Assembly (NCBI GenBank): GCA_017938695.1
Contig: JAGBBA010000025.1
Span: 48,843 to 112,842 of the forward strand
Reading direction: 5' to 3'
Origin: Clostridia bacterium
GTDB lineage: Bacteria > Bacillota > Clostridia > Christensenellales > Aristaeellaceae
Length of the DNA stretch: 64,000 nt
Made by a program: the position numbers and the translations under genes. The notes under the pieces were generated by a model that was given only the letters and a program-made list of their open reading frames with translations, made no database searches and was not told the origin of the DNA. The first letter of the stretch is position 1; each line of letters starts with the position of its first letter. Shown here piece after piece: positions 1-64,000 of the stretch.

Positions 1-1
1 A

Positions 2-2287
2 GCCGCGAAAGAATACGCTGCCGGCGATGCCGCAGGTGACAAGCTGATCGTCATCGAGGCGGAACAGATCAAGAGCCGCAGCGATTCCTCCATCCGCGGC
101 GCGGGTGAGTTTGACGCTGTGCTCTCCCCCTATGATGTGAACAACCGTAAGATCAACTACCTGGACGGCACGTCCTTCGATGCCGCCGGCGACACGGTGA
201 CCTACGCCTTCAGCGTGGAGGAAAGCGGCTGGTACCAGCTGGGCTTCTTCTACCGCCAGAGTGCCAAGGCGGACTTCCCCGTGTTCGTGGACGTGATGAT
301 CGACGGCAAGTGCCCCACCACGGCAGCCCAGCAGGTGCCCTTCCACTACGCCACCGGCTTCACCGCCATGACGGTGATGGCAGGCGACGCACCCCAGACC
401 TTCTACCTGGAGGCTGGCGAGCACGAACTGTCCCTGCGGATCAACTGCACGGTGCTGACCCCCGTGTATGAGATGATAGACCGCATGCTCAGCGAGATCA
501 ACGGCCTGTCCCTGGAGGTGGTTCGCCTCACCGGCGGCATCACCAGCGACAAGTACCGCGACTACGAGCTTTTGACCTACATCCCCAACCTGGTGGAGAT
601 CCTCAACGGCTGGGCCGATGAGTGCGCCGATATGGTGGCCCTCATGAAGACCTATTCACCCGAGGGCAGCGGCAGTGCCTTCTCCAACCTGACGCTGTGC
701 TCCGACCAGCTGCGCCGCCTGGCCGAGGAACCCGAGGACCTGCCCCGCCGCCTGGCTGAATTGTCCACCGGTGCCAACTCCGCCGCCCGCATGCTGGCCC
801 AGCAGCTGCAGGACATGGCCATCAACGACCTGTCCATCGACCAGATCTACTTCTACCAGGCCGATGCTCAGCTGCCCGAAAAGGCTTCCGCCCTGGAAAG
901 CGCGATGCTGGGCACCAAGCGGTTCTTCACCTCCTTCTCCGACCAGGATTACGCTGCCGGTACCGGTGCGGAGGGCCATCTGCAGGTGTGGATGGGCCGC
1001 AGCCGCCAGTATGTGGAACTGGTGCAGAACCTGATCGACTCCGAGTTCACTCCTGCCACCGGCATTGAGGTGGATATCTCCCTGATGCCCGACGCCAACA
1101 AGCTGGTGCTGGCCAACGCTGCCGGTACCGCCCCCGACGTGGTGCTGGGCCTGCAGTACGTTGTACCCTCCTACCTGAATATCCGCGGCGCGCTGTACGA
1201 CCTGACCAAGTTTGAGGACTTCGGCGAGGTGGCCCAGCGGTTCTCCTCGGGCCTGTTCGTGCCCTACATCCTCAAGGATGGCGTGTACGCCATGCCCGAG
1301 ACCGTGAACTTCTGGGTGATGTTCTACCGCAAGGACATCATGAGCGGCCTGGAGATCCAGGTGCCCGGCAACATGGACGAGGTCAAAAAGATCCTGCCCG
1401 AACTGCAGCGGCGCAACATGAACTTCTATTTCCCCACCGCCGGTATGGTGGGCATGAAGGTCTTCCCCGGCACCCTGCCGCTGATTTTGCAGTCCGGCGG
1501 TTCCATCTATGCCGACACCGTGGGCGACACCACCCTGGACAGCGAGATCTCCCTGAAGGGCTTCCGCGAGATGACCGAGCTGTTCACCGTGTACAACATG
1601 CCCACCGACGTGCCTTCCCCCGGCTTCTATCAGCAGTTCCGCGATGGCACGCTGCCCATCGGCATTGCTGACCTGGCCACCTACAACCTGCTGCTAAACG
1701 CCGCCCCCGAATTGGACGGCCTGTGGGACATTGCCCTGTTCCCCGGCCTGATCAACGAGGAAGGCGAGGTGGAACGCTGGACCACTGGCGGTGCAGAAAC
1801 CATGGCCATCATGTCCACCACCGAAATGCCCGACGAAAGCTGGACCTTTCTCAAATGGTGGTCCTCTGCGGAGATCCAGAGTAAGTTCGGCAGCCTCTTG
1901 CAGTCCACCTACGGCTCTGAGTACATCTGGCCCACGGCCAACACCGAGGCCTTTGCCGCCCTGCCCCTGAAGAGCGACCACAAGAAGGTCATCATGGAGC
2001 AGATGGAGTGGATGACCGAGGCCCCCTGGGTGCTGGGCACCTACATGCTGGAGCGCGAGCTCTCCAACGCCTTCATCTCCGTAACGGTGGACGGCGTGGA
2101 CGCCCGCCGCGCCATGGATACCGCTGTGAAGCGCATCAACCGTGAAACCTACCGCAAGCTGGAGGAATTCGGCTACTACAAGGACGGCGTGATGCTGGAA
2201 GAGTTCCCCACCCCCCATGTAAGCGTGGTGGAAAACATCATCAACGAATGGAATGAAAAACAGGCGAAGGAGGCGGAAAGCAAGTGA
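2..2287 (+). CDS. ABC transporter solute-binding protein with CBM-like N-terminal region, 5' truncated by window edge
   Basis: The reading frame is open from base 2, so the start codon and any signal peptide lie left of the window. The GTG at 119 is an internal valine. About the first 170 visible residues look like a beta-rich carbohydrate-binding or ornament domain (an IEAEQI-type opening as in CBM6/35-like modules). A helical linker follows, and from about residue 320 to the end there is a bacterial family 1 extracellular sugar-binding protein (motifs such as [26 protein letters not shown] and [10 protein letters not shown]). Such proteins capture an oligosaccharide outside the membrane and hand it to the permeases. 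It overlaps the next permease gene by 4 bp (GTGA), which implies translational coupling. The SBP part is secure. The CBM-like reading is inference from the look of the sequence. Confidence 0.85.
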
Positions 2288-3168
2288 TCACCAAAAAGAG
2301 TACGCCCTATCTGTTCCTTGCGCCCTACCTGATCCTGTTCTCGGTGTTCATCATCATTCCCACGGCCATGGCCATCGGCCTTTCCTTCACCAACTATAAC
2401 GCGGTGCAGACGCCCGAGTTCATCGGCCTGACCAACTACATCAACCTCCTGACCCAGGATACCATCTTCCTGCAGTACGTGCTGCCCAACACCATCCTGT
2501 TCTCTGTGGTGGTGGGCCCTGTGGGCTACATGCTGGCCTTCTTCCTGGCCTGGTCCCTGAGCCAGCTGACCAAGCTGCCCCGCACCATTCTGGCCCTGAT
2601 CATCTATTCTCCGTCCATGACCATGGGCGTGGCCATGACGGTGGTGTGGCGCACGGTGTTCCTGGGCAACCAGAGCGGCATTGCCAACTATGTGCTGACG
2701 CAGCTGGGCATCATCACCGAGCCCATCATCTGGATGCAGAACACCCAGTACATCATGCCCATCGTGATCATCGTGGCCCTGTGGTCCTCCATGGGCGTGG
2801 GCTTCCTGGCCATGCTGGCCGGCCTGCTCAACGTGAGCCCCGAGCTCTACGAGGCCGCCGCCATCGACGGCGTGCGCAACCGCTTCCAGGAAGTGTTCTA
2901 CATCACCATCCCCTCCATGAAGCCCCAGATGCTCTTCGGCGCGGTGATGGCGGTGACCAACGCCTTCCAGGCTGGCAACATCGGCGTGATGCTCACCGGC
3001 TCCAACCCCACGCCCCAGTACGCGGCGCAGCTGATGGTAAACCACATCGAGGACTACGGCTTCACCCGTTACGAAATGGGCTATGCAGCTGCCGTTTCCG
3101 TGGCGCTGCTGGGCCTGATTTACAGCTTCTCCTTCGTGGCCCGTCGCCTGTTTGAAGAAAAGGATTGA
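2284..3168 (+). CDS. Sugar ABC transporter permease (MalF/UgpA-type)
   Basis: 294-aa inner-membrane permease of the MalF/UgpA group. It has six predicted membrane segments, beginning with a hydrophobic stretch near residues 10-30. The cytoplasmic EAA loop ([11 protein letters not shown], followed by ITIPSMKP) contacts the ATPase. The GTG start overlaps the upstream TGA by 4 bp. It pairs with the permease at 3185 to make the channel for the binding protein encoded just upstream. No ATP-binding subunit is encoded nearby, so an MsmX-like shared ATPase elsewhere is inferred. Confidence 0.93.
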
Positions 3169-3184
3169 GAAAGGAGGTCATCCC

Positions 3185-4051
3185 ATGGCTGTTGGCGGAA
3201 CCAAGGTCAACCCCAAAAAGTTTGAAAAAGGTCAAATCCCGCTGTACCTGTACCTGATCCCTGTGGCGATCTTCATGGGTGCTCCGATCATCTACATCTT
3301 CAACCATGCGTTCAAGCCCATGGACGAGCTCTACGCCTTCCCGCCCAAGTTCTTTGTGAATCACCCCTCGCTGATCAACTTCCAGAACCTGATGCAGACG
3401 GCGGCAGGCTCCTCCATCCCGATCTCCCGCTACATCTTCAACTCCCTGGTGGTGACCATCGGCGTGGTGTTCCTGTCGGTGATGATCAGCACCATGGCGG
3501 GCTTTGCGCTGAGCAAGATGAAGTTCAAGCTGAACAAGCCCATCTTTGAAGTGAACAACCTGGCCCTGATGTTCGTGGCCACAGCGGTCACTATTCCGCG
3601 CTACCTGACGATCTCCTTCGTGGGTATCCTGGATACCTACTGGGCGCACATCCTGCCCCTGATTGCCATGCCGGTGTGCCTGTTCCTGATCAAGCAGTTC
3701 ATCGACCAGGTGCCCAATTCCCTCCTGGAAGCGGCGCAGCTGGAGGGGGCCAATGCCTTCACCATCTACCGCAAGATCATTATCCCCATGGTGAAGCCTG
3801 CCATCGCCACCGGCGCGATTCTGTCCTTCCAGGCGGTGTGGAACAACGTGGAAACCTCCAACCTGTTCACCTCCTCCGAGGGCATCCGCACCCTGTCCTT
3901 CTACATGAACACCCTTTCCGGTGTGGGCACGGTGCAGGGCCAGGGCATGGCCGCCGCTGCTGCGCTGATCATGTTTATCCCCAACCTGCTTTTGTTTGTG
4001 ATCATGCAGTCCAACGTGATGAACACCATGGCCCACAGCGGTCTGAAGTAA
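3185..4051 (+). CDS. Carbohydrate ABC transporter permease (MalG/UgpE-type)
   Basis: 288-aa permease, MalG/UgpE group, with hydrophobic segments throughout and the EAA loop SLLEAAQLEGANAF followed by KIIIPMVKP. The frame extends upstream to 3152, but the ATG at 3185 is chosen because an AAAGGAGG ribosome site sits about 8 bases before it. The gap to the preceding permease is 16 bp. It is the second half of the first permease pair in this operon and is followed 11 bp later by the NHL/Yip1 gene. Confidence 0.93.
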   Translation: MAVGGTKVNPKKFEKGQIPLYLYLIPVAIFMGAPIIYIFNHAFKPMDELYAFPPKFFVNHPSLINFQNLMQTAAGSSIPISRYIFNSLVVTIGVVFLSVMISTMAGFALSKMKFKLNKPIFEVNNLALMFVATAVTIPRYLTISFVGILDTYWAHILPLIAMPVCLFLIKQFIDQVPNSLLEAAQLEGANAFTIYRKIIIPMVKPAIATGAILSFQAVWNNVETSNLFTSSEGIRTLSFYMNTLSGVGTVQGQGMAAAAALIMFIPNLLLFVIMQSNVMNTMAHSGLK

Positions 4052-4062
4052 GGAGGAGCCAG

Positions 4063-6102
4063 ATGAAGAAATTTGCCGCATGGCTGTTGCTGATCCTCCT
4101 GGTGGCCACCTGCCTGCCTGCCCAGGCCGCCACGCCCTACCGCACCTTCACCCTGGGCGTGGACAAGATCGACATGGTGGAAACCCAAACGGCTTACGAG
4201 CCCATCCGCACCATGATCCGCTTCGGCGAAGAAACCCTGAAAATGCCCTCCGACATGCGCATGGGCCCCGACGGCAACCTGTATATTGCCGATACAGGCA
4301 ACAAGCGCATCCTGGTGATCACCAAGGAGGGCGAGCTGGTCAAGGAGATCGCCGACAAAAAGAACATCAAATCCCCCAAGGGCGTGTATGTGGATGATGC
4401 GCTGAACATCTACATCGCTGATGAAAACGCCCGCGCCGTGCTGGTGTACGACAAGGACGGCAACTACCTGATGGAATACGAAAAGCCCACCCATCAGCTC
4501 TTCGGCCAGACTTCGCCCTATGTGCCCCAGAAGGTGGTGCTGGACAAGCGCGGCAACCTGTACATCGTGTCCAAGGGCAATACCAACGGCGTTGTGCAGA
4601 TTAGCCCCGTGGGCGGCGGCGAGTTCCTGGGCTACTACGGTGCCAACACCTCCCGCGTGTCCCTGCTGACCCAGATCCGCCGGCTGCTCTTCGGCCAGGA
4701 TTCTGCGGCCATCGGCGACATCGTGCCCATCTCCGTGCGCAACCTGACCATCGACGAAAAGGGCATGGTGTGCACCGTAACGGAGGCGGGCGACGAGAGT
4801 GCCCTGCGCCGCCTGAACGTGGCCGGCAAGAACACCCTGACCCCCGATGCCTGGACCGACCTGAACACCTGCGTGGCCGTGAATTCCTCCGGATCCATCT
4901 TCACCGCCAATGCCAACGGCACCATCATGGAGTACACCTCCGAGGGCGCGCTGCTGTTCCTCTTCGGTGCCAACGATACCCTGAGCGAGCAGCGCATCGG
5001 TATGTTCAAGTCGGTGGAAGGCCTGGTGGTGGACGACGACTACACCATCTACGTGCTGGATGCCAACCTGAACAGCATCCAGGTGCTTAAGCCCACCGAG
5101 TTTGCCGACCTGGTGCATCAGGCGTTCACCCTGTTCCAGGATGGTAAATACGCCGAGTCGAAGGCCCCCTGGACGGAAGTGCTGCGCATGAACTCCCTGT
5201 TCACCTACGCATCCACCGGCCTGGGCGAAGCCCTCTACCGCGAAGGCAACTACCAGGAGGCCATGGAGGCCTTCCGCAACGGCGGCTACCGCCAGGGCTA
5301 CTCCGACGCCTGGTGGGAGCACCGCTCCAACATGCTCCACTCCAACATGAACCTGATCATCTACGCCGTGGTGGGCATCATCGTGATGTGGCAGCTGATC
5401 AAGTTCCTGGACCGTAAGTTCCGCATCCTGAAGCCCCTGCGTTTCATGAAGGAAAAGATCACCGGCGTGAAGATCATCGACCAGGTGCTCTACGGCTTCC
5501 AGATGCTGCGCAATCCCTACGACGCCTGCTACGGCATCAAGCGTGAAAAGCGGGGCAGCGTGATCTCCGCCATGATCCTGCTGACCATCTTCTTTGTGGA
5601 GTTCGTGGCCAACAAGTACTTCTCCGGCTTCCTGTTTAAAACCATGCCGGACGGCTACTACGAGCTGCTGAACGACATCCTGATGGTCTTTGGCGTGTAC
5701 GTGCTGCTGACCATCTGCTGCTATCTGGTGTGCACCATCACCGACGGCGAGGCCAAGTTCCGCGATATCTTCATCACCGCTGCCTATGCGCTGATGCCCA
5801 TGATCGTGTTCCAGCCCATCACGCTGGTGTTGTCCAACGTGCTCACCTTTAACGAGGAGTTCTTCATCACGCTGCTTAGCGTGGTCAGCCTGGGCTGGAC
5901 GGCACTGCTGATCGTGCTGATGCTGATGTACCAGAACGACTTTACCCTGAAGAAGACCATCAAGACCATTTTCCTCACGCTGTTCTGCGTGCTGGTGGTG
6001 GTGGCCCTGGCGGTGGTGCTGTACATGCTCATCAGCCAGCTGGTGGACTTCATCGCATCAATTTACGGAGAGGTGGTGTATCGCTTTGTCAAGAAAGTCT
6101 AA
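4063..6102 (+). CDS. NHL-repeat/TPR/Yip1-family membrane protein
   Basis: 679 aa. A Sec signal peptide occupies residues 1-25 (hydrophobic LLLILLVATCLPAQA). NHL-type beta-propeller blades run over roughly residues 55-345 (recurrent patterns of the type GNLYIADTGNKRILVI). A TPR-like helical stretch lies near 350-410. A membrane anchor at about 428-447 is followed by a C-terminal Yip1-family multi-pass domain (about 470-679, five hydrophobic segments). The chosen ATG follows GGAGGAGCC. The topology puts the propeller outside the cell. The family occurs next to sugar ABC importers, but its role is not known to me. A glycan sensor or a transporter accessory are possibilities. Its end overlaps the next gene by 17 bp. 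Confidence 0.85.
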   Translation: MKKFAAWLLLILLVATCLPAQAATPYRTFTLGVDKIDMVETQTAYEPIRTMIRFGEETLKMPSDMRMGPDGNLYIADTGNKRILVITKEGELVKEIADKKNIKSPKGVYVDDALNIYIADENARAVLVYDKDGNYLMEYEKPTHQLFGQTSPYVPQKVVLDKRGNLYIVSKGNTNGVVQISPVGGGEFLGYYGANTSRVSLLTQIRRLLFGQDSAAIGDIVPISVRNLTIDEKGMVCTVTEAGDESALRRLNVAGKNTLTPDAWTDLNTCVAVNSSGSIFTANANGTIMEYTSEGALLFLFGANDTLSEQRIGMFKSVEGLVVDDDYTIYVLDANLNSIQVLKPTEFADLVHQAFTLFQDGKYAESKAPWTEVLRMNSLFTYASTGLGEALYREGNYQEAMEAFRNGGYRQGYSDAWWEHRSNMLHSNMNLIIYAVVGIIVMWQLIKFLDRKFRILKPLRFMKEKITGVKIIDQVLYGFQMLRNPYDACYGIKREKRGSVISAMILLTIFFVEFVANKYFSGFLFKTMPDGYYELLNDILMVFGVYVLLTICCYLVCTITDGEAKFRDIFITAAYALMPMIVFQPITLVLSNVLTFNEEFFITLLSVVSLGWTALLIVLMLMYQNDFTLKKTIKTIFLTLFCVLVVVALAVVLYMLISQLVDFIASIYGEVVYRFVKKV

Positions 6103-8638
6103 GCTTGTATCCTTGCTGCTGGCCCTGGCAATGCTGTGCACCTGCCTGCCCGCCGTGGCTGAATCCGCCGCCGTGCCCGAGGGGTACGAGCAGGTGGCCG
6201 AAACCAGCCGCTTCACCCTGTATCTCAAGCAGGACACCATGGCCCTGATCATCCAGAGCAAAGCCTCCGGCGAGCTGATGTACTCCACCGTGCAGGAAGC
6301 CAACACCGGCAACGCCACCTGGAAGGGCTTCTACCAGTCCGGCGTGGTGATCGAGTACCTGGAGGACGTGAAGGATAAGCCCATCCAGGCCGACTTCATC
6401 AACAACGCCAACACCATCACCTACGATTTTGCAGAGAATGCCTTCACTGCCCATATCGCCTATACCGACCTGGGCATCAGCTTCGATGTGAACGTAGCCA
6501 TGGACGAAGAGGGCCTGCATGTGCACCTGCCCACCGACACCATCGTGGAAACCAAGGACGAGACCTTCATGATGGTGCTCGACGATGCAGGCGTGGAAAA
6601 GCGCATCGACACTGCCAAGTACACCAAGTCCGCCGAGGAGAGCGAGTTCATCCTCACCACCAAGGATGGCAAGACCTACACCCTCAACAAGACCTATTAC
6701 GTTTCTGCCAAGGAAGGCAGCGTGACAGTGAAGGATGCCGCAGGCACCAACCAGGTCACCCTGCCCCTGGATGTGGAGCTGGCTGCTCCCTTCGACGTGT
6801 ATGTGACCGATGGAAACGGCAAGGCCGTGACCATCTCCGCTGATGCGGTGGCCAGTGTGCAGAAGAACATGTACATCACCGCCACCGCCAAGGACAACTC
6901 CGCCCTGCGTATCCCCCAGGACAAGGTGGTGTCCATCAGCGAGTACTCCTACACCATTTCCTCTGTGTACCTGTATCCCTTCATGGGCCACAGCCGGGCA
7001 GGGGAGGGCCAGGGCTACATGATCATTCCCGATGGTCAAGGTGCTTTGGTAGGTTTTGAAAACAACGAAGGCCGCTACTCCTCTCCCTACGACAAGCAGG
7101 TCTACGGCATGAACATCGGTGTGGAGGACCAGATGGCCTCCAATACCCGCGTTCCTTCCGAGGACGTGCTGGCCCCCTTCTTCGGCATGGTGCATACCGA
7201 CAAGCAGATGGCTGTGCTGGGCGTGGTGGAGGAGGGCGATATCGCCACCCGTATCCAGGCCTACCCCAACGGCGTGCGTAACCTGCCCTTCGACTGGGTG
7301 ACTGCCAAGTTCACCTACCGCTTCGTGTTCAACCAGCCCATGGGCCCCAGTGCCGGTGCCGTGGCTACCCGTAACGAGCACCGCCGCCAGTTCGACATCC
7401 GCCAGCATTTCCTGCTGGAGGACGGCGACACCGCCACCTACGCTGGTCTGGCCGTGGCCTACCGGGATTACCTGGCCGACAAGGGTTATTTCGCCAATGC
7501 TGACCAGCGCGACTTCGACGTGCAGCTGGATTTCCTGGGCATTGAGCGCGAGAATTACATCCTGGGCAAGCAGGACGTGGTGATGACCTCCTTTGAGGAT
7601 GCAGGCAGCATCCTGGACGCCCTGAAAGCCAAGGGTGTGGACAGCATGAGCGTTGTCTACCGCGGCTGGCAGGCAGATGGCCTCACCGGCGGCCTGCCCA
7701 CCGACCGCTACAGCCCTGCTGGTTCCCTGGGCGGCGACAAGGGCCTTCAGGAACTGCGGGAAAAGGCCGAAGACATGAACGTGGCTTTCGCCCTGGAAGC
7801 AGACGTGCTGAGCCTGAACACCCAGACCCATCCCACGCTGACCTTCAGCGCATTGAAGAAGATCACCTCCCAAACCTGGAGCAAGCCCACCTTCGGCATG
7901 GTGTACGACACCACCCACTACCTGAATCCGCTTTCCTCCAGGGATATCGCGCTGAGCCTGTTCAAGCAGCTGCAAAATGCTGGCGTGAAGGGCATCTCCT
8001 TCACCGGCATCACCCAGCTGCTGGCGGACTACTACCACAAGGACGCCTACCACGACACCAGTGAGATGGCCGCCATTTACAACGAGATCATCGACACCGC
8101 CAACGATAGCTTCGAAACCAGCCTGGTAAGCCCCAATGCTTACCTGTGGCCCCTGGCGGATGCCATCAGCGATCTCCCCATCGCCGGCAGCGACTACACC
8201 TACACCGATGCGGAGATCCCCTTCCTGACCATCGCGCTGTCCGGCCAGATCCCGTACTATGTGGAGTATGCGAACTTCCAGGCCAATACCAAGGAATTCT
8301 TCCTGCACCTGATGGAGCAGGGCGCGCGGCCTTCCTTCCTGCTGACGTGGGAAGACCCCATCAAGCTGCAAAACTCCAACTCTGCCAGCATCTACTCCTC
8401 CCGCTACGAGCTGTATGAGGACCTGATCGTCCAGTGGTACGGCGAACTGAAGGCCCTGTATGAAACGGTAGGGGAGAGCGGCGTCATCATGGATCACGTC
8501 CGCCAGGGCGACATGGTGAAGGTCACCTGGTCCAACGGTACCCGGGTCTACCTGAACTTTGGCGACAAGCAGGCCGCCATGGATGACGTGACGCTGGACA
8601 AACTCAGCTATAAGGTGGTGAATGGCAATGGCAACTAA
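6086..8638 (+). CDS. DUF5696-type large secreted protein, putative glycoside hydrolase-like
   Basis: 850 aa from a TTG start. It is preceded by GGAGAGGTGG at suitable spacing, and no in-frame ATG or GTG lies nearby. A signal peptide is clear (LLLALAMLCTCLPAVA). Residues about 30-330 are beta-rich. The central and C-terminal part (about 420-800) resembles the TIM-barrel-like DUF5696 region, with several conserved aspartates and glutamates (for example GIERENYI, ALEADVLSLN and LLTWEDPIK). Family members sit beside Yip1 proteins and sugar importers, so a role in processing or binding an extracellular glycan is plausible but unproven. It overlaps both neighbours (17 bp upstream, about 11-17 bp downstream), so it is part of a tightly coupled operon. 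Confidence 0.85.
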   Translation: MSRKSKLVSLLLALAMLCTCLPAVAESAAVPEGYEQVAETSRFTLYLKQDTMALIIQSKASGELMYSTVQEANTGNATWKGFYQSGVVIEYLEDVKDKPIQADFINNANTITYDFAENAFTAHIAYTDLGISFDVNVAMDEEGLHVHLPTDTIVETKDETFMMVLDDAGVEKRIDTAKYTKSAEESEFILTTKDGKTYTLNKTYYVSAKEGSVTVKDAAGTNQVTLPLDVELAAPFDVYVTDGNGKAVTISADAVASVQKNMYITATAKDNSALRIPQDKVVSISEYSYTISSVYLYPFMGHSRAGEGQGYMIIPDGQGALVGFENNEGRYSSPYDKQVYGMNIGVEDQMASNTRVPSEDVLAPFFGMVHTDKQMAVLGVVEEGDIATRIQAYPNGVRNLPFDWVTAKFTYRFVFNQPMGPSAGAVATRNEHRRQFDIRQHFLLEDGDTATYAGLAVAYRDYLADKGYFANADQRDFDVQLDFLGIERENYILGKQDVVMTSFEDAGSILDALKAKGVDSMSVVYRGWQADGLTGGLPTDRYSPAGSLGGDKGLQELREKAEDMNVAFALEADVLSLNTQTHPTLTFSALKKITSQTWSKPTFGMVYDTTHYLNPLSSRDIALSLFKQLQNAGVKGISFTGITQLLADYYHKDAYHDTSEMAAIYNEIIDTANDSFETSLVSPNAYLWPLADAISDLPIAGSDYTYTDAEIPFLTIALSGQIPYYVEYANFQANTKEFFLHLMEQGARPSFLLTWEDPIKLQNSNSASIYSSRYELYEDLIVQWYGELKALYETVGESGVIMDHVRQGDMVKVTWSNGTRVYLNFGDKQAAMDDVTLDKLSYKVVNGNGN

Positions 8639-9566
8639 GAAGCGCGAAAAGAATCCCCACGACAAGCGGCGGATTACCAAGCGCAAGCTGCGCGAGTGGT
8701 TCTACGGGTATCTGTTCCTGTCCCCGTGGATCATCGGCGTGTGCATCTTCTTTGTGTATTCCATGGTCACCTCGCTGAATTACTCGGTGCACAAGATCGT
8801 TTTTGACGGCGGTGTGCAGACCCAGCCCCTGGAGTTCTGGTACAAGAACTATGTGGACGTGTTCACCCTGGAAACGGATCTGCCCACCACCCTGGGCTCC
8901 TTCACCATCAGCCTGGTGCTGCAATTGCCCATCATCATCTCCTTCTCACTGATCATCGCCATGCTGCTCAACGGCTCCATCCGCTGCCGCTCCATGTTCC
9001 GTATGATCTTCTTCCTGCCGGTGATCATCGCCACCGGCCCGGTGATGAACATGCTCACCGCCCAGGGCGTGGCCACTGTGCCCATGATGAGCGACGGCAG
9101 CCTGGCGGCTCTGCTGGGCGGACTGCCATCCTTCCTATCAGAGCCCATTACAGAATTGTTCAACTCCCTGATCCTGATTTTGTGGAATTCGGGCATCCAG
9201 ATATTGATCTTCCTTTCCGGCCTGCAGAAGGTTTCCAATACCATGTATGAGGCAGCGAAGATCGACGGTGCCAACGGCTGGGAATCCTTCTGGAAGATCA
9301 CCCTGCCGATCCTCAAGCCCATCATTCTGCTGAACTCGGTGTACACCGTGGTCACCCTGGCCACCGGCGGCACCAATGAGATCATCGAGCTGATCTACTC
9401 CGCCACTTACCTCACCCCCTGGACCAAGGGCTACAGCTACGGCATGGCCTTCAGCTGGATCTATACGGCGATCATCGCTGTGATCCTGGTGGTGGTGTTC
9501 CTCTTGCTCAAGGAAAAGAGCGACAAGCACGTGGTATACGAAAAGCGGCTTGTGAAGCTGCACTAA
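8628..9566 (+). CDS. Sugar ABC transporter permease (MalF/UgpA-type), second pair
   Basis: About 312 aa, with six hydrophobic segments and the EAA loop TMYEAAKIDGANGW followed by KITLPILKP. Two in-frame ATGs exist at 8622 and 8628. 8628 is preferred because the AAGGTGG ribosome site at 8612-8618 is only 3 bases from the first. The gene starts inside the end of the DUF5696 gene. It is the first member of a second permease pair in the same operon, whose binding protein is probably the one at 10628. Confidence 0.92.
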   Translation: MATKKREKNPHDKRRITKRKLREWFYGYLFLSPWIIGVCIFFVYSMVTSLNYSVHKIVFDGGVQTQPLEFWYKNYVDVFTLETDLPTTLGSFTISLVLQLPIIISFSLIIAMLLNGSIRCRSMFRMIFFLPVIIATGPVMNMLTAQGVATVPMMSDGSLAALLGGLPSFLSEPITELFNSLILILWNSGIQILIFLSGLQKVSNTMYEAAKIDGANGWESFWKITLPILKPIILLNSVYTVVTLATGGTNEIIELIYSATYLTPWTKGYSYGMAFSWIYTAIIAVILVVVFLLLKEKSDKHVVYEKRLVKLH

Positions 9567-9581
9567 GGAGGGGAGAGAAAG

Positions 9582-10556
9582 ATGCGTTTCAAACTGCCTC
9601 CGAAGGGAGCCCGCAAGGACTACTACAAGAAAGTGATGATGGGCAGCAACGATCGCCGCGGCGTGATCATGAGCGTGGTGGTGTACACCCTGCTGATAAC
9701 CATTGCCTTCATCTACCTGTACCCGGTGCTGTACATGTTCTCCCGTTCGCTGATGGGCAAAAACGACCTGCTGGATGTAGCAGCCAAGTGGATCCCCAGC
9801 AGCGTAACGCTGAACAACTACGCCTCGGCCATTGCTACGATGGACTACTGGAATTCCCTTTTGAAGAACCTGGCCATCGCCTTGACTTCCACCCTGTGCC
9901 AGGTGTTCGTGTGCTCGCTGGTGGGCTATGGCTTTGCCCGGTATAACTTCCCGGGCAAGATGCTGTGGATGGTGATCCTGATCCTGTCCTTCCTGCTGCC
10001 TGCCCAGACCATCGCCGTGCCGAACTTCCTTCTGTTCAACTCCATGAACATCGTGGACGGCACGCTCAAGCCCTTCCTGATCACCGCCATCCTGGGCCAG
10101 GGCTTCAAGAGCTGCCTGTGCATCCTGATTTTCTACAACTTCCACCGTCAGGTTCCCCAGTCGCTGATCGAGGCAGCGGAGATCGACGGCGCAGGCCACA
10201 TCAAGGCCTACTTCCAGATCGCTGTGCCCCTGTCCGCCGCGGCCATCGTGGTGGTGACGCTGTTCTCCTTCGTGTGGTACTGGAACGAGGTCGACCTGGT
10301 CCGTACCTACCTGGGCAGCACCAACGACCGCAATGTGGGCCTGACCACGCTGATGCTGGAACTGAACAAGTTCGAGGACAGCTACAACGCTGTGTATGCC
10401 ACCCATGCACAGTCCACCACCTCCACCAACCGCCTGAACGACGCCATCAAGATGGCCGGCACGATGCTCTCCATCGCGCCCATGCTGCTGATGTACTTCT
10501 TCCTGCAGAAGCAGTTCGTCGAATCGGTTGACAAGGCTGGTATCACCGGCGAATAA
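9582..10556 (+). CDS. Carbohydrate ABC transporter permease (MalG-type), second pair
   Basis: 324 aa, MalG/UgpE-type, with the EAA loop SLIEAAEIDGAGHI followed by QIAVPLSAA. The ATG is preceded by AAGGAGGGGAGAG. It lies 15 bp downstream of its partner permease. The first 25 residues are basic and cytoplasmic before the first membrane segment. It completes the second translocation channel of the operon. Confidence 0.93.
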   Translation: MRFKLPPKGARKDYYKKVMMGSNDRRGVIMSVVVYTLLITIAFIYLYPVLYMFSRSLMGKNDLLDVAAKWIPSSVTLNNYASAIATMDYWNSLLKNLAIALTSTLCQVFVCSLVGYGFARYNFPGKMLWMVILILSFLLPAQTIAVPNFLLFNSMNIVDGTLKPFLITAILGQGFKSCLCILIFYNFHRQVPQSLIEAAEIDGAGHIKAYFQIAVPLSAAAIVVVTLFSFVWYWNEVDLVRTYLGSTNDRNVGLTTLMLELNKFEDSYNAVYATHAQSTTSTNRLNDAIKMAGTMLSIAPMLLMYFFLQKQFVESVDKAGITGE

Positions 10557-10627
10557 GCCGGAACACATCCCCATTGGATCAAAGCCCGGCAAGGGCTTTA
10601 GATTAAAAATTTTAGGAGGGTACCCGT

Positions 10628-12055
10628 ATGAAAAAGCTGGCTTCCCTGGTGCTGGCCCTGTGCATGCTGCTGTCCCTGGCCTCCTTCGCGAGTGCTGAAG
10701 AGTACAACATGCCCGCCATGAACACCACCGACCCCATCACTCTGTCCATCATGACCTGGGACGACTTTGAGATGACCGCTGCTCTGGCTGCCGAGTTCTC
10801 CAAGATCTATCCCAACATCACCGTTGAGATCATCCGCACCACCACCGCTAACGTGACTGCGGACCTGACCAACTACGCCGCTTCCAACTCCCTGCCCGAC
10901 CTGTTCTTCTTCCTGGATCTGGATCCTCTGATGGCCAGCCCCTACATGGCTGACATCACCGAGTACATCGAGAACGACGAAGAAGCCCAGACCAAGCTGT
11001 ATCCCACCCTGCGCAAGATGGGCTACATCGACGGCGAGCGTTGCTTCTTCATGGCTGGCGAGTTCCTGCCCGCTACTGTGTACCTGGATGCCAACGTGTT
11101 CGAGACCATGAACGTGGAAATGCCCGCTCAGGACTGGACCTGGGAGCAGTTCGTTGAGCTGACCCAGTCCATGACCGATCCCACCCAGAACATCTGGGCC
11201 TACACCAACGGCATGTATGCCCCCGTGACCTTCGGCCCCATCTCCCTGACCGAGAACGCCATCGGCGAATTCGGCTGGAACGGCGAGAGCTACAACTTCG
11301 AGTCCGGCTGGGCCGAGGCTCTGGAGCTGCAGCAGGAGAACATCCGTCTGGGCAACACCTGCGTGGGCGGCTCCGATGCTTACCTGGCTGTTGATCCCGC
11401 CAACGAGTGGCCCGGCCAGACCGGTCACGTGGCTGTGCTGACCGACGCCTTCTGGACCCTGAACAACATCTACACCAAGCCCCTGGCCCTGGATCGCGGC
11501 ATCAAGATGGTGCCCTACAATCCTCCGGTGGGCGCTGAGAACGGCGGCCAGCTGGCCTTCCTGGACGGCATCGCTGTTTCCTCCGGCTGCGAATATCCCC
11601 GTGAGGCCTATGAGCTGATGAAGTACCTGTGCTGGGGCAAGGACGGCTGGATGAAGCGCTGCGAGCTGTTCCCCACCCTGGTTTGGGAAGGCACCGAGAA
11701 CAAGGCTTACGACGTGCCCAACTGCCTGCCCATGATCCAGGACGACGAGCTGAACCAGGCTTTCGCCGCGCTGATGCCTGACCTGGGCTACTGGAACGAC
11801 TGGGTCTCCTTCATGGAGAACATCAAGAACCCCGTGACCTGGGGCGCCCGTACCATCCCCGGCTTCAACGCCTTCCTGGCTAACTACTACAACGGCGCTG
11901 ACTTCAATGGCGTGATCGGCATCGAGGCCGCCATCAACGAAGGCGCTGTGGACGCTTACGACTACACCGCTCTCCTGGCTGAGCAGGGCCGCTACTACTA
12001 CGAGCAGGCTATGGCTGCCTTCTACGAGATCTACGGCCAGCCCGCCGCCAAGTAA
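10628..12055 (+). CDS. ABC transporter solute-binding protein (family 1)
   Basis: 475 aa with a classic signal peptide (MKKLASLVLALCML then an AxA-type cleavage site near ASAEE). The mature protein is a family 1 extracellular sugar-binding protein: LSIMTWDDFEMTAALAAEF, NSLPDLFFFLDLDPL, and QLAFLDGIAVSSGC near the hinge/closing region. TAGGAGGG precedes the ATG. It is separated by 71 bp from the permease upstream; that gap holds a short stem-loop (AAAGCCC...GGGCTTT, 10581-10599), which may adjust mRNA stability. It is the last gene before a strong terminator, consistent with higher dosage of binding protein than of permease. Confidence 0.93.
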   Translation: MKKLASLVLALCMLLSLASFASAEEYNMPAMNTTDPITLSIMTWDDFEMTAALAAEFSKIYPNITVEIIRTTTANVTADLTNYAASNSLPDLFFFLDLDPLMASPYMADITEYIENDEEAQTKLYPTLRKMGYIDGERCFFMAGEFLPATVYLDANVFETMNVEMPAQDWTWEQFVELTQSMTDPTQNIWAYTNGMYAPVTFGPISLTENAIGEFGWNGESYNFESGWAEALELQQENIRLGNTCVGGSDAYLAVDPANEWPGQTGHVAVLTDAFWTLNNIYTKPLALDRGIKMVPYNPPVGAENGGQLAFLDGIAVSSGCEYPREAYELMKYLCWGKDGWMKRCELFPTLVWEGTENKAYDVPNCLPMIQDDELNQAFAALMPDLGYWNDWVSFMENIKNPVTWGARTIPGFNAFLANYYNGADFNGVIGIEAAINEGAVDAYDYTALLAEQGRYYYEQAMAAFYEIYGQPAAK

Positions 12056-12088
12056 GCAAAGAACCAAGCATTGACTTGATTCCAAGCG

Positions 12089-12123
12089 AAGGGGGAGCAG
12101 ACTTCGCTCTGCTCCCCCTTTTC
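12089..12123 (+). terminator. Rho-independent terminator after the importer operon
   Basis: A perfect 12-bp stem (AAGGGGGAGCAG / CTGCTCCCCCTT) with a short loop is followed by a T run. It lies 33 bp after the solute-binding protein stop. Confidence 0.9.
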
Positions 12124-12152
12124 CCAAAGACCCGATGGAAGGATGTTCACGG

Positions 12153-14108
12153 ATGCGCAAATGCCTTGCACTGCTCATGGGCCTGGTGTTGCTTCTGCAG
12201 CCGGTGGGCGGTTTCGCTGCCACGCTGACGGCGGACGCCAGCGTCACCACCATTGAAATGAGCGATACGCTCTACGGTTTGTTCTTTGAGGACATCAACC
12301 ATGCGGCGGACGGCGGCCTGTATGCAGAGCTTTTGCAGAACCGCTCCTTTGAGTATGAGGATATCCTGAACCCCAAGAGCCATCAGCACTACACCGGCTG
12401 GCAGTTCAACATGATCGCCGGCGGCAAGGGCAAGAGCTCGCTGGAAACGGAGAATCCCATCCATGTGAACAATCCCCACTACATGCGCGTCAGCGTAACG
12501 AAGGCCCCGTATTACCTGGCCAACATGGGCTATGGCAGCAATGCCTTTCAGGGCGGCGTTACGGTGAATGAAGGCGAAACCTACCGCTTTTCTGTCTACC
12601 TGCGCAATGCAGGGGACTACGCGGGCGATGTGTCGGTGGCCATCACCGACCGGTCTGCCCACCCCATCAGCGAAACGGCTGTGTTTACCCCCGGTGAAGC
12701 GTGGCAGAAGTTTGAATGCACCTTCACCGCCCAGAAGTCTGCCAACGCCTGCCTGACCTTGATCCTGGAAGGCACCGGCAGCCTGGATATGGACATGGCC
12801 AGCCTGCTGCCCAGGGACTGCTTCGGCGCGGAGTGGCCCGGCGGCGGCCTGCGCACCGATCTGGTGCAGACGCTGATGGACCTGCAACCCCGTTTCCTGC
12901 GCTTCCCCGGCGGCTGTGTGGCCGAGGGCTCCTACTACCGCAGCAACTTCTACAACTGGAAGGACACGGTGGGCCCGGTGGAGCAGCGCAAGGAGAACTT
13001 CAACACCTGGGGCTACATGCAGTCCTATGGTATCGGCTTCTTTGAGTACTTCTGCCTGGCGGAAGCCCTGGGCGCGGAACCCCTTCCTGTGGTGCATGCA
13101 GGCCTTCTGTGCCAGGCCCGGGATGTGAAGGAAGCCCCCCTGACCCTGGAAGAAACCCGGGCCTATGCCCAGGACATCCTGGATCTGATCGAGTTTGCCA
13201 CGGGCGATGCGAGCACCGTCTGGGGTGGGCTGCGGGCGGACATGGGCCACCCGGAACCCTTCAAGCTCAACTATCTTGCCATCGGCAATGAAAACTGGGA
13301 CAACATTTACTTCGACCGGTATGCCATCCTTTCCGATATCGTGAAGGAAGCGTACCCGGAGATCACCTGCATCGTGGCGGCTGGCCCGGTGGCGGAGGGC
13401 GCGCTGATCAACAACAGCTGGCGCAACATCCGTGCCCGGTTCGCCGATGATCTGGTGGATGAACACTACTACATGGAAAGCCAGTGGTTCCTGAACCATG
13501 GGGATCGCTACGACAGCTACCCCCGCACGACGCAGGTTTTCCTGGGCGAGTTTGCAGCCCACGAGCCCGTGAGCGGAGGTAAACGCCCCAACAATCTTTA
13601 CAGCGCGCTGTGCGAGGCGGCCTACATGACCAGCCTGGAACGCAACAGCGACGTGGTGCGCATGGCCTGCTATGCGCCCCTGCTGGCCAGGGAAGGGATG
13701 TTCCAGTGGACGCCCGACCTGATCTGGTTCAATGAAAAGGATGTGCTGCTGACCCCAAACTACTATGTGCAGCAGATGTTCTCCGCCTCCCTGGGCGACC
13801 AGGTGGTGGCGAGCACCGCTGAGGGCAGCAGCCTGTACCATGTGGTGACCCGCACCGAGAATGAAATGCAGGTGAAGGTGGTCACCCTGTGCGAAGAAGA
13901 ACAGGAGCTGACCATGAACCTGGCCGGTGTTCCTGACGGCACAGGCCATGTGGTGCAGATGACCGGCAACAGAAAGCATCAGAATTCCTTTGCCAACCCG
14001 GATCGCATCAAGCCGGTGGAAAGCACCTGCGAGATCGCGCTCGGCCAGGTGAAGGTGACACTGCCCGCTAACTCTGTGACGATCTTCACCTTCCCGTTGA
14101 CCAAATGA
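12153..14108 (+). CDS. Secreted alpha-L-arabinofuranosidase, GH51-like
   Basis: About 651 aa, removing terminal arabinofuranosyl residues from arabinan or arabinoxylan outside the cell. A signal peptide covers residues 1-23. A beta-rich CBM4/9-like region (about 80-215) is inserted before the main barrel. The GH51 catalytic residues are visible: acid/base Glu380 in IGNENW and nucleophile Glu466 in FLGEFAAH. The C-terminus is a beta-sandwich. The frame opens at 12135, but the ATG at 12153 is preferred: GGAAGGA lies about 9 bases before it and it begins directly with the signal peptide. The closest kinship looks to be the longer secreted plant/Bacteroides-type GH51 enzymes rather than the cytosolic AbfA at 15156. 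Confidence 0.9.
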   Translation: MRKCLALLMGLVLLLQPVGGFAATLTADASVTTIEMSDTLYGLFFEDINHAADGGLYAELLQNRSFEYEDILNPKSHQHYTGWQFNMIAGGKGKSSLETENPIHVNNPHYMRVSVTKAPYYLANMGYGSNAFQGGVTVNEGETYRFSVYLRNAGDYAGDVSVAITDRSAHPISETAVFTPGEAWQKFECTFTAQKSANACLTLILEGTGSLDMDMASLLPRDCFGAEWPGGGLRTDLVQTLMDLQPRFLRFPGGCVAEGSYYRSNFYNWKDTVGPVEQRKENFNTWGYMQSYGIGFFEYFCLAEALGAEPLPVVHAGLLCQARDVKEAPLTLEETRAYAQDILDLIEFATGDASTVWGGLRADMGHPEPFKLNYLAIGNENWDNIYFDRYAILSDIVKEAYPEITCIVAAGPVAEGALINNSWRNIRARFADDLVDEHYYMESQWFLNHGDRYDSYPRTTQVFLGEFAAHEPVSGGKRPNNLYSALCEAAYMTSLERNSDVVRMACYAPLLAREGMFQWTPDLIWFNEKDVLLTPNYYVQQMFSASLGDQVVASTAEGSSLYHVVTRTENEMQVKVVTLCEEEQELTMNLAGVPDGTGHVVQMTGNRKHQNSFANPDRIKPVESTCEIALGQVKVTLPANSVTIFTFPLTK

Positions 14109-14173
14109 CATTGTCTATAACAGCAACGCTTGGAAAAGCAGCTGAAGAATAAAACAAAAGCGAGGTGATCATC

Positions 14174-15097
14174 ATGCTGCATATTCGTTCCCTGCGGGAA
14201 GGTCTGCCCCTGTTCCGTGCGCTGAATTCTGACATCCGCATTTCCATCATGGAGCTGCTTTATCAGGAAGGCCCCCTGCATATGAGTGCCATTTCCGATA
14301 AGCTGGGCATCACCGCAGGTGCGCTGACGCCCCACATCAAGGCCCTGACGGATTGCGGGCTGATCACCATTGAAATGACCGGCGGCAAGCACGGCGTACA
14401 GAAAATCTGCTGCGCCACGGATGAAAAGATCATGATCGAGCCCACCCAGCAGCACCGCTCCTTCAACATTTATGAAACGGAGATCGGCATCGGCCAGTAC
14501 ACTGCCTATGAGGTATCGCCTACCTGCGGCGTTTGCACGCCGGAGAAGATTATCGGCAAGGTGGATGATCCGCGGTTCTTTGCCAGCCCCGAACGGTTCG
14601 GTGCGGAGATATTGTGGTTCGGCCACGGCTATGTGGAATACATGCTGCCCTGCTTTTTGCAGAACAACCAGGAGATGGTGGAAATCCAGATCTCCATGGA
14701 GATCTCTTCCGAGGCCCCTGGCTGCTCGGAGGACTGGCCCAGCGACGTGTATTTCAGCATGAACGGCGTGGAGCTAGGCTACTGGACCAGCCCCGGCGAC
14801 TTCGGCCGCATCCAGGGCATTTATAATCCGCCCTGGTGGTTCCGCAACTGGAACCAGCATGGCCTGTACAAGCTGCTGTCCATCAACAGCACCGGCACCT
14901 ATATGGACGGCGGCCGCATCAGCGATACCAAATTGCAGGATCTGAAGATCGACAACGGCAGCGCGATGCTCTTCCGTATCTATGTGCCGGAAAACGCTCA
15001 GAATGTGGGCGGCCTGACCCTCTTTGGCCGTTCCTTCGGCAACTATCCCCAGGATATCCGCGTGCGGGTACACTATCGCGACAAGGAAGACGCATGA
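14174..15097 (+). CDS. ArsR/HTH-type transcriptional regulator with large C-terminal domain
   Basis: 307 aa. The N-terminal 70 residues form a winged-helix ArsR-like domain (DIRISIMELLYQEGPLHMSAIS, then GITAGALTPHIKALTDCGLI as the recognition helix). The remaining 230 residues form a beta-rich domain of unknown fold, with a conserved-looking Cys pair (SPTCGVCTP). Typical ArsR proteins are about 100 aa, so the long tail may bind an effector such as arabinose or an arabino-oligosaccharide. Its position between the secreted and cytosolic GH51 genes points to control of arabinoside use. The ATG at 14174 is chosen because a GAGGTG ribosome site precedes it; the GTG at 14165 is an alternative. Confidence 0.85.
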   Translation: MLHIRSLREGLPLFRALNSDIRISIMELLYQEGPLHMSAISDKLGITAGALTPHIKALTDCGLITIEMTGGKHGVQKICCATDEKIMIEPTQQHRSFNIYETEIGIGQYTAYEVSPTCGVCTPEKIIGKVDDPRFFASPERFGAEILWFGHGYVEYMLPCFLQNNQEMVEIQISMEISSEAPGCSEDWPSDVYFSMNGVELGYWTSPGDFGRIQGIYNPPWWFRNWNQHGLYKLLSINSTGTYMDGGRISDTKLQDLKIDNGSAMLFRIYVPENAQNVGGLTLFGRSFGNYPQDIRVRVHYRDKEDA

Positions 15098-15122
15098 ACT
15101 TCTGCGCAGCCATCTGCGCTGA

Positions 15123-16655
<1,533 letters not shown>

Positions 16656-16669
16656 ATATGTTTTTCCTG

Positions 16670-16701
16670 ACTGGCAGCCTTGCAAAAGGCTGCCAGTTTT
16701 T
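16670..16701 (+). terminator. Rho-independent terminator after abfA
   Basis: The perfect 12-bp stem ACTGGCAGCCTT / AAGGCTGCCAGT has a GCAA loop and is followed by TTTT. It closes the arabinoside segment. Confidence 0.93.
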
Positions 16702-16824
16702 GCGTGCACTTCTCAAAAATTGCGCAGGCCGCATGGGTTGATCAGCCGTGTATAATAGTGGGACATTTTATGACAAAGCGATGGGTCAGGTACAGGGGAA
16801 ATAAGCGGTTATTCTTGTGAAATA

Positions 16825-16838
16825 TGGAAACGTTTACA
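16825..16838. promoter_or_regulatory. cre-like / LacI-family operator
   Basis: TGGAAACGTTTACA has a central AAACGTTT palindrome and fits the catabolite-responsive element pattern bound by CcpA or a related LacI-family protein. It lies in the 361-bp gap upstream of the binding protein at 17017, about 50 bp before the TTTTGTCC box. Confidence 0.6.
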
Positions 16839-16883
16839 CCATTTATGAAATGGCTTACAAGCTGTAAACTGACAAAAAGTACA

Positions 16884-16964
16884 GGACAAAGACAGGAAAA
16901 GGATTTTTTTGTCCACAATTTGGTAAGCAATTGCGTTGTGCAGATTTTGCCCACTGCCTATACT
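16884..16964 (+). promoter_or_regulatory. Promoter with AraC-type boxes ahead of the 17-20.6 kb importer operon
   Basis: The promoter TTGTGC-N17-TATACT occupies 16936-16964. Upstream are GGACAAA (16884-16890) and TTTTGTCC (16907-16914). The proximal box ends exactly 21 bp before the -35, and AAGCAATTGCGTTGT spans the space into the -35. The same arrangement and spacing recurs at 29235-29293. The rest of the gap (16702-16824) shows a possible isolated -10 (TATAAT, 16751-16756) without a good -35. Confidence 0.65.
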
Positions 16965-17016
16965 TGTGTTAAACGGGAGCAAGATTCCCAGATTACATCA
17001 AGGAGGATGGAAAACC

Positions 17017-18636
17017 ATGCGCAAACTGATTGCTACCCTGCTGGCTCTGGTGATGGTTCTGTCCGTGGCGTCTTTCGCTATGGCCGATGAAGAACCCATC
17101 GTGGTGACTGTGTTCCGCGGCGATCCCGGCGACCAGCCCACCAGCGACAACAAGATCTACAAGCTCATCGAGGAAGAGTTCGGTATCACCTTCGAGATCG
17201 AATTCCTGGCTGGCGACCTGGACGAGACCCTGGGCACCAAGCTGATCGGTGAGGACTATCCCGACCTGTTCGACGGCGGCAACTCTGCTGAGAAGCTGAT
17301 CAACGCCGGCGCGCTGATCAACCTGCTGGACTACATCAGCGAAGAAAAGACCCCCAATCTGTACAACCACATCAAGGATATCAAGGACGATATCGTTGAC
17401 GCCGAAGGCAACCTGTACATCATCCCCAACTACGGCATCACCTACAACGCTCAGATTCAGAACGCCTGCAACGGCCCCGCTTTCTTCCTGCAGAAGCAGG
17501 TCCTGGAATGGGCTGGCTATCCCCAGGTGAAGACCCTGAACGAGTACTTCGACCTGATCGAGAAGTTCATCGCTGCCAATCCCGTTGACGAGAATGGCAA
17601 CCCCTATGAAGGCTTTGCCATCCTGTGCGAAGGCTGGCGTCACTTCTGCCTGATCAACCCCGTGCAGCACCTGATGGGCCAGCCCAACGAAGGCGAAGTG
17701 TTTATCAACCGCGAGACTGCCGAGGTTGAAACCTTCATCAACAAGGACTATGCTAAGCCCTACTACAAGAAGCTGAACGAAATGTTCAACAAGGGCCTGA
17801 TCAACAAGGACACCTTCGTGATGAACTATGACCAGTACATCGCCAAGCTGTCCAGCGGCACCGTGCTGGGCATGTTCGACCAGACCTGGGACTTCGGCCC
17901 CGCTACCGACGCCCTGAACGCCGCCAAGATGTACAAGAACACCTACATCGCTCTGCCCCTGGTGTACGACGAGAGCTACGGCTTCGGCGTTATCTCCGAG
18001 CAGTATCTGAACGGTGCTGTGCCCAACAAGGACCGCGGCTTCGGCATCTCCGTGAACTGCGAATATCCCGAGCGTATGATCAACCTGTTTGAGAATCTGC
18101 TGTCCGACAAGTGGCAAAAGATCCTGCAGTGGGGTATCGAAGGCGAAGACTACTCTGTGGTGGATGGCCGCATGGTCATGACCCGCGAGCAGTATGAGCA
18201 GCGCAGCGACGCTTCCTGGAAGATGGCCAACATGGCTACCGCTATCTGGGAATCCGCTCCCAAGAAGCAGGGCACTCAGGACGACGGCAATGCCTGGGCT
18301 CCCGCTGATCAGGGTGAAATCTACTTCGAGCTGATGAACGACTACGACAAGGCCTTCCTGGCTGCCTACGGCTACAAGAAGCCCGCTGACTTCTTCAACG
18401 CTCCCTGCGAACTGGCTCCCTGGGGCGAGGCTTGGCAGATCGACAAGGCTCCCATCAATGATGATTACAACGACTTCCTGCTCATCCAGGATCAGGAACT
18501 GCCCAAGATCATCATGTCCGCTGATGACGCTGAGTTCGAGGCCAACTGGACTGCTTTCGTTGATCGCATCGCTCCCAGCGCTGCTATCCATGACGAATTC
18601 ATGCAGGCCGAGGTCAACAAGCTGATCGGCAAGTAA
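17017..18636 (+). CDS. ABC transporter solute-binding protein (LplA/YtcQ-type)
   Basis: 539 aa. The signal peptide is MRKLIATLLALVMVLS through ASFAMADEE. The mature part is of the larger (500-560 aa) YtcQ/LplA class that works with LplB/YtcP permeases: FRGDPGDQPTSDNKIYKLIEE, DYPDLFDGGN, and GFGISVNCEYPERMINLFENLL near the C-terminal third. The ATG at 17017 follows AAGGAGGATGG; an open frame upstream is leader. It is the first gene of its operon and is followed by an intercistronic hairpin that should make it the best expressed. The substrate is unknown; a complex oligosaccharide is likely given the esterase downstream. Confidence 0.93.
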   Translation: MRKLIATLLALVMVLSVASFAMADEEPIVVTVFRGDPGDQPTSDNKIYKLIEEEFGITFEIEFLAGDLDETLGTKLIGEDYPDLFDGGNSAEKLINAGALINLLDYISEEKTPNLYNHIKDIKDDIVDAEGNLYIIPNYGITYNAQIQNACNGPAFFLQKQVLEWAGYPQVKTLNEYFDLIEKFIAANPVDENGNPYEGFAILCEGWRHFCLINPVQHLMGQPNEGEVFINRETAEVETFINKDYAKPYYKKLNEMFNKGLINKDTFVMNYDQYIAKLSSGTVLGMFDQTWDFGPATDALNAAKMYKNTYIALPLVYDESYGFGVISEQYLNGAVPNKDRGFGISVNCEYPERMINLFENLLSDKWQKILQWGIEGEDYSVVDGRMVMTREQYEQRSDASWKMANMATAIWESAPKKQGTQDDGNAWAPADQGEIYFELMNDYDKAFLAAYGYKKPADFFNAPCELAPWGEAWQIDKAPINDDYNDFLLIQDQELPKIIMSADDAEFEANWTAFVDRIAPSAAIHDEFMQAEVNKLIGK

Positions 18637-18649
18637 TCAAACTTTCACG

Positions 18650-18683
18650 CCATGGGGAGAGGCTGCCTCTCCCCATGGTTTTT
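18650..18683 (+). terminator. Intra-operon hairpin/terminator between binding protein and permeases
   Basis: The perfect 13-bp stem CCATGGGGAGAGG / CCTCTCCCCATGG has a 3-base loop and is followed by TTTTT. The permease gene starts only 17 bp later with no obvious new promoter, so partial termination or 3'-end protection of the binding-protein mRNA is likely. Confidence 0.85.
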
Positions 18684-18700
18684 GGAAAGGGGACGGGATC

Positions 18701-19654
18701 ATGAACAAGACAGTTGTGAATAACCAGGTGCTTCTGCCAAAGAAAAAGAAAAAGCTCTGGAAAACGCTATGGGACCAGAAGTATTTGCTGCTCATGTCTG
18801 TCCCTATGCTTCTGTATGTTCTTTTGTTTAACTACTACCCCATGTGGGGCTGGCGGTATGCCTTCCAGAACCTGGATCTGAACACCCTGAAAAAGGGTGC
18901 CGACTGGATCGGGTTTGAAAACTTTGTCTGGCTGTTCGGCCGCGAAGACTTCCTGATGAGCATCCGCAACACGCTGGCCATGAGCCTGATCAACCTGGTT
19001 CTTGGCACAACGACCTCCATTCTGCTGGCTATCCTGCTGAATGAAGTCCGTACCCGCGCATTCAAGCGCACCGTGCAAACGGTTACCTATCTGCCGCACT
19101 TCCTGAGCATGGTTATCGTTGTTGGTATGGCACAGAACATGTTTATCAGCAACGGCGTGGTGAACACGCTCCTGCTCAAGCTCGGCTTGATCGACGAGCC
19201 GCTGTTCTTCCTTGGCGAAGGCAAGTATTTCTGGGGCCTGGTGGGCGTGATCAACGTGTGGAAGGAAGTGGGATGGAACTCCATCATCTACATTTCCACC
19301 ATGACCTCCATTGACCCCACCCTCTACGAAGCTGCCTCCATCGACGGTGCAGGCCGCTTCAAGCGCATCCTGCACGTTACCCTGCCTGGCATCAAGTCCA
19401 CCTTCGTGGTGCTGCTGATCATGAACATCGGCCATCTGATGGAGGCCGGTTTCGAGCTGCAGTATCTGCTGGGCAACCCCCAAGTGTACGACTATTCCCG
19501 TACCATCGACGTGTTCGTGATGGAATACGGTATTTCTAACGGTAAGTTCGGCCGCGCCATTGCGGCCGGTATGTTCAAGAGCCTGGTGGCCATCTTCCTG
19601 CTGTTTGGCGCAAACTTCATTGCCAAGAAGCTGGACGAAGACACTTTGATTTAA
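18701..19654 (+). CDS. ABC transporter permease (LplB-type)
   Basis: 317 aa. The N-terminus is basic (PKKKKKLWKTLW), then come six hydrophobic segments opening with LLLMSVPMLLYVLLFNYYPMWG, the LplB-type first helix. The EAA loop is TLYEAASIDGAGRF followed by HVTLPGIK. It is preceded by GGAAAGGGGACGG and has 13 bp to the next permease. It forms the channel with the protein at 19668 for the binding protein at 17017. Confidence 0.94.
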   Translation: MNKTVVNNQVLLPKKKKKLWKTLWDQKYLLLMSVPMLLYVLLFNYYPMWGWRYAFQNLDLNTLKKGADWIGFENFVWLFGREDFLMSIRNTLAMSLINLVLGTTTSILLAILLNEVRTRAFKRTVQTVTYLPHFLSMVIVVGMAQNMFISNGVVNTLLLKLGLIDEPLFFLGEGKYFWGLVGVINVWKEVGWNSIIYISTMTSIDPTLYEAASIDGAGRFKRILHVTLPGIKSTFVVLLIMNIGHLMEAGFELQYLLGNPQVYDYSRTIDVFVMEYGISNGKFGRAIAAGMFKSLVAIFLLFGANFIAKKLDEDTLI

Positions 19655-19667
19655 GGAGGGATATCTT

Positions 19668-20582
19668 GTGACTGCTATGACGGTTAAGAAAAAGCGCGGC
19701 CAGAAGCGGGATATCGTATTCCCCTTTGTCAATGGCTTGATCCTTTGCATCCTGATGTTTGTCACGCTTTATCCCGTGCTGAACACCGTGGCCATCTCCT
19801 TTAACGACGGCACCGACGCCGTCCGCGGCGGCATCGGCCTGTGGCCCCGCGTGTTCAGCACCGAGGCGTACAAGTCCCTGTTGACGGACGAACAGATTTA
19901 CAACGCATTCTTCATTTCCGTGGCCCGCACGGTGATCACCACGGTGCTCAATGTGGTGCTCACCTCCATGCTGGCCTTTGCTCTCAGCCGCAAGGAGTAT
20001 GTGCTGCGCGGCTTCATCACCCTGGTGATGGTGCTGACCATGTACGTCAATGCTGGCCTGATCCCCAACTATCTGCTGATCTCCAAAACGCTGAAGCTGT
20101 CAAAGACCTTCTGGGTGTACATCATTCCCACCATGTTCAGCTGCTTCAACATGATCGTGATCCGCACCTACATCAACGGCCTGCCGGAAGCCCTGGCCGA
20201 ATCTGCCCGTATCGATGGTGCCAACGACCTGCGCATCTTCTGGCAGATCATCTTCCCCCTGTGCACCCCCGTGCTGGCCACCGTGGCCCTGTTCGTGGCT
20301 GTGGGCAGCTGGAACCAGTGGTTTGACACGCAGTTGTATAATGGTAGTAAGAAGAACCTGTACACCCTGCAGTATCTGCTGAAGATGAAACTGGCCACAT
20401 CCATGCAAAGCATGAACGCGGCCAATACCTCAGCAGATGCGTTGGTGAACAGCACCAAATCCACCCCCATTACCATCCGCTGTGCCATCACGGTCGTGTC
20501 TGCGGCACCCATCCTGGTGGTGTATCCCTTCCTGCAGCGTTACTTCGTTACCGGCATGGTGCTGGGCGGCGTGAAGGGCTAA
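19668..20582 (+). CDS. Carbohydrate ABC transporter permease (YtcP-type)
   Basis: 304 aa, starting at GTG with an AAGGAGGG site 7 bases upstream. An ATG five codons in is possible but would place the ribosome site too far away. It has six membrane segments, the EAA loop ALAESARIDGANDLRIFW followed by QIIFPLCTP, and the C-terminal YFVTGMVLGGVKG, which is typical of the YtcP/LplC group. It is the last transporter gene of the operon. Confidence 0.94.
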   Translation: MTAMTVKKKRGQKRDIVFPFVNGLILCILMFVTLYPVLNTVAISFNDGTDAVRGGIGLWPRVFSTEAYKSLLTDEQIYNAFFISVARTVITTVLNVVLTSMLAFALSRKEYVLRGFITLVMVLTMYVNAGLIPNYLLISKTLKLSKTFWVYIIPTMFSCFNMIVIRTYINGLPEALAESARIDGANDLRIFWQIIFPLCTPVLATVALFVAVGSWNQWFDTQLYNGSKKNLYTLQYLLKMKLATSMQSMNAANTSADALVNSTKSTPITIRCAITVVSAAPILVVYPFLQRYFVTGMVLGGVKG

Positions 20583-20602
20583 TACTTAATTGGTAATTCA
20601 TG

Positions 20603-20652
20603 ATGCGGAATGCGGCATTGGGGCCATGGCCTTGGTGTGCATTCCGCATTTT
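20603..20652 (+). terminator. Hairpin between permease and esterase genes
   Basis: ATGCGGAATGC (20603-20613) pairs with GCATTCCGCAT (20639-20649), followed by TTTT. The loop is long (25 bases), so it may be a weak terminator or a processing site. Confidence 0.55.
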
Positions 20653-20670
20653 CAGAATGGAGGGATCGAC

Positions 20671-22182
20671 ATGATTCGTCGAGTAAAGGTTGAAAACGGC
20701 TGGGTTCGCGGCCTGCCTGCGGCTGACCCGCGCATTACCAGCTACAAGGGCATCCCCTTTGCGGATAAGCCCATCGGCAAGAACCGCTGGCGTGCGCCCC
20801 AGCCCTGCCCGGACTGGGAGGGCGAGCTGTTCGCTGCGGATTTCGGCCCCATCGCCATGCAGGCCAACTGCGCCGGCGACCCGGCCAAGGACATCTATTC
20901 CCGTGAATGGGCGGTGGACAAGGAGCTGCCCATGAGCGAGGACTGCCTGTACCTGAACGTGTGGGCACCTGCTGACGGCCGCAAGAACATGCCGGTGTAT
21001 GTGTGGTACTTCGGCGGCGGCTTGCAGGTGGGCAACACCACCGAAATGGAGTTCGACGGCGAACGCCTGGCCCGCCGCGGCATTGTGGTGGTCACGGTGG
21101 GGTACCGCCTGAACTGCTTTGGCTTCCTGTGCCACCCGGAGATCACCGCCCAGCAGCCTGATGCTCCTGCCAACTTTGGCTTCCTGGATCAGCAGTGCGC
21201 CACCCGCTGGGTGAAGCGCAACATCGCGGCCTTCGGCGGCGACCCGGAGAACATCACCATCGGCGGTCAGTCCGCAGGCGGCATGAGCGTGTGTGCCCAG
21301 ATGACCAGCCCCCAGAACCATGGCCTGTTCCAGCGCGCCATTGTGGAAAGCGGCACCTTCGCCCAGCCCTACGGCGCGAAGATGGGCCTGTTCCCCAAGG
21401 ACATGGCGGAGGCAGAGGCCCAGGGCGTGCGCTTCTTTGAGGCATTGGGCGTCAAGACCCTGGAGGAAGCCCGTGCGCTGGACGCGCGCACCATCGAAAA
21501 CAAATCCCTGGAATGGCCCTGGGGCTGCTGGGGCGAGGCGGTGGACGGCGTGTTCAGCACCTATCGCAGCGGCGAGTGGTATCTGCATGAGGATCGCGTG
21601 CAGTGCCCGGTGATGCTGGGCCAGACCAGCACGGAATTTACTGCGCTGCCCTCGGCAGAAAGCGAAGAAGCACTGCAGGCCATGGCCAAGGAGAACTACG
21701 GCGAAGACGCGGAGAAGTTCCTGGCCATGTTCAGCCACCCGGCCACCAAGGAAAGCATCGCCAAGGAAGGCTTGCAGCACGCCATTGGCTTTGCCGTGCG
21801 CGCCGCAGCCCGCAGAAACGAGGAAAAGGGCATCCCCCAGAAGCTGTATGCCTATAACTTCGATGCGGAGATCCCCGGCTGGGATAACCCCGGCACATTC
21901 CATTCGGTGGACCTGTGGTTCTTCTTTGAAACCCTGGCCAAGTGCTGGCGGCCCTTCACCGGCAAGCACTACGACCTGGCCCGGCAGATGTGCGACTACT
22001 GGGTGAATTTCATCCGCACGGGCGACCCCAACGGCAAGGACAGCCAGGACAAGCAGCTGCCCCTGTGGCCGGAACTCAAGACAGGCACCCCTGCCTGGAT
22101 GGTCTTTGGCGATAAGGCCCAGCCCGAGCCCTGGCCTGCCAGCGAGCTGGAAAGCTTTTTGCTGGATCAGTACCTGAAATAA
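20671..22182 (+). CDS. Type-B carboxylesterase family protein
   Basis: 503 aa alpha/beta hydrolase of the carboxylesterase type B (para-nitrobenzyl esterase) family, cytosolic (no signal peptide). Visible hallmarks are the oxyanion motif FGGG (114-117), EDCLYLNVWAP (90-100) and the nucleophile elbow GQSAGG with Ser201. The probable catalytic His lies in FHSVDLWFFF. ATG 20671 is taken because GGAGGGATCG precedes it. Its place after an importer suggests that it deacylates an imported esterified sugar, such as an acetyl- or feruloyl-substituted oligosaccharide. The substrate is inference. Confidence 0.92.
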   Translation: MIRRVKVENGWVRGLPAADPRITSYKGIPFADKPIGKNRWRAPQPCPDWEGELFAADFGPIAMQANCAGDPAKDIYSREWAVDKELPMSEDCLYLNVWAPADGRKNMPVYVWYFGGGLQVGNTTEMEFDGERLARRGIVVVTVGYRLNCFGFLCHPEITAQQPDAPANFGFLDQQCATRWVKRNIAAFGGDPENITIGGQSAGGMSVCAQMTSPQNHGLFQRAIVESGTFAQPYGAKMGLFPKDMAEAEAQGVRFFEALGVKTLEEARALDARTIENKSLEWPWGCWGEAVDGVFSTYRSGEWYLHEDRVQCPVMLGQTSTEFTALPSAESEEALQAMAKENYGEDAEKFLAMFSHPATKESIAKEGLQHAIGFAVRAAARRNEEKGIPQKLYAYNFDAEIPGWDNPGTFHSVDLWFFFETLAKCWRPFTGKHYDLARQMCDYWVNFIRTGDPNGKDSQDKQLPLWPELKTGTPAWMVFGDKAQPEPWPASELESFLLDQYLK

Positions 22183-22193
22183 ACAGCACAGCA

Positions 22194-22223
22194 AAGCCCC
22201 CTTCCATTTTCGGAAGGGGGCTT
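22194..22223. terminator. Bidirectional terminator between esterase and AraC regulator
   Basis: A perfect 12-bp stem, AAGCCCCCTTCC / GGAAGGGGGCTT, sits between two convergent genes. Confidence 0.9.
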
Positions 22224-22229
22224 GTGTGT

Positions 22230-23063
22230 TTATTCGGCTTGCGCGGGGGCGTTCTCCTCATCTGGCAGATCGTTGCCGGAAAAACGGCTGCGGTATTGCT
22301 TGGGGGTCATGCGGCAGTGGGTCATGAATGCCCGGTGGAAGGTGCGGGGGTTGCCGTAGCCGCACAGGTAAACGATCTGGGAAATGGTGAAAGCCGGGTC
22401 GCGCAGCAGATAGCAGGCGTAGTCGATGCGCAGGGTGTTGATGTACTGGCAGAAGTTGATCTTCAGCTGCTGGGAGAAGAAGTGGGACAAATGCGTCCGG
22501 CTGATGCCCAGCGCGTGGGCGACGATCTCCAGGGAAATGGGCTCGGTATAATGCTCGGAAATATAGTGGAGCACCTGGCTGGAAAGGCCGGTGTGCATGT
22601 GCTTTTCCAGGGGCTGCAGCCTCAGACTGGCGAACAGGTGGGAAAGGAACATGTGCAGATAGCCCAGCTTAAGGTGCTTGTTCTTTTGCAGGTTCAGCCG
22701 CTTGATCGTGGAAATGATGTTCCGCATTTCCGGATCGCACTGGGTGGATAGCAGCAGGGGATCGGCCAGCATCATGCAGCGGAAGTTGTGGGTGAATTCG
22801 GTGATGGTGTTGGGCGAAAAAATCAGGGCCAGACCATCAGCGTCCTCGGATACAGCGTCGTAGCTGTGAGGGACGGAGGGGAAGGCGATGGCGATATCGC
22901 CCGGGGTGAGGGTGAAGGTTTTGTCAGCGATGGTCATGGTGACCCGGCCGCGGGTGACGCAGACAATTTCTGTCACATCATGAACGTGGGAGGGGAAAGC
23001 TCTGGGGCAGATATCACCGATAAAAACGTCCTCTGAACGTTTTTCGTAGAACACGGAACTCAT
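22230..23063 (-). CDS. AraC-family transcriptional regulator with cupin sensor domain
   Basis: 277 aa. The N-terminal cupin-like pocket (about 15-95; FPSHVHDVTEIVCVTRGRVTM, TLTPGDIAIAFPSVPHSY) should bind a sugar. The C-terminal AraC domain (about 165-265) has two helix-turn-helices: SLEIVAHALGISRTHLSHFF and TISQIVYLCGYGNPRTFHRAF. The ATG follows AAAGGAGGGG. It has its own promoter (minus strand, TTTACA-N17-TACACT, 23126-23154) with TTTTGTCC/GGACAAA boxes just upstream. The same boxes precede the importers at 17 and 29 kb, making it their likely activator and probably autoregulated. Confidence 0.95.
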   Translation of the reverse strand: MSSVFYEKRSEDVFIGDICPRAFPSHVHDVTEIVCVTRGRVTMTIADKTFTLTPGDIAIAFPSVPHSYDAVSEDADGLALIFSPNTITEFTHNFRCMMLADPLLLSTQCDPEMRNIISTIKRLNLQKNKHLKLGYLHMFLSHLFASLRLQPLEKHMHTGLSSQVLHYISEHYTEPISLEIVAHALGISRTHLSHFFSQQLKINFCQYINTLRIDYACYLLRDPAFTISQIVYLCGYGNPRTFHRAFMTHCRMTPKQYRSRFSGNDLPDEENAPAQAE

Positions 23064-23125
23064 GGGCGATTCCCCTCCTTTATGGGCAAAATGTAGCCAA
23101 CAAACACATTTTTCCTTCTGTATTC

Positions 23126-23207
23126 AGTGTACCTAATCCGGGGCGATTTGTAAACCAAAAGGCTATTTTTGTCCCAAAGTATGTCAGAAATAGCAGTGAT
23201 GGACAAA
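23126..23207 (-). promoter_or_regulatory. Promoter and box region of the AraC regulator
   Basis: On the minus strand the -35 TTTACA (23149-23154) and -10 TACACT (23126-23131) are 17 bp apart. The boxes TTTTGTCC (plus strand 23167-23174) and GGACAAA (23201-23207) lie upstream as an inverted pair; a further GGACAAA is at 23267-23273. Confidence 0.6.
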
Positions 23208-23217
23208 TCGTGCAGCG

Positions 23218-23261
23218 AAAAAAGGCCGTCATTCACTTGTGCGCAGTGGATGGCGGCCTTT
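23218..23261 (-). terminator. Terminator of the minus-strand glycosidase operon
   Basis: On the minus strand AAAGGCCGCCAT pairs with ATGACGGCCTTT (one mismatch), followed by a T run. It is located 13 bp after the stop of the gene ending at 23274. Confidence 0.8.
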
Positions 23262-23273
23262 CGAATGGACAAA

Positions 23274-25223
23274 TTATGCTTCCCAGCTGTCGCCTGTCAG
23301 GCCCTCCAGGATGGAGCCGCAGGCCCAGGGCATCAGGGCAAACCAGGTGCTGGCCGGGCTCCCGTCGGGGTAGGTTTCCTTCAAAAGGCCTTCGCTGTGG
23401 CAGAAACGCTCGGACATCCAGCCCTTTTTGCCGTAGCCGAATTCCCCGTCAAAGGTGTTGTGGCACTGGCAGCTCCACAGGATGGTGTCCTGCAAACGGC
23501 TGCGGATGTAGGCGTCCTCCCGGCAGGCGAGGTAGTAGTGCATTTCGTCCATCACCGAGGAGGACATGGGGTGGATGTGGGGGTTGGTGACGGAGGTGAT
23601 GCTGCCGCCGCAGCTGCTCCAGCCGGTGGTGCTCAGGGGCGGCACCTTGATGGGGGAGTTGTAGCAGAACTTGAAGGTGTACTCGTAATACAGGGCATCG
23701 CGGAGGTGATCCAGCAGCAGGTCGTCGCCGGTCATGGCGTGGAGATACCGCACGGCGCGGATGTAGGCCAGAATGCCCTCGGAATCAATGTTCATGTCGA
23801 TATCCAGGGGGCCGCCGTAGCATTCCTGGCGGCGGACGTAGGCATCGTGATACCAGCTTTCGCTGCGCAGGAGATCGGGAAGGTGGGTCTGATCTCCCGT
23901 CAGCCAGGCGCAGTATGCCGCAGCGGCCATGCACCACGCGCCGGAGAAGGAATCGTAGCACAGGCCTGCGCCGGTCTTTTCGGAGAGCACATAGGGGTAC
24001 TCGCCATCGGCATTGCGGCTCTGCTCCGTGCGGCGGATGACGCGCTGGGCGAAGGCCAGCCAGTCGGCGTGATCGACGCCGCGCTGCTTCTCCCAGGCGT
24101 AGGCCTTGAGGATCAGATACACGCTCTGGCCCACCAGGTAGGCGGCATGACCGGGAGTGGGCTGCTTGTCGTACCACCAGCCGCGGTTGCACCACGCGCC
24201 GTCCACCTCCGCGGTGTAGGGCAGGTCGTTGCGCTCGTTGATGGCATGCTGCACGATGTGGTCGATGCACTCCAGGGCCTGCTGGCGCATGGCTTCGTTT
24301 TCCAGGCGGAGGGCGGAGAGCAGCATGGGCGTGGCGGCGGAAAGACCGTTGGTCCAGGAAATGGAGGGCAGGGGCCGGTATTCGAAATGATCGCCCCGGT
24401 CGAACACAAAGCCGGAATAGGCGTGATGCTCCGGCAGCCAGGCATCGCGGGCAATGGCCTCAGCCATGCTGGTCACGGTTTCGCGGATGGAGCACTTGCG
24501 CTTAGGGGACTGGTGCATGTGCCAGTAAACCCACTGCAGGGCATCGTGCAGGCCGCGCTCATCCTGGGCCGGATAGTCGAAGCAGTGCAGGCATACGGTG
24601 ACCGTTTCGCCGGGCTGCAGGGTGAAGCAATTCTCCCCCATGGGCTGCCGGGGGATGTGATGGTGGGACTCGATGAACATCCAGGGGGCGTTTTCATACC
24701 CTAGGGTGTAGACCACCTCGCCCGGCACCAGGGAGCAGCCAAAACCGGCGTACTGGTCGAAATCGCCCGTGACGCCGGGCTGCCATGCCTGCCGCTGCTG
24801 GCCGTTGCGCACAAAGTACGGCGGCGCGGCAAAGCCGGTGATCCGGCCGCCAGCGTAGGCCAGGGCAACGGGGTGGGAGAGCCGGTCGCTGCGCACCATC
24901 CACCAGGGGGCGGCAGGGAAGTGCTCGGTCTTGCGCAGGCGGGGGCAGGGGCTGTCCACCACCAGGGGAGCCTCGCCCCGGTTGGTGCCATACATAAAGC
25001 CGGGCAGGAAAAACCGGGGCTCGTCGCCTGCCACGGGCAGGGCGATCCGCACCACGCCTTGCCAGGGCTGGGCTGCAGGGTTAGTGATCTGCACCTGCAC
25101 GGCCCAGGGGTCATCGGGCGCGCCGGTGCCGCCGGTGCAGGCCACATCGGCGGTCAGGGTGTCCAGGGGCAGGTAGGCGGTATCGTCCCCCAGGGGACGG
25201 GCGGTAATGTTGAGCGAAATCAT
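23274..25223 (-). CDS. Six-hairpin glycosidase-like protein of unknown specificity
   Basis: 649 aa, no signal peptide. The N-terminal third (about 1-215) is beta-rich. The remainder (about 240-640) is helical with recurrent aromatic/Trp motifs (SISWTNGLSAATPMLL, AEVDGAWCNRGWWYDKQPTPG, YDSFSGAWCMAAAAYCAWLTG). This pattern fits an (alpha/alpha)6 barrel, as in several glycosidase and lyase families. I do not recognise the exact family. It overlaps the GH31 gene by 4 bp (ATGA) and is the last gene of a three-gene operon with GH31 and DUF5605 genes, so a role in breaking down the same imported oligosaccharide is likely. A cytosolic lyase or hydrolase are both possible. Confidence 0.75.
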   Translation of the reverse strand: MISLNITARPLGDDTAYLPLDTLTADVACTGGTGAPDDPWAVQVQITNPAAQPWQGVVRIALPVAGDEPRFFLPGFMYGTNRGEAPLVVDSPCPRLRKTEHFPAAPWWMVRSDRLSHPVALAYAGGRITGFAAPPYFVRNGQQRQAWQPGVTGDFDQYAGFGCSLVPGEVVYTLGYENAPWMFIESHHHIPRQPMGENCFTLQPGETVTVCLHCFDYPAQDERGLHDALQWVYWHMHQSPKRKCSIRETVTSMAEAIARDAWLPEHHAYSGFVFDRGDHFEYRPLPSISWTNGLSAATPMLLSALRLENEAMRQQALECIDHIVQHAINERNDLPYTAEVDGAWCNRGWWYDKQPTPGHAAYLVGQSVYLILKAYAWEKQRGVDHADWLAFAQRVIRRTEQSRNADGEYPYVLSEKTGAGLCYDSFSGAWCMAAAAYCAWLTGDQTHLPDLLRSESWYHDAYVRRQECYGGPLDIDMNIDSEGILAYIRAVRYLHAMTGDDLLLDHLRDALYYEYTFKFCYNSPIKVPPLSTTGWSSCGGSITSVTNPHIHPMSSSVMDEMHYYLACREDAYIRSRLQDTILWSCQCHNTFDGEFGYGKKGWMSERFCHSEGLLKETYPDGSPASTWFALMPWACGSILEGLTGDSWEA

Positions 25224-27622
25224 AGGGAAACCTCCTTGGCGGATGATAAGTGCAGTGCCAGACTTTCGCCGGTATAGCGGACGTCCTGCGGCTGGTGACC
25301 GGCCAGGCTGACGCGCAGGGGTACCACGCCGGGCATGCCGGGGAAGGAGCCTTCACGGGCACCCAGGGTCAGCACACCGGCCTGGTCGTCCCAACGGACG
25401 GGAATGTGCACGCATTCGCCCTTTTCATAGCCGTAGCCGTCACCGGCATCGTTGTAGAGGGTGAAGCTGCCGTCCGCACCGGGGAAGACCACGATGTCCA
25501 GGGGCAGCCGGGCTTGCTCTTCGGAGGACTGGGCATCGGCACCCAAGGGCAGGATGCTTCCGGCCCGAACAAACACGGGGATCACGTCCAGCGGCGCATG
25601 GGTGCGGATGGTCTGGCCTCCGGCATAGCGGCGACCGGTGTGCAGCTCGTACCAGTCGTGACCGGCAGGCAGGTAAACGGATTCGTATTCATCCGGCTGG
25701 GCCACAGGCGTCGACTGGGGCAGGTAGTGCATGGGACGGGTGACAGGCTTGATGAGCAGACAGTCGCCCAGAAGCATCTGATCGTCTATGTGCCGCAGGT
25801 GAGCGTCCTCCGGGAAGACCAGCGCAGGGACCCGCAGCATGGGCAGGCCGGTGCGGCGGGTCTGGGCCATCAGGGCATAGAGATAGGGCAGCAGGCGGTA
25901 GCGCAGGCGGATGGCCTTTGCCATCGCATCGTAGAAGGGTTCGCCCTTTTCGCCCAGCCGCCAGATTTCCCGGGGCGTGCCGGTGCCGTGGGCGCGCATC
26001 ATGGGAAGGAACGCCGCATACTGCGCCCAGCGCACGAACAGCTCCCGGTAGCCCAGGTCGTCCATGCCGGCATCGAAGTCCCCTTCGTAAAACCAGGGGT
26101 CCCAGTTGCCGTTGGGGAAGAAAGCACCGATATCCGTGGACCAGTAGGGTTCGCCGGTGGCACAGAAGTTCAGTCCTTCAGGGATGTGGCGGCGCAGTAC
26201 CTCCCAGGAGGCGGACACGTCGCCGCTCCAGGTGACGGTGGCGTAGCGGTGCTGACCGGCATAGGAGGAGCGCGTCAGGTTGCAGACGCGCTTGTCCGCC
26301 GTCACGCTGCGCTGCCCCTCGTAAATGCCCTGGGAGTGATACAGGCTGAACAGGTTGATCTGCGCCGGGTCGAGATAACGCTTGGCTTCGTCGGTGTTCA
26401 GCTGAGCGCGGCGGAAGCCCTCTGGCTTCACGGAACCCTTCCAGTCGCTTTCGAAGGGCTCCGTGCAGTCACACCACCAGGCATCCACCCCGTGGGCGAA
26501 AAGGTGCTCGCCAGCCTGCTGCCAGTACAGCTCCCGGGCCTTGGGATCAAAGGCGTTGTAGATCAGCCGGTTGCCCAGCATGCAGCCGTTTTGCAGCATG
26601 TCGGCCCGGTCGGCGTTGTTTTCCCCCTGCATGGAGGGCCAGATGGAGATCATGAAGCGCACCCGCCGCTGGTGCAGCGCGCTGATGAAAGCACCCGGGT
26701 CGGGGAAGCGGGCCGGGTCAAAGGTTTTCCAGCCCCACTGCCCTTCGGGCCAGGACTGCCAGTCCAGCACGATCATGTCCAGCGGCACCTGGCGGCGGCG
26801 GTATTCATCCGCCACGGCGAGCATTTCCGCTGCATTCACATACCGCTCCTTGGACTGGATGTACCCCAGGGCGTACCGGGGCAGCATGGGGGCCTCGCCG
26901 GTGAGCAGCCGGTACCGGGTCATCAGCGAGGCATAGCTGCCGTCGCCGTAAAAGAAGTACCAGTCCAGTTCGTCGGCGCAGTCGGCCCAGAGGCAGGAGC
27001 CGTGCTCGTCGTCGTGAAAGGCCATCAGGCAGCCCATGTCAAACAGGATGCCCCAGCCCTTGGTGGACACCAGCACCGGCACCACGGCCTTCATGTTGTG
27101 CTGGTAGAGCAGCTGGCTCTTGCCGCGCAGATTGCCGTAGCCTTCCTCGTGGGAGCCCAGGCCGTAGAGGGCCTCGTCCCCGTCAAAGACGAAGTTCTGC
27201 CGGCACTCGTAGGCGGTGCGGTCCTGCCAGGTGCGGCTGGGCTGAGCCCAGGCACGGGCACCGTCCACGCTCTGCCCCTGCTGCACCTGGGCGTCGTCGT
27301 AGCTGTGGAGGAACACTGGCACCTCCTCCAGCACACGGGGGCGGCGGTCCGGTTCCCGGAGAAGCTCCTGGCCCTGCCGATCCAGAAAGGTCAGCGCGCC
27401 GGTGGCCTTGGATATGCGCACGGTGATGTTCCCGGCGGCGAAGCAGCGCGCATCTTCAGTTTCGCTGATATGGGCTTCGCCGCTGACCGGGCAGACCACG
27501 CAGGCACTGAGCTGATTCAGAAACGCCTCGCGCCGGGTGTGGGTCACGCGGATGATGCCATCCGCCACAGCCTGCAGCCGGGTGAAAATTCCCTGATGCT
27601 GAACGATCATCTCCTGGGGCAT
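25220..27622 (-). CDS. GH31 family alpha-glycosidase (alpha-xylosidase/alpha-glucosidase type)
   Basis: 800 aa, no signal peptide, so it acts in the cytosol on imported oligosaccharides. The GH31 layout is visible: an N-terminal beta-sandwich (about 1-230), a barrel from about 250, nucleophile Asp385 in DAWWCDCTEP, general acid Asp468 in WSGDVSASWE, and C-terminal beta-domains with FVRAGSILPLG. The W-C-D-x-T-E-P type active site is common in alpha-xylosidase-like members, but specificity cannot be fixed from sequence. It starts 3 bp after the upstream DUF5605 gene and ends overlapping the next gene by 4 bp. Confidence 0.94.
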   Translation of the reverse strand: MPQEMIVQHQGIFTRLQAVADGIIRVTHTRREAFLNQLSACVVCPVSGEAHISETEDARCFAAGNITVRISKATGALTFLDRQGQELLREPDRRPRVLEEVPVFLHSYDDAQVQQGQSVDGARAWAQPSRTWQDRTAYECRQNFVFDGDEALYGLGSHEEGYGNLRGKSQLLYQHNMKAVVPVLVSTKGWGILFDMGCLMAFHDDEHGSCLWADCADELDWYFFYGDGSYASLMTRYRLLTGEAPMLPRYALGYIQSKERYVNAAEMLAVADEYRRRQVPLDMIVLDWQSWPEGQWGWKTFDPARFPDPGAFISALHQRRVRFMISIWPSMQGENNADRADMLQNGCMLGNRLIYNAFDPKARELYWQQAGEHLFAHGVDAWWCDCTEPFESDWKGSVKPEGFRRAQLNTDEAKRYLDPAQINLFSLYHSQGIYEGQRSVTADKRVCNLTRSSYAGQHRYATVTWSGDVSASWEVLRRHIPEGLNFCATGEPYWSTDIGAFFPNGNWDPWFYEGDFDAGMDDLGYRELFVRWAQYAAFLPMMRAHGTGTPREIWRLGEKGEPFYDAMAKAIRLRYRLLPYLYALMAQTRRTGLPMLRVPALVFPEDAHLRHIDDQMLLGDCLLIKPVTRPMHYLPQSTPVAQPDEYESVYLPAGHDWYELHTGRRYAGGQTIRTHAPLDVIPVFVRAGSILPLGADAQSSEEQARLPLDIVVFPGADGSFTLYNDAGDGYGYEKGECVHIPVRWDDQAGVLTLGAREGSFPGMPGVVPLRVSLAGHQPQDVRYTGESLALHLSSAKEVSL

Positions 27623-27625
27623 GGG

Positions 27626-29122
27626 TCATTCCTCCTGCTGGTGGGCATCCACTTTTTCCAGATACACGGCCATGTAACAGCGCGCGGGCAGGACAACGCG
27701 CACCTGGCCGGTGTGGATGCCGCGGTCTTCTTTGGTCATGTTCCAGGTGTCCAGCACGGTGACGCGGTAGGCCGCGCCCTCGGGCAGCTGGAAGTCCCGG
27801 AAGCTGGGGCGCATGAAGGAATAGTAGTACAGGTAGAAGGGGGCGGCATCGCCCTGCCAGCCCTCCTGGGTGGCGACCATCTCGTCCCAGCTGCCGTCCA
27901 GGCGCATCATGGGTGCGGGCAGGCTTTCCAGGAAGTCCCGGAGGAAGGCCAGCCGGGCAGGGGAGTGCCCGTGCAGCACATCGCCGTGGGACCACCAGAG
28001 AATCTTCTGCTCGTTCAGGTAGGTTTCGCCGTGGCCGCCGTAGCCGCCGCGCACCGTGGCCTCCCAGAAGCGGCGGGTGATCTCCTCGCCGGTCAGGTTG
28101 CCCCAGCCGTGCTGGATATCCCCCTCGTAGCCCATTTCGTCCACGATGACCGGCTTGCCGAACTGCTTGCGCCAGGTGTCGGTGAGCTCGGTGGTCAGGT
28201 GGAGCTGCTGCCGCTGGATGCAGCAGTGGGTGATCCAGGGCCGGGTGTGGTCGTAGAAGGGGATGCAGTTGTGGATGGAGATCAGGTGCTGATAGGGGTC
28301 ATAGGCCTTCAGGGTCAGGCCGTAGGCTTCCCAGTCCTCGGCGGACTTGTGGGCAAGAATGTCGTACTCGTTGGCCAGGGACCACCACACATTGCGGAAG
28401 GCCCCCAGGCGGCAGGCCAGGTAACGGAAGTAGCGGATGTCCTCCTCCCGGGTCATCTGGCTGAATCCCCAGCGGTCATAGGGGTGCAGGATGATAATAT
28501 CCGCCTCGATGCCGATCTCGCCCAGGCGGATGACAGCCTTCTCCAGGTGCCGGAAGTATTCCGGGCAGTAACGGGAAAAGTCCCAGCGGCCTTCGCTGCC
28601 GGGGGCGGCTGGCTCGAAGGGGTAGGCGGCAGGCTCGTTGTGGTTGTAGTCATAATGCTTGGGGAAAACGCAGAAGCGGATCTTGTTGAAAGGGGAGGCT
28701 GCCAGGGTGTGCAGCGTGCTTGCGAAGATCGCGTCGGTCTGCAGGTGCCACACATAGCAGGTGGTGCCCACGGGCATATACCGGGTGCCGTCGGCATAAG
28801 CAAAATGGAAGGTATCTGCCACCTGTACCGGGCCGTGGACACGGGGCTCGGCCGGGGGCACATCAAAGCCGCCGGCGAAGGTTTCCTGGCTGAAACTGCC
28901 GGAGATTTGATAGGTGTAGTGCCCCTCAAAAGATGGCATAAAGCGCACAACATATTGTCCATTGCCGTCGTAGAAACCGGTGACCTCTTTCTGCTCCTGA
29001 GGGGAGGTGAAAATGCCCCGGATCTCATAATCCTGGAAGGGGTTGCCGTCGCTTTTGCCGGGGCAGATAATCTCCTGAACGCCCCATTTTGCTACATTTG
29101 GAAGGAAGGTGTGACTGGTCAT
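27626..29122 (-). CDS. DUF5060/DUF5605-type TIM-barrel glycosidase-like protein
   Basis: 498 aa, cytosolic. An N-terminal beta domain (about 1-95; EIRGIFTSP, GFYDGNGQYVVRFMPSFEGHYTYQ) is followed by a TIM-barrel-like region with strongly patterned motifs: FNKIRFCVFPKHYDYN, HPYDRWGFSQM, NVWWSLANEYD and KPVIVDEMGYEGDI. The Glu residues in ANEYD and DEMGYE sit where retaining clan-A glycosidases place acid/base and nucleophile, so hydrolase activity is plausible. The frame opens at 29185. The ATG at 29122 is preferred because the conserved region starts there and GAGG precedes it. It is the first gene of the minus operon and diverges from the importer at 29378. Confidence 0.85.
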   Translation of the reverse strand: MTSHTFLPNVAKWGVQEIICPGKSDGNPFQDYEIRGIFTSPQEQKEVTGFYDGNGQYVVRFMPSFEGHYTYQISGSFSQETFAGGFDVPPAEPRVHGPVQVADTFHFAYADGTRYMPVGTTCYVWHLQTDAIFASTLHTLAASPFNKIRFCVFPKHYDYNHNEPAAYPFEPAAPGSEGRWDFSRYCPEYFRHLEKAVIRLGEIGIEADIIILHPYDRWGFSQMTREEDIRYFRYLACRLGAFRNVWWSLANEYDILAHKSAEDWEAYGLTLKAYDPYQHLISIHNCIPFYDHTRPWITHCCIQRQQLHLTTELTDTWRKQFGKPVIVDEMGYEGDIQHGWGNLTGEEITRRFWEATVRGGYGGHGETYLNEQKILWWSHGDVLHGHSPARLAFLRDFLESLPAPMMRLDGSWDEMVATQEGWQGDAAPFYLYYYSFMRPSFRDFQLPEGAAYRVTVLDTWNMTKEDRGIHTGQVRVVLPARCYMAVYLEKVDAHQQEE

Positions 29123-29203
29123 GATGATCTGCCTCACTTTCGTGTATGCTTTTCTGATGGACAGTATTGGATAAAGACCTTTCATTTCCTGCCTGAAAGT
29201 ACA

Positions 29204-29293
29204 TTTTGTCCACTTATGAAAACAAAAAGGATTTTTTTGTCCTAATCTTGTTAAGCGATTGCATTGTTGAAGCGTGTATACATCATCTATAAT
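29204..29293 (+). promoter_or_regulatory. Promoter with duplicated TTTTGTCC boxes ahead of the 29.4 kb importer
   Basis: Two direct TTTTGTCC boxes (29204-29211, 29235-29242) start 31 bp apart, about three helical turns. The proximal one ends 21 bp before TTGTTG-N18-TATAAT (29264-29293), with AAGCGATTGCATTGT reaching into the -35. This matches the 16.9 kb promoter in layout. The minus operon promoter should also lie in 29123-29377, but I could not pick it with confidence. Confidence 0.65.
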
Positions 29294-29377
29294 AACTTTA
29301 TGGAAAAAATGCGACCGTTTATTACATTTTTAAGGGCAAAAATAGCTTTTACACAGTAAAAGTCAGGAGGTAAGGGC

Positions 29378-30295
29378 ATGCGGATCAACCAGCGAAAACT
29401 TCGCTCTTACAAGGAATTTCTATTGGTTTTACCGTTCCTGGTGGTCGTGGCGATCTTCTCTTATTTCCCGCTGTACGGCTGGATCTACGCCTTCCACGAT
29501 TACCGTCCGCCCTTCCCCATCACCAACGAGACCTTCGTGGGGCTGAAGTGGTTTGAAACCATCATCAACAACCCCGTCCGCACGGCGGATATCCTCCGCG
29601 TGCTGCGTAACACCTTCGCCATGAGCGGCATCTCCCTGGCGTTCTCCTGGTTCCCCATGGTGTTCGCCGTGTTCCTCAACGAGATCAAGTGCCACCCCTA
29701 CAAGAAGTTTGTGCAAACGGTCACCACCCTGCCTAACTTTATCAGCTGGGTGCTGGTGTACTCCATCGCATTCAACATCTTCTCCTCCACTGGCGCTGTG
29801 AACGTGGTGCTGCAAAACCTGGGCTGGATCGACAAGCCCATCGCGTTCCTTAAGTCCAGCGACCATGTGTGGTTCACCCAGTGGCTGTGGCTCACCTGGA
29901 AGAACGCCGGCTGGGCAGCCATTATGTACCTGGCAGCTATCACCGGCATCGACGAGGAAATGATGGAGGCCGCCCGTGTGGACGGCGCCAGCCGCATGCA
30001 GATCATCTGGCACATCACCATCCCCAGCATCCTGCCCACCTATTTCGTGATCGTGATGCTGAACCTGGCCAACTTCCTCTCCAACGGCATGGAGCAGTAC
30101 TACGTCTTCCAGAACGCCTTCAATATGGACTATATCGAAGTGCTGGATCTGTACGTGTACAACATGGCGACCAGCAGCACCGGTGCCTACCCGCTGTCTA
30201 CCGCGATCAGCATTTTGAAGAGCGTTGTCAGCGTGATCCTGCTGGTGGTTTCCAACACTGCTTCCAAGCTGATCCGCGGCGAAGGCTTCATCTAA
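29378..30295 (+). CDS. ABC transporter permease (LplB-type)
   Basis: 305 aa, LplB-like, with the first helix LLVLPFLVVVAIFSYFPLYGW and the EAA loop MMEAARVDGASRMQIIWH followed by ITIPSI. CAGGAGG precedes the ATG. It is the first gene of the third importer operon, reversed in order relative to the 17 kb one (permeases first, binding protein last). Its promoter carries the shared AraC-type boxes. Confidence 0.94.
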   Translation: MRINQRKLRSYKEFLLVLPFLVVVAIFSYFPLYGWIYAFHDYRPPFPITNETFVGLKWFETIINNPVRTADILRVLRNTFAMSGISLAFSWFPMVFAVFLNEIKCHPYKKFVQTVTTLPNFISWVLVYSIAFNIFSSTGAVNVVLQNLGWIDKPIAFLKSSDHVWFTQWLWLTWKNAGWAAIMYLAAITGIDEEMMEAARVDGASRMQIIWHITIPSILPTYFVIVMLNLANFLSNGMEQYYVFQNAFNMDYIEVLDLYVYNMATSSTGAYPLSTAISILKSVVSVILLVVSNTASKLIRGEGFI

Positions 30296-30337
30296 GCCCC
30301 AGCGCCCGGCGGACAAATGAGACAGGAGGGTCGAACT

Positions 30338-31270
30338 ATGGTCAAGGCTGCCGATCTGAAACACCGCAGACGCATGAAGCGCAGCTTTTCGGATAGGCTG
30401 ATCAGCGTGATCACCTATATCGTGTATGCCATCTTCGCGTTTGTATGCGTATATCCGTTTTACTACATCTTCATCAATTCCATCAGTGCCAATAACCTGA
30501 GCGATCAGGGCAAGGTGATCTTCTACCCCATGGAGATCCACTTCAAGAACTACGTTTCCGTGTTCAAGATCCCTGGCCTGCTCAACGCGGCGCAGGTTTC
30601 CCTGGCCCGCACGGTGGTGGGCACCATCTGCACAGTGATGGTGGCGGCGTTCCTGGGCTATATGTTCACCCGGGAAACTATGTGGAAGCGCAAGTTCTGG
30701 TACCGCTTCGTGGCGGCCACCATGTACTTCAATGCGGGCGTGATCCCGTGGTACCTCACCATGAAGACCATGGGCATGACCAATAACTTCTGGGGCTACA
30801 TTTTCCCCATGATGGTGCAGCCCTTCTACATCATCCTGTGTAAAACCTTCTGCGAATCGGTACCCAAGGAGCTGCAGGAGGCCGCTGATATCGACGGTGC
30901 AGGCACGCTGACGGTGTTCTTCCGCATCATGCTGCCGGTCATCAAGCCCATTCTGGCCACCATTGCCGTGTTTGCGGCAGTCAACCAGTGGAACTCCTTC
31001 CAGGATACGCTGCTGCTGGTGACCAAGGATGAACTGTACACCCTGCAGTACGTTTTGTACCAGTACATCAACCAGGCCAGCTCCCTGAAGGCACTGGTGA
31101 GCAACTCCACCAACAGCGCACAGCTGGCGGCCTCCCTGGCCCACGCGGCCACGGCGACCTCTATCCGCATGACGGTGACCATCGTGGTGGTGCTGCCTGT
31201 TATGCTGATCTACCCGTTCTTCCAGCGGTTCTTCACCTCCGGCATCATGATCGGCGCGGTGAAGGGCTAA
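30338..31270 (+). CDS. Carbohydrate ABC transporter permease (YtcP-type)
   Basis: 310 aa with six hydrophobic segments, the EAA loop LQEAADIDGAGTLTVFFR followed by IMLPVIKP, and the C-terminal FFTSGIMIGAVKG. The ATG at 30338 is taken because CAGGAGGG precedes it; the frame is open from 30317. It pairs with the permease at 29378 and is followed 60 bp later by the binding protein. Confidence 0.94.
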   Translation: MVKAADLKHRRRMKRSFSDRLISVITYIVYAIFAFVCVYPFYYIFINSISANNLSDQGKVIFYPMEIHFKNYVSVFKIPGLLNAAQVSLARTVVGTICTVMVAAFLGYMFTRETMWKRKFWYRFVAATMYFNAGVIPWYLTMKTMGMTNNFWGYIFPMMVQPFYIILCKTFCESVPKELQEAADIDGAGTLTVFFRIMLPVIKPILATIAVFAAVNQWNSFQDTLLLVTKDELYTLQYVLYQYINQASSLKALVSNSTNSAQLAASLAHAATATSIRMTVTIVVVLPVMLIYPFFQRFFTSGIMIGAVKG

Positions 31271-31330
31271 GGCACATTGTTTGTAGATGAAGGCGAGATC
31301 GCCTTACATCATAGATCAAGGAGGGATTTT

Positions 31331-33013
31331 ATGAAACGGTTTCTGGCTCTCTTGCTGACCCTGTCCATGGTGCTTTCCATGGGTCTCAGCACCGCGATGG
31401 CCGAGGAGAAGGAGCTCCTCACCATCGACATCTATGACGACGCCGCCAACTATCATGGCGTGCAGACCGGCTGGTTCGCCAAGGTCGTGAAGGATCGCTT
31501 CAACCTTGAGCTGAACATCATCGCTCCTCAGGTTGCTGGCAGTGCTGTGTATGCCACCCGCGCTGAAGACGGCCACTTGGGCGACATCGTCATTCTCGAC
31601 AAGTCCCGCTTCCAGGATAGCCTGGCTGCCGGTCTGGTCAAGGACATCTCTGCCGAACTGGTGAACTGCGAGAACATCATGCAGTACAAGGTTCAGCTGG
31701 ATTCCTTCAACCAGGGCCTGGGCAAGGCTGAGGGCGTGTACTACGGCATCCCCAGCGAGATGGCCGACACCTCTCCCGTGACCCTGACCGAAGAAGAAAT
31801 CTATTCTTCTCCCATGCTGCGCTGGGACCAGTACACCGGCGTTGGCCGTCCCGAGATGGCTGACCTGGATGGCCTGCTGGACACCCTGAAGCTGATCCAC
31901 GAGAAGTATCCCACCAACGAGGCGGGCGATCCTGCTTATCCCCTGTCTCTGTGGCCTGACTGGGACGGCAACGACAACATGATCGGTATCGCCAACGTGG
32001 TGCAGCTGACCACCTGGTACGGCGAAAAGATCAAGGGTTCCGCCATCCTGAAGCCCGACTACACCTTCACCGAGATCTACGACAAGAACGCCAGCTACTA
32101 CAAGATGGCTAAGTTCCTCTACAAGGCCAACCAGATGGGCCTGGTGGATCCCGACTCCGGCACCCAGGACTGGAACGCTGTGTGCGCCAAGATGTCCAAC
32201 GGCCAGGTCAACCTGCTGTGGTACTCCTGGTCCCTGGGCTTCTGGAACAGCCAGGAACGCCTGGACAACGGCACTGCTTTCATCTACATCCCCGTGAAGG
32301 ATCAGAACTACTACGCCGATGCTGACGCTTTCTTCGGCACCTCCCGCGTGTTTGGCGTGGGCTCCAAGGTGGAAGGCGAAAAGTACGAGCGCATCATGGA
32401 ATTCCTGGATTGGTACGCTTCTCCCGAAGGCATGACCTTCCAGCACTCCGGCATCGAAGGCCTGAACTATATCGTGGAAAACGACAAGTTCGTGCCCTAC
32501 AAGGACAACGCTCTGATGGATAACCTGCCCGTGCCCGACGAGTTCGGCGGCGGCGGCTACCAGGACGGCAACAACGCCATCAACCAGTGGATCGGCAACG
32601 CTCTGAACACCAACCCCGCCACCGGTGAAGGCTATGCCATGAAGCACTGGTCCTCCTACAAGGCCAAGAACATGACCCAGATGAAGAAGGAATGGCAGGA
32701 GCACTTCGGTGCCACCGACGCTGTTGACTACATGAAGAAGAACGGCGTGCTGATGGCTTCTCCTAACGTTTCTGTGGCCCTGGCTACCGATACCAACGAC
32801 ATCGCCATGAAGCGCGTTGACGTGAACAAGGTGCTGTGCCAGTACACCTGGCAGATGATCTTCGCCGAGTCCGAGGAAGAATTCGATCTGCTGTGGGACA
32901 AGATGGTCGAGAAGATGGACGGCTTCGGCTACAAGGATCTGTATGCCTTTGACTGCGCCAACTATCAGACCGAAGTGGATGCCAAGCAGGCTGCTGCTGA
33001 CGCCATCAAGTAA
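31331..33013 (+). CDS. ABC transporter solute-binding protein (LplA/YtcQ-type)
   Basis: 560 aa. The signal peptide is MKRFLALLLTLSMVLSMG through AMAEE. The mature protein is of the large binding-protein class (TIDIYDDAANYHGVQTGWFAKVV, GDIVILDKSRFQDSL). It should recruit the oligosaccharide broken down by the DUF5605, GH31 and six-hairpin proteins encoded divergently. AAGGAGGG precedes the ATG at 31331. A terminator follows 17 bp after the stop. Confidence 0.93.
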   Translation: MKRFLALLLTLSMVLSMGLSTAMAEEKELLTIDIYDDAANYHGVQTGWFAKVVKDRFNLELNIIAPQVAGSAVYATRAEDGHLGDIVILDKSRFQDSLAAGLVKDISAELVNCENIMQYKVQLDSFNQGLGKAEGVYYGIPSEMADTSPVTLTEEEIYSSPMLRWDQYTGVGRPEMADLDGLLDTLKLIHEKYPTNEAGDPAYPLSLWPDWDGNDNMIGIANVVQLTTWYGEKIKGSAILKPDYTFTEIYDKNASYYKMAKFLYKANQMGLVDPDSGTQDWNAVCAKMSNGQVNLLWYSWSLGFWNSQERLDNGTAFIYIPVKDQNYYADADAFFGTSRVFGVGSKVEGEKYERIMEFLDWYASPEGMTFQHSGIEGLNYIVENDKFVPYKDNALMDNLPVPDEFGGGGYQDGNNAINQWIGNALNTNPATGEGYAMKHWSSYKAKNMTQMKKEWQEHFGATDAVDYMKKNGVLMASPNVSVALATDTNDIAMKRVDVNKVLCQYTWQMIFAESEEEFDLLWDKMVEKMDGFGYKDLYAFDCANYQTEVDAKQAAADAIK

Positions 33014-33030
33014 TTCTCAGGTCAACCATG

Positions 33031-33060
33031 GGGCACCTCGTTGCAGGGGTGCCCTTTTTT
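33031..33060 (+). terminator. Terminator after the third importer operon
   Basis: GGGCACC pairs with GGTGCCC across a short loop, followed by six Ts. Confidence 0.85.
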
Positions 33061-33080
33061 GAAAGGCATGGTGTAAAAAT

Positions 33081-35015
33081 ATGGATTTATCGGCCATTCT
33101 GCCCGAGGGCAATTCCTTCGATTTCTGGGAGAGGGATTGCACTTATACCCAGGTGCTGCATGTCAACGGGCAGCACCCTGCCGCCAGCGATGACAACGAC
33201 GGCAGCGAACATGCACCCTTCAAAACCATTGGCCGGGCGGCACAGCTGGCACAGCCGGGCACCAAGGTGAGCATCCACGCCGGACTTTACCGGGAGTGTG
33301 TTCGCCCTGCCATGGGCGGCACGGATGCCGAGCACATGATCTGCTACGAGGCGGCTGGCGACGGCGATGTGGTGATCCGCGCTTCGGAACAGGTGACAGA
33401 GTTCATCCCCAGCACGGGCTGGATGCTGCAGCGGGGCTGGGGAAAGAAGCAGGAGATGCCCGGGGTGAAGGTGTGGGCCCATGAGCTGGACCCGGATATG
33501 TTCCGGGGGTACAACCCCTTCTGTGCGGTGAACATCCTGCACGACCGGCTGTTTATCGAGTATGACAAGACGGACATGACCACTTACCTCAACCGCCGTG
33601 GCTGCGTGTTCTGCGATGGCAAGCCCCTGACCCAGGTGGCCCTGTACAACGGTATGGCAGAAAAGGACAACACCTACTGGGTGGAGCACAACGGCCAGAC
33701 GGTGCACTTCCGCCTGAAGGACGACGAAGACCCCAGGGATCACCTGATCGAGATCACGGTGCGCGAGCAGTGCTTTGCGCCGAAGATCCCCTTCCTCAAC
33801 TACATCAAGGTGAAGGGGCTGATCTGCGAGCACGCCGCCACCGGCGCGCCTGTGCCCCAGCGCGGCGCGATTTCCTGTTACCGCGGCCACCACTGGGTGA
33901 TCGAGGACTGCCAGGTGAACTGGTCCAACGCCCTGGGCATTGACGTAGGCAACGAGTGCTGGCACCATGAGCATACCGAGGGTGAAGTGATCGGTCACAG
34001 CGTGATCCGCGGCTGTATCATCCGGGATGCAGGCGTGTGCGGCATTGCCGGATTGTTTGCCAAGCATCTGCTCATCGAGGACAACGTGATCGAAGGCACC
34101 GGCTGGCAGAAGATGGAGCTTTCCTGGGAGGCGGGCGGCATCAAGCTGCATGACACGGTAGAGACCCTCATCCGCCGCAACGTGTTCCGCAACACCTTCC
34201 GTGCCGATCACCTCTGGCTGGACTGCAACAACGAGAACAACCGCATCACCGCCAACCTGTTCCTCAACGGCATTGAGCAGCGCGAGGCCATCTTTATCGA
34301 GTGCACCCGTGAAGGCGTGAACCTGATCGACAACAACATCATCTGGAATGTGGAAGGCCGGTTCGATCCTGCCAAGGTGCCTGTGGAGCCCGGTTCCTCC
34401 GGCTGGTACAAGCTGAAGGAAGACGACACGGTGAACGGCTATGCTATCTATGGCGAGGGCACCGACAGGCTGTACATCGCCCACAACCTCATCGGCAAGT
34501 GCCGTCACAGCGGCTACTACGCCAAGCCCGTGGGCTTCCGCATGGGCGGCACCAACCGGGGCGGCACCTCCCGCAAGGCGAAGATCATCAACAATATCTT
34601 CTATGATTGCGGCGAGGCGGCCATCGTGTTCCCCACGGAGGACAACGTGGCCGAGGGCAACCTGTATGTGAAGATGCAGGGTGGCTATCTGCGGGTGATG
34701 TACCCTGCGCCGGAAACCTGCCTGAACCTGCCTGCCTGGCAGGAGTTCTACGGCTTTGACATGAACGGCCAGAATGCCTGGTTTGACATCGACCTGGATG
34801 AAGACGCAGGCACCGTGACCTTCGGCGAAAGCCATCAGGGCCCCTTCGGCCTGCCGGAGCAGCTGAAGCGGCTGGCGTTCATCCTCGAACCGGGGAAGGT
34901 GGTCACCGTGGCGGCGGATCCCCACGTGCCGGACACCTTCGCTGGCGAGCAGCGTGAAAAAGCCGTGCTGCCTGGCCCCTTCCTGGGCCTGACGGGCACA
35001 AAGAAAATTCAATAA
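33081..35015 (+). CDS. Right-handed parallel beta-helix protein, possible glycan-active enzyme
   Basis: 644 aa, without a signal peptide. The opening is DUF1565-like (VNGQHPAASDDNDGSEHAPFKTIGRAA, LAQPGTKVSIHAGLYRE), followed by many parallel beta-helix turns between about 200 and 560 (for example HSVIRGCIIRDAGVCGIAG, HLLIEDNVIEGTG). Similar starts occur in GH141-like and other beta-helix glycan enzymes, but catalytic residues cannot be assigned by eye. It begins 20 bp after the terminator of the importer operon, and only a weak ribosome site (GAAAGG) is seen. It probably belongs to the same degradation regulon through read-through. Confidence 0.85.
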   Translation: MDLSAILPEGNSFDFWERDCTYTQVLHVNGQHPAASDDNDGSEHAPFKTIGRAAQLAQPGTKVSIHAGLYRECVRPAMGGTDAEHMICYEAAGDGDVVIRASEQVTEFIPSTGWMLQRGWGKKQEMPGVKVWAHELDPDMFRGYNPFCAVNILHDRLFIEYDKTDMTTYLNRRGCVFCDGKPLTQVALYNGMAEKDNTYWVEHNGQTVHFRLKDDEDPRDHLIEITVREQCFAPKIPFLNYIKVKGLICEHAATGAPVPQRGAISCYRGHHWVIEDCQVNWSNALGIDVGNECWHHEHTEGEVIGHSVIRGCIIRDAGVCGIAGLFAKHLLIEDNVIEGTGWQKMELSWEAGGIKLHDTVETLIRRNVFRNTFRADHLWLDCNNENNRITANLFLNGIEQREAIFIECTREGVNLIDNNIIWNVEGRFDPAKVPVEPGSSGWYKLKEDDTVNGYAIYGEGTDRLYIAHNLIGKCRHSGYYAKPVGFRMGGTNRGGTSRKAKIINNIFYDCGEAAIVFPTEDNVAEGNLYVKMQGGYLRVMYPAPETCLNLPAWQEFYGFDMNGQNAWFDIDLDEDAGTVTFGESHQGPFGLPEQLKRLAFILEPGKVVTVAADPHVPDTFAGEQREKAVLPGPFLGLTGTKKIQ

Positions 35016-35049
35016 AAAATGCCGGATGACCTGATGGCCATCCGGTTTT
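35016..35049. terminator. Bidirectional terminator between beta-helix and MBL genes
   Basis: CCGGATG/CATCCGG stem flanked by an A run on the left and TTTT on the right, between convergent genes. Confidence 0.75.
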
Positions 35050-35059
35050 CTTATGGTGA

Positions 35060-35818
35060 TCAGAGCTTGCTTTCGTTGTACACGATGACCTCGCCAGGTA
35101 CATCGCTGATGGGGTGTTGCAAGCATTCGCCGCCAAAGTAGCGGTAGGGTTGGTCGGCACTGCGCTGCCCGGTGAGCAGCCGCTGGCAGCCGGCAAGCAG
35201 TATATCCACAATGGAGGCATCGCGGAAATCCTTGGCGTGGCCGGTAAGCACCCGGTCGAACTGGTGGCCGTGCTGCGCTTTCAGCTCCAGGAGCATCTGC
35301 TGCAAGGCGGCGATGGGCAGGCTTTCGTCCAGCTGCATCCACAGGTGGGTGTTCACGCCGTCGCCGGAGAACAGGATGCGATCCTCCCGGGCGATCAGGC
35401 CGATGGAACCGGCAGTGTGGCCTTGCAGGGGAACGACCTCCAGGGTGATGCCGCCCAGGTCGAACACCTGGCCGATAGCGATATCCCGGAAGGGGCAGGC
35501 GGTCAGGCCGCGCTGGTCGTACTCCTCCTGGAACATGGCGAAGTGTTCGGCGGCCAGGGGGCGGTCGGCCGGGTGGAGGAAGGCTTCGTCAAAATAGGCA
35601 TTGCCGTAGATGTGGTCGCAGTGGCCGTGGGTGTTCACCACGATCAGCGGCAGATCAGTCAGGGTGCGGACGATGGCATGCAGATCCTCCATGCCGTTGG
35701 CGGTGTCGATCAGCATGGCTTTTTCCTGGCCGCAGATGACGTAGCAGGTGCTTTCGCCTGCATCGTCGATCAGGTACAGGTGGGGCAGCAGCTGGGTGAT
35801 GATGGCACGCTGGCTCAT
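35060..35818 (-). CDS. MBL-fold metallo-hydrolase
   Basis: 252 aa metallo-beta-lactamase-fold hydrolase. The metal motif is THGHCDH (His64, His66, Asp68, His69). Further ligands are likely in PLQGHTAGS and FSGDGV and the His in LTGHAKD. The frame continues far upstream, but the ATG at 35818 has an AAAGGAGG site and begins the conserved region. It is second in a two-gene minus operon after the LRR protein, 23 bp apart. The family covers glyoxalase II-like and phosphodiesterase-like enzymes; the substrate is unknown. Confidence 0.92.
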   Translation of the reverse strand: MSQRAIITQLLPHLYLIDDAGESTCYVICGQEKAMLIDTANGMEDLHAIVRTLTDLPLIVVNTHGHCDHIYGNAYFDEAFLHPADRPLAAEHFAMFQEEYDQRGLTACPFRDIAIGQVFDLGGITLEVVPLQGHTAGSIGLIAREDRILFSGDGVNTHLWMQLDESLPIAALQQMLLELKAQHGHQFDRVLTGHAKDFRDASIVDILLAGCQRLLTGQRSADQPYRYFGGECLQHPISDVPGEVIVYNESKL

Positions 35819-35841
35819 GGTGCGTCCTCCTTTGCGGATGG

Positions 35842-36879
35842 TTATTTCACGGGCACTTCGGCATCCCAGGGCAGGTAGGTATCGGTGGCGAACATCTGCT
35901 TGATGACGAAATACCGGGGATGGGTGCGCCAGCCGGGGGCCGGGGTCTTGTTGGCATCCAGCCAGATATCGCCGGTGGAGCCGTTGGAACGGGTCACGAT
36001 CTCCAGGTCGGGGTGCAGCTCCTGCATTTTGTCGATCTGCTCCTGGGGCAGGCCGTAGTTCCAGCTCAGCCACAGCCGTTCCAGGTTGTCAAGGCCGTAG
36101 AGGGGCGTGATATCGGTGATCTGGTTAAAGCACAGGTTCAAATCCTTCAGGTTGGTGAGGTTGGCCAGGGGGGTCACATCGGTGATGTCGTTGAGGAAAA
36201 GTTCCAGGTATTCCAGCTCCGTCTGGCAGCTGAGGGGAGTCAGGTCGACCACCTTGTTGCAGGCCAGGATCAGCACCTTCAGCTTGGGAGCGTCGTAGAG
36301 GAAGTCCAGCTCCTTGATCATGTTGTGCCCCAGGTCAAGGCCGCGCAGGTTCAGGCAGTGCTTCACCCACCAGAGGTTGCGGCTGTACAGGTAGGGCGGC
36401 GCACCGTTGTTCAGCGTGGAGAAGGCGGTCATTTCCGTGTTCAGCATGCGGTGGTTGAGCACCTTCAGATCCCAGCAGAACAGCACGTCCGGGTGCCGCT
36501 GGTGCAGCATTTCCTTGTCATCCAGGAAGGTGGTGTTCCGGTACAGGATCACTTTCTCCACCTGGGGAAAGCAGTCCAGGTAGTCGCACAGGAGGCGGAT
36601 ATCCTTCACGTTCTTGCCGGTAAAGTCCAGCACGGTGTCCTGGCTGGTCACCTGCAGGCCGAACATGTTCTGCTCCCACTGGAAGTGCAGGTGGGGGTAT
36701 TCAGCCACCAGGCTGCGCCGCTGGTTAAGGGTGAGATCGGCGTCGGTCAGGTCAACGGTGCTGCCCTGCTCCATGGCGCGCAAAAGGGTGGCAAGCTGGT
36801 CGGCATCCAGGGTTTCAGCCAGGGCGGAGGCACCCAAACAACATAAAATAAGCAAAACGGCCAATAAGCGTTTGAGCAT
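35842..36879 (-). CDS. Secreted leucine-rich-repeat protein
   Basis: 345 aa. A signal peptide at residues 1-21 (LKRLLAVLLILCCLGASALA) is followed by leucine-rich repeats from about 90 to 300 (LRGLDLGHNMIKELDFL, LEYLELFLNDITDVTPLANL, LKDLNLCFNQITDITPLYGL). This is the internalin-like spacing found in many gut Clostridia surface proteins. No cell-wall anchor is seen. GAAGGAGA precedes ATG 36879, and a near-consensus promoter lies upstream. The function is probably protein or ligand binding at the cell surface. Confidence 0.88.
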   Translation of the reverse strand: MLKRLLAVLLILCCLGASALAETLDADQLATLLRAMEQGSTVDLTDADLTLNQRRSLVAEYPHLHFQWEQNMFGLQVTSQDTVLDFTGKNVKDIRLLCDYLDCFPQVEKVILYRNTTFLDDKEMLHQRHPDVLFCWDLKVLNHRMLNTEMTAFSTLNNGAPPYLYSRNLWWVKHCLNLRGLDLGHNMIKELDFLYDAPKLKVLILACNKVVDLTPLSCQTELEYLELFLNDITDVTPLANLTNLKDLNLCFNQITDITPLYGLDNLERLWLSWNYGLPQEQIDKMQELHPDLEIVTRSNGSTGDIWLDANKTPAPGWRTHPRYFVIKQMFATDTYLPWDAEVPVK

Positions 36880-36910
36880 ATGGATATCTCCTTCGTGCAA
36901 CATTGCCTCT

Positions 36911-36939
36911 ATTATACAGGAAACAGATTTGCCATGCAA
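36911..36939 (-). promoter_or_regulatory. Sigma-A promoter of the LRR/MBL operon
   Basis: On the minus strand: TTGCAT-N17-TATAAT, 32 bp upstream of the LRR start codon. Confidence 0.75.
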
Positions 36940-37007
36940 GTGCAAGCAGGGTTTTCCGCCGCCGTGACGAATGAAACAATAGAAGTTTCTGGAAGGAGAA
37001 CACATGG

Positions 37008-38936
37008 ATGCAGCTGCGGAATATCGGCATTTTTGCCCATGTTGACGCGGGAAAAACCACTTTATCCGAGCATCTGCTGATGCACGCCGGGGTGATCCGC
37101 CAGGCCGGCAGCGTGGACAGCGGCACCACCTTCACCGATAACCTGCCGGTGGAAAAGCGGCGGGGCATCTCTGTCAAGGCCAGCTGCGTGAGTTTGAACT
37201 GGCAGGATACCCTGATCAACCTGATCGACACCCCCGGCCATGTGGATTTTTCGGCAGAGGTGGAGCGATCCTTATGGGCACTGGACGGTGCGGTGCTGGT
37301 GGTGTGTGCCAAGGAGGGCGTGCAGCCCCAGACCGAGGTGCTCTTCGAGGAACTGAGCCGCCAGGGCGTGCCCACGGTGATGTTCATCAACAAAACTGAC
37401 CTGGAGAGTGCGGATGTGCAGCGCACCCTGGGGCAGATCCATCGCCGCCTGTCGGGCAAGGCTGTGCTGGCGGAGGACGCCGCCGCCGTGACCGAGGCGG
37501 TGTGCGAGCAGGACGACGAATTGCTGGAGAAGTATTTCTCCGGAGAGGCAATCGACGAAGAGCTGATCGCCCGGAAGTTTGCAGAATTGGCCCGGCAGGG
37601 CAGGCTGTACCCAGTGTACAGCGGATCGGCCCTGCGCAACGAGGGTGTGACGGCGGTGCTGAACGCCATTGTAGCACACCTGCCGCCGCCGAAAAAGAAG
37701 GACGGCTTGTGCGGCGTGGCCTTTGCTGCCGAGCAGGATCGCCTGCTGGGCCGGGGCGTGTGGATGCGCCTCTACGGCGGCCAATTGGAAAACCGTGCAG
37801 CCGTAACGCTGCCTGCTGGGACGGACCCCGTCAGCGGTGAAATGCGCTATGTGCAGCGCAAGGTGACCCAGATCAAGAGCGTTTCTGGCACCGATGTGGG
37901 CGTTTTGAAGGCCGGGGAGATCGGCATTGTGTACGGGCTGGGGGATATCCGCATCGGCCATGTGCTGGGGGATGAGAGCCTCCTGCCCCGCCGGGTGGAG
38001 CCGGGCCTATTGCGCACGCCGCTGATCACCGTGAAGGTGATCCCGGACAAGCTGGAGGAGATGCAGTCCCTCCGCGCCGCCTGCGAGACCCTGGCCGGAG
38101 AGGATCCGCTTTTGCAGGCCCACTATGCCCGCAAGCTGAATGAGATGCAGCTGCATGTGATGGGCGCCATTCAATTGGAAATATTGCAGGAGCTGCTGGA
38201 CACCCGGTTCGGGCTGAAGGTATCCTGCTCCGAGCCCACGGTGATCTACCGGGAGACCATTGCCAAGACTACGGGCGGCTTTGTGGCCTACACCATGCCC
38301 AAGCCCTGCTGGGCCATCATGGATTTCACCATCGAGCCTGCGCCCCGGGGCAGCGGCGTGACCTTCGCCTCCGTGGCACCGGTGAAGGACATTGCCCTGC
38401 ACTATCAGCATCAGGTGGAGCAGGCCCTGCCCCTGGCCCTCTCCCAGGGGCGGCTGGGCTGGCCGGTGACGGACGTGAAGATCACCCTGAACGGCGGCAG
38501 TCACCACCAGTTCCACACCCATCCGCTGGACTTTATCGTGGCCACGCCCATGGGCATCCAGGATGGCTTGCAGCGGGGCGGCAGCGTGCTGCTGGAGCCC
38601 ATCCTGGACGTGAAATTCCTTCTGCCGCCGGAATGCGTGGGCCGGGTGATGAGCGACGTGGCCACCATGCGCGGCGAGGTGACCGACACCCTCACCGATG
38701 ACGACCGGGTGATTCTCACCGCCACGCTGCCGGTGCAGACCAGCATGAACTATTCCTCCGCGCTGGCGTCCCTGTCCAGCGGGCGGGGCGGCATGAGCGT
38801 GCGGCTCAAGGGGTACCGCGAATGCCCCCTGGAGCTGGGCGCAACGGCTCCCCGGCGCGGCGTTGATCCCCTGGATACCAGCAAGTACATTCTCGCCGCC
38901 AGGAGTGCCCTGGAAGGCGGTATCTTCGACGACTAA
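37008..38936 (+). CDS. TetM-like translation-factor GTPase
   Basis: 642 aa, the usual length of ribosomal protection proteins (about 640). GTPase motifs are complete: P-loop AHVDAGKTT (10-18), DTPGH (74-78), NKTD (128-131). EF-G-like domains II-V follow, ending in the TetM-style region SVRLKGYRECPLELG. It belongs to the EF-G-related family containing TetM, TetO and TetW. Many chromosomal clostridial members are only distant relatives without shown resistance, so tetracycline protection should not be assumed. GGAAGGAG precedes the start. It is first in a rightward group with the FMN enzyme (13 bp later) and the TIM-barrel protein. Confidence 0.9.
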   Translation: MQLRNIGIFAHVDAGKTTLSEHLLMHAGVIRQAGSVDSGTTFTDNLPVEKRRGISVKASCVSLNWQDTLINLIDTPGHVDFSAEVERSLWALDGAVLVVCAKEGVQPQTEVLFEELSRQGVPTVMFINKTDLESADVQRTLGQIHRRLSGKAVLAEDAAAVTEAVCEQDDELLEKYFSGEAIDEELIARKFAELARQGRLYPVYSGSALRNEGVTAVLNAIVAHLPPPKKKDGLCGVAFAAEQDRLLGRGVWMRLYGGQLENRAAVTLPAGTDPVSGEMRYVQRKVTQIKSVSGTDVGVLKAGEIGIVYGLGDIRIGHVLGDESLLPRRVEPGLLRTPLITVKVIPDKLEEMQSLRAACETLAGEDPLLQAHYARKLNEMQLHVMGAIQLEILQELLDTRFGLKVSCSEPTVIYRETIAKTTGGFVAYTMPKPCWAIMDFTIEPAPRGSGVTFASVAPVKDIALHYQHQVEQALPLALSQGRLGWPVTDVKITLNGGSHHQFHTHPLDFIVATPMGIQDGLQRGGSVLLEPILDVKFLLPPECVGRVMSDVATMRGEVTDTLTDDDRVILTATLPVQTSMNYSSALASLSSGRGGMSVRLKGYRECPLELGATAPRRGVDPLDTSKYILAARSALEGGIFDD

Positions 38937-38949
38937 GGAGGTTATCCCC

Positions 38950-39846
38950 ATGGAACGACGCTCCCTTTCTTCTGACGTGATCACCCGGGCGTATATCGAC
39001 AGCCTGCTGGTGGAGGTGCGCCACCTGGATGCGGTGATGCCCAATACCGAGCTGACCCTCTACGGCAAAACCTTCCGCACCCCTGTGATGACCGCGGCCC
39101 TGTCCCACATGCACAACACCTATCCCGACGGCATGGCGGAGATGGCCCGGGGCGCGACCCTGGCCGGGGCGGTGACCTTCAGCGGCATGGGCCCCAAGGA
39201 TGAGCTGGAACGCATGGTGGCCACCGGCGCGGATGTGATCAAGATCATCAAGCCCTATGCCGACCGTGACAGCGTGCGCGAGAAGATCCGCCACGCCGAG
39301 GAGCAGGGCTGCCTGGCCGTGGGTATCGACACCGACCACGCCTTCGACCGCCGCCATGGCTATGATGTGATCGAGGGCATGCCCATGTTCCCCATGACCA
39401 CCAAGGAAATTGGCGAACTGGTGAAAATGACCAAGCTGCCCTTTGTGATCAAGGGCGTGCTCAGCCGCCAGGACGCCCGCAAGTGCCTGGATGTGGGTGT
39501 GCAGGGCATGGTGGTATCCCACCACAACGGCCGGCTGGACTGCGCTGTGCCGCCGCTGATGATCCTGCCGGAGATCCTGGAAGAAACCCAGGGCAAGGTG
39601 CCCTTGTTTGTGGATTGCAGCATGCAGAGCGGCCTGGACGTGTTCAAGGCCCTGGCTCTGGGTGCTACCGGCGTGTGCGTGGGCCGTCCGTTGATGCCCC
39701 GGCTCAAGGAGCAGGGCGCGGAGGGCGTGCGCCAGGTGATCGAGGAGATCACCAATGATCTGCGCTATACCATGGCCATGACGGCCTCGCCCGACCTGGC
39801 CCATATTGACCCCACGGTGGTGCGCAACAGCATCCACACCTGGTAA
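38950..39846 (+). CDS. FMN-dependent alpha-hydroxy-acid oxidase/dehydrogenase family protein
   Basis: 298 aa, shorter than classical members (about 350-380). An FMN-binding TIM barrel is suggested by LPFVIKGVLSRQDARKCLDVG and VPLFVDCSMQSGLDVFKALALGATGVCVGRPLM. The usual active-site string SNHGGRQLD appears here as SHHNGRLDCAVP, so the catalytic His-Arg region is altered but recognisable. It would oxidise an L-2-hydroxy acid. AAGGAGG precedes ATG 38950, and 12 bp separate it from the next gene. Confidence 0.85.
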   Translation: MERRSLSSDVITRAYIDSLLVEVRHLDAVMPNTELTLYGKTFRTPVMTAALSHMHNTYPDGMAEMARGATLAGAVTFSGMGPKDELERMVATGADVIKIIKPYADRDSVREKIRHAEEQGCLAVGIDTDHAFDRRHGYDVIEGMPMFPMTTKEIGELVKMTKLPFVIKGVLSRQDARKCLDVGVQGMVVSHHNGRLDCAVPPLMILPEILEETQGKVPLFVDCSMQSGLDVFKALALGATGVCVGRPLMPRLKEQGAEGVRQVIEEITNDLRYTMAMTASPDLAHIDPTVVRNSIHTW

Positions 39847-39858
39847 GGAGGTAACACT

Positions 39859-40698
39859 ATGCGACTTGGCGGTTCCATCATGAAGCCCTACAACAGCCCC
39901 AAGGAGTGGCTGGCCCTGGTGAAGGAATACGGTTACAGTGCCGTGAGCTTTCCCGTGAACAGCGACGCGCCCAAACAGGTGCGCCAGGATTACCTCCAGT
40001 GCTGCAAGGATAATGATCTGGTCATCGGCGAGGTGGGCATCTGGAAAAACGTGCTCTCCCGTGACGAAAACGAGCGCAAGGCGGCCATGGAATACTCCTA
40101 TCGTCAGCTGGAGCTGGCGGAGGAAGTGGGTGCCAACTGTTGCGTAAATATTGCTGGTTCTGTGGGTACCCTGTGGGACGGCTACGATCCGGCCCAGGGC
40201 ACCCGGGCCTACTACGACCAGGTGGTGGAGATCGCCCGGCAGATCATCGACAAGGTGCAGCCGGAGCGCACCGCCTTCTCCCTGGAGCCCATGCCCTGGA
40301 TGTGCCCCGAATCCCCCGAGGAATACCTGCAGCTGATTCGGGACATCGACCGCAAGGCCTTCAAGGCACACCTGGACTACTGCAACATGATCAACGGCCT
40401 GGACCGCTACCGCGGTGCCAGCAAGTTCATCCAGCACTGCTTCGAGCTGCTGAAGGAGCACATCGTCAGCATTCATGCCAAGGACGTGCTGCTGCGCGAC
40501 GGTGAACTGCCCATCGTGATCGAGGAGATCCAGCCCGGCGAGGGCAGCATCGACCTGGCCCTGGTGTGTGCCGAGGCGGAAAAGCTGGGGGCGGATATCC
40601 CCGTGTTTGTGGAGCATCTGCCGGATCATGCATCCTATCTGGCGGCGGCTGCTACCATGAGGGCGGCGGCGAAGAAGGCCGGGGTACACTGCAAGTAA
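39859..40698 (+). CDS. Sugar phosphate isomerase/epimerase-like TIM-barrel protein
   Basis: 279 aa, xylose isomerase-like/AP endonuclease 2 superfamily fold. Candidate metal ligands are Glu in FSLEPMPW, Asp in KAHLDYCNM, His in VSIHAKDV and Glu in VFVEHLP. AAGGAGG precedes the ATG. It probably interconverts a keto sugar, and its pairing with an FMN hydroxy-acid enzyme hints at a small carbohydrate-acid pathway, which is inference. Confidence 0.88.
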   Translation: MRLGGSIMKPYNSPKEWLALVKEYGYSAVSFPVNSDAPKQVRQDYLQCCKDNDLVIGEVGIWKNVLSRDENERKAAMEYSYRQLELAEEVGANCCVNIAGSVGTLWDGYDPAQGTRAYYDQVVEIARQIIDKVQPERTAFSLEPMPWMCPESPEEYLQLIRDIDRKAFKAHLDYCNMINGLDRYRGASKFIQHCFELLKEHIVSIHAKDVLLRDGELPIVIEEIQPGEGSIDLALVCAEAEKLGADIPVFVEHLPDHASYLAAAATMRAAAKKAGVHCK

Positions 40699-40736
40699 AA
40701 CAAAAGGACTGTTCCAGGCGGAACAGTCCTTTTGTT
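40699..40736. terminator. Bidirectional terminator between convergent genes
   Basis: The perfect 17-bp inverted repeat beginning AACAAAAGGACTG and ending in CCTTTTGTT has a 4-base loop. It overlaps the last bases of the deformylase stop codon on the minus strand. Confidence 0.93.
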
Positions 40737-41145
40737 ATATCAGAATGCCGTCACAGTGGTCGACCTCGTGCTGGATGATCTGCGCCGCGTAGCCGCTGAA
40801 ATGCTGCTGCCGGGGCTTGAAGTCCATATCCAGAAAGCACACGTCGATCTCCTGGTAGCGGGTGGTTTTCCTCACGCCGCTGAGGGACAGGCAGCCCTCC
40901 TCGGCCTGGTATGGGCCGCTTTTTTGCGTGATGACGGGGTTGATCAGCACCACGGGGGCGAAGCCGGGGTTAATGACAATGATGCGCTTGTGAACGCCGA
41001 TCATGTTGGCAGCCATGCCCACGCAGCCCTCGGCATGGGCGCGGAGGGTGTCGATCAGGTCAAGGGCCACCTGCTTGTCTGCCGGGGTGGCAGGGGCGGA
41101 GGGCTGGCCCAGGAATAACGGGTCGTGCATGATGGGTCGGATCAT
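40735..41145 (-). CDS. def: Peptide deformylase
   Basis: 136 aa, metal-dependent removal of the N-formyl group from new proteins. Motif 2 EEGCLSL gives the metal ligand Cys85, and motif 3 QHEVDH gives His126, the catalytic Glu127 and His130. Motif 1 reads GMAANMIG: the usual glutamine is methionine (Met48), a variant seen in a clostridial short deformylase group. It is last in a four-gene minus operon, 18 bp after the peroxiredoxin gene. Confidence 0.92.
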   Translation of the reverse strand: MIRPIMHDPLFLGQPSAPATPADKQVALDLIDTLRAHAEGCVGMAANMIGVHKRIIVINPGFAPVVLINPVITQKSGPYQAEEGCLSLSGVRKTTRYQEIDVCFLDMDFKPRQQHFSGYAAQIIQHEVDHCDGILI

Positions 41146-41163
41146 CGCTGGTATCTCCTTGCG

Positions 41164-41622
41164 TTACTTGCCCAGGGCGGCCAGCACATCGGCGGCGTTG
41201 GTGTCGGGCTTCACCTTGGGCATCACATGGGTGATGCGGCCATCCTCGCCAATGATGTAGGTGGTGCGCACCACGCCCATGCTGGTTTTGCCGCACATCT
41301 TCTTTTCCTGCCACACGCCGTAGGGCTCGATGGCCTTGCGCTCCGGGTCGGACAGGAGGATGAAGGGCAGCTCGTACTTTTCGGCAAACTTCTGATGGGA
41401 GGCCACGGAATCCTTGCTGACGCCGATAACCACGATGTCGTTATCCTTGAAGGCCTGGTAGGCACCGGCGAAGGCACAGGCTTGCCGGGTGCAGCCGGGG
41501 GTGTTGTCCTTGGGGTAGAAGTACAGCACGATGCGCTTGCCCAGGAAATCGTGCAGGGAAACGGTGTTGCCGTGTTGGTCGCAAAGGGTGAAATCCGGGG
41601 CGGTCATGCCGATCTCAAGCAT
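41164..41622 (-). CDS. bcp: Thioredoxin-dependent peroxiredoxin, BCP type
   Basis: 152 aa. It reduces peroxides with a peroxidatic Cys44 and a resolving Cys49 in TPGCTRQACAF. The Pro/Thr/Cys active site and the YPKDNTPG lead-in are typical of BCP/PrxQ. ATG 41622 follows GAAGGAGG and overlaps the end of the preceding DUF188 gene by 8 bp. It probably contributes to oxygen tolerance in an anaerobe. Confidence 0.95.
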   Translation of the reverse strand: MLEIGMTAPDFTLCDQHGNTVSLHDFLGKRIVLYFYPKDNTPGCTRQACAFAGAYQAFKDNDIVVIGVSKDSVASHQKFAEKYELPFILLSDPERKAIEPYGVWQEKKMCGKTSMGVVRTTYIIGEDGRITHVMPKVKPDTNAADVLAALGK

Positions 41623-42076
41623 GGGGGATACCTCCTTCAATGGTTTGCAATAGTTTGGTGAAGGCAGCCTGGAAGCGTTCGTCATCCTCACGGGTGCGCT
41701 TGCGGGGGCCCTTCAGGTGATGCTTGCTGCTTTGCCGGGCCTTCTTGGCCAGGTGGCGTTCCATCAGCAATTGGTCGATGTTGTCCTGGGTATACAGTCT
41801 GCCGCTTTGGTGGATGCCGTATGCACCCTTGCCCAGGGCCATGGCAGCCACGCCGTAATCCTGGGTGACCACCACATCGCCCCGCTGGCACAGGTTCACC
41901 AGGGCAAAGTCGACGGTATCAGCACCGGCACCGATGACCTTCACCTGGCTGTAATCCGACTGCAGAATGTGGTTGGTGTCGCAAAGCAGCGTCACCGGCA
42001 GCTGGAACCGGGCAGCTACCTGCTCCACGATGCGCACCACCGGGCAGGCGTCTGCGTCTACAAGAATGTGTGTCAT
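41615..42076 (-). CDS. YaiI/YqxD family (DUF188) protein, PIN-like
   Basis: 153 aa with the family signature ILVDADACPVVRIVEQVA at the N-terminus and the conserved acidic/aromatic strings GADTVDFALVNLCQRGDVVVTQDYGVAAMAL. The fold is PIN-like, suggesting a nuclease, but the role is unknown. It starts 4 bp after the cotH-like gene and overlaps bcp. Confidence 0.93.
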   Translation of the reverse strand: MTHILVDADACPVVRIVEQVAARFQLPVTLLCDTNHILQSDYSQVKVIGAGADTVDFALVNLCQRGDVVVTQDYGVAAMALGKGAYGIHQSGRLYTQDNIDQLLMERHLAKKARQSSKHHLKGPRKRTREDDERFQAAFTKLLQTIEGGIPHA

Positions 42077-42080
42077 GCTG

Positions 42081-44054
42081 TTACTCCGGTTTGGCGTTGG
42101 TCACTTCCAGCAGGGCAAGGACTTCGCCAAAATAGGTTTCAACTTCCTCGTCGGTGAGCTTCATGGCTTTCTGCAATAGCTCGGGGATTTTTCTGGGGCG
42201 CACCCGGGCGTAATACTTGGTGGCACTGATGTTCTTTTCCCAGTTGGAACGCTTCATGTTGTCCCAGCGGTCGATGTGCCTGTCCAGGATGGGGTCAAGC
42301 TGGGCCAGCACTTCGTCGAACCGGGCCTCCACATGAGGCCACTGGAAGCACTCCTCCAGGATTTCTGCCACCCGGGTCAGGAACTTCGCCCTGTATTCCG
42401 GCACCGCCAGCAGGGCGTTAAGGGGCTCGTGCCGGAAGCCCTGCACCTTGGCGGAAACCTTTTTGATGTAGTATTCCAGGGGCGTTTTGTCCAGGTTGCG
42501 CCAGCAGGCCTCCACGTCAAACAGCAGATACCGCCACTTGCCGCCGGGAACCCGGTACACGCGCACATTGGTAAAGTCCACATTGCCCAGGATGATCTCG
42601 AAGGCCGCATGGGTGAACATGCTGTCCACATCCAGGCGATCCAGCACGAATTGCAGGTTGTCCGGATCGTTCAGGTCGTTCTTCTCGCAGAAGTCGGCCA
42701 GCTCCAGCCAGTCCTCGTTATCGCCGTTCTGGGTAAAGCGGTCGGTGCCGGTGCGGGCCAGGATGTCAATGCGGTCGATCTCGTCCTCGTCCGTCACGCC
42801 CTCGTACTGGGCGATGAAGTGCTTGTTGATCTTCTCCCGCAGGTTGTAGTGTCCCCAGTACTGACCGTTGATGTACACCTGGATCACCACATGATCCTGG
42901 TAGAGAATATCCTGCCCCTCGGCCAGGGAAGATGCCACGATGTCTCGGATTCGGGTGGCATAGGCGTCGGAGTTGGCGGCGCGCAGCAGCAGGGACTTGT
43001 AGTCCGTGTAATTCCGGGTGGGAAAGGGGTTGAAGATGAAGGTGTCGTCGCCGTATTCATTCCGGGCATACAGGGCGATGGACTTCTGGGCGTTCACCCG
43101 GGCGGAATGGCCCGAGCAGGTGAAGGTGCCCATCTGGTTGATCTGGCAGTTGCCCTCCAGGGTGAAATACTCGATGTTGACGGGGTATTCCAGCTCCTTG
43201 GCATAGTTGGGGGTATCGCCGCTGCCCTTCACCAGCGCGCCAGTCTTCTTATTGAAGAGATACTTGTCATCGGTCACCAGGGAAACCACCGGGGTTTGCA
43301 GTGTGTCGCCAATGAAATAGCTGGCGCTGACCACCGGGGAGGACACGGCATCCTCCCGGAAGGCCTTCACGCGCAGCACCGTGGTTTGGGTGATCTCCAG
43401 ACCGTCTTCGGGGAATACTTCATTTTTCGCGGTGGGGGTGGAGCCGTCGATGGTGTAGTGCAGGGTGGAACCGTCGGGGGCGGAGGCGGTGATGGTCACC
43501 GCACCGTCGTAGAAGCCGCCGGGGGTGAGGATCACCGGGGAATCCACCCGGCCTTGATAGGCGACGGCATCGTTCTTTTTGCCCCGGGTGTCGTTCTCAA
43601 AATAGCCCCAGTCGCTGCCGCCGGAGGGCAGGCCCCAGGTCACGCAGCCATACTGGGCGGGCACATCCAGCGTCTGCACCAGGTTGCCTTCGCTGTCGGA
43701 CAGGTACAGCTTTTCGCCGCCGGAGGAGATCTTGAAATCCGCATAGAAGGTGGCATTTTTGCCGGGGTTGATGCCCTCTTCGCCGGTGCAGTACACGGTG
43801 AGGTAACCGCCGGCCTTCAGTTTGGCCCCCTTGGGGAAGGCCCATTTTTGAAGGTCCTTCTTGCTGTCACTGAGGTGCCACCCGGTAAGTGTCACAGACT
43901 TGCTGCCGTTGTTGTGCAGCTCAACCCAGTCGTAGGCATGCTCGTCCACATAGGTGCCGTTGATGGCACACACCTCGGTGATGAGGATATCCGCCAGGGA
44001 TGCAGCAGGAAACAGCACCAGAACGCAGAGCAGCAGGCACAGCTTATGGCGCAT
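42081..44054 (-). CDS. Secreted CotH-kinase family protein with lamin-tail-like domain
   Basis: 657 aa. A signal peptide (residues 1-21) is followed by a lamin-tail-like domain (about 22-140; ILITEVCAINGTYVDEHAYDWVELHNNG). Next is a chitobiase/Fn3-like segment (about 170-250; GSTLHYTIDGSTPT), then a CotH kinase-like domain (about 290-560; NGQYWGHYNLREKINKHFI, WRYLLFDVEACW). CotH-like enzymes phosphorylate proteins. AAGGAGG precedes the ATG. It leads a four-gene minus operon. Only 26 bp separate it from a terminator that belonged to a tRNA-Pro gene, so its promoter must be further upstream, in or beyond the island end. Confidence 0.93.
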   Translation of the reverse strand: MRHKLCLLLCVLVLFPAASLADILITEVCAINGTYVDEHAYDWVELHNNGSKSVTLTGWHLSDSKKDLQKWAFPKGAKLKAGGYLTVYCTGEEGINPGKNATFYADFKISSGGEKLYLSDSEGNLVQTLDVPAQYGCVTWGLPSGGSDWGYFENDTRGKKNDAVAYQGRVDSPVILTPGGFYDGAVTITASAPDGSTLHYTIDGSTPTAKNEVFPEDGLEITQTTVLRVKAFREDAVSSPVVSASYFIGDTLQTPVVSLVTDDKYLFNKKTGALVKGSGDTPNYAKELEYPVNIEYFTLEGNCQINQMGTFTCSGHSARVNAQKSIALYARNEYGDDTFIFNPFPTRNYTDYKSLLLRAANSDAYATRIRDIVASSLAEGQDILYQDHVVIQVYINGQYWGHYNLREKINKHFIAQYEGVTDEDEIDRIDILARTGTDRFTQNGDNEDWLELADFCEKNDLNDPDNLQFVLDRLDVDSMFTHAAFEIILGNVDFTNVRVYRVPGGKWRYLLFDVEACWRNLDKTPLEYYIKKVSAKVQGFRHEPLNALLAVPEYRAKFLTRVAEILEECFQWPHVEARFDEVLAQLDPILDRHIDRWDNMKRSNWEKNISATKYYARVRPRKIPELLQKAMKLTDEEVETYFGEVLALLEVTNAKPE

Positions 44055-44080
44055 GGCAAGACCTCCTTGGGCAATATTTC

Positions 44081-44112
44081 AAAAAACGCCGGAAATCATG
44101 CGATTTCCGGCG
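44081..44112 (-). terminator. Terminator of the displaced tRNA-Pro 3' end
   Basis: On the minus strand, CGCCGGAAATC and GATTTCCGGCG form an 11-bp stem followed by TTTTTT. It lies a few bases after the CCA of the tRNA remnant, as expected for the original tRNA terminator. Confidence 0.85.
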
Positions 44113-44116
44113 TGAA

Positions 44117-44164
44117 GCTGGTCGAAGTGGCGGGATTCGAACCCGCGGCCTTTTGGTCCCGAAC
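44117..44164 (-). repeat. Left attachment site: 3' part of tRNA-Pro(CGG)
   Basis: This 48-bp sequence is repeated exactly at 60189-60236. On the minus strand it runs from inside the anticodon loop (TTCGGGA, anticodon CGG), through the variable loop and T arm (GCGGG-TTCGAAT-CCCGC) to the acceptor strand and CCA. The tRNA 5' half is absent. This marks the left end of the mobilizable island. Confidence 0.92.
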
Positions 44165-44342
44165 GCCGGTTGTTAGTTTTAAAATCATAAATTATTGTCC
44201 GGTTTTTCTGAAGCTGTTTGCTGGCGTATAGACCTTGAAAACACGGTGTTTTCACGTAACTTCGAGAACGCATATGAGTCCCACAGAACCACCTCTCTGA
44301 TGTGATGGAAGCTAACAGCAGAGGGGTGGGTTTCGTTTGTGG

Positions 44343-44376
44343 CACGCAAGATACTACGCAAGATAACACTTAAGAT
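44343..44376. repeat. 34-bp direct repeat, left copy, flanking exonuclease cassette
   Basis: It starts CACGCAAGATACTACGCAAG and ends ACACTTAAGAT. It matches 46154-46187 at 32 of 34 positions and contains an internal ACGCAAGA duplication. The rest of 44165-44390 shows no gene. Confidence 0.8.
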
Positions 44377-44390
44377 GATACCTGTTGCTC

Positions 44391-45524
44391 TTAGAGCGTA
44401 ATACTTGCCTCGCCTTCTTTAACAATCACAATTGAACTGCCTTTTTCCTGCAGCTCCATTGCCTTTTTAACCTTGCTGCCGTAGTTGCCAGAGCTCCACA
44501 TATCACTGCCAAGCTCACCTACGATCAGGTAGCCAGTTTTCTTCGTGACACTCTTACCGGCGATTCCGCCTTGCGCCACAAAATATGCTTCCACCTGACT
44601 GCGCCCTCCAGCTTTGAACTCGCCAGTCAAGCAAAACACCTTACCACGGATATCAAAGCAGCCACACTCAGTCTGCCCAACAGGATCTGTGATCCTTGTA
44701 AACAGATCCAGCAATTCTTCCTTTTCACGGGCATCCAGGATACCATCCTGTGTAGCCTGACGCACAGTGCGGAACACCTTATCAAAGGGGTAATTCCCTT
44801 CAAGCTCCTGATTCTCAGTCATCCAGCGCTCCAGTACCATCACTTCTTCTGAAGTCAGAACACCATCAGCCGAAATAGACTTAAGAATCATCTGCAGAGT
44901 CTGCAGTCGGAGAGTTGTTTCGCTGGGCTGCGCACGGCGCATACCTGACGCCCTTTTTTCTGTACAGGTATTTGCTATATCATAGCTGCGAACGTAATCT
45001 GTCGGATCGCAGCCCTGCTTCAAATAGTGGATTAGCAACCCTGCGCAAGCCTTGGCATCATCCAGTGCACAGTGGTGCTGTTCCAACGGAATGTGCAGCA
45101 TCGTGCAAAGCGTATTCAGTTTGTGGTTTTGCGCATGGGGGAAGCACTTCCTGCCCATCTGGCAGGTGCAAGCATAATATGCATAGGGTTGCCACTCAAT
45201 CTGATAAGCATTTAGGCACTTCGCAAGCACGCTCATATCGAAAGGCGCATTATGTGCAATCAGCATACCGCTGCTAAAGATGGGAGCCAGGTCTGCCCAT
45301 GCTTCTGCAAAGGTCGGCTTATCGGCCACATCTTCCGGAGAAATACCAGTCAGCGAGATATTGAAGGCATCAAAATGAGTCTCCGGATTCACCAGAGTAT
45401 AAAACTCACGGACAATGGACTGCCCTTCAACAACCACAACGCCAATGGAGCTGATACGATCATTAGCGCTGTTAGGCGTTTCAACATCAAACACGATATA
45501 TCGCTCTATGGCAGTTGCTTTCAT
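44391..45524 (-). CDS. 3'-5' exonuclease (DnaQ-like) with TerB-like and BRCT domains
   Basis: 377 aa. Residues about 8-175 are a DEDDh exonuclease: the first acidic motif FDVETPN (Asp13, Glu15), IAHNAPFD, and HCALDDAKA with the catalytic His and Asp. A helical region at about 205-280 (SADGVLTSEEVMVLERWM, DGILDAREKEELLDLF) looks TerB/calcium-loop-like. A BRCT domain (about 288-370; RGKVFCLTGEFKAGGRSQVEAYF, TKKTGYLIVG) ends the protein. DNA repair or element maintenance is likely. ATG 45524 overlaps the preceding stop (TGATG); GTG 45527 is an alternative. Confidence 0.9.
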   Translation of the reverse strand: MKATAIERYIVFDVETPNSANDRISSIGVVVVEGQSIVREFYTLVNPETHFDAFNISLTGISPEDVADKPTFAEAWADLAPIFSSGMLIAHNAPFDMSVLAKCLNAYQIEWQPYAYYACTCQMGRKCFPHAQNHKLNTLCTMLHIPLEQHHCALDDAKACAGLLIHYLKQGCDPTDYVRSYDIANTCTEKRASGMRRAQPSETTLRLQTLQMILKSISADGVLTSEEVMVLERWMTENQELEGNYPFDKVFRTVRQATQDGILDAREKEELLDLFTRITDPVGQTECGCFDIRGKVFCLTGEFKAGGRSQVEAYFVAQGGIAGKSVTKKTGYLIVGELGSDMWSSGNYGSKVKKAMELQEKGSSIVIVKEGEASITL

Positions 45525-46057
45525 CACAGGTTATCCCCCACATTACGGTTCTTGCCGTAGAAGATACGGCCTTCTTCCAGGTTCTTTCGGTAGATGCAAC
45601 CGAGGTAGAACTTGTCATCCTCATGCAGGCAATGACCAGCATCCGAGCAGCGAACATGATCATTGCAGCAGCCAAAAGCTTCCACATTCTGCCGATTGAA
45701 GCACTCTTGGAGCAGCGCGCAAAGCATTTCTTGCACGACGGCTACAGAGGCTTCATCGGTTATCAGCGGAATTTGCGCATATGTTCTCTTTTCACCTTTA
45801 TGCAACACAGCTCCGGTGATACGGTCAATATATGGGAAAAGAAACTCTTCCTCCGTATCAAGGCACTGCGTCTTGCTGTTGATACGGATATTGAAAATCT
45901 TTTCCCCATAGAAGGAAATAGAAGTGGTCGTTTTCGCTACGTTGATGGTGACATCCTGCTTGTTTTCGACAATGGAACAAATTGTATCGAAAATGGTTTC
46001 GGGCTTCAGATCACCGAATGTATAAACCATGCCCATAGGCACACACATTGTATTCAC
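45524..46057 (-). CDS. Hypothetical protein with C-terminal cysteine/histidine cluster
   Basis: 177 aa, not recognised. The first 130 residues look like a mixed alpha/beta domain without clear motifs. The C-terminal 45 residues hold a dense Cys/His set (FGCCNDHVRCSDAGHCLHEDDKFYLGC), probably binding zinc or a cluster. It is first in a two-gene minus operon, stop-start coupled with the exonuclease-BRCT gene, and has a consensus promoter. The pair is enclosed by 34-bp direct repeats. The start is either GTG 46057 or ATG 46048. Confidence 0.75.
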   Translation of the reverse strand: MNTMCVPMGMVYTFGDLKPETIFDTICSIVENKQDVTINVAKTTTSISFYGEKIFNIRINSKTQCLDTEEEFLFPYIDRITGAVLHKGEKRTYAQIPLITDEASVAVVQEMLCALLQECFNRQNVEAFGCCNDHVRCSDAGHCLHEDDKFYLGCIYRKNLEEGRIFYGKNRNVGDNL

Positions 46058-46110
46058 CTGTCCTTTGAAATCCAGTATGAAGAATCTTACCTGAAAAGGA
46101 ATCTACCTAA

Positions 46111-46139
46111 ATTATACGTCTACTGCCGAAAAACGTCAA
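46111..46139 (-). promoter_or_regulatory. Strong sigma-A promoter of the exonuclease cassette
   Basis: On the minus strand: TTGACG-N17-TATAAT, about 54 bp upstream of the hypothetical gene. Confidence 0.85.
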
Positions 46140-46153
46140 GTCTCCATGCGCGC

Positions 46154-46187
46154 CACGCAAGAAACCACGCAAGATAACACTTAAGAT
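46154..46187. repeat. 34-bp direct repeat, right copy
   Basis: CACGCAAGAAACCACGCAAG ... ACACTTAAGAT, 32/34 identical to 44343-44376. It lies between the divergent promoters of the exonuclease cassette and the Fic gene. Confidence 0.8.
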
Positions 46188-46188
46188 A

Positions 46189-46217
46189 TTGCTATTTTCT
46201 CCGCTACCCGATATAAT
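46189..46217 (+). promoter_or_regulatory. Promoter of the Fic gene
   Basis: TTGCTA-N17-TATAAT, ending 25 bp before ATG 46243. Its -35 starts right after the 34-bp repeat. It excludes the upstream TTG as the true start. Confidence 0.8.
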
Positions 46218-46242
46218 AAATACAGAAAGCGAGGTCAAGCTC

Positions 46243-47235
46243 ATGTCATATCAGCCGCCCTTTACCATCACCAACCGGATGCTGATGCTCGTCGCCGAGA
46301 TCGCCGAAAAGACCGGACGCATCAGCAATTACAAATCCTTCGAGACCAAGCCCCATCTGCGCCGCAACAACCGCATCCGCTCCATCCACTCCTCCCTGGC
46401 TATTGAGGCCAATTCCCTCTCGCTGGACGAGGTGCGCGGCGTAATCGCCGGCAAAACGGTGATCGGCCCGGAAAAGGAGATCCAGGAGGTCAAGAACGCC
46501 TACCAGGCCTACGATATGCTTGGGCGTTTCGATCCTTATGATATCGCCGCGCTGAAGCAGCTCCACGGCGTGATGACCTACCTGACTGTGCAGGAGTCCG
46601 GCAACTTCCGCAGCGGTAACGAGGGTGTATTCAAGGGGGATCGGTGCATCTTTATGGCTCCGCCGCCCCACCTTGTGCCCGATCAGATGGACGAGCTATT
46701 CCGCTGGATGCGGAGTGCATCCACCACGGTGCATCCACTGATCCTGTCCTCCGTGTTCCACTATGAGTTTGTGTTCATCCACCCCTTCAGCGACGGCAAC
46801 GGACGCATGGCCCGCCTGTGGCAGACGGCGCTGCTGTCTGCATGGAACCCGGTATTCCAGTACCTGCCGCTGGAGAGCCGCATCCACGAGTTCCAGGACG
46901 ATTACTACGAGGCTATCGCCGCCTGCCACTCCGCAGGGCGCTCCGACACCTTTGTGGAGTTCATGCTGGACAAAATCAACCTGACGCTGGATTGGGCACT
47001 GTCGCAGATCTCCGGTGAGGATGCCTACCTGCCAGAGCAGGTGCGGCGTCTGCTCGATGCGATGGAGTATGATGTGCCCTACACGGCTGCGCAGATCATG
47101 GCTGCACTGGGGCTGAAATCGAAGGAGAACCTGCGCAAGCTGTACATCGGCCCGGCGATTGAGAAAGGGCTGGTAGTTATGGGGATGCCGGATAAGCCAA
47201 CGAGCAGGAATCAGACGTATATGAAAAAACTCTAA
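46243..47235 (+). CDS. Fic/DOC family protein (class II, self-inhibited)
   Basis: 330 aa. The Fic core motif HPFSDGNGR is at residues 180-188; it transfers AMP or a related group from a nucleotide to a protein hydroxyl. An N-terminal inhibitory helix motif SSLAIEAN (50-57) precedes the core, with Glu55 as the expected blocking residue, so it is class II. A C-terminal winged-helix-like part (about 265-330; YTAAQIMAALGLKSKENLRKLY) follows. The start is at 46243, within reach of GCGAGG and 25 bp after the promoter. No separate antitoxin gene is adjacent. The protein targets are unknown. Confidence 0.94.
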   Translation: MSYQPPFTITNRMLMLVAEIAEKTGRISNYKSFETKPHLRRNNRIRSIHSSLAIEANSLSLDEVRGVIAGKTVIGPEKEIQEVKNAYQAYDMLGRFDPYDIAALKQLHGVMTYLTVQESGNFRSGNEGVFKGDRCIFMAPPPHLVPDQMDELFRWMRSASTTVHPLILSSVFHYEFVFIHPFSDGNGRMARLWQTALLSAWNPVFQYLPLESRIHEFQDDYYEAIAACHSAGRSDTFVEFMLDKINLTLDWALSQISGEDAYLPEQVRRLLDAMEYDVPYTAAQIMAALGLKSKENLRKLYIGPAIEKGLVVMGMPDKPTSRNQTYMKKL

Positions 47236-47349
47236 TTATAAGCTGCATAGGCTCTGTATGAAGATGGAATCATCGTTTTTTTCAGATATTTCGGTTAATA
47301 CATTGAACGCTATTTGATCAATAAGTTTGAGCACTAATTCGGGGGTAGG

Positions 47350-47387
47350 CCGACGGTATTGAATGCATTATACCGTCGGTTATTTTT
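47350..47387 (+). terminator. Terminator after fic
   Basis: CCGACGGTAT / ATACCGTCGG, a perfect 10-bp stem with a 10-base loop followed by TTATTTTT. The sequence between the fic stop (47235) and this site holds nothing evident. Confidence 0.85.
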
Positions 47388-47471
47388 CATAGGAATTGTC
47401 ACTTTCTCGTTAGTATTCACTTAATTTTTTGTTTTTGGAGCAAAAACCTATTTACTGACCATAACACTATT

Positions 47472-47525
47472 TCGTAAGCGCTTCCGTTAATTTACGTTGA
47501 CGAAGGCACTTGATCAAGACATAAT
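47472..47525 (+). promoter_or_regulatory. LacI-type operator and promoter of the maltodextrin operon
   Basis: The palindrome AAGCGCTT (47476-47483) within CGTAAGCGCTTCCG resembles MalR/cre operators. The promoter TTGACG-N17-CATAAT (47497-47525) follows. Together they fit control by the LacI protein encoded at the operon end, or by CcpA. Confidence 0.65.
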
Positions 47526-47575
47526 ATAGCCAGAAGTCACAGCATACACAAGCTGTGAAAAAGGAGGAAAAGAAT

Positions 47576-48748
47576 ATGAAAAAGCTTCTTTCCATCGTTT
47601 TGGCGTTGGTCATGTGCTGTGCGGCTTGCACGGCGATGGCCGAAAACATCACCCTGAAGGTCTGGGAAGGCCAGGATGATCAGGAACTGCTGAAGGAACT
47701 GTGTGAGGCATATGCAGCCCTGCATCCCGAAAACACCTATACTTTCCAGTATGGTGTTGTTGGTACCGCTGATGCGAGCACCCGCTATCTTGAAGATCCG
47801 GCTGCTGCTGCGGATGTGTTCGTTTATCCTGATGATCAGCTGATTCGTCTGGTACAGGCTGACGCGCTTTACGAGGTAACTCGTAACCACGATGCGATCG
47901 TTGCTGCCAACAGCGTTGGTTCTGTGAATGCTGCAACGTACAAGGATACGCTTTATGGCTATCCTATGACCTCTGATAATGGCTACTTCCTGTTCTACGA
48001 TAAGTCCGTTCTGACTGAAGAAGATGTCAAGACTCTGGATGGCATTCTGGCTGCTGCCGAGAAGGCTGGCAAGCAGTTCAACTTCGATATCGCTAACGGC
48101 TGGTATCTGGCTTCCTTCTTCATCGGCAATGGCTGCACCATCACGCTGGATGACAATGGCAACCAGGTATGTGACTTCAACAACGAAAAGGGTCTGGAAG
48201 CTGCCAAAGCAGTGGCTGCGCTGTGTGCGCACCCCGCTTTCCTGCCTGGCGACCAGAACATTCTGACTGGTACGATCGGCGAAAGCGTTTGTGCCGGCGT
48301 GTGTGGCACCTGGGTGGCTGATGCCATCAAGGAACGCCTGGGTGATAACTATGCTGCTGTTAAGCTGCCTACCTTCACAGTTAACGGTGAGCAGGTTCAG
48401 ATGGGTTCCTTCGGCGGTTGCAAGATTCTGGGCGTGAATACTCAGAGTGCCTACCCCGTTGAAGCCATGAATCTGGCTGAATTCCTGACCAGCGAAGCGA
48501 GTCAGCTGCGTCGTTTCGAAGTTCGTGGTTATGGTCCGTCCAACATCAACGCCGCGAACAACGAAGCTATCGCTTCCGATCCTGCGCTCGCCGCTCTTGC
48601 AGCACAGAGCAACTATGCTATTACTCAGTTGATTATTGGTGATTTCTGGACGCCTGCAACTGCGTTTGGTAATGCTCTGATCGCTGAGCCTAATGCAGAT
48701 CTTCAGCCTCTGCTTGATCAGTGGGTGGCTCAGACTGTCGGTCAATAA
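47576..48748 (+). CDS. Maltodextrin-type solute-binding protein (MalE-like)
   Basis: 390 aa. The signal peptide MKKLLSIVLALVMCCAAC... has a cluster of cysteines near the cleavage site; lipidation at the last one is possible though the lipobox is not ideal. The mature part is MalE-like in length and motifs: ITLKVWEGQDDQELLKELCEAY, DVFVYPDDQLIRLVQADALYEV, TYKDTLYGYPMTSDNGYFLFYDKSVL. AAGGAGG precedes ATG 47576. It is the first gene of a five-gene sugar operon carried as island cargo, followed by an intercistronic hairpin. Confidence 0.93.
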   Translation: MKKLLSIVLALVMCCAACTAMAENITLKVWEGQDDQELLKELCEAYAALHPENTYTFQYGVVGTADASTRYLEDPAAAADVFVYPDDQLIRLVQADALYEVTRNHDAIVAANSVGSVNAATYKDTLYGYPMTSDNGYFLFYDKSVLTEEDVKTLDGILAAAEKAGKQFNFDIANGWYLASFFIGNGCTITLDDNGNQVCDFNNEKGLEAAKAVAALCAHPAFLPGDQNILTGTIGESVCAGVCGTWVADAIKERLGDNYAAVKLPTFTVNGEQVQMGSFGGCKILGVNTQSAYPVEAMNLAEFLTSEASQLRRFEVRGYGPSNINAANNEAIASDPALAALAAQSNYAITQLIIGDFWTPATAFGNALIAEPNADLQPLLDQWVAQTVGQ

Positions 48749-48761
48749 TTCGTCTACTCCA

Positions 48762-48792
48762 GGAAAGGCTGCCAGAACATGGCAGCCTTTCC
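48762..48792 (+). terminator. Intercistronic hairpin after the MalE-like gene
   Basis: The 13-bp perfect stem GGAAAGGCTGCCA / TGGCAGCCTTTCC has a 5-base loop and no long T tail. It likely stabilises the binding-protein mRNA or attenuates read-through into the permeases. Confidence 0.75.
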
Positions 48793-48814
48793 CGGCTTTC
48801 CGGAGGTACATGTT

Positions 48815-50155
48815 ATGAAACAGCTGCTGATTGGGATGCGGCAAGGAGACATCTGGGTAAAGGGCTCCTGCCTGGTTATGGGGCTTGGGTGCATCAAGCG
48901 AAAGCAAATAATCAAGGGCTTCCTCTATCTGGCTGCAGAAGCTCTGTTTTTCCTCTTTTTCTTTGGCTTTGGTTGGAAATACCTGCAGCACTTTCTGACG
49001 CTGGGCGAGAATGCACAGAAACGCATCTGGAATGAGAGCCTGCAAATCTATCAGCGAGTTCCTGGAGATAACAGTATGCTGATTTTGCTTTTTAGCGTAC
49101 TGACAGTTGCGGTGACTGTATTGTTTGTTTACCTGTGGCTGCTAAATCTGAAAAGTGCTGTTTATGTGTACCGCTTGGAAAAAGAAGAGAAACATATTCC
49201 TTCTTTTAGCGAGGATCTGCGCAGCTTGTTGGATGAAAGATTTCACGTTACACTTCTCAGCGTTCCAATGACTACGCTCTTGCTATTCACGGTGCTTCCG
49301 ATCATCTTCATGATCTTAATTGCCTTTACGAATTTCGATGCCAATCACCAGCCTCCGGGAAATCTGTTCACATGGACTGGTTTGCAGAATGTAACAGATA
49401 TTTTCCTCGGCAATGCAACAAAGACACATACGTTTACCGGCATTCTTGCATGGACAATGGTATGGGCTGTCTTTGCCACGTTCACCAACTACATTTTCGG
49501 TATGCTGCTTGCAATCATCATCAATCACAAGCTGGTACGCCTGAAGAAAATGTGGCGTACATGGTTCATGATCCCGATTGCTATACCGCAGTTTGTCAGC
49601 TTACTGCTGGTTTCCCGCGCGCTGGAGCCAACAGGTGCAATCAACGTAGCACTGATGGAGCTTGGCTGGATTGAAACACCACTTCCTTTCCTGACGGATG
49701 TCACGCTATCGCGCATTGTAGTCATTGTTGTCAACATGTGGATCGGTATTCCCTATACCATGATGACATTCTCGGGTGTTCTGATGAATGTACCTGAGGA
49801 ACTCTATGAAAGCGCAGCAATTGATGGTGCTGGCCCTGTACGTAAATTCGTCAATATCACGTTACCATATATGATTTTTGTCACAGCACCTGCCACCATT
49901 ACCACGTTTGTGGGCAACATCAATAATTTCAATGTCATTTACTTGCTCACAGCTGGCGGCCCTGCCAGTCTTGATTATTACCAGGCTGGTAAAACAGACC
50001 TGCTGGTCACCTGGCTGTACAAGCTGACAGTTGATCAACATGACTACGCTTTGGCGTCTACCATTGGTATTTTCATTTTCATGATTGTTTCTGTGTGTTC
50101 CCTGACCGTATACAACCGTACTGGTGCTGTAAAGAAGGAGGATATGTTCCAATGA
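48815..50155 (+). CDS. Maltodextrin ABC permease (MalF-like)
   Basis: 446 aa, longer than the other permeases here. Extra N-terminal membrane helices (about 30-50 and 90-115) are followed by a cytoplasmic/linker region, and the MalF core begins near residue 150. The EAA loop is ELYESAAIDGAGPVRKF followed by ITLPYMIF. CGGAGG precedes ATG 48815. It overlaps the MalG-like gene by 4 bp (ATGA). The N-terminal GMRQGDIWVKGSCLVMGLG segment is typical of clostridial MalF proteins. Confidence 0.94.
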   Translation: MKQLLIGMRQGDIWVKGSCLVMGLGCIKRKQIIKGFLYLAAEALFFLFFFGFGWKYLQHFLTLGENAQKRIWNESLQIYQRVPGDNSMLILLFSVLTVAVTVLFVYLWLLNLKSAVYVYRLEKEEKHIPSFSEDLRSLLDERFHVTLLSVPMTTLLLFTVLPIIFMILIAFTNFDANHQPPGNLFTWTGLQNVTDIFLGNATKTHTFTGILAWTMVWAVFATFTNYIFGMLLAIIINHKLVRLKKMWRTWFMIPIAIPQFVSLLLVSRALEPTGAINVALMELGWIETPLPFLTDVTLSRIVVIVVNMWIGIPYTMMTFSGVLMNVPEELYESAAIDGAGPVRKFVNITLPYMIFVTAPATITTFVGNINNFNVIYLLTAGGPASLDYYQAGKTDLLVTWLYKLTVDQHDYALASTIGIFIFMIVSVCSLTVYNRTGAVKKEDMFQ

Positions 50156-51006
50156 AAAAACATGTGAACAAGCGCAATTTGCGCACCTCCATCGGATTGC
50201 ATACACTGTTGACAGTTCTTTCGGTCTTGTGGATGTTGCCGGTTTTCTGGCTTCTGCTTTCTTCCTTCCGCAAGGAACCAGGCGCATATACCCCCTATCT
50301 TTGGCCGAAGGGATTTACCTTTGATAATTACACTCGTCTGTTTACTGATACACGTTTGTTCAATTTCCCTCGCTGGTTCATGAATACATTGTTTGTAGCA
50401 ATATGCTGCTGCGTGCTGACAACCATACTGACGCTGATGGTTGCATATGTGTATTCTCGTCTGCGTTTCAAGAGCCGTAAAGCCATCATGAACATATCTC
50501 TCATTTTAGGTATGTTCCCTGGCTTTATGAGTATGATTGCAATTTATCATTTCATGAAAGCTATTGGGCTGGATCAGACCTTGCTGGCGCTGATTCTGGT
50601 CTATTCCGGTGGTGCTGCTTTGAACTATTACATTGCCAAAGGCTTCTTCGATACGATTCCTAAAGCACTGGATGAGGCTGCAACGCTTGATGGAGCATCA
50701 AAAAACACCATCTTCTGGAGGATCATTCTTCCAAACTCCAAGCCCATCGTTGTGAACACAGCAATCAATGCCTTCATTGCTCCCTGGGTCGATTTCATCT
50801 TTGTTTCTGTTATCATGAAGGATAACTACAATAACTACACTGTTGCCAAAGGTCTGTACACGATGGTGGATAAGGCAAATATCTACCATTACTACACTGT
50901 GTTCTGTGCCGGTTCTGTTATTGTGGCCATTCCCATTGTCCTTCTGTTCATCAGACTGCAAAAATACTATGTTGCCGGCGTTACCGGCGGCGCGACGAAA
51001 GGATAA
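50152..51006 (+). CDS. Maltodextrin ABC permease (MalG-like)
   Basis: 284 aa, MalG type, with the EAA loop ALDEAATLDGASKNTIFWR followed by IILPNSKP and the C-terminal YVAGVTGGATKG, characteristic of maltodextrin permeases. AAGGAGG precedes the ATG, which overlaps the MalF stop. The amylase gene follows after 5 bp. Confidence 0.95.
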   Translation: MKKHVNKRNLRTSIGLHTLLTVLSVLWMLPVFWLLLSSFRKEPGAYTPYLWPKGFTFDNYTRLFTDTRLFNFPRWFMNTLFVAICCCVLTTILTLMVAYVYSRLRFKSRKAIMNISLILGMFPGFMSMIAIYHFMKAIGLDQTLLALILVYSGGAALNYYIAKGFFDTIPKALDEAATLDGASKNTIFWRIILPNSKPIVVNTAINAFIAPWVDFIFVSVIMKDNYNNYTVAKGLYTMVDKANIYHYYTVFCAGSVIVAIPIVLLFIRLQKYYVAGVTGGATKG

Positions 51007-51011
51007 TCACT

Positions 51012-52739
51012 ATGCAATACGCTGCCATTGTTCATCGGCCCATGAGCGAATTCGCATTCCCTTTGGACAGGACACATTTCGTTTTTCGCCTCCGGACAGC
51101 TAAAAATGATCTGAAAGAAGTGACCTTTTATTACGCTGACCGGGCAGACATGGCCCCGGAATTAACGTTCTTTTCAATGCCAATGCCATTGATTCGCTCT
51201 GATATGCTTTATGATTGGTATGAAGTCAAATTGGAGACGCAATGGCAGCGTGTTGCCTATTACTTTCTGCTCGATGATGGCAATTCTCAATGTTGCTTTG
51301 CTGGAGAATGCTTTGAAAAAGCAGAAGCCATTATTGAACGTAGTGAGTATTTTCAGTATCCTTTCAACCATAAAGCAGATCTTGCTCAAATACCAGACTG
51401 GGCAAAAGAAGCCGTTGTCTATAACATTTTCCCTGACAGTTTCGCAGATGGAAAGCGCAACATTTCTTGCAATGGAAAAAGCAAAACTTATGGGAATTAT
51501 CCTTCTGTATCAAACTATGGCGGCACGATCAATGGAATTAGAGAAAACCTCGATTACATCAAAAACATGGGGTTCAATTGTTTATACCTTAATCCGATTT
51601 TCACAGCCGGTGCCTATCATAAGTATGATACACTTGATTACAAGCATATTGATCCTTGTTTCGGCACAGATGCTGATTTCAAAGCAATGGTGCATGAGGC
51701 ACATCGTTTAGGAATTCGTGTGATTGTGGATGGCGTCTTCAATCATTTGAGCTGGCACCATTTTTCTTTCCAGGATGTTCTCAAAAATGGTGAATCATCG
51801 CCATACTATGACTGGTTCTATGATCTTCCTGTTCCGTTGGTATTGCCACATGACAATGAAGTACCGCAATACACTTGTTTCGCATATGTAGCCAATATGC
51901 CTAAGACTAATACTGCTTGTCCCGCCCTACAGGCATATTTCTGTGAAGTAGGCCAATACTGGCTGCGGGAGTTTGATGTAGATGGCTGGCGGCTGGATGT
52001 GGCGAACGAAGTTGATGATAGTTTCTTGCGAACATTCCGAAAAGCGGTAAAAGAAATCAAGCCTGACGCCATGATTATCGGTGAAGTCTGGGAAAACTCG
52101 GAGCATTACATGACTGGTGACATGGTAGATGGGGCTATGAACTACGATTTCCGTCGTTTTGCCACACAGTATTTTGCTGAAAATATCCTGACAGCGGCCG
52201 AATTTGATCTCAGACTTAGCAGCTTGCTGATGCGATATAAGAAGCAAATGCTGCCCGGGCAACTGAACTTGCTGGATGGACATGATACACCTCGCTTCTT
52301 GTCTCTTTGCCAGGGTGATATGATTAAGATGGAACTGGCCATCCTTTTCCAGATGACCTTTGTTGGTATGCCATGTGTCTTCTATGGAAATGAAAAGGAA
52401 ATGATGGGTATAAAGGAAGCCGAATACCGTATGCCCATGCCCTGGGAGACCGTTTCGCCGCTGACTGACATCTATCAGCAAATGATTGGTCTGCGCAAAG
52501 CGAATATGCCTTTGACACATGGTGATTTTAAAACGATAAAGGCAGAAGGTATGCTACTTCACTACGCTCGTACTTGGAAGAACGAACGCATTGATATCGC
52601 CATGAACCCTGGTCAAACCTCTATCAAATATGATATCAGCGGGGAATGTCTATTGAAAAAAAGAGCTTCCTGTGGTTTACTGATGCCAGGTGGATATGTG
52701 ATTACAAGGAGCGTTATCAATGGCAACCACGATTTATGA
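51012..52739 (+). CDS. Cyclomaltodextrinase/neopullulanase-type GH13 enzyme
   Basis: 575 aa, cytosolic (no signal peptide). An N-terminal beta domain (about 1-120) precedes the barrel, as in GH13_20 maltogenic amylases and cyclomaltodextrinases. The catalytic triad is visible: nucleophile Asp329 in GWRLDVANE, acid Glu358 in GEVWE and Asp425 in LDGHDTPRF. The first conserved region is VDGVFNHLS. The N-terminal size and residue positions closely match characterised maltogenic amylases. It cleaves imported maltodextrins or cyclodextrins. The 3' end overlaps the LacI gene by 20 bp. Confidence 0.95.
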   Translation: MQYAAIVHRPMSEFAFPLDRTHFVFRLRTAKNDLKEVTFYYADRADMAPELTFFSMPMPLIRSDMLYDWYEVKLETQWQRVAYYFLLDDGNSQCCFAGECFEKAEAIIERSEYFQYPFNHKADLAQIPDWAKEAVVYNIFPDSFADGKRNISCNGKSKTYGNYPSVSNYGGTINGIRENLDYIKNMGFNCLYLNPIFTAGAYHKYDTLDYKHIDPCFGTDADFKAMVHEAHRLGIRVIVDGVFNHLSWHHFSFQDVLKNGESSPYYDWFYDLPVPLVLPHDNEVPQYTCFAYVANMPKTNTACPALQAYFCEVGQYWLREFDVDGWRLDVANEVDDSFLRTFRKAVKEIKPDAMIIGEVWENSEHYMTGDMVDGAMNYDFRRFATQYFAENILTAAEFDLRLSSLLMRYKKQMLPGQLNLLDGHDTPRFLSLCQGDMIKMELAILFQMTFVGMPCVFYGNEKEMMGIKEAEYRMPMPWETVSPLTDIYQQMIGLRKANMPLTHGDFKTIKAEGMLLHYARTWKNERIDIAMNPGQTSIKYDISGECLLKKRASCGLLMPGGYVITRSVINGNHDL

Positions 52740-53718
52740 TTTGGCTGAAGCAGCAGGTGTATCTATTGCGACGGTATCGCGCGCACTGAATAATCACTAT
52801 GCCGTTTCAGAAGCAACCAAGAAACGCATACTGGCGTTAGCAGAGGAGATGGATTTCCATCCAAGTGCCAGAGCGCGTAGCTTTGCAAAAAGAAGATCCG
52901 GAATTGTTCTGTTCGTAACCGATCTGTACAGGAATATTGCCTTTGAGAACCCGCACATGTTTGAAATCATCACGGGGATATCCCAATATTTGGATTCCAA
53001 GAACTACTCTCTGTTGATTAAGCATATTTCTGCGAAAGACGCACCGTCAGGCATAAAAGATCTCATGAACAAGGAACAGGCAGATGCTGTGATTATTCAT
53101 GCAGCAATCCTCAGCCGCACTTTGGCAGGGGTGATCAGTCACATGGCGCTGCCACACCTGATTATCGGAAAGCCTGATTTCCCAACATCCATATGTTGGA
53201 TTGATGTCGATCACGAGCAAGCAGGACAAAAGGCAGCAACATATCTACTGGATAAGGGATATCGTCGGATGGTTTTCCTGATGGGAAACGAAGAGACTGA
53301 CAAAATTTCTTTAGCTCGTAGAAACGGTATGCTGAGCATGTTTGAGGAAGAAGAACTGTCATTCACCACATTGTATGGGGATAGCAGTTATGAGTCTGGG
53401 ATTGATTTGGCGGAAAAAGCGATATCGCAGAATCCGCTACCCGATATCATCCTGTGTACAAACAACTACATTGCAATGGCATGTTTACAGGTGGCCCGAC
53501 ACAAAGGTCTGGATATCCCTGATACAGTCGCAATCATGACGTTTGACAATTACCCCTTTTCCATGCTTGTTCAGCCTCAGTTAACTGCCGTTGAGGCAGA
53601 CATGTATGACATGGGACAGGAAGCGGCTCGTTTCATTCTCCGCAAAGTCAAAGTGCCGGAGCTGCAAACACAAAGCTACTGCACGATTCCGCGAATTGTC
53701 GAGCGAGAATCAACATGA
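52720..53718 (+). CDS. LacI-family transcriptional regulator
   Basis: 332 aa. The helix-turn-helix at residues 4-24 (TIYDLAEAAGVSIATVSRALNN) is followed by the hinge and a periplasmic-binding-protein-like effector domain (PHLIIGKPDFPTSICWIDVDHEQAGQKAATYLLDKGYRR). It is likely a repressor that senses a maltodextrin and binds the AAGCGCTT palindrome ahead of the operon. It starts inside the amylase gene, so it is co-expressed. Confidence 0.95.
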   Translation: MATTIYDLAEAAGVSIATVSRALNNHYAVSEATKKRILALAEEMDFHPSARARSFAKRRSGIVLFVTDLYRNIAFENPHMFEIITGISQYLDSKNYSLLIKHISAKDAPSGIKDLMNKEQADAVIIHAAILSRTLAGVISHMALPHLIIGKPDFPTSICWIDVDHEQAGQKAATYLLDKGYRRMVFLMGNEETDKISLARRNGMLSMFEEEELSFTTLYGDSSYESGIDLAEKAISQNPLPDIILCTNNYIAMACLQVARHKGLDIPDTVAIMTFDNYPFSMLVQPQLTAVEADMYDMGQEAARFILRKVKVPELQTQSYCTIPRIVEREST

Positions 53719-53800
53719 ATGGGATACACATTCATATTGTTTGCAGGAGCGGAGCTTTGAGCTGGGTCATCCAATAGGGGCGTGTAGCATCCCTGTTGGC

Positions 53801-53840
53801 ACACAACTTTGCTTGCAAAGTGTAGTGTGTTATACTTTGG
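53801..53840 (+). other. oriT of MobV/pMV158 type
   Basis: TAGTGTG/TTATACTTT (53823-53838) is the nick-region sequence known for MobM/MobV relaxases, with the nick expected between 53829 and 53830. It is preceded by the required inverted repeat (ACTTTGC 53806-53812 / GCAAAGT 53815-53821, extended by ACAC/GTGT). The cognate relaxase is encoded at 57782. The remainder of the 306-bp gap (53719-54024) has no gene. Confidence 0.85.
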
Positions 53841-53954
53841 ACGGCGCTGACGCTGAAAAGTGCTTGTGCCGGAGGCTCTTGCAGTTGGCGGTGGCAGCAG
53901 AACAGCGATGAGTTTTGTGAGGTAAAGGACTGCCCTTGCCGCTGTTCGGAAACA

Positions 53955-53986
53955 GAAAAAAGAAGCCGTATGCGGCTTCTCTTTTT
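53955..53986. terminator. Bidirectional terminator between oriT and sigma-like gene
   Basis: AGAAGCCG / CGGCTTCT stem with TATG loop, an A run on the left and a T run on the right. It lies between the sugar operon and the convergent sigma-like gene. Confidence 0.85.
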
Positions 53987-54024
53987 GCCGTCCAGAGTAT
54001 ATCGTACCGCCGCGGCGGACGCCC

Positions 54025-54669
54025 TCATTCCTGCCGCAGCAGTTCCCGGCGGGTGTTATCAAGGGCGTTCTTTTCGATGCTCTTTGCCCAGCTACGACTT
54101 AAATGGAAGTGCCTTGCGGTATCGGCAATAGTGCGTTCCTGGTTCTCTTCATCAAAGCCGAAACGGTATTGCAGGTAGGTGGATTCCCGGTTGTTCAGCT
54201 TGTTCAGGGCAGCATGAACCGCTTCGTTTCGTTCCTTGATCAGATAGATCTGCTCCGGGGAAAGGTGGTATCGGCTCACCAGATAGAGGCATTCACCTTT
54301 TCGATATACAGTACCTTCCTGCAGCAGCAACCGCATGTGGGTGCCCTGTTCTTTCAGAGCGTCATACTGCTGGTGCATGTAATCCATCATGGAACGTCGG
54401 ATGGCCATGGTGGCATAGGTCAAGAACTTGCTGCCTGCATCCGGTTTATAATGCGTACAGCTTCGCAGTAATCCGAAGGCGCCTTCCTGTACCAGATCAT
54501 CAGTGGTGATGGGCAGAGTGTCAGCCACCTTTTCGTACTTATCCCATAACTGTTGGGCACACTTGTTCAGGTATCCCCAGTTTTGTTGCAGCAGCAGATT
54601 CGGCGCGTCGGTATTGCCGTCTTGTACCATCCTGCAAAGCTCTTCATTGGTCAGGGGCAAGTTGTTCAT
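54025..54669 (-). CDS. Sigma-70-like RNA polymerase sigma factor
   Basis: 214 aa. The region 2-like segment (about 45-100; DDLVQEGAFGLLRSCTHYKPDAGSKFLTYATMAIRRSMMDYM) is the canonical core-binding/-10 recognition signature. The region 4-like helix-turn-helix (about 155-210; LNNRESTYLQYRFGF, TIADTARHFHLSRSWAKSIEKNAL) would read a -35. It overlaps the XRE gene by 26 bp. Such sigma-like factors occur on mobile elements of gut Clostridia, where they probably switch on transfer or excision genes. Confidence 0.9.
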   Translation of the reverse strand: MNNLPLTNEELCRMVQDGNTDAPNLLLQQNWGYLNKCAQQLWDKYEKVADTLPITTDDLVQEGAFGLLRSCTHYKPDAGSKFLTYATMAIRRSMMDYMHQQYDALKEQGTHMRLLLQEGTVYRKGECLYLVSRYHLSPEQIYLIKERNEAVHAALNKLNNRESTYLQYRFGFDEENQERTIADTARHFHLSRSWAKSIEKNALDNTRRELLRQE

Positions 54670-55447
54670 CAGGTTTCACCACACTTTGTACCAGCGCACG
54701 GAAGGCATCCTGCACTGCGGACGGGTTGGCATCCAGTTGCGTGGCCGCCACATGGGAAATTGCCTCAGCCACATCATCAACCGATACCGATTTTCTGGGT
54801 GCATTTTGCCCTTTGTTGAGTTCGTCATAGGTTTGCTTCATGATCTGCAGAACAGTTTTATCAGACGGTTTGGGCAGCGCACCCACCTGTTTCTTGATCT
54901 CCCGCACCGCCTGCATGAAGGAATCCTCAATATCATGCAGGTCATGCTGATACACCGGCGTCTGAAGGGCAGACAGCTCCCTTTGTGCCTCCGGGAAACC
55001 GGATAATTTTGCACCGGCAAAGGCCAACATCTGGTTGACAACATGTACCCCCTGGGCAATTTCGTTGTTCAGCATGTTCATCATCTGCCATGTAGCGCGG
55101 GCGAAATGCTCGTTTTCCAATAAACAGCTGACGACAACGGGATTGGCTTTTTGTGTGTACAGATTCCGCGCCGCCTGGGTTGTCAGACCGAGTTCTGCGA
55201 TATCATAATTCATCCGGTCCGGGACGTCGCTTTCCCCCAGAAGGAAATCGGTGGACACGTTAAGGGCTTGGGCGATGCGATTGAGATTATCATCGCTCAG
55301 CTTTTCGGTTTTACCGCTGATGAAACGGCTGATCAGGCTTTTCGTACAGCCGGATCGGGCGGCAAGCTCGGCCTGGGTGATCTTTCTGGACTTGAGCAGA
55401 TCCTGCAGACGGTCGCGGATTTTTCCGGGAAGATATACTTGCTCCAT
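54644..55447 (-). CDS. XRE-family regulator of the mobile element
   Basis: 267 aa. An N-terminal helix-turn-helix (about 10-68; KITQAELAARSGCTKSLISRFISGK) is followed by a long helical C-terminal region of unknown function (about 75-267). It is first in a two-gene operon with the sigma-like factor, divergent from the primase gene. It probably represses element genes through the inverted repeats in 55558-55622. Confidence 0.9.
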   Translation of the reverse strand: MEQVYLPGKIRDRLQDLLKSRKITQAELAARSGCTKSLISRFISGKTEKLSDDNLNRIAQALNVSTDFLLGESDVPDRMNYDIAELGLTTQAARNLYTQKANPVVVSCLLENEHFARATWQMMNMLNNEIAQGVHVVNQMLAFAGAKLSGFPEAQRELSALQTPVYQHDLHDIEDSFMQAVREIKKQVGALPKPSDKTVLQIMKQTYDELNKGQNAPRKSVSVDDVAEAISHVAATQLDANPSAVQDAFRALVQSVVKPDEQLAPDQ

Positions 55448-55557
55448 ATTGAGGCCCCTTTATACGTTGGTAGATATTGTTATGATCCATTATAACTATC
55501 TAAAGTTGCAAAAACCTTTCACTTCAAAATTATAAACGCAAATATTCTTTTTGTATA

Positions 55558-55622
55558 GGCGAACAGAGAACATTCGTGCTCGTTTTTTATTGCATTTCTG
55601 CAATTTCAGCGATATGTTCGCC
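55558..55622. promoter_or_regulatory. Inverted-repeat operator region between XRE and primase genes
   Basis: Outer arms GGCGAACA (55558-55565) and TGTTCGCC (55615-55622) enclose a second perfect repeat ATTGCA-TTTC-TGCAAT. A -10-like TATAAT (55674-55679) faces the primase gene. The 275-bp gap shows no convincing gene. Confidence 0.5.
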
Positions 55623-55722
55623 CTGAATGATTGCAGTAGTGCCGGATTTCTACGGTCATGGCCATTTTCTCCGTATAATCTAACGACAAGAGATTGTCAG
55701 AAAAATGAAAGGAGGAAATGTC

Positions 55723-56301
55723 ATGAACATTTTCCGCAACACCAAAGCAGCGATTACCCCCCGACAAGCCGCCCAACATTATGGACTATCGGTGGAGCCA
55801 TCCGGCATGGCTCACTGCATCTTCCATGATGACCGGCACCCCAGCATGAAGCTGAATGACACGTACTTTTACTGCTTCAGCTGCCATACTCACGGTGATG
55901 TGATTGATCTGGTTGCCCAGCTCTTTCACGAAAGTCCGTATGATGCAGCCAAACGATTGGCTTCTGATTTCTGTATATTAGCAGCCCCACAACAAAAAAG
56001 CATGGAAGCAAGGCCACTGACACAGCCATCTCCAACAGAGGAGCGGCTGTGTTTTTCTATTCTCATGGATTATGAGCAGTGCCTGCAGCAATGGAAGAAG
56101 GCCTATGCCCCCACAGACCCGGAGGAAGAACCGGATGAACGGTATGTATTGGCCTGCTACGATCTGCCCTACATCAGCAGTCTGGTGGATATCTGGTTTC
56201 AGCCGGACAAGGAACAGCAGCAGAAACTTGCGCAGGCTCTTTTGCAGGATGGAACGCTGGTGCAGATCCTGAAGCGAATGACCAATGCCAGGGAGGAGTG
56301 A
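55723..56301 (+). CDS. CHC2 zinc-finger primase-like protein
   Basis: 192 aa. The zinc finger has Cys32, His35, Cys51 and Cys54 (HCIFHDDRHPS ... YCFSCHTHGD), as in DnaG-type primase N-termini. Only the zinc-binding part is present; no TOPRIM catalytic domain is visible, so it probably works with the helicase encoded next. GAAAGGAGG precedes ATG 55723. It has 4 bp to the helicase gene. The role is priming of element replication or of the transferred strand. Confidence 0.9.
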   Translation: MNIFRNTKAAITPRQAAQHYGLSVEPSGMAHCIFHDDRHPSMKLNDTYFYCFSCHTHGDVIDLVAQLFHESPYDAAKRLASDFCILAAPQQKSMEARPLTQPSPTEERLCFSILMDYEQCLQQWKKAYAPTDPEEEPDERYVLACYDLPYISSLVDIWFQPDKEQQQKLAQALLQDGTLVQILKRMTNAREE

Positions 56302-56305
56302 AACA

Positions 56306-57673
56306 ATGGCAAACAACAAGATTTCCCCTGAGTTTTGGCCGGAATGGTACGATGGCAAAACCATCAATGAAGCTGTCTTCTGCCAGCATTTCCTCCGGGA
56401 ACACAAGCTGGTCTTCACCGAAAACGCCTTCTTTTCCGTGCAAGGGCGCATAGTGGATGAGGCACCATTGAAAATGGATATTTTCAATCTGCTGGAACCT
56501 TACGTGGTTACCAGCGTGACCAAGAAAATCGCCAGCATTATTGAACTGCTGAAGATCACCGCCCATGTTGATGATTTGCCGCCCCAGGCCGATCGTATCC
56601 ACCTGATCAATGGCACCCTGTTCCTGGACGGAAGCTTCTCGCCGGACATGAATGAAATCGTCCGCAGTCGCTTTTCAATCCGCTATAATCCGGATGCACC
56701 AGCCCCGGAACGTTGGCTTGCTTTCCTCAACGATCTGCTGCATGAGGAGGATATCCCCACTTTACAGGAATTCATGGGCTATTGCCTGATCCCCAGCAAC
56801 AAGGGTCAGCGGATGATGGTCATCAAGGGCAGTGGAGGTGAGGGCAAAAGTCAGGTCGGCGTGACGCTCTCCCGTCTTTTTGGTGTGAACGCCAAGGACG
56901 GCAGCGTAGGCAAGGTGTCCGAGAATTGCTTTGCCCGGGCCGATCTGGAGCACATCCACCTGATGATTGACGATGATATGCGCATGGAAGCCCTGAAACA
57001 GACCAATTATGTGAAATCCCTTGTGACGGCCCAGGGCAAGATGGACTTGGAGAAAAAAGGACAGCAGAGCTACCAGGGCTGGATGTATGCCCGGCTGCTG
57101 GCCTTCTCCAACGGCGACCTGCAGTCCCTCTATGACCGCAGCGATGGCTTCTACCGGCGGCAGCTGGTACTGACCACCAAGCCTAAACCGGTTGACCGCC
57201 CGGACGATCCGGATCTGGCTGCCAAGCTGTGCGAAGAGCTGGAAGGCATCTTTCTATGGGCGTTTGAGGGGCTGCAACGGTTGGTGGCAAACAAATTCCG
57301 CTTCACCGAAAGCGACCGGGCAAAAGCCAACCGCGAGGTGATCAAGCGAGACGCCAACAATGTGATTACCTTCATGGAATCCACTGGCTATATCAAGCTG
57401 GATCCGGATGCTTCCGTCAGCGCCGAGGAATTTTACCGTATCTATTGCCTTTGGTGCGAAGAGAATTGCTCCACCCCCATGAAACGTCGCAGCGTCAGCG
57501 ATTTTCTGATGGCAAATCTCAGCAAGTATGGCCTGGATCACAACAACAATCAGGTCAATGCTGCCGGACGCAGAGTGTGGGGATTCCAGGGCATACGCGC
57601 CATTGTGAAACTACCCATGGAAACCAGGGATGGCTGGCAACGTGTTGAACCGGAAGACAATCCCTTTGCCTAA
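56306..57673 (+). CDS. Phage/plasmid P4-type primase-helicase (SF3-like)
   Basis: 455 aa. The D5/P4-type N-terminal region (about 120-165; WLAFLNDLLHEEDIPTLQEFMGYCLIP) precedes a Walker A GSGGEGKS (175-182) and a Walker B HLMIDDD. A C-terminal winged-helix-like part lies at about 370-440. GGGAGGAG precedes ATG 56306. It unwinds DNA for autonomous replication of the excised element together with the CHC2 protein. Confidence 0.93.
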   Translation: MANNKISPEFWPEWYDGKTINEAVFCQHFLREHKLVFTENAFFSVQGRIVDEAPLKMDIFNLLEPYVVTSVTKKIASIIELLKITAHVDDLPPQADRIHLINGTLFLDGSFSPDMNEIVRSRFSIRYNPDAPAPERWLAFLNDLLHEEDIPTLQEFMGYCLIPSNKGQRMMVIKGSGGEGKSQVGVTLSRLFGVNAKDGSVGKVSENCFARADLEHIHLMIDDDMRMEALKQTNYVKSLVTAQGKMDLEKKGQQSYQGWMYARLLAFSNGDLQSLYDRSDGFYRRQLVLTTKPKPVDRPDDPDLAAKLCEELEGIFLWAFEGLQRLVANKFRFTESDRAKANREVIKRDANNVITFMESTGYIKLDPDASVSAEEFYRIYCLWCEENCSTPMKRRSVSDFLMANLSKYGLDHNNNQVNAAGRRVWGFQGIRAIVKLPMETRDGWQRVEPEDNPFA

Positions 57674-57707
57674 AACCATACATATAAGGATTTTCCGCTA
57701 ATCTCTA

Positions 57708-57744
57708 TGTACATACGTACTGCGTACATGAGTACGTACGTACA
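57708..57744. repeat. Nested TACGTAC palindromes upstream of mob
   Basis: The outer arms TGTAC...GTACA enclose several TACGTAC/GTAC units. They lie 38 bp before the relaxase start, and could be an operator or a structured leader. The oriT match at 53.8 kb makes this less likely to be the transfer origin. Confidence 0.5.
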
Positions 57745-57781
57745 CAGCAATTTCAATCTGTTTCTATATAAGGAGCTTTTG

Positions 57782-58756
57782 ATGAAAGAAAAATATGCTA
57801 TTATGCGATTCGCCAAGTATAAGGGTCCGGAGATCAGCCGGATCGAAGGTCACAACGAGCGAACCAAGGAGAAATATGCAAGTAACCCCGACATTGATCC
57901 CACCCGTTCCCATCTGAACTTCCACCTGATTGCCCCTGTCGGAAAATACCGCCAAGAAGCAGAGCGACAGATTGCCCGTGCCCATTGCCGCACACGAAAA
58001 GATAGCATTCGTGTGGTAGAAACCATCATCACCTGCAGCCCTGGATTTTTTAAGGACAAAGGTCCTGAAGAAATTCGGGCTTTTTTTGTGCACGCTTTGG
58101 ACTTCCTGCGGCAGAAGCAAGCGCCGGAAACCTTCCTGTCTGCTGTGGTGCACCTGGATGAAAAGACACCTCATATGCACGTCAGCTTCGTGCCTCTGAC
58201 GCCTGATAAGCGCCTCTCTGCCAAGGATATCATCGGCAACCGCAGGAGTCTGATTGCCTGGCAGGACGCTTACTGGAAGCACGTGGTGGCCAAGTATCCG
58301 GAACTCGCCCGGGGCGAAAGCGCCAGTCTCACTGGCCGCACTCATATTCCTACACAGGTGTTCAAGCAGATGGCTCGCCTGACCAAGAAGCGACAGCGCA
58401 TCGAGGCCGTGCTGGACGGCGTGAATCCCTTCAACGCCAAGAGCAAGGCTGACGAACTCCGCCACCTGCTGGATGATTATATTCCAGGCGTAGAAAAGAT
58501 GGCCACCCAACTGAAAAAGTACAAGGCGGCTTTTGAGGACGTCGAAACCCTGGAAGCAGAGAATGCCGACCTCTCCCAGGAGCTGGATGAAGCCAAGCGC
58601 GGCAGCATCCAGGAGAAGATGGAGTTTGCTAAGCTCCGGCAGGAGCACAGGGATGCGGTTGCTCTGTTGGACAAGATACCCATGGATGTATTGGATCAGC
58701 TGAAGAAGGAGGCCAAAGCTGACCAGCGGAATGTAACGGAGAGGTTGAATAAGTGA
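57782..58756 (+). CDS. MobV-family relaxase (Pre/Mob)
   Basis: 324 aa. The MobV metal-binding motif HLDEKTPHMH (His124, Asp126, Glu127, His131, His133) and an N-terminal MRFAKYKGPEISRIEGHNERTKE region are present. The C-terminal third is coiled coil (about 230-310). It nicks oriT and leads the strand into the recipient through a helper's secretion channel. TAAGGAGC precedes ATG 57782. Its stop overlaps the integrase start (TGATG). Confidence 0.95.
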   Translation: MKEKYAIMRFAKYKGPEISRIEGHNERTKEKYASNPDIDPTRSHLNFHLIAPVGKYRQEAERQIARAHCRTRKDSIRVVETIITCSPGFFKDKGPEEIRAFFVHALDFLRQKQAPETFLSAVVHLDEKTPHMHVSFVPLTPDKRLSAKDIIGNRRSLIAWQDAYWKHVVAKYPELARGESASLTGRTHIPTQVFKQMARLTKKRQRIEAVLDGVNPFNAKSKADELRHLLDDYIPGVEKMATQLKKYKAAFEDVETLEAENADLSQELDEAKRGSIQEKMEFAKLRQEHRDAVALLDKIPMDVLDQLKKEAKADQRNVTERLNK

Positions 58757-59994
58757 TGACCCCTATGCTACAATTATCGCAGGACGAGCTCCAGCAGATG
58801 CTGCACACCGCCGCCAGGGAAGGTGCGCAGACGGCGCTGGAGGCCTCCGATGCGTTCGTGCACCTTGACAATTACACCAGCAATCACTCAGAAATATCGG
58901 ACATGTCGAAGGAGGAAAACGACGATATGTCCCGTAACCGAATCAGGCATAATCTGATCATCGGCCATAACCCCGATGGCACGCCTATCACCCGATGGAT
59001 CAACGGCTACACCATGCAGGAGCTTATCGAGAACGGCGCGGCGCTGCTGCGTCCGGAGGCTTCGCAGGAAGCTCCTGAGAAGCCCGGCGTGCCGACCTTC
59101 CGCAAGTACGCCACCAGCTGGCTGGAGCTCTACAAGACCCACACAGTGCGCCACACCACCTACTCAGAGTACGCCAGCATCCTTCAAAGGCACCTGATCC
59201 CTGCCTTCGGCGACCTGCCGGTGACGGAGATCACCACGGACAGGATCCAGCAGCTGCTCAACGACAAACGCGATTACGCCAGCAAAACCCTGCACGAGAT
59301 CCAGATGGTGCTGGGCATGGTGCTGGAGGGCGCGGTGGAAGACGGGCTGATCACCCGCAATCCGGCCAAGTCGAAGCGGCTGCGCAACCCTTCCACGAAG
59401 AAGAATGAGCGTGAGGCGCTGACGGAGGAGCAGGTGGGCGATATCATCAGCCATCTGCCGGACTTGAAGCAGAAACGCGACCAGCGCTATCTGGCCCTGC
59501 TGATCTACACCGGCATGCGCCGGGAAGAGGTGCTGGGCCTGCGCTGGGAGGACGTTGACACGGAGAAGGAGCTGCTGCACGTGCGCCGCGCCATTACCTT
59601 CAAGGGAAATCTGCCGGTCATTGGCGAAACCAAGACCCGCAACGGCAAGCGCACCATTCCGCTGCACCCCGATCTGCTGCAATGGCTGACTCACGAGGAG
59701 GACAACCGCGAATACGTGATGCAGGACAACGTGACCTCATCCACCATGAAGCGCACCTGGGAGCGCATCAAGACGGAGATCAACGTGTACGGCGCGACGC
59801 CGCACTGCTTCCGGCACACATTCACCACAGTCTGCCGCCGCAGCGGCATGGACGAGAAGACCATGCAGGTCATCGGCGGCTGGTCGGATATTGCCACCAT
59901 GCGCAACGTTTACACCCATGTGCAGCAGACGGATCTGCAGCGCGCAGGTCAGCTGATGGGAGGCATGTTCAAAGCCGGAAATTTGCCGGCCTGA
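58756..59994 (+). CDS. Tyrosine-type site-specific integrase of the island
   Basis: 412 aa. The N-terminal 90 residues are extra and helical. The SAM-like core-binding domain covers about 110-205. In the catalytic domain are Arg255 (TGMRREEV), His350 and Arg353 (PHCFRHTF), a GGW motif and the nucleophile Tyr386 (RNVYTHV). It recombines the tRNA-Pro site lying 195 bp downstream. It is coupled to the relaxase by a TGATG overlap; GTG 58753 is an alternative start. Confidence 0.95.
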   Translation: MTPMLQLSQDELQQMLHTAAREGAQTALEASDAFVHLDNYTSNHSEISDMSKEENDDMSRNRIRHNLIIGHNPDGTPITRWINGYTMQELIENGAALLRPEASQEAPEKPGVPTFRKYATSWLELYKTHTVRHTTYSEYASILQRHLIPAFGDLPVTEITTDRIQQLLNDKRDYASKTLHEIQMVLGMVLEGAVEDGLITRNPAKSKRLRNPSTKKNEREALTEEQVGDIISHLPDLKQKRDQRYLALLIYTGMRREEVLGLRWEDVDTEKELLHVRRAITFKGNLPVIGETKTRNGKRTIPLHPDLLQWLTHEEDNREYVMQDNVTSSTMKRTWERIKTEINVYGATPHCFRHTFTTVCRRSGMDEKTMQVIGGWSDIATMRNVYTHVQQTDLQRAGQLMGGMFKAGNLPA

Positions 59995-60008
59995 TTGCCA
60001 ATGTAAAA

Positions 60009-60045
60009 AGCCCGCAAGCCCTTGGAAATCAAGGGTTTGCGGGCT
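60009..60045 (-). terminator. Hairpin after the integrase gene, terminator-like on the minus strand
   Basis: A 16-bp nearly perfect stem begins AGCCCGCAAGCCCTTG. The T run (TTTTTA) follows on the minus strand only. The plus-strand integrase transcript would meet the stem without a T tail. Confidence 0.65.
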
Positions 60046-60151
60046 CCCAGAACACAAGAAAATTGCCATTTGCCTTGCCAGATGGACGATCTGGAACCAA
60101 ATGAGCCATTGTCCCATCCGGCAAGACATACCAACATGCACAAAACACAAC

Positions 60152-60187
60152 AAAAAACGACCAGATTTTACAAGAAATCGGTCGTTT
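60152..60187 (-). terminator. Element-borne terminator next to the right att site
   Basis: On the minus strand AAACGACC/GGTCGTTT extended by GATTT/AAATC, with one bulged base, is followed by TTTTTT. It starts a few bases after the CCA of the right tRNA-Pro copy, mirroring 44081-44112 and able to terminate a reconstituted tRNA. Confidence 0.75.
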
Positions 60188-60188
60188 T

Positions 60189-60236
60189 GCTGGTCGAAGT
60201 GGCGGGATTCGAACCCGCGGCCTTTTGGTCCCGAAC
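60189..60236 (-). repeat. Right attachment site: second tRNA-Pro(CGG) 3' copy
   Basis: An identical 48-bp copy of 44117-44164. Beyond the repeat the minus strand keeps the 5' anticodon-stem strand (TTTGG) and a D-loop-like GCAGTTTGGT, but no matching acceptor 5' strand, so it is not an intact tRNA. It separates the first island from the second. 60237-60366 contains no other feature that I can support. Confidence 0.9.
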
Positions 60237-60366
60237 CAAACGACCAAACTGCATTTTATACAGGATTGCCTGCATAATCAGCATGAAGTCCGGAAAACTC
60301 TTATAAAATTCACTGATTGACTAATAAAGAATAGTTAATACCACATTTTTACCACAGAACGCCAAA

Positions 60367-61608
60367 TTATAGCTCCATTTCTCCCTCTGGCAGCTCAGGC
60401 GGAAGGATGTTCAGCACACGAGCATCCAGCCATTTATCCAGATACTTTATCATCTGTTTGCGGGATGCTGATTCACGCTCTTTCGACAGGTGGGTGTACA
60501 GCTGCAGCGTTATCCTGATGTCTGCATGGCCGAGGAAATACTGCGCAGCCTTCACAGGAACGCCCGCATCATACAAGGCCGTTGCATAGGTATGCCTGAG
60601 ATCGTGCGCCGTGAACGAGTACTCCTTCCTTTCCTTGGGAGGCTCGCTCTGTTTCGCGGCCTTTTTCTTTTCGATGTCAGTCCTGCGGCCGTACTGCCGG
60701 AGAGGCTCGTCATTGATGATTCTCTCGACGATTGTGCAGAAAGACTTCACGCCGCAGCGGGAGGCATGTTCCGACAACTGCTTCCCTTTTGACGACAAGC
60801 AGATGAGGCCGTGCCTCTTATCCTCCGGGACGGACATCAACGCGCCATAGAGGATCTGACAGATCGGCAAGGCACGGATACCGGCGTCGCTCTTTGCTCG
60901 TTTCTCTATGATGGTCTGGTTCCCGTCAACAGCAGCCACTTCCTTGACATACAACATCCTGTTTTCAAGGTCAACATTCTCCCAGCGGATAGCCATCATT
61001 TCGCCACGGCGCAGACCGCACAGGAGCATCAACAGAATCCAGATACCCGAATATATTTCGGTGTGGTTCCAATACTTGAGGGCCAGCTCTATTTCCCATT
61101 TCTCCAGCGCACGGTGCGTCCCCTTGTTATTCGGCGGAAGGCTCAGGTCAGCAGCAGGGTTGTCGGCAATGATGTGGTTCTTCCGTGCCTTTTCAAACAC
61201 GCGGTTGATTGCCTGTCGGTATTTCTCCGCTGTGGAAAAAGACATGCCACGAACCTCATTCAATGCGTCCTGCAAATCCTTCTCACGAACAGAGGCGACC
61301 CGCCGCGTCCCGAGCTTCTTCACGAGGCGGTTGTACGGCACATCATCGCTCTTCAAATACACGGAGTTCACGCCGGTTCGGTATGTGGTTTTGAATACCT
61401 CGACCCATTCTTTTACAGTAATGTCTGGCGAGAAATCCACCCCGATTGCATTCTGCGCCTTGTACAGATCGCGCTTTCGAATAGCCTCAGCTCTACTATG
61501 TCCGTAGAAATACTTCCGATCAGGTCGGCCGTCTTCCTTGTAGCCGATTTGCAGTGAAACCTGTATCAGCCCGTCCGGGCGCTCGCCCTTCCTCTTCTTT
61601 CCTGCCAT
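60367..61608 (-). CDS. Tyrosine-type integrase of a second, tandem element
   Basis: 413 aa, Tn916/phage-type integrase. An N-terminal arm-binding AP2-like part (about 8-50; GLIQVSLQIGYKEDGRPDRKYFYG) is followed by the core-binding domain (about 60-150). Catalytic motifs are CGLRRGEMMAIRW, HDLRHTYAT, LGHADIRITL and the nucleophile in LYTHLS. It is transcribed toward the att copy at 60189. ATG 61608 overlaps the previous stop (TGATG). It is clearly different in sequence from the 58.8 kb integrase. Confidence 0.95.
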   Translation of the reverse strand: MAGKKRKGERPDGLIQVSLQIGYKEDGRPDRKYFYGHSRAEAIRKRDLYKAQNAIGVDFSPDITVKEWVEVFKTTYRTGVNSVYLKSDDVPYNRLVKKLGTRRVASVREKDLQDALNEVRGMSFSTAEKYRQAINRVFEKARKNHIIADNPAADLSLPPNNKGTHRALEKWEIELALKYWNHTEIYSGIWILLMLLCGLRRGEMMAIRWENVDLENRMLYVKEVAAVDGNQTIIEKRAKSDAGIRALPICQILYGALMSVPEDKRHGLICLSSKGKQLSEHASRCGVKSFCTIVERIINDEPLRQYGRRTDIEKKKAAKQSEPPKERKEYSFTAHDLRHTYATALYDAGVPVKAAQYFLGHADIRITLQLYTHLSKERESASRKQMIKYLDKWLDARVLNILPPELPEGEMEL

Positions 61609-62048
61609 CAGCACCCCTCCACAAGGTAAGACCCTCCGTCAGGGATAAGCCTTATCCCGCGATACTCCCGCAGCAGCCACTCGACGACATACTCGTCATA
61701 CTCAGCGACCAGAGCCGCGCGGAAGGAATCCAGCGGAAGGCTGCCACTGGCAACCAGATCACCAGCAGCAGCCGCGCATTGCTTCCGCCATTCCAGATTT
61801 GCCATTGCGAGATTCAAGTCTGCGGCAGACACGAACTCAAGCTCGAAGCAGCGGCGAAGCGTCTCAGAGGCGTTGCCCCATTTCCCCAGACGCATCATCC
61901 GCTCCGCCTCCAGAAGCGCCACCTCTCTCCTGCTATCATCAGCCACCACAAAGAAGGATTTACTGCCACATACGGGACACGGAAATTCAGCCACAGCATG
62001 AGCCAAACCAACATCCGTGTGGCACTTTGTACACCACGCCATTTCCAT
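61608..62048 (-). CDS. Small zinc-ribbon hypothetical protein
   Basis: 146 aa. Two CxxC pairs at the N-terminus (WCTKCHT and PCPVCGS) form a likely zinc ribbon. The rest is helical, without a recognised domain. It is translationally coupled to the second integrase, so it may be an excisionase-like or recombination-accessory factor; this is inference from position. Confidence 0.8.
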   Translation of the reverse strand: MEMAWCTKCHTDVGLAHAVAEFPCPVCGSKSFFVVADDSRREVALLEAERMMRLGKWGNASETLRRCFELEFVSAADLNLAMANLEWRKQCAAAAGDLVASGSLPLDSFRAALVAEYDEYVVEWLLREYRGIRLIPDGGSYLVEGC

Positions 62049-62076
62049 GTATCATACCCCGTTCATAACGCTCGAA

Positions 62077-62169
62077 TAACCCACGACTACCACAACATAA
62101 CCCGGTTAGTAACCCGGTTACGGAAAGGTTATCATCGGTAACATAACCTGCGGATAACCGCAAATAACC
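62077..62169. repeat. Iteron-like TAACC/GGTTA repeat cluster with AT-rich flank
   Basis: Six TAACC (62077, 62098, 62110, 62144, 62155, 62165) and three GGTTA (62104, 62116, 62127) lie within 93 bp, including two TAACCCGGTTA palindromes 12 bp apart. An AT-rich palindromic stretch follows at 62220-62242. The 263-bp gap holds no gene and should contain the promoter of the zinc-ribbon/integrase operon. Confidence 0.7.
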
Positions 62170-62311
62170 GCATATACCGTACCTATAGTTGTAGTAGTAT
62201 GATATAGAGACATGAGGGGAATATATATTATATATAATATACACGCGCGAGGATCATTCCTCTGGCGACTTCCCCTCAAGCAGCTCCGACATGCCCCAGC
62301 GCCTTTTCGCC

Positions 62312-62692
62312 TCAGCCAACGCGCCCGTCAGCCAGCGCATTCCCCTGTGCAGCCCTTACGCGACGCGCTTCCTCGACGGCCTTGTTGGTTACGACGATCA
62401 CACCCTCGCGGTCCAGGCTACGCAGGGTATCAAGGAGGAAGCGCTCATCCTCGCTAACCTGCACATAATCCTCCGGGATAACAGGGAGCGGAACGTCCCG
62501 CCCTTCAAGGAGTCTTTCCGCAGAAATCTCAAGGACGCGACAAATCGGAATCACATACTGTGCAGGGAAATCTTCACCGCGACCAAGCCATGTATTCAGG
62601 GTAGAAGCAGCTACGCCGATTCGCTCGGCCAGCTGCTTTTTTTGTATCCTCTTTTCGGCAATCAGTTCGTTCAGTCGATTTGCAATCGTCAT
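62312..62692 (-). CDS. XRE-family repressor (cI-like)
   Basis: 126 aa. The helix-turn-helix at about 5-62 (RIQKKQLAERIGVAASTLNTWLGRG) is followed by a short helical tail. It faces three divergent HTH genes across a promoter region with repeated AATCCG/CCGAAT strings, the usual plan of a phage or ICE immunity switch. It is smaller than peptidase-bearing cI repressors, so an antirepressor or ImmR/ImmA-like control may be used. Confidence 0.88.
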   Translation of the reverse strand: MTIANRLNELIAEKRIQKKQLAERIGVAASTLNTWLGRGEDFPAQYVIPICRVLEISAERLLEGRDVPLPVIPEDYVQVSEDERFLLDTLRSLDREGVIVVTNKAVEEARRVRAAQGNALADGRVG

Positions 62693-62738
62693 TTCGTTTT
62701 ATCCTCCAAAATTTTTATCAATAAACCGAATTTAAGTA

Positions 62739-62766
62739 TTGACAAATCCGAAAATCCGATTATAAT
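62739..62766 (+). promoter_or_regulatory. Divergent promoter of the early HTH genes with candidate operators
   Basis: TTGACA-N16-TATAAT. AATCCG occurs twice inside the spacer, and CCGAATC/CGGATTC lie downstream, suggesting repression by the neighbouring XRE protein. No gene is seen in 62693-62953. Confidence 0.75.
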
Positions 62767-62953
62767 TAAACTCAGTGATGCGAATTTCCGAATCAGAAAC
62801 GGATTCTCGCAGAATTTGCCTCGGTGGAACGCGACAACGAAACGCAAGGCCGCAAAGCGCCGTTGGTTCTCGTTTTCTCGTCTCAAATTCGATTATATCA
62901 CAACTTAACCAAATTAACAATAGTTAAGAGCGGCAGAAAGGAGCGAAGATTTC

Positions 62954-63184
62954 ATGAAGCGCAATCAGGTTATGGACAGGACTTGGCTCGAACGCGCCCG
63001 GCGCGAGAAGGGCTTCACTCAGGAGCAGGTTGCTGAGGCAGCGAAGATCACCACCGCTGGCTACAACCGCATTGAGAAGGGCCTGTTCACCCCCGGCGTT
63101 GTCACCGGCCTTCTGATCTGTGACAAGCTGGGCGTATCTCCGAGGCAGTTCCTCACCGAACGCCCCATTGGCTACGTGAAGTAA
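62954..63184 (+). CDS. Small XRE-type DNA-binding protein
   Basis: 76 aa, essentially a single helix-turn-helix domain (REKGFTQEQVAEAAKITTAGYNRIEKG). GAAAGGAGC precedes the ATG. It is first in the rightward early operon of the second element, Cro-like by size and position. Confidence 0.88.
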   Translation: MKRNQVMDRTWLERARREKGFTQEQVAEAAKITTAGYNRIEKGLFTPGVVTGLLICDKLGVSPRQFLTERPIGYVK

Positions 63185-63199
63185 AGGAGGCCCAGCAGC

Positions 63200-63754
63200 G
63201 TGGTAAGCAACCGCATCAAGGTATTGCGGGCTGAAGCTGACATCAGCGCCACAGCTCTCTCGAACAAGATGCCCGAAGGGGTAGACAAGATCGTGATGAG
63301 CTACATCGAAAAAGGGCGCGTCCTCCCGACGCGGGAGAGCCTTGAGGTCATGTGCGATGTGTTTGGCTGTATTCCGACAGACATCTACCAAGCGCAAGAC
63401 ATCGACCTCCTTGCAGTCAAGAGGAAAACGACGCAGCAGCCCACTCAGGAGCCGGTCAAGGTCAAGGCCGCCTCTGAGGGAAAAGACCCCAACGAAATCA
63501 TCATCCAGCCCGCCCGCCAGAGCGTGGAGCGGCATGAGGGGATGGAACAGATACGCGTCTGGATGCCTGCCGACGAAAAGGCAGCGCTCTTCAAAGCGGT
63601 TGCCGGGCTTGGCTACCATAGCGTTGCCGAATGGCTCCGCGAGAAGTACCGGGAAACGTTGCGTGCATACATTGCGCTCAACCTCGAAAACAAGACGCTC
63701 CATGAAGCCATCCCTCCTACCACAGAAATCAAACACACGGAAGTTGTTGAGTAA
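63200..63754 (+). CDS. XRE-like regulator with C-terminal helical domain
   Basis: 184 aa from GTG, with AAAGGAGG upstream. The N-terminal HTH (about 1-62; IKVLRAEADISATALSNKM, VMSYIEKGRVLPT) is followed by a linker rich in Lys/Glu/Pro. A C-terminal segment (about 115-160; IRVWMPADEKAALFKAVAGLGYHSVAEWLREKYRE) recalls a ribbon-helix-helix or mobilization-accessory fold. It lies 15 bp after the previous gene. Its role is element regulation or DNA binding. Confidence 0.82.
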   Translation: MVSNRIKVLRAEADISATALSNKMPEGVDKIVMSYIEKGRVLPTRESLEVMCDVFGCIPTDIYQAQDIDLLAVKRKTTQQPTQEPVKVKAASEGKDPNEIIIQPARQSVERHEGMEQIRVWMPADEKAALFKAVAGLGYHSVAEWLREKYRETLRAYIALNLENKTLHEAIPPTTEIKHTEVVE

Positions 63755-63782
63755 ATCATAGCAGCGCGGGAGGCCGAACACA

Positions 63783-64000
63783 ATGGCGGTATTTACCAAC
63801 ATTGACATCAAAAAGCGGCGCGAATTACTGAAAATGACCGCCGCGACGCTGGCTGAACAGATAGGCCGCGACCCGACAACCGTCTACAACTGGGAAAGCG
63901 GAAAGAGCGATCCTGACCCCGATAGCATGTACCAGATCGCGGAAGCCTTCGGAGATCTGAACGTCTGGTACGACTGGATGCGAACAAAGTATTCAAGCTA
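63783..64000 (+). CDS. XRE-type HTH protein, 3' truncated by window edge
   Basis: The frame is open from ATG 63783 (GGGAGG ribosome site) to the window end, 72 codons. The HTH is evident: RRELLKMTAATLAEQIGRD, then TTVYNWESGKSDPDP. The remainder lies to the right. It is the third HTH gene in a row in the second element. Confidence 0.8.
   Translation, partial: MAVFTNIDIKKRRELLKMTAATLAEQIGRDPTTVYNWESGKSDPDPDSMYQIAEAFGDLNVWYDWMRTKYSS

Follow-up and report, generated by a model that had tools for sequence, protein, structure and literature searches.

A 16-kb integrative and mobilizable element of tRNA-Pro(CGG), very probably part of a tandem array, in a Clostridia bacterium

Within the window, the 64,000-nucleotide stretch of a Clostridia contig analysed here, positions 44117-60236 are confirmed, on their predicted genes, as an integrative and mobilizable element (IME) of 16.07 kb that encodes a tyrosine integrase (Int1), a MobV relaxase and a P4-type primase-helicase. 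In all likelihood, this element 1 settled in tRNA-Pro(CGG) and was later displaced by a second element, element 2, in a tandem array. The source genome is a metagenome assembly, 87.5% complete. An earlier note on this DNA had proposed a 16-kb island bounded by exact 48-bp tRNA-Pro repeats with two different minus-strand terminators, and both observations stand, relatives confirming the 16.07-kb element. Its ends comprise the following features:

44081..44113, minus strand: terminator hairpin adjoining att1 on the host side, common to genome G004 (fold z -4.9; homologous in G004 contig C23)
44117..44164, minus strand: att1, the distal displaced tRNA-Pro(CGG) 3' half at the left end of element 1 (48-bp exact repeat; same core and same arm in relatives)
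44165..44348, no strand: conserved left arm of element 1 (44119-44348 matches G012, G010, G004 and others at 83-94% identity)
60010..60044, minus strand: second hairpin with T-run, between the first terminator and int (fold z -5.7; two compensated pairs between lineages)
60152..60188, minus strand: terminator, element-borne, behind the tRNA 3' half (conserved in 10 aligned sites; identity between lineages)
60189..60236, minus strand: att2, probably the tRNA 3' half that element 1 had restored, now displaced (5' half absent; third copy on contig C31)

The repeats at 44117-44164 and 60189-60236, spaced 16,072 bp apart, agree in all 48 bp, a match far beyond chance. Read in the tRNA sense, they extend from the last base 5' of the anticodon loop to 2 nt beyond the CCA. 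Both are orphan tRNA-Pro 3' halves, the 5' half being absent from each, and an ARAGORN scan found no tRNA in the window. A 45-nt core (at most 3 mismatches) occurs at three places in the assembly, and the intact tRNA-Pro(CGG) is found only on C31. There it forms an intact tRNA-Thr/tRNA-Pro pair, behind which come a third terminator and further genes of mobile type. These findings bear on the possibility that the locus is just one island, with the restored tRNA as its right copy. Exact repeats, terminators, and an integrase and relaxase inside speak for it, but att2 lacks the D-arm and the acceptor 5' strand, an intact tRNA-Pro lies elsewhere, and a second integrase, Int2, sits 131 bp beyond the boundary. 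We consider a single island barely credible, and its narrow form is refuted by the absence of a tRNA from the window together with the intact copy on C31. The earlier note's view of the right copy as the restored tRNA is thus abandoned: that copy is displaced, with mobile DNA carrying another integrase beyond it.

Relatives of Int1 show what the right end looks like before displacement. Seven, from three genera, each lie ~200 bp from an intact tRNA-Pro(CGG) with the same terminator hairpin directly behind it. This arrangement bears out tRNA-Pro(CGG) as target, with crossover at the anticodon loop, and, because the hairpin recurs in all seven, the right terminator as element-borne, both as the note had suggested. 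Its suggestion that the element restores the tRNA 3' half and transcription stop survives in part: element 1 brings its own 3' half and terminator, but here that copy has itself been displaced. Island-free relatives, proposed as a check, were found in G006 and G015, which share the CotH-side neighbourhood and have one uninterrupted tRNA-Pro on a contig without a PF00589 integrase. A complete 12.9-kb relative of element 1 is present in G249. Contig C123 of G010 was considered as a circular form and rejected, since it has no terminal overlap. Identity of Int1 to its relatives (97, 96 and 87-88%) far exceeds that of the housekeeping protein GltX (84, 78 and 64-65%), which suggests that element 1 has moved between species and genera.

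Inside the repeats, the site-specific integrase is accompanied by relaxase and replication genes, in agreement with the earlier note:

54025..54669, minus strand: sigma-70-like factor (PF04542, PF04545)
54644..55447, minus strand: XRE-type regulator (HTH_3)
55705..56301, plus strand: CHC2 zinc-ribbon primase part (PF01807)
56285..57673, plus strand: P4-family primase-helicase (DUF5906; TIGR01613, 112.5 bits against a cut-off of 108.7)
57707..58756, plus strand: MobV relaxase (Mob_Pre/MobV), open reading frame with start probably at ATG 57782 (PF01076; NF041497, 150 bits against a cut-off of 100)
57710..57746, plus strand: candidate oriT, a GTAC-rich inverted repeat (same place in 6 relaxase loci, sequence differs)
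58753..59994, plus strand: Int1, tyrosine integrase of element 1, pointing at att2 (PF00589; homologues adjoin intact tRNA-Pro)

The candidate oriT was recognized visually, immediately 5' of the relaxase gene; six of the seven given loci hold this stretch, all with a repeat. Among the 14 element-1 proteins, a Pfam scan detected no type IV secretion products. A P4-family primase next to an integrase would also suit a P4- or PICI-like phage satellite, and the right end of one relative was found in a viral-contig collection. This identity is nevertheless most improbable: the MobV relaxase exceeds its curated cut-off and has a candidate oriT, and Pfam finds no packaging, capsid or capsid-size family among the 14 proteins, one of which has no family at all. 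Moreover, in the IMG/VR contig in question, phage tail and endolysin genes come after the right end of element 1 and a displaced core, and lie on the opposite side of the att core. The contig reads as an independent accretion, and the arm-core junction of element 1 has no match in viral contigs.

The remainder of the element includes its cargo, which comprises an exonuclease, a Fic protein and a maltodextrin-type uptake operon:

44343..44376, plus strand: 34-bp direct repeat, copy 1, bordering a left cargo slot (repeat comparison)
44391..45527, minus strand: DEDDh exonuclease, DnaQ-like (PF00929; whole length aligns to PRK06195; NF004844 below cut-off)
45524..46057, minus strand: unknown protein of 177 aa (no Pfam, NCBIfam or PADLOC match)
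46154..46187, plus strand: 34-bp direct repeat, copy 2, 94% (a homologous G002 block begins here)
46189..47235, plus strand: Fic-family protein (PF02661, PF21247; 92% nucleotide identity in the G002 element)
47474..53719, plus strand: maltodextrin-type uptake cargo, a 6.25-kb block with binding protein, two permeases, GH13 amylase and LacI regulator (family matches)

The cargo block is 92.4% identical in nucleotides to one in G108, another genus, and 74% to three others, with nearly the same block ends. GC content falls in element 1 relative to the left flank. The 34-bp repeats were rejected as att sites, as they do not match the tRNA.

Beyond att2, the window continues to the end of its contig, with which its own end coincides:

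60367..61614, minus strand: Int2, integrase of element 2, 22% identical to Int1 (PF00589; G112 homologue with tRNA-Pro 3' fragment)
61608..64000, no strand: further genes beside Int2 (HTH regulators, one unknown), to the contig end, provisionally assigned to element 2

Int2 lies outside the boundary of element 1, with att2 131 nt past its stop codon. For a 54% identical homologue in G112, another genus, the distance from the stop codon to a displaced tRNA-Pro 3' fragment is 95 nt, which rules out equal spacing. Two of three Int2 homologues have no tRNA fragment within 700 nt. Int2 most likely marks the arrival of a second element in the tRNA gene that element 1 had repaired. For this reason, and because the G112 homologue also adjoins a displaced 3' half, the locus is very probably a tandem array built by accretion, a type of structure already described. 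Besides the intact tRNA, it has displaced target fragments at att1 and att2, each at the edge of an element of its own, with Int1 and Int2 as the integrases. Int2 and its neighbours might instead have arrived with element 1 as one larger composite, and composite transfer of tandem elements has been reported (PMC5704250, as excerpted). We give this only a slim chance: the seven Int1 relatives have the tRNA, not Int2, at that end, and Int2 matches at E<=1e-80 occur in 4 of 200 genomes, its own included, with no Int1 relative among them, G002 alone of the seven being listed in that sample. An assembly chimera at the tRNA repeat could likewise have created the att2 junction in a metagenome assembly with three copies of the 45-nt core. 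It is highly unlikely, since an Int2 homologue and tRNA-Pro fragment occur independently in G112 and G012 has tandem displaced copies on one contig. Weighing against the array, C31 and C76, the contig of the window, are unjoined in the assembly; their ends do not overlap, and the end stretches match nothing else in it. Likewise, the genes upstream on C31 (PepP, EF-P) are not near the tRNA in the stretches of relatives compared.

Under the tandem-array explanation, Int1 would act on attP and on tRNA-Pro(CGG), recombining the two in the region of the anticodon loop. With a CCA-encoding tRNA 3' half and a terminator supplied by the right end of element 1, the tRNA gene would regain its function, and the old 3' half with its terminator would be pushed 16 kb off as att1. 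Element 1 would also be excised and transferred: the excised circle would probably be replicated by the P4-type primase-helicase, and MobV and oriT would permit transfer by a co-resident conjugative machine. Element 2, with its unrelated integrase, would later have entered the restored tRNA-Pro and displaced the copy of element 1 as att2; the third 3' half and its terminator, today found on C31, would have come with element 2. The array would then run tRNA-Thr/tRNA-Pro, element 2, att2, element 1, att1, CotH gene. We infer the insertion order, the adjacency of C31 and C76 and the extent of element 2.

The minus-strand hairpins at 44081-44113 and 60152-60188, one behind each repeat copy, differ in their stems and fold with z scores of -4.9 and -4.5 (0 of 200 shuffles as good). 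The right one is kept in 10 of 10 aligned sites, with an identity of 0.89 between lineages against 0.62 for the spacer. Its covariation is not above shuffles (104/500), with 99.3% of cells paired and one double change only; in the second hairpin, two pairs are compensated between lineages and other pairs are broken. The att1-side terminator, which the earlier note took as native, is shared by G004 and is probably native to the host. It may also be a relic of an older insertion, because G006, G012 and G015 carry other terminators at their CotH-proximal core. In G004, the intact tRNA-Pro gene has CCA where the displaced copy has CAT, and the G002 element brings CAC. We tentatively propose, at a little under even chances, that selection maintains the right end as a conserved 'tRNA repair cassette', in which 3' half, encoded CCA, terminator, second hairpin and convergent int would reset the host tRNA 3' end and transcription stop at each insertion and shield int from tRNA read-through.

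Terminators as such are usual at tRNA-integrase junctions in the order (39 of 45 have one between tRNA and adjacent integrase) and so are not special to this island. A strict rule, with terminators for convergent int and none for co-directional int, is not upheld: at order level, terminators accompany 9 of the 11 convergent cases and 3 of the 4 co-directional ones. By the same scan of Escherichia coli K-12, leuX-intB and ssrA-intA combine a co-directional int with a terminator, argW-intS is co-directional without one and argU-intD convergent without one; the thrW region, having no adjacent int, is uncounted. Left out of the integrase counts were 6 of 68 matches of one set (four Int1, Int2 and G004:C3), four own-genome matches and one other of 75, Int1/Int2 rows, one duplicate and two without locus. 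One of eight loci in a further set, an Acetobacteraceae record at 25% identity, was set aside. The phylum-wide integrase set was also excluded; from their length of ~300 aa, we take its best scorers to be XerC/D-like.

In their excerpted texts, several sources describe comparable systems. IME and CIME accretion arrays of Streptococcus and others likewise place tandem elements with distantly related integrases in one target gene and include decayed members that lack an integrase, apparently like the G012 islets (PMC5704250). The present array differs in its tRNA-Pro(CGG) target, Clostridia lineage, metabolic cargo and compared terminators, a word absent from the excerpted review (PMC5704250). 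Dehalococcoides ssrA islands are similar in their many tandem islands, displaced RNA-gene 3' ends and, in some, metabolic cargo, but use a serine recombinase and a tmRNA target, in contrast to the tyrosine integrase and MobV relaxase here (PMC3146451). Among the tRNA islands of Islander, which also have displaced 3' fragments, crossover is anticodon-centred in 2083 of 3919, and 125 tandems are recorded (PMC4383910). ICEKp1, a tRNA-targeting integrative element at tRNA-Asn, displaces the tRNA terminator and has a co-directional int driven by the tRNA promoter, whereas here a terminator is brought and int is convergent (PMC13023037). The repair cassette, if true, would be the opposite strategy.

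With its well-defined ends, the locus allows the tRNA tail and terminator brought by an element to be compared between species. A simple question also becomes testable, namely whether terminators are carried with convergent int and lost with co-directional int, although in first tests they were usual either way. For the organisms themselves, element 1 is a likely vehicle by which starch-breakdown capacity passes from genus to genus among related gut Clostridia.

Element 1 (window 44117-60236) is an IME bounded by tRNA-Pro repeats, att1 on the left (44117-44164) and att2 on the right (60189-60236). The two 48-bp repeats, which an earlier note had claimed to be identical, match exactly, and the terminator that it placed beside each was found as a minus-strand hairpin with a T-run after both copies. 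The integrase, relaxase and replication genes said to lie inside are likewise present between the repeats, as the tyrosine integrase Int1, a MobV relaxase and a P4-type primase-helicase. GC per kb ranges from 0.43 to 0.62 within the element versus 0.57 to 0.65 in the left flank. No tRNA gene was detected in the 64-kb window by ARAGORN, and a 45-nt core of the tRNA 3' half occurs three times in the assembly: in the two window copies and on another contig (C31:50049-50093), where it belongs to an intact tRNA-Thr(CGT)/tRNA-Pro(CGG) pair. A third terminator, differing from both window terminators, follows this pair, and beyond it lie a DUF932 gene, a DUF4942 gene and then unnamed ORFs almost to the contig end; base 64000 of the window is the end of its own contig.

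Int1 was searched in 250 family genomes (E<=1e-60), and 25 matched, own genome included. Seven carry it at 87-97% identity, the other matches reaching 32-45%. Its identity is 97% in G002 and G017, 96% in G267 and 87-88% in G030, G123, G223 and G249, versus 84%, 78% and 64-65%, respectively, for the housekeeping protein GltX. In 7/7 of these relatives, an intact tRNA-Pro, followed by the same terminator, lies within about 200 bp of the right end. Element 1 is thus a real element and has moved. Seven named records turned up with Int1, each a Clostridia metagenome assembly; six derive from gut samples of goat, sheep or water deer, and for the seventh (SIG362) no host is given. Of the species checked, the nearest by GltX (G004, G006 and G012, 97-98%) lack an Int1 match at E<=1e-60. 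In G004 (87% complete), tRNA-Pro is followed at a contig edge by an element-1-type right end, and the arm, the conserved stretch inward of att1, lies with a displaced core on a different contig; its integrase may therefore merely be unassembled.

A whole relative is present in G249, where 12.9 kb separate an intact tRNA-Pro from a displaced copy with a related arm, and the cargo is its own (a binding protein, two permeases and a RelB/ParE-like pair). In G002, the relative spans about 18 kb; its displaced core is reduced to 23 nt, and it contains a Fic gene and no maltodextrin block. It also encodes a protein (L104 3421-5031) weakly similar to a TIR effector (E about 1e-3 in Pfam, under the cut-off, and 1e-4 in PADLOC), a possible defence cargo. 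In the window, 34-bp direct repeats of 94% identity (44343-44376 and 46154-46187) flank an exonuclease module; the homologous block in G002 begins at the second copy, an HNH nuclease and a nucleotidyltransferase occupying the slot, as if this were an exchange site. An additional copy of the repeat is present in G008.

Over its full length, the maltodextrin-type cargo block (47474-53719) is 92.4% identical to its counterpart in G108, a member of another genus, and 74% identical to those in three more genomes. The best solved relatives of its enzyme are a maltogenic amylase and a neopullulanase; those of its binding protein are a CUT1 carbohydrate-binding protein and, next, another solute-binding protein and MalE1. 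NCBIfam maltose models match the cargo proteins below their cut-offs, so the substrate is counted as inferred. No transporter ATPase was found among the five block proteins scanned, and G012, at 51%, is the sole one of the 17 genus relatives to give a GH13 match at E<=1e-120.

Terminators recur at these sites. A hairpin-plus-T scan found one behind 28/31 tRNA or displaced sites at 26 loci (17/18 intact sites, 11/13 orphan sites), versus 163/2000 random segments from the same loci, although these sites are related and are not 31 independent events. Between lineages (5 versus 4 right ends), identity averages 0.89 for the terminator, 0.62 for the following spacer and 0.89 for the int 3' end. Across 10 aligned sites, 10/15 stem pairs are invariant and 99.3% of cells are paired, and covariation is not above shuffles. 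A second hairpin shows compensation at two pairs between lineages, but one pair is broken in 4/9 sequences and a few others in one or a few, and four have lost its T-run.

The arrangement was surveyed more widely, a tRNA 3' end facing the integrase within 350 nt being counted as adjacent. In the genus set (62 of 68 integrases taken), 15 are faced by a tRNA, 15/15 convergent and 15/15 with a terminator; a further two tRNAs, co-directional and 1.8 and 2.5 kb away, were excluded as not adjacent. Among 24 family homologues, 15 are faced, 15/15 convergently and 12/15 with a terminator. The order set (70 examined) gave 15, of which 11 are convergent (9 with a terminator) and 4 co-directional (3 with one). 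Pooled, 39/45 facing cases have a terminator. The surveyed integrases are likely to use the tRNA beside them; if they do, the terminators sit in element DNA, and element-borne terminators would therefore be usual. ICEKp1 reportedly does the opposite (PMC13023037). A small open-access literature search turned up no survey of element-borne terminators at restored tRNAs, which says little.

A check for an uninterrupted tRNA-Pro in relatives without the island, suggested earlier, bore out the expectation: in G006 and G015 the CotH gene, the left-side neighbour of element 1, lies on one contig with an intact tRNA-Pro/tRNA-Thr pair (1.7 and 3.1 kb away, respectively), and neither contig has a PF00589 integrase. 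A piece resembling the left-end hairpin of the element (window 44281-44352) adjoins CotH at about 3717-3783 of G006:C44 (L050), without the att core, and is perhaps a scar left by an earlier insertion. The element 1 arm accompanies displaced cores in G000, G002, G004, G007 (two), G009, G010 and G012 (two). G012 has one further, more diverged core, and therefore three displaced tRNA-Pro copies on a single contig. These stand in tandem (G012:C19, 40.9-59.2 kb, L047/L048) and bound islets of 8 and 10 kb, which carry HlyD/ABC transport genes and CutC among their cargo; the contig has no PF00589 match, and the islets look like CIMEs, decayed elements without an integrase. Further along, the contig encodes a PF03432 relaxase and a serine recombinase. 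In G007:C49 (L054, 8099-8350), 175 bp with the element arm separate an intact tRNA-Pro from a displaced copy, a nearly empty, almost gene-less remnant. In G004 (L052, L046), CCA is encoded by the intact tRNA-Pro and the displaced copy ends in CAT; an insertion seems to have altered whether the 3' CCA is gene-encoded.

Other integrants probably share the tRNA. Int2, just right of att2 and assigned to a second element, is 22% identical to Int1 and has matches at E<=1e-80 in 4/200 family genomes, own included. Its homologue in G112 (54%) is followed, 95 nt beyond the stop, by a tRNA-Pro(CGG)-like 3' fragment (131 nt in the window); no such fragment lies within 700 nt of the homologues in G177 and G146, two of the three. 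On IMGVR_UViG_3300029305_006195 (L141), an element 1 relative has a displaced tRNA-Pro core at its right end, and phage genes come after it (of five proteins scanned, three match PHROG tail, head or endolysin families and two match none); these probably mark a third type of integrant at tRNA-Pro. Earlier reports describe IME-CIME accretion and tandem RNA-gene islands (PMC5704250, PMC3146451, PMC4383910), and the present array belongs with them as a further member.
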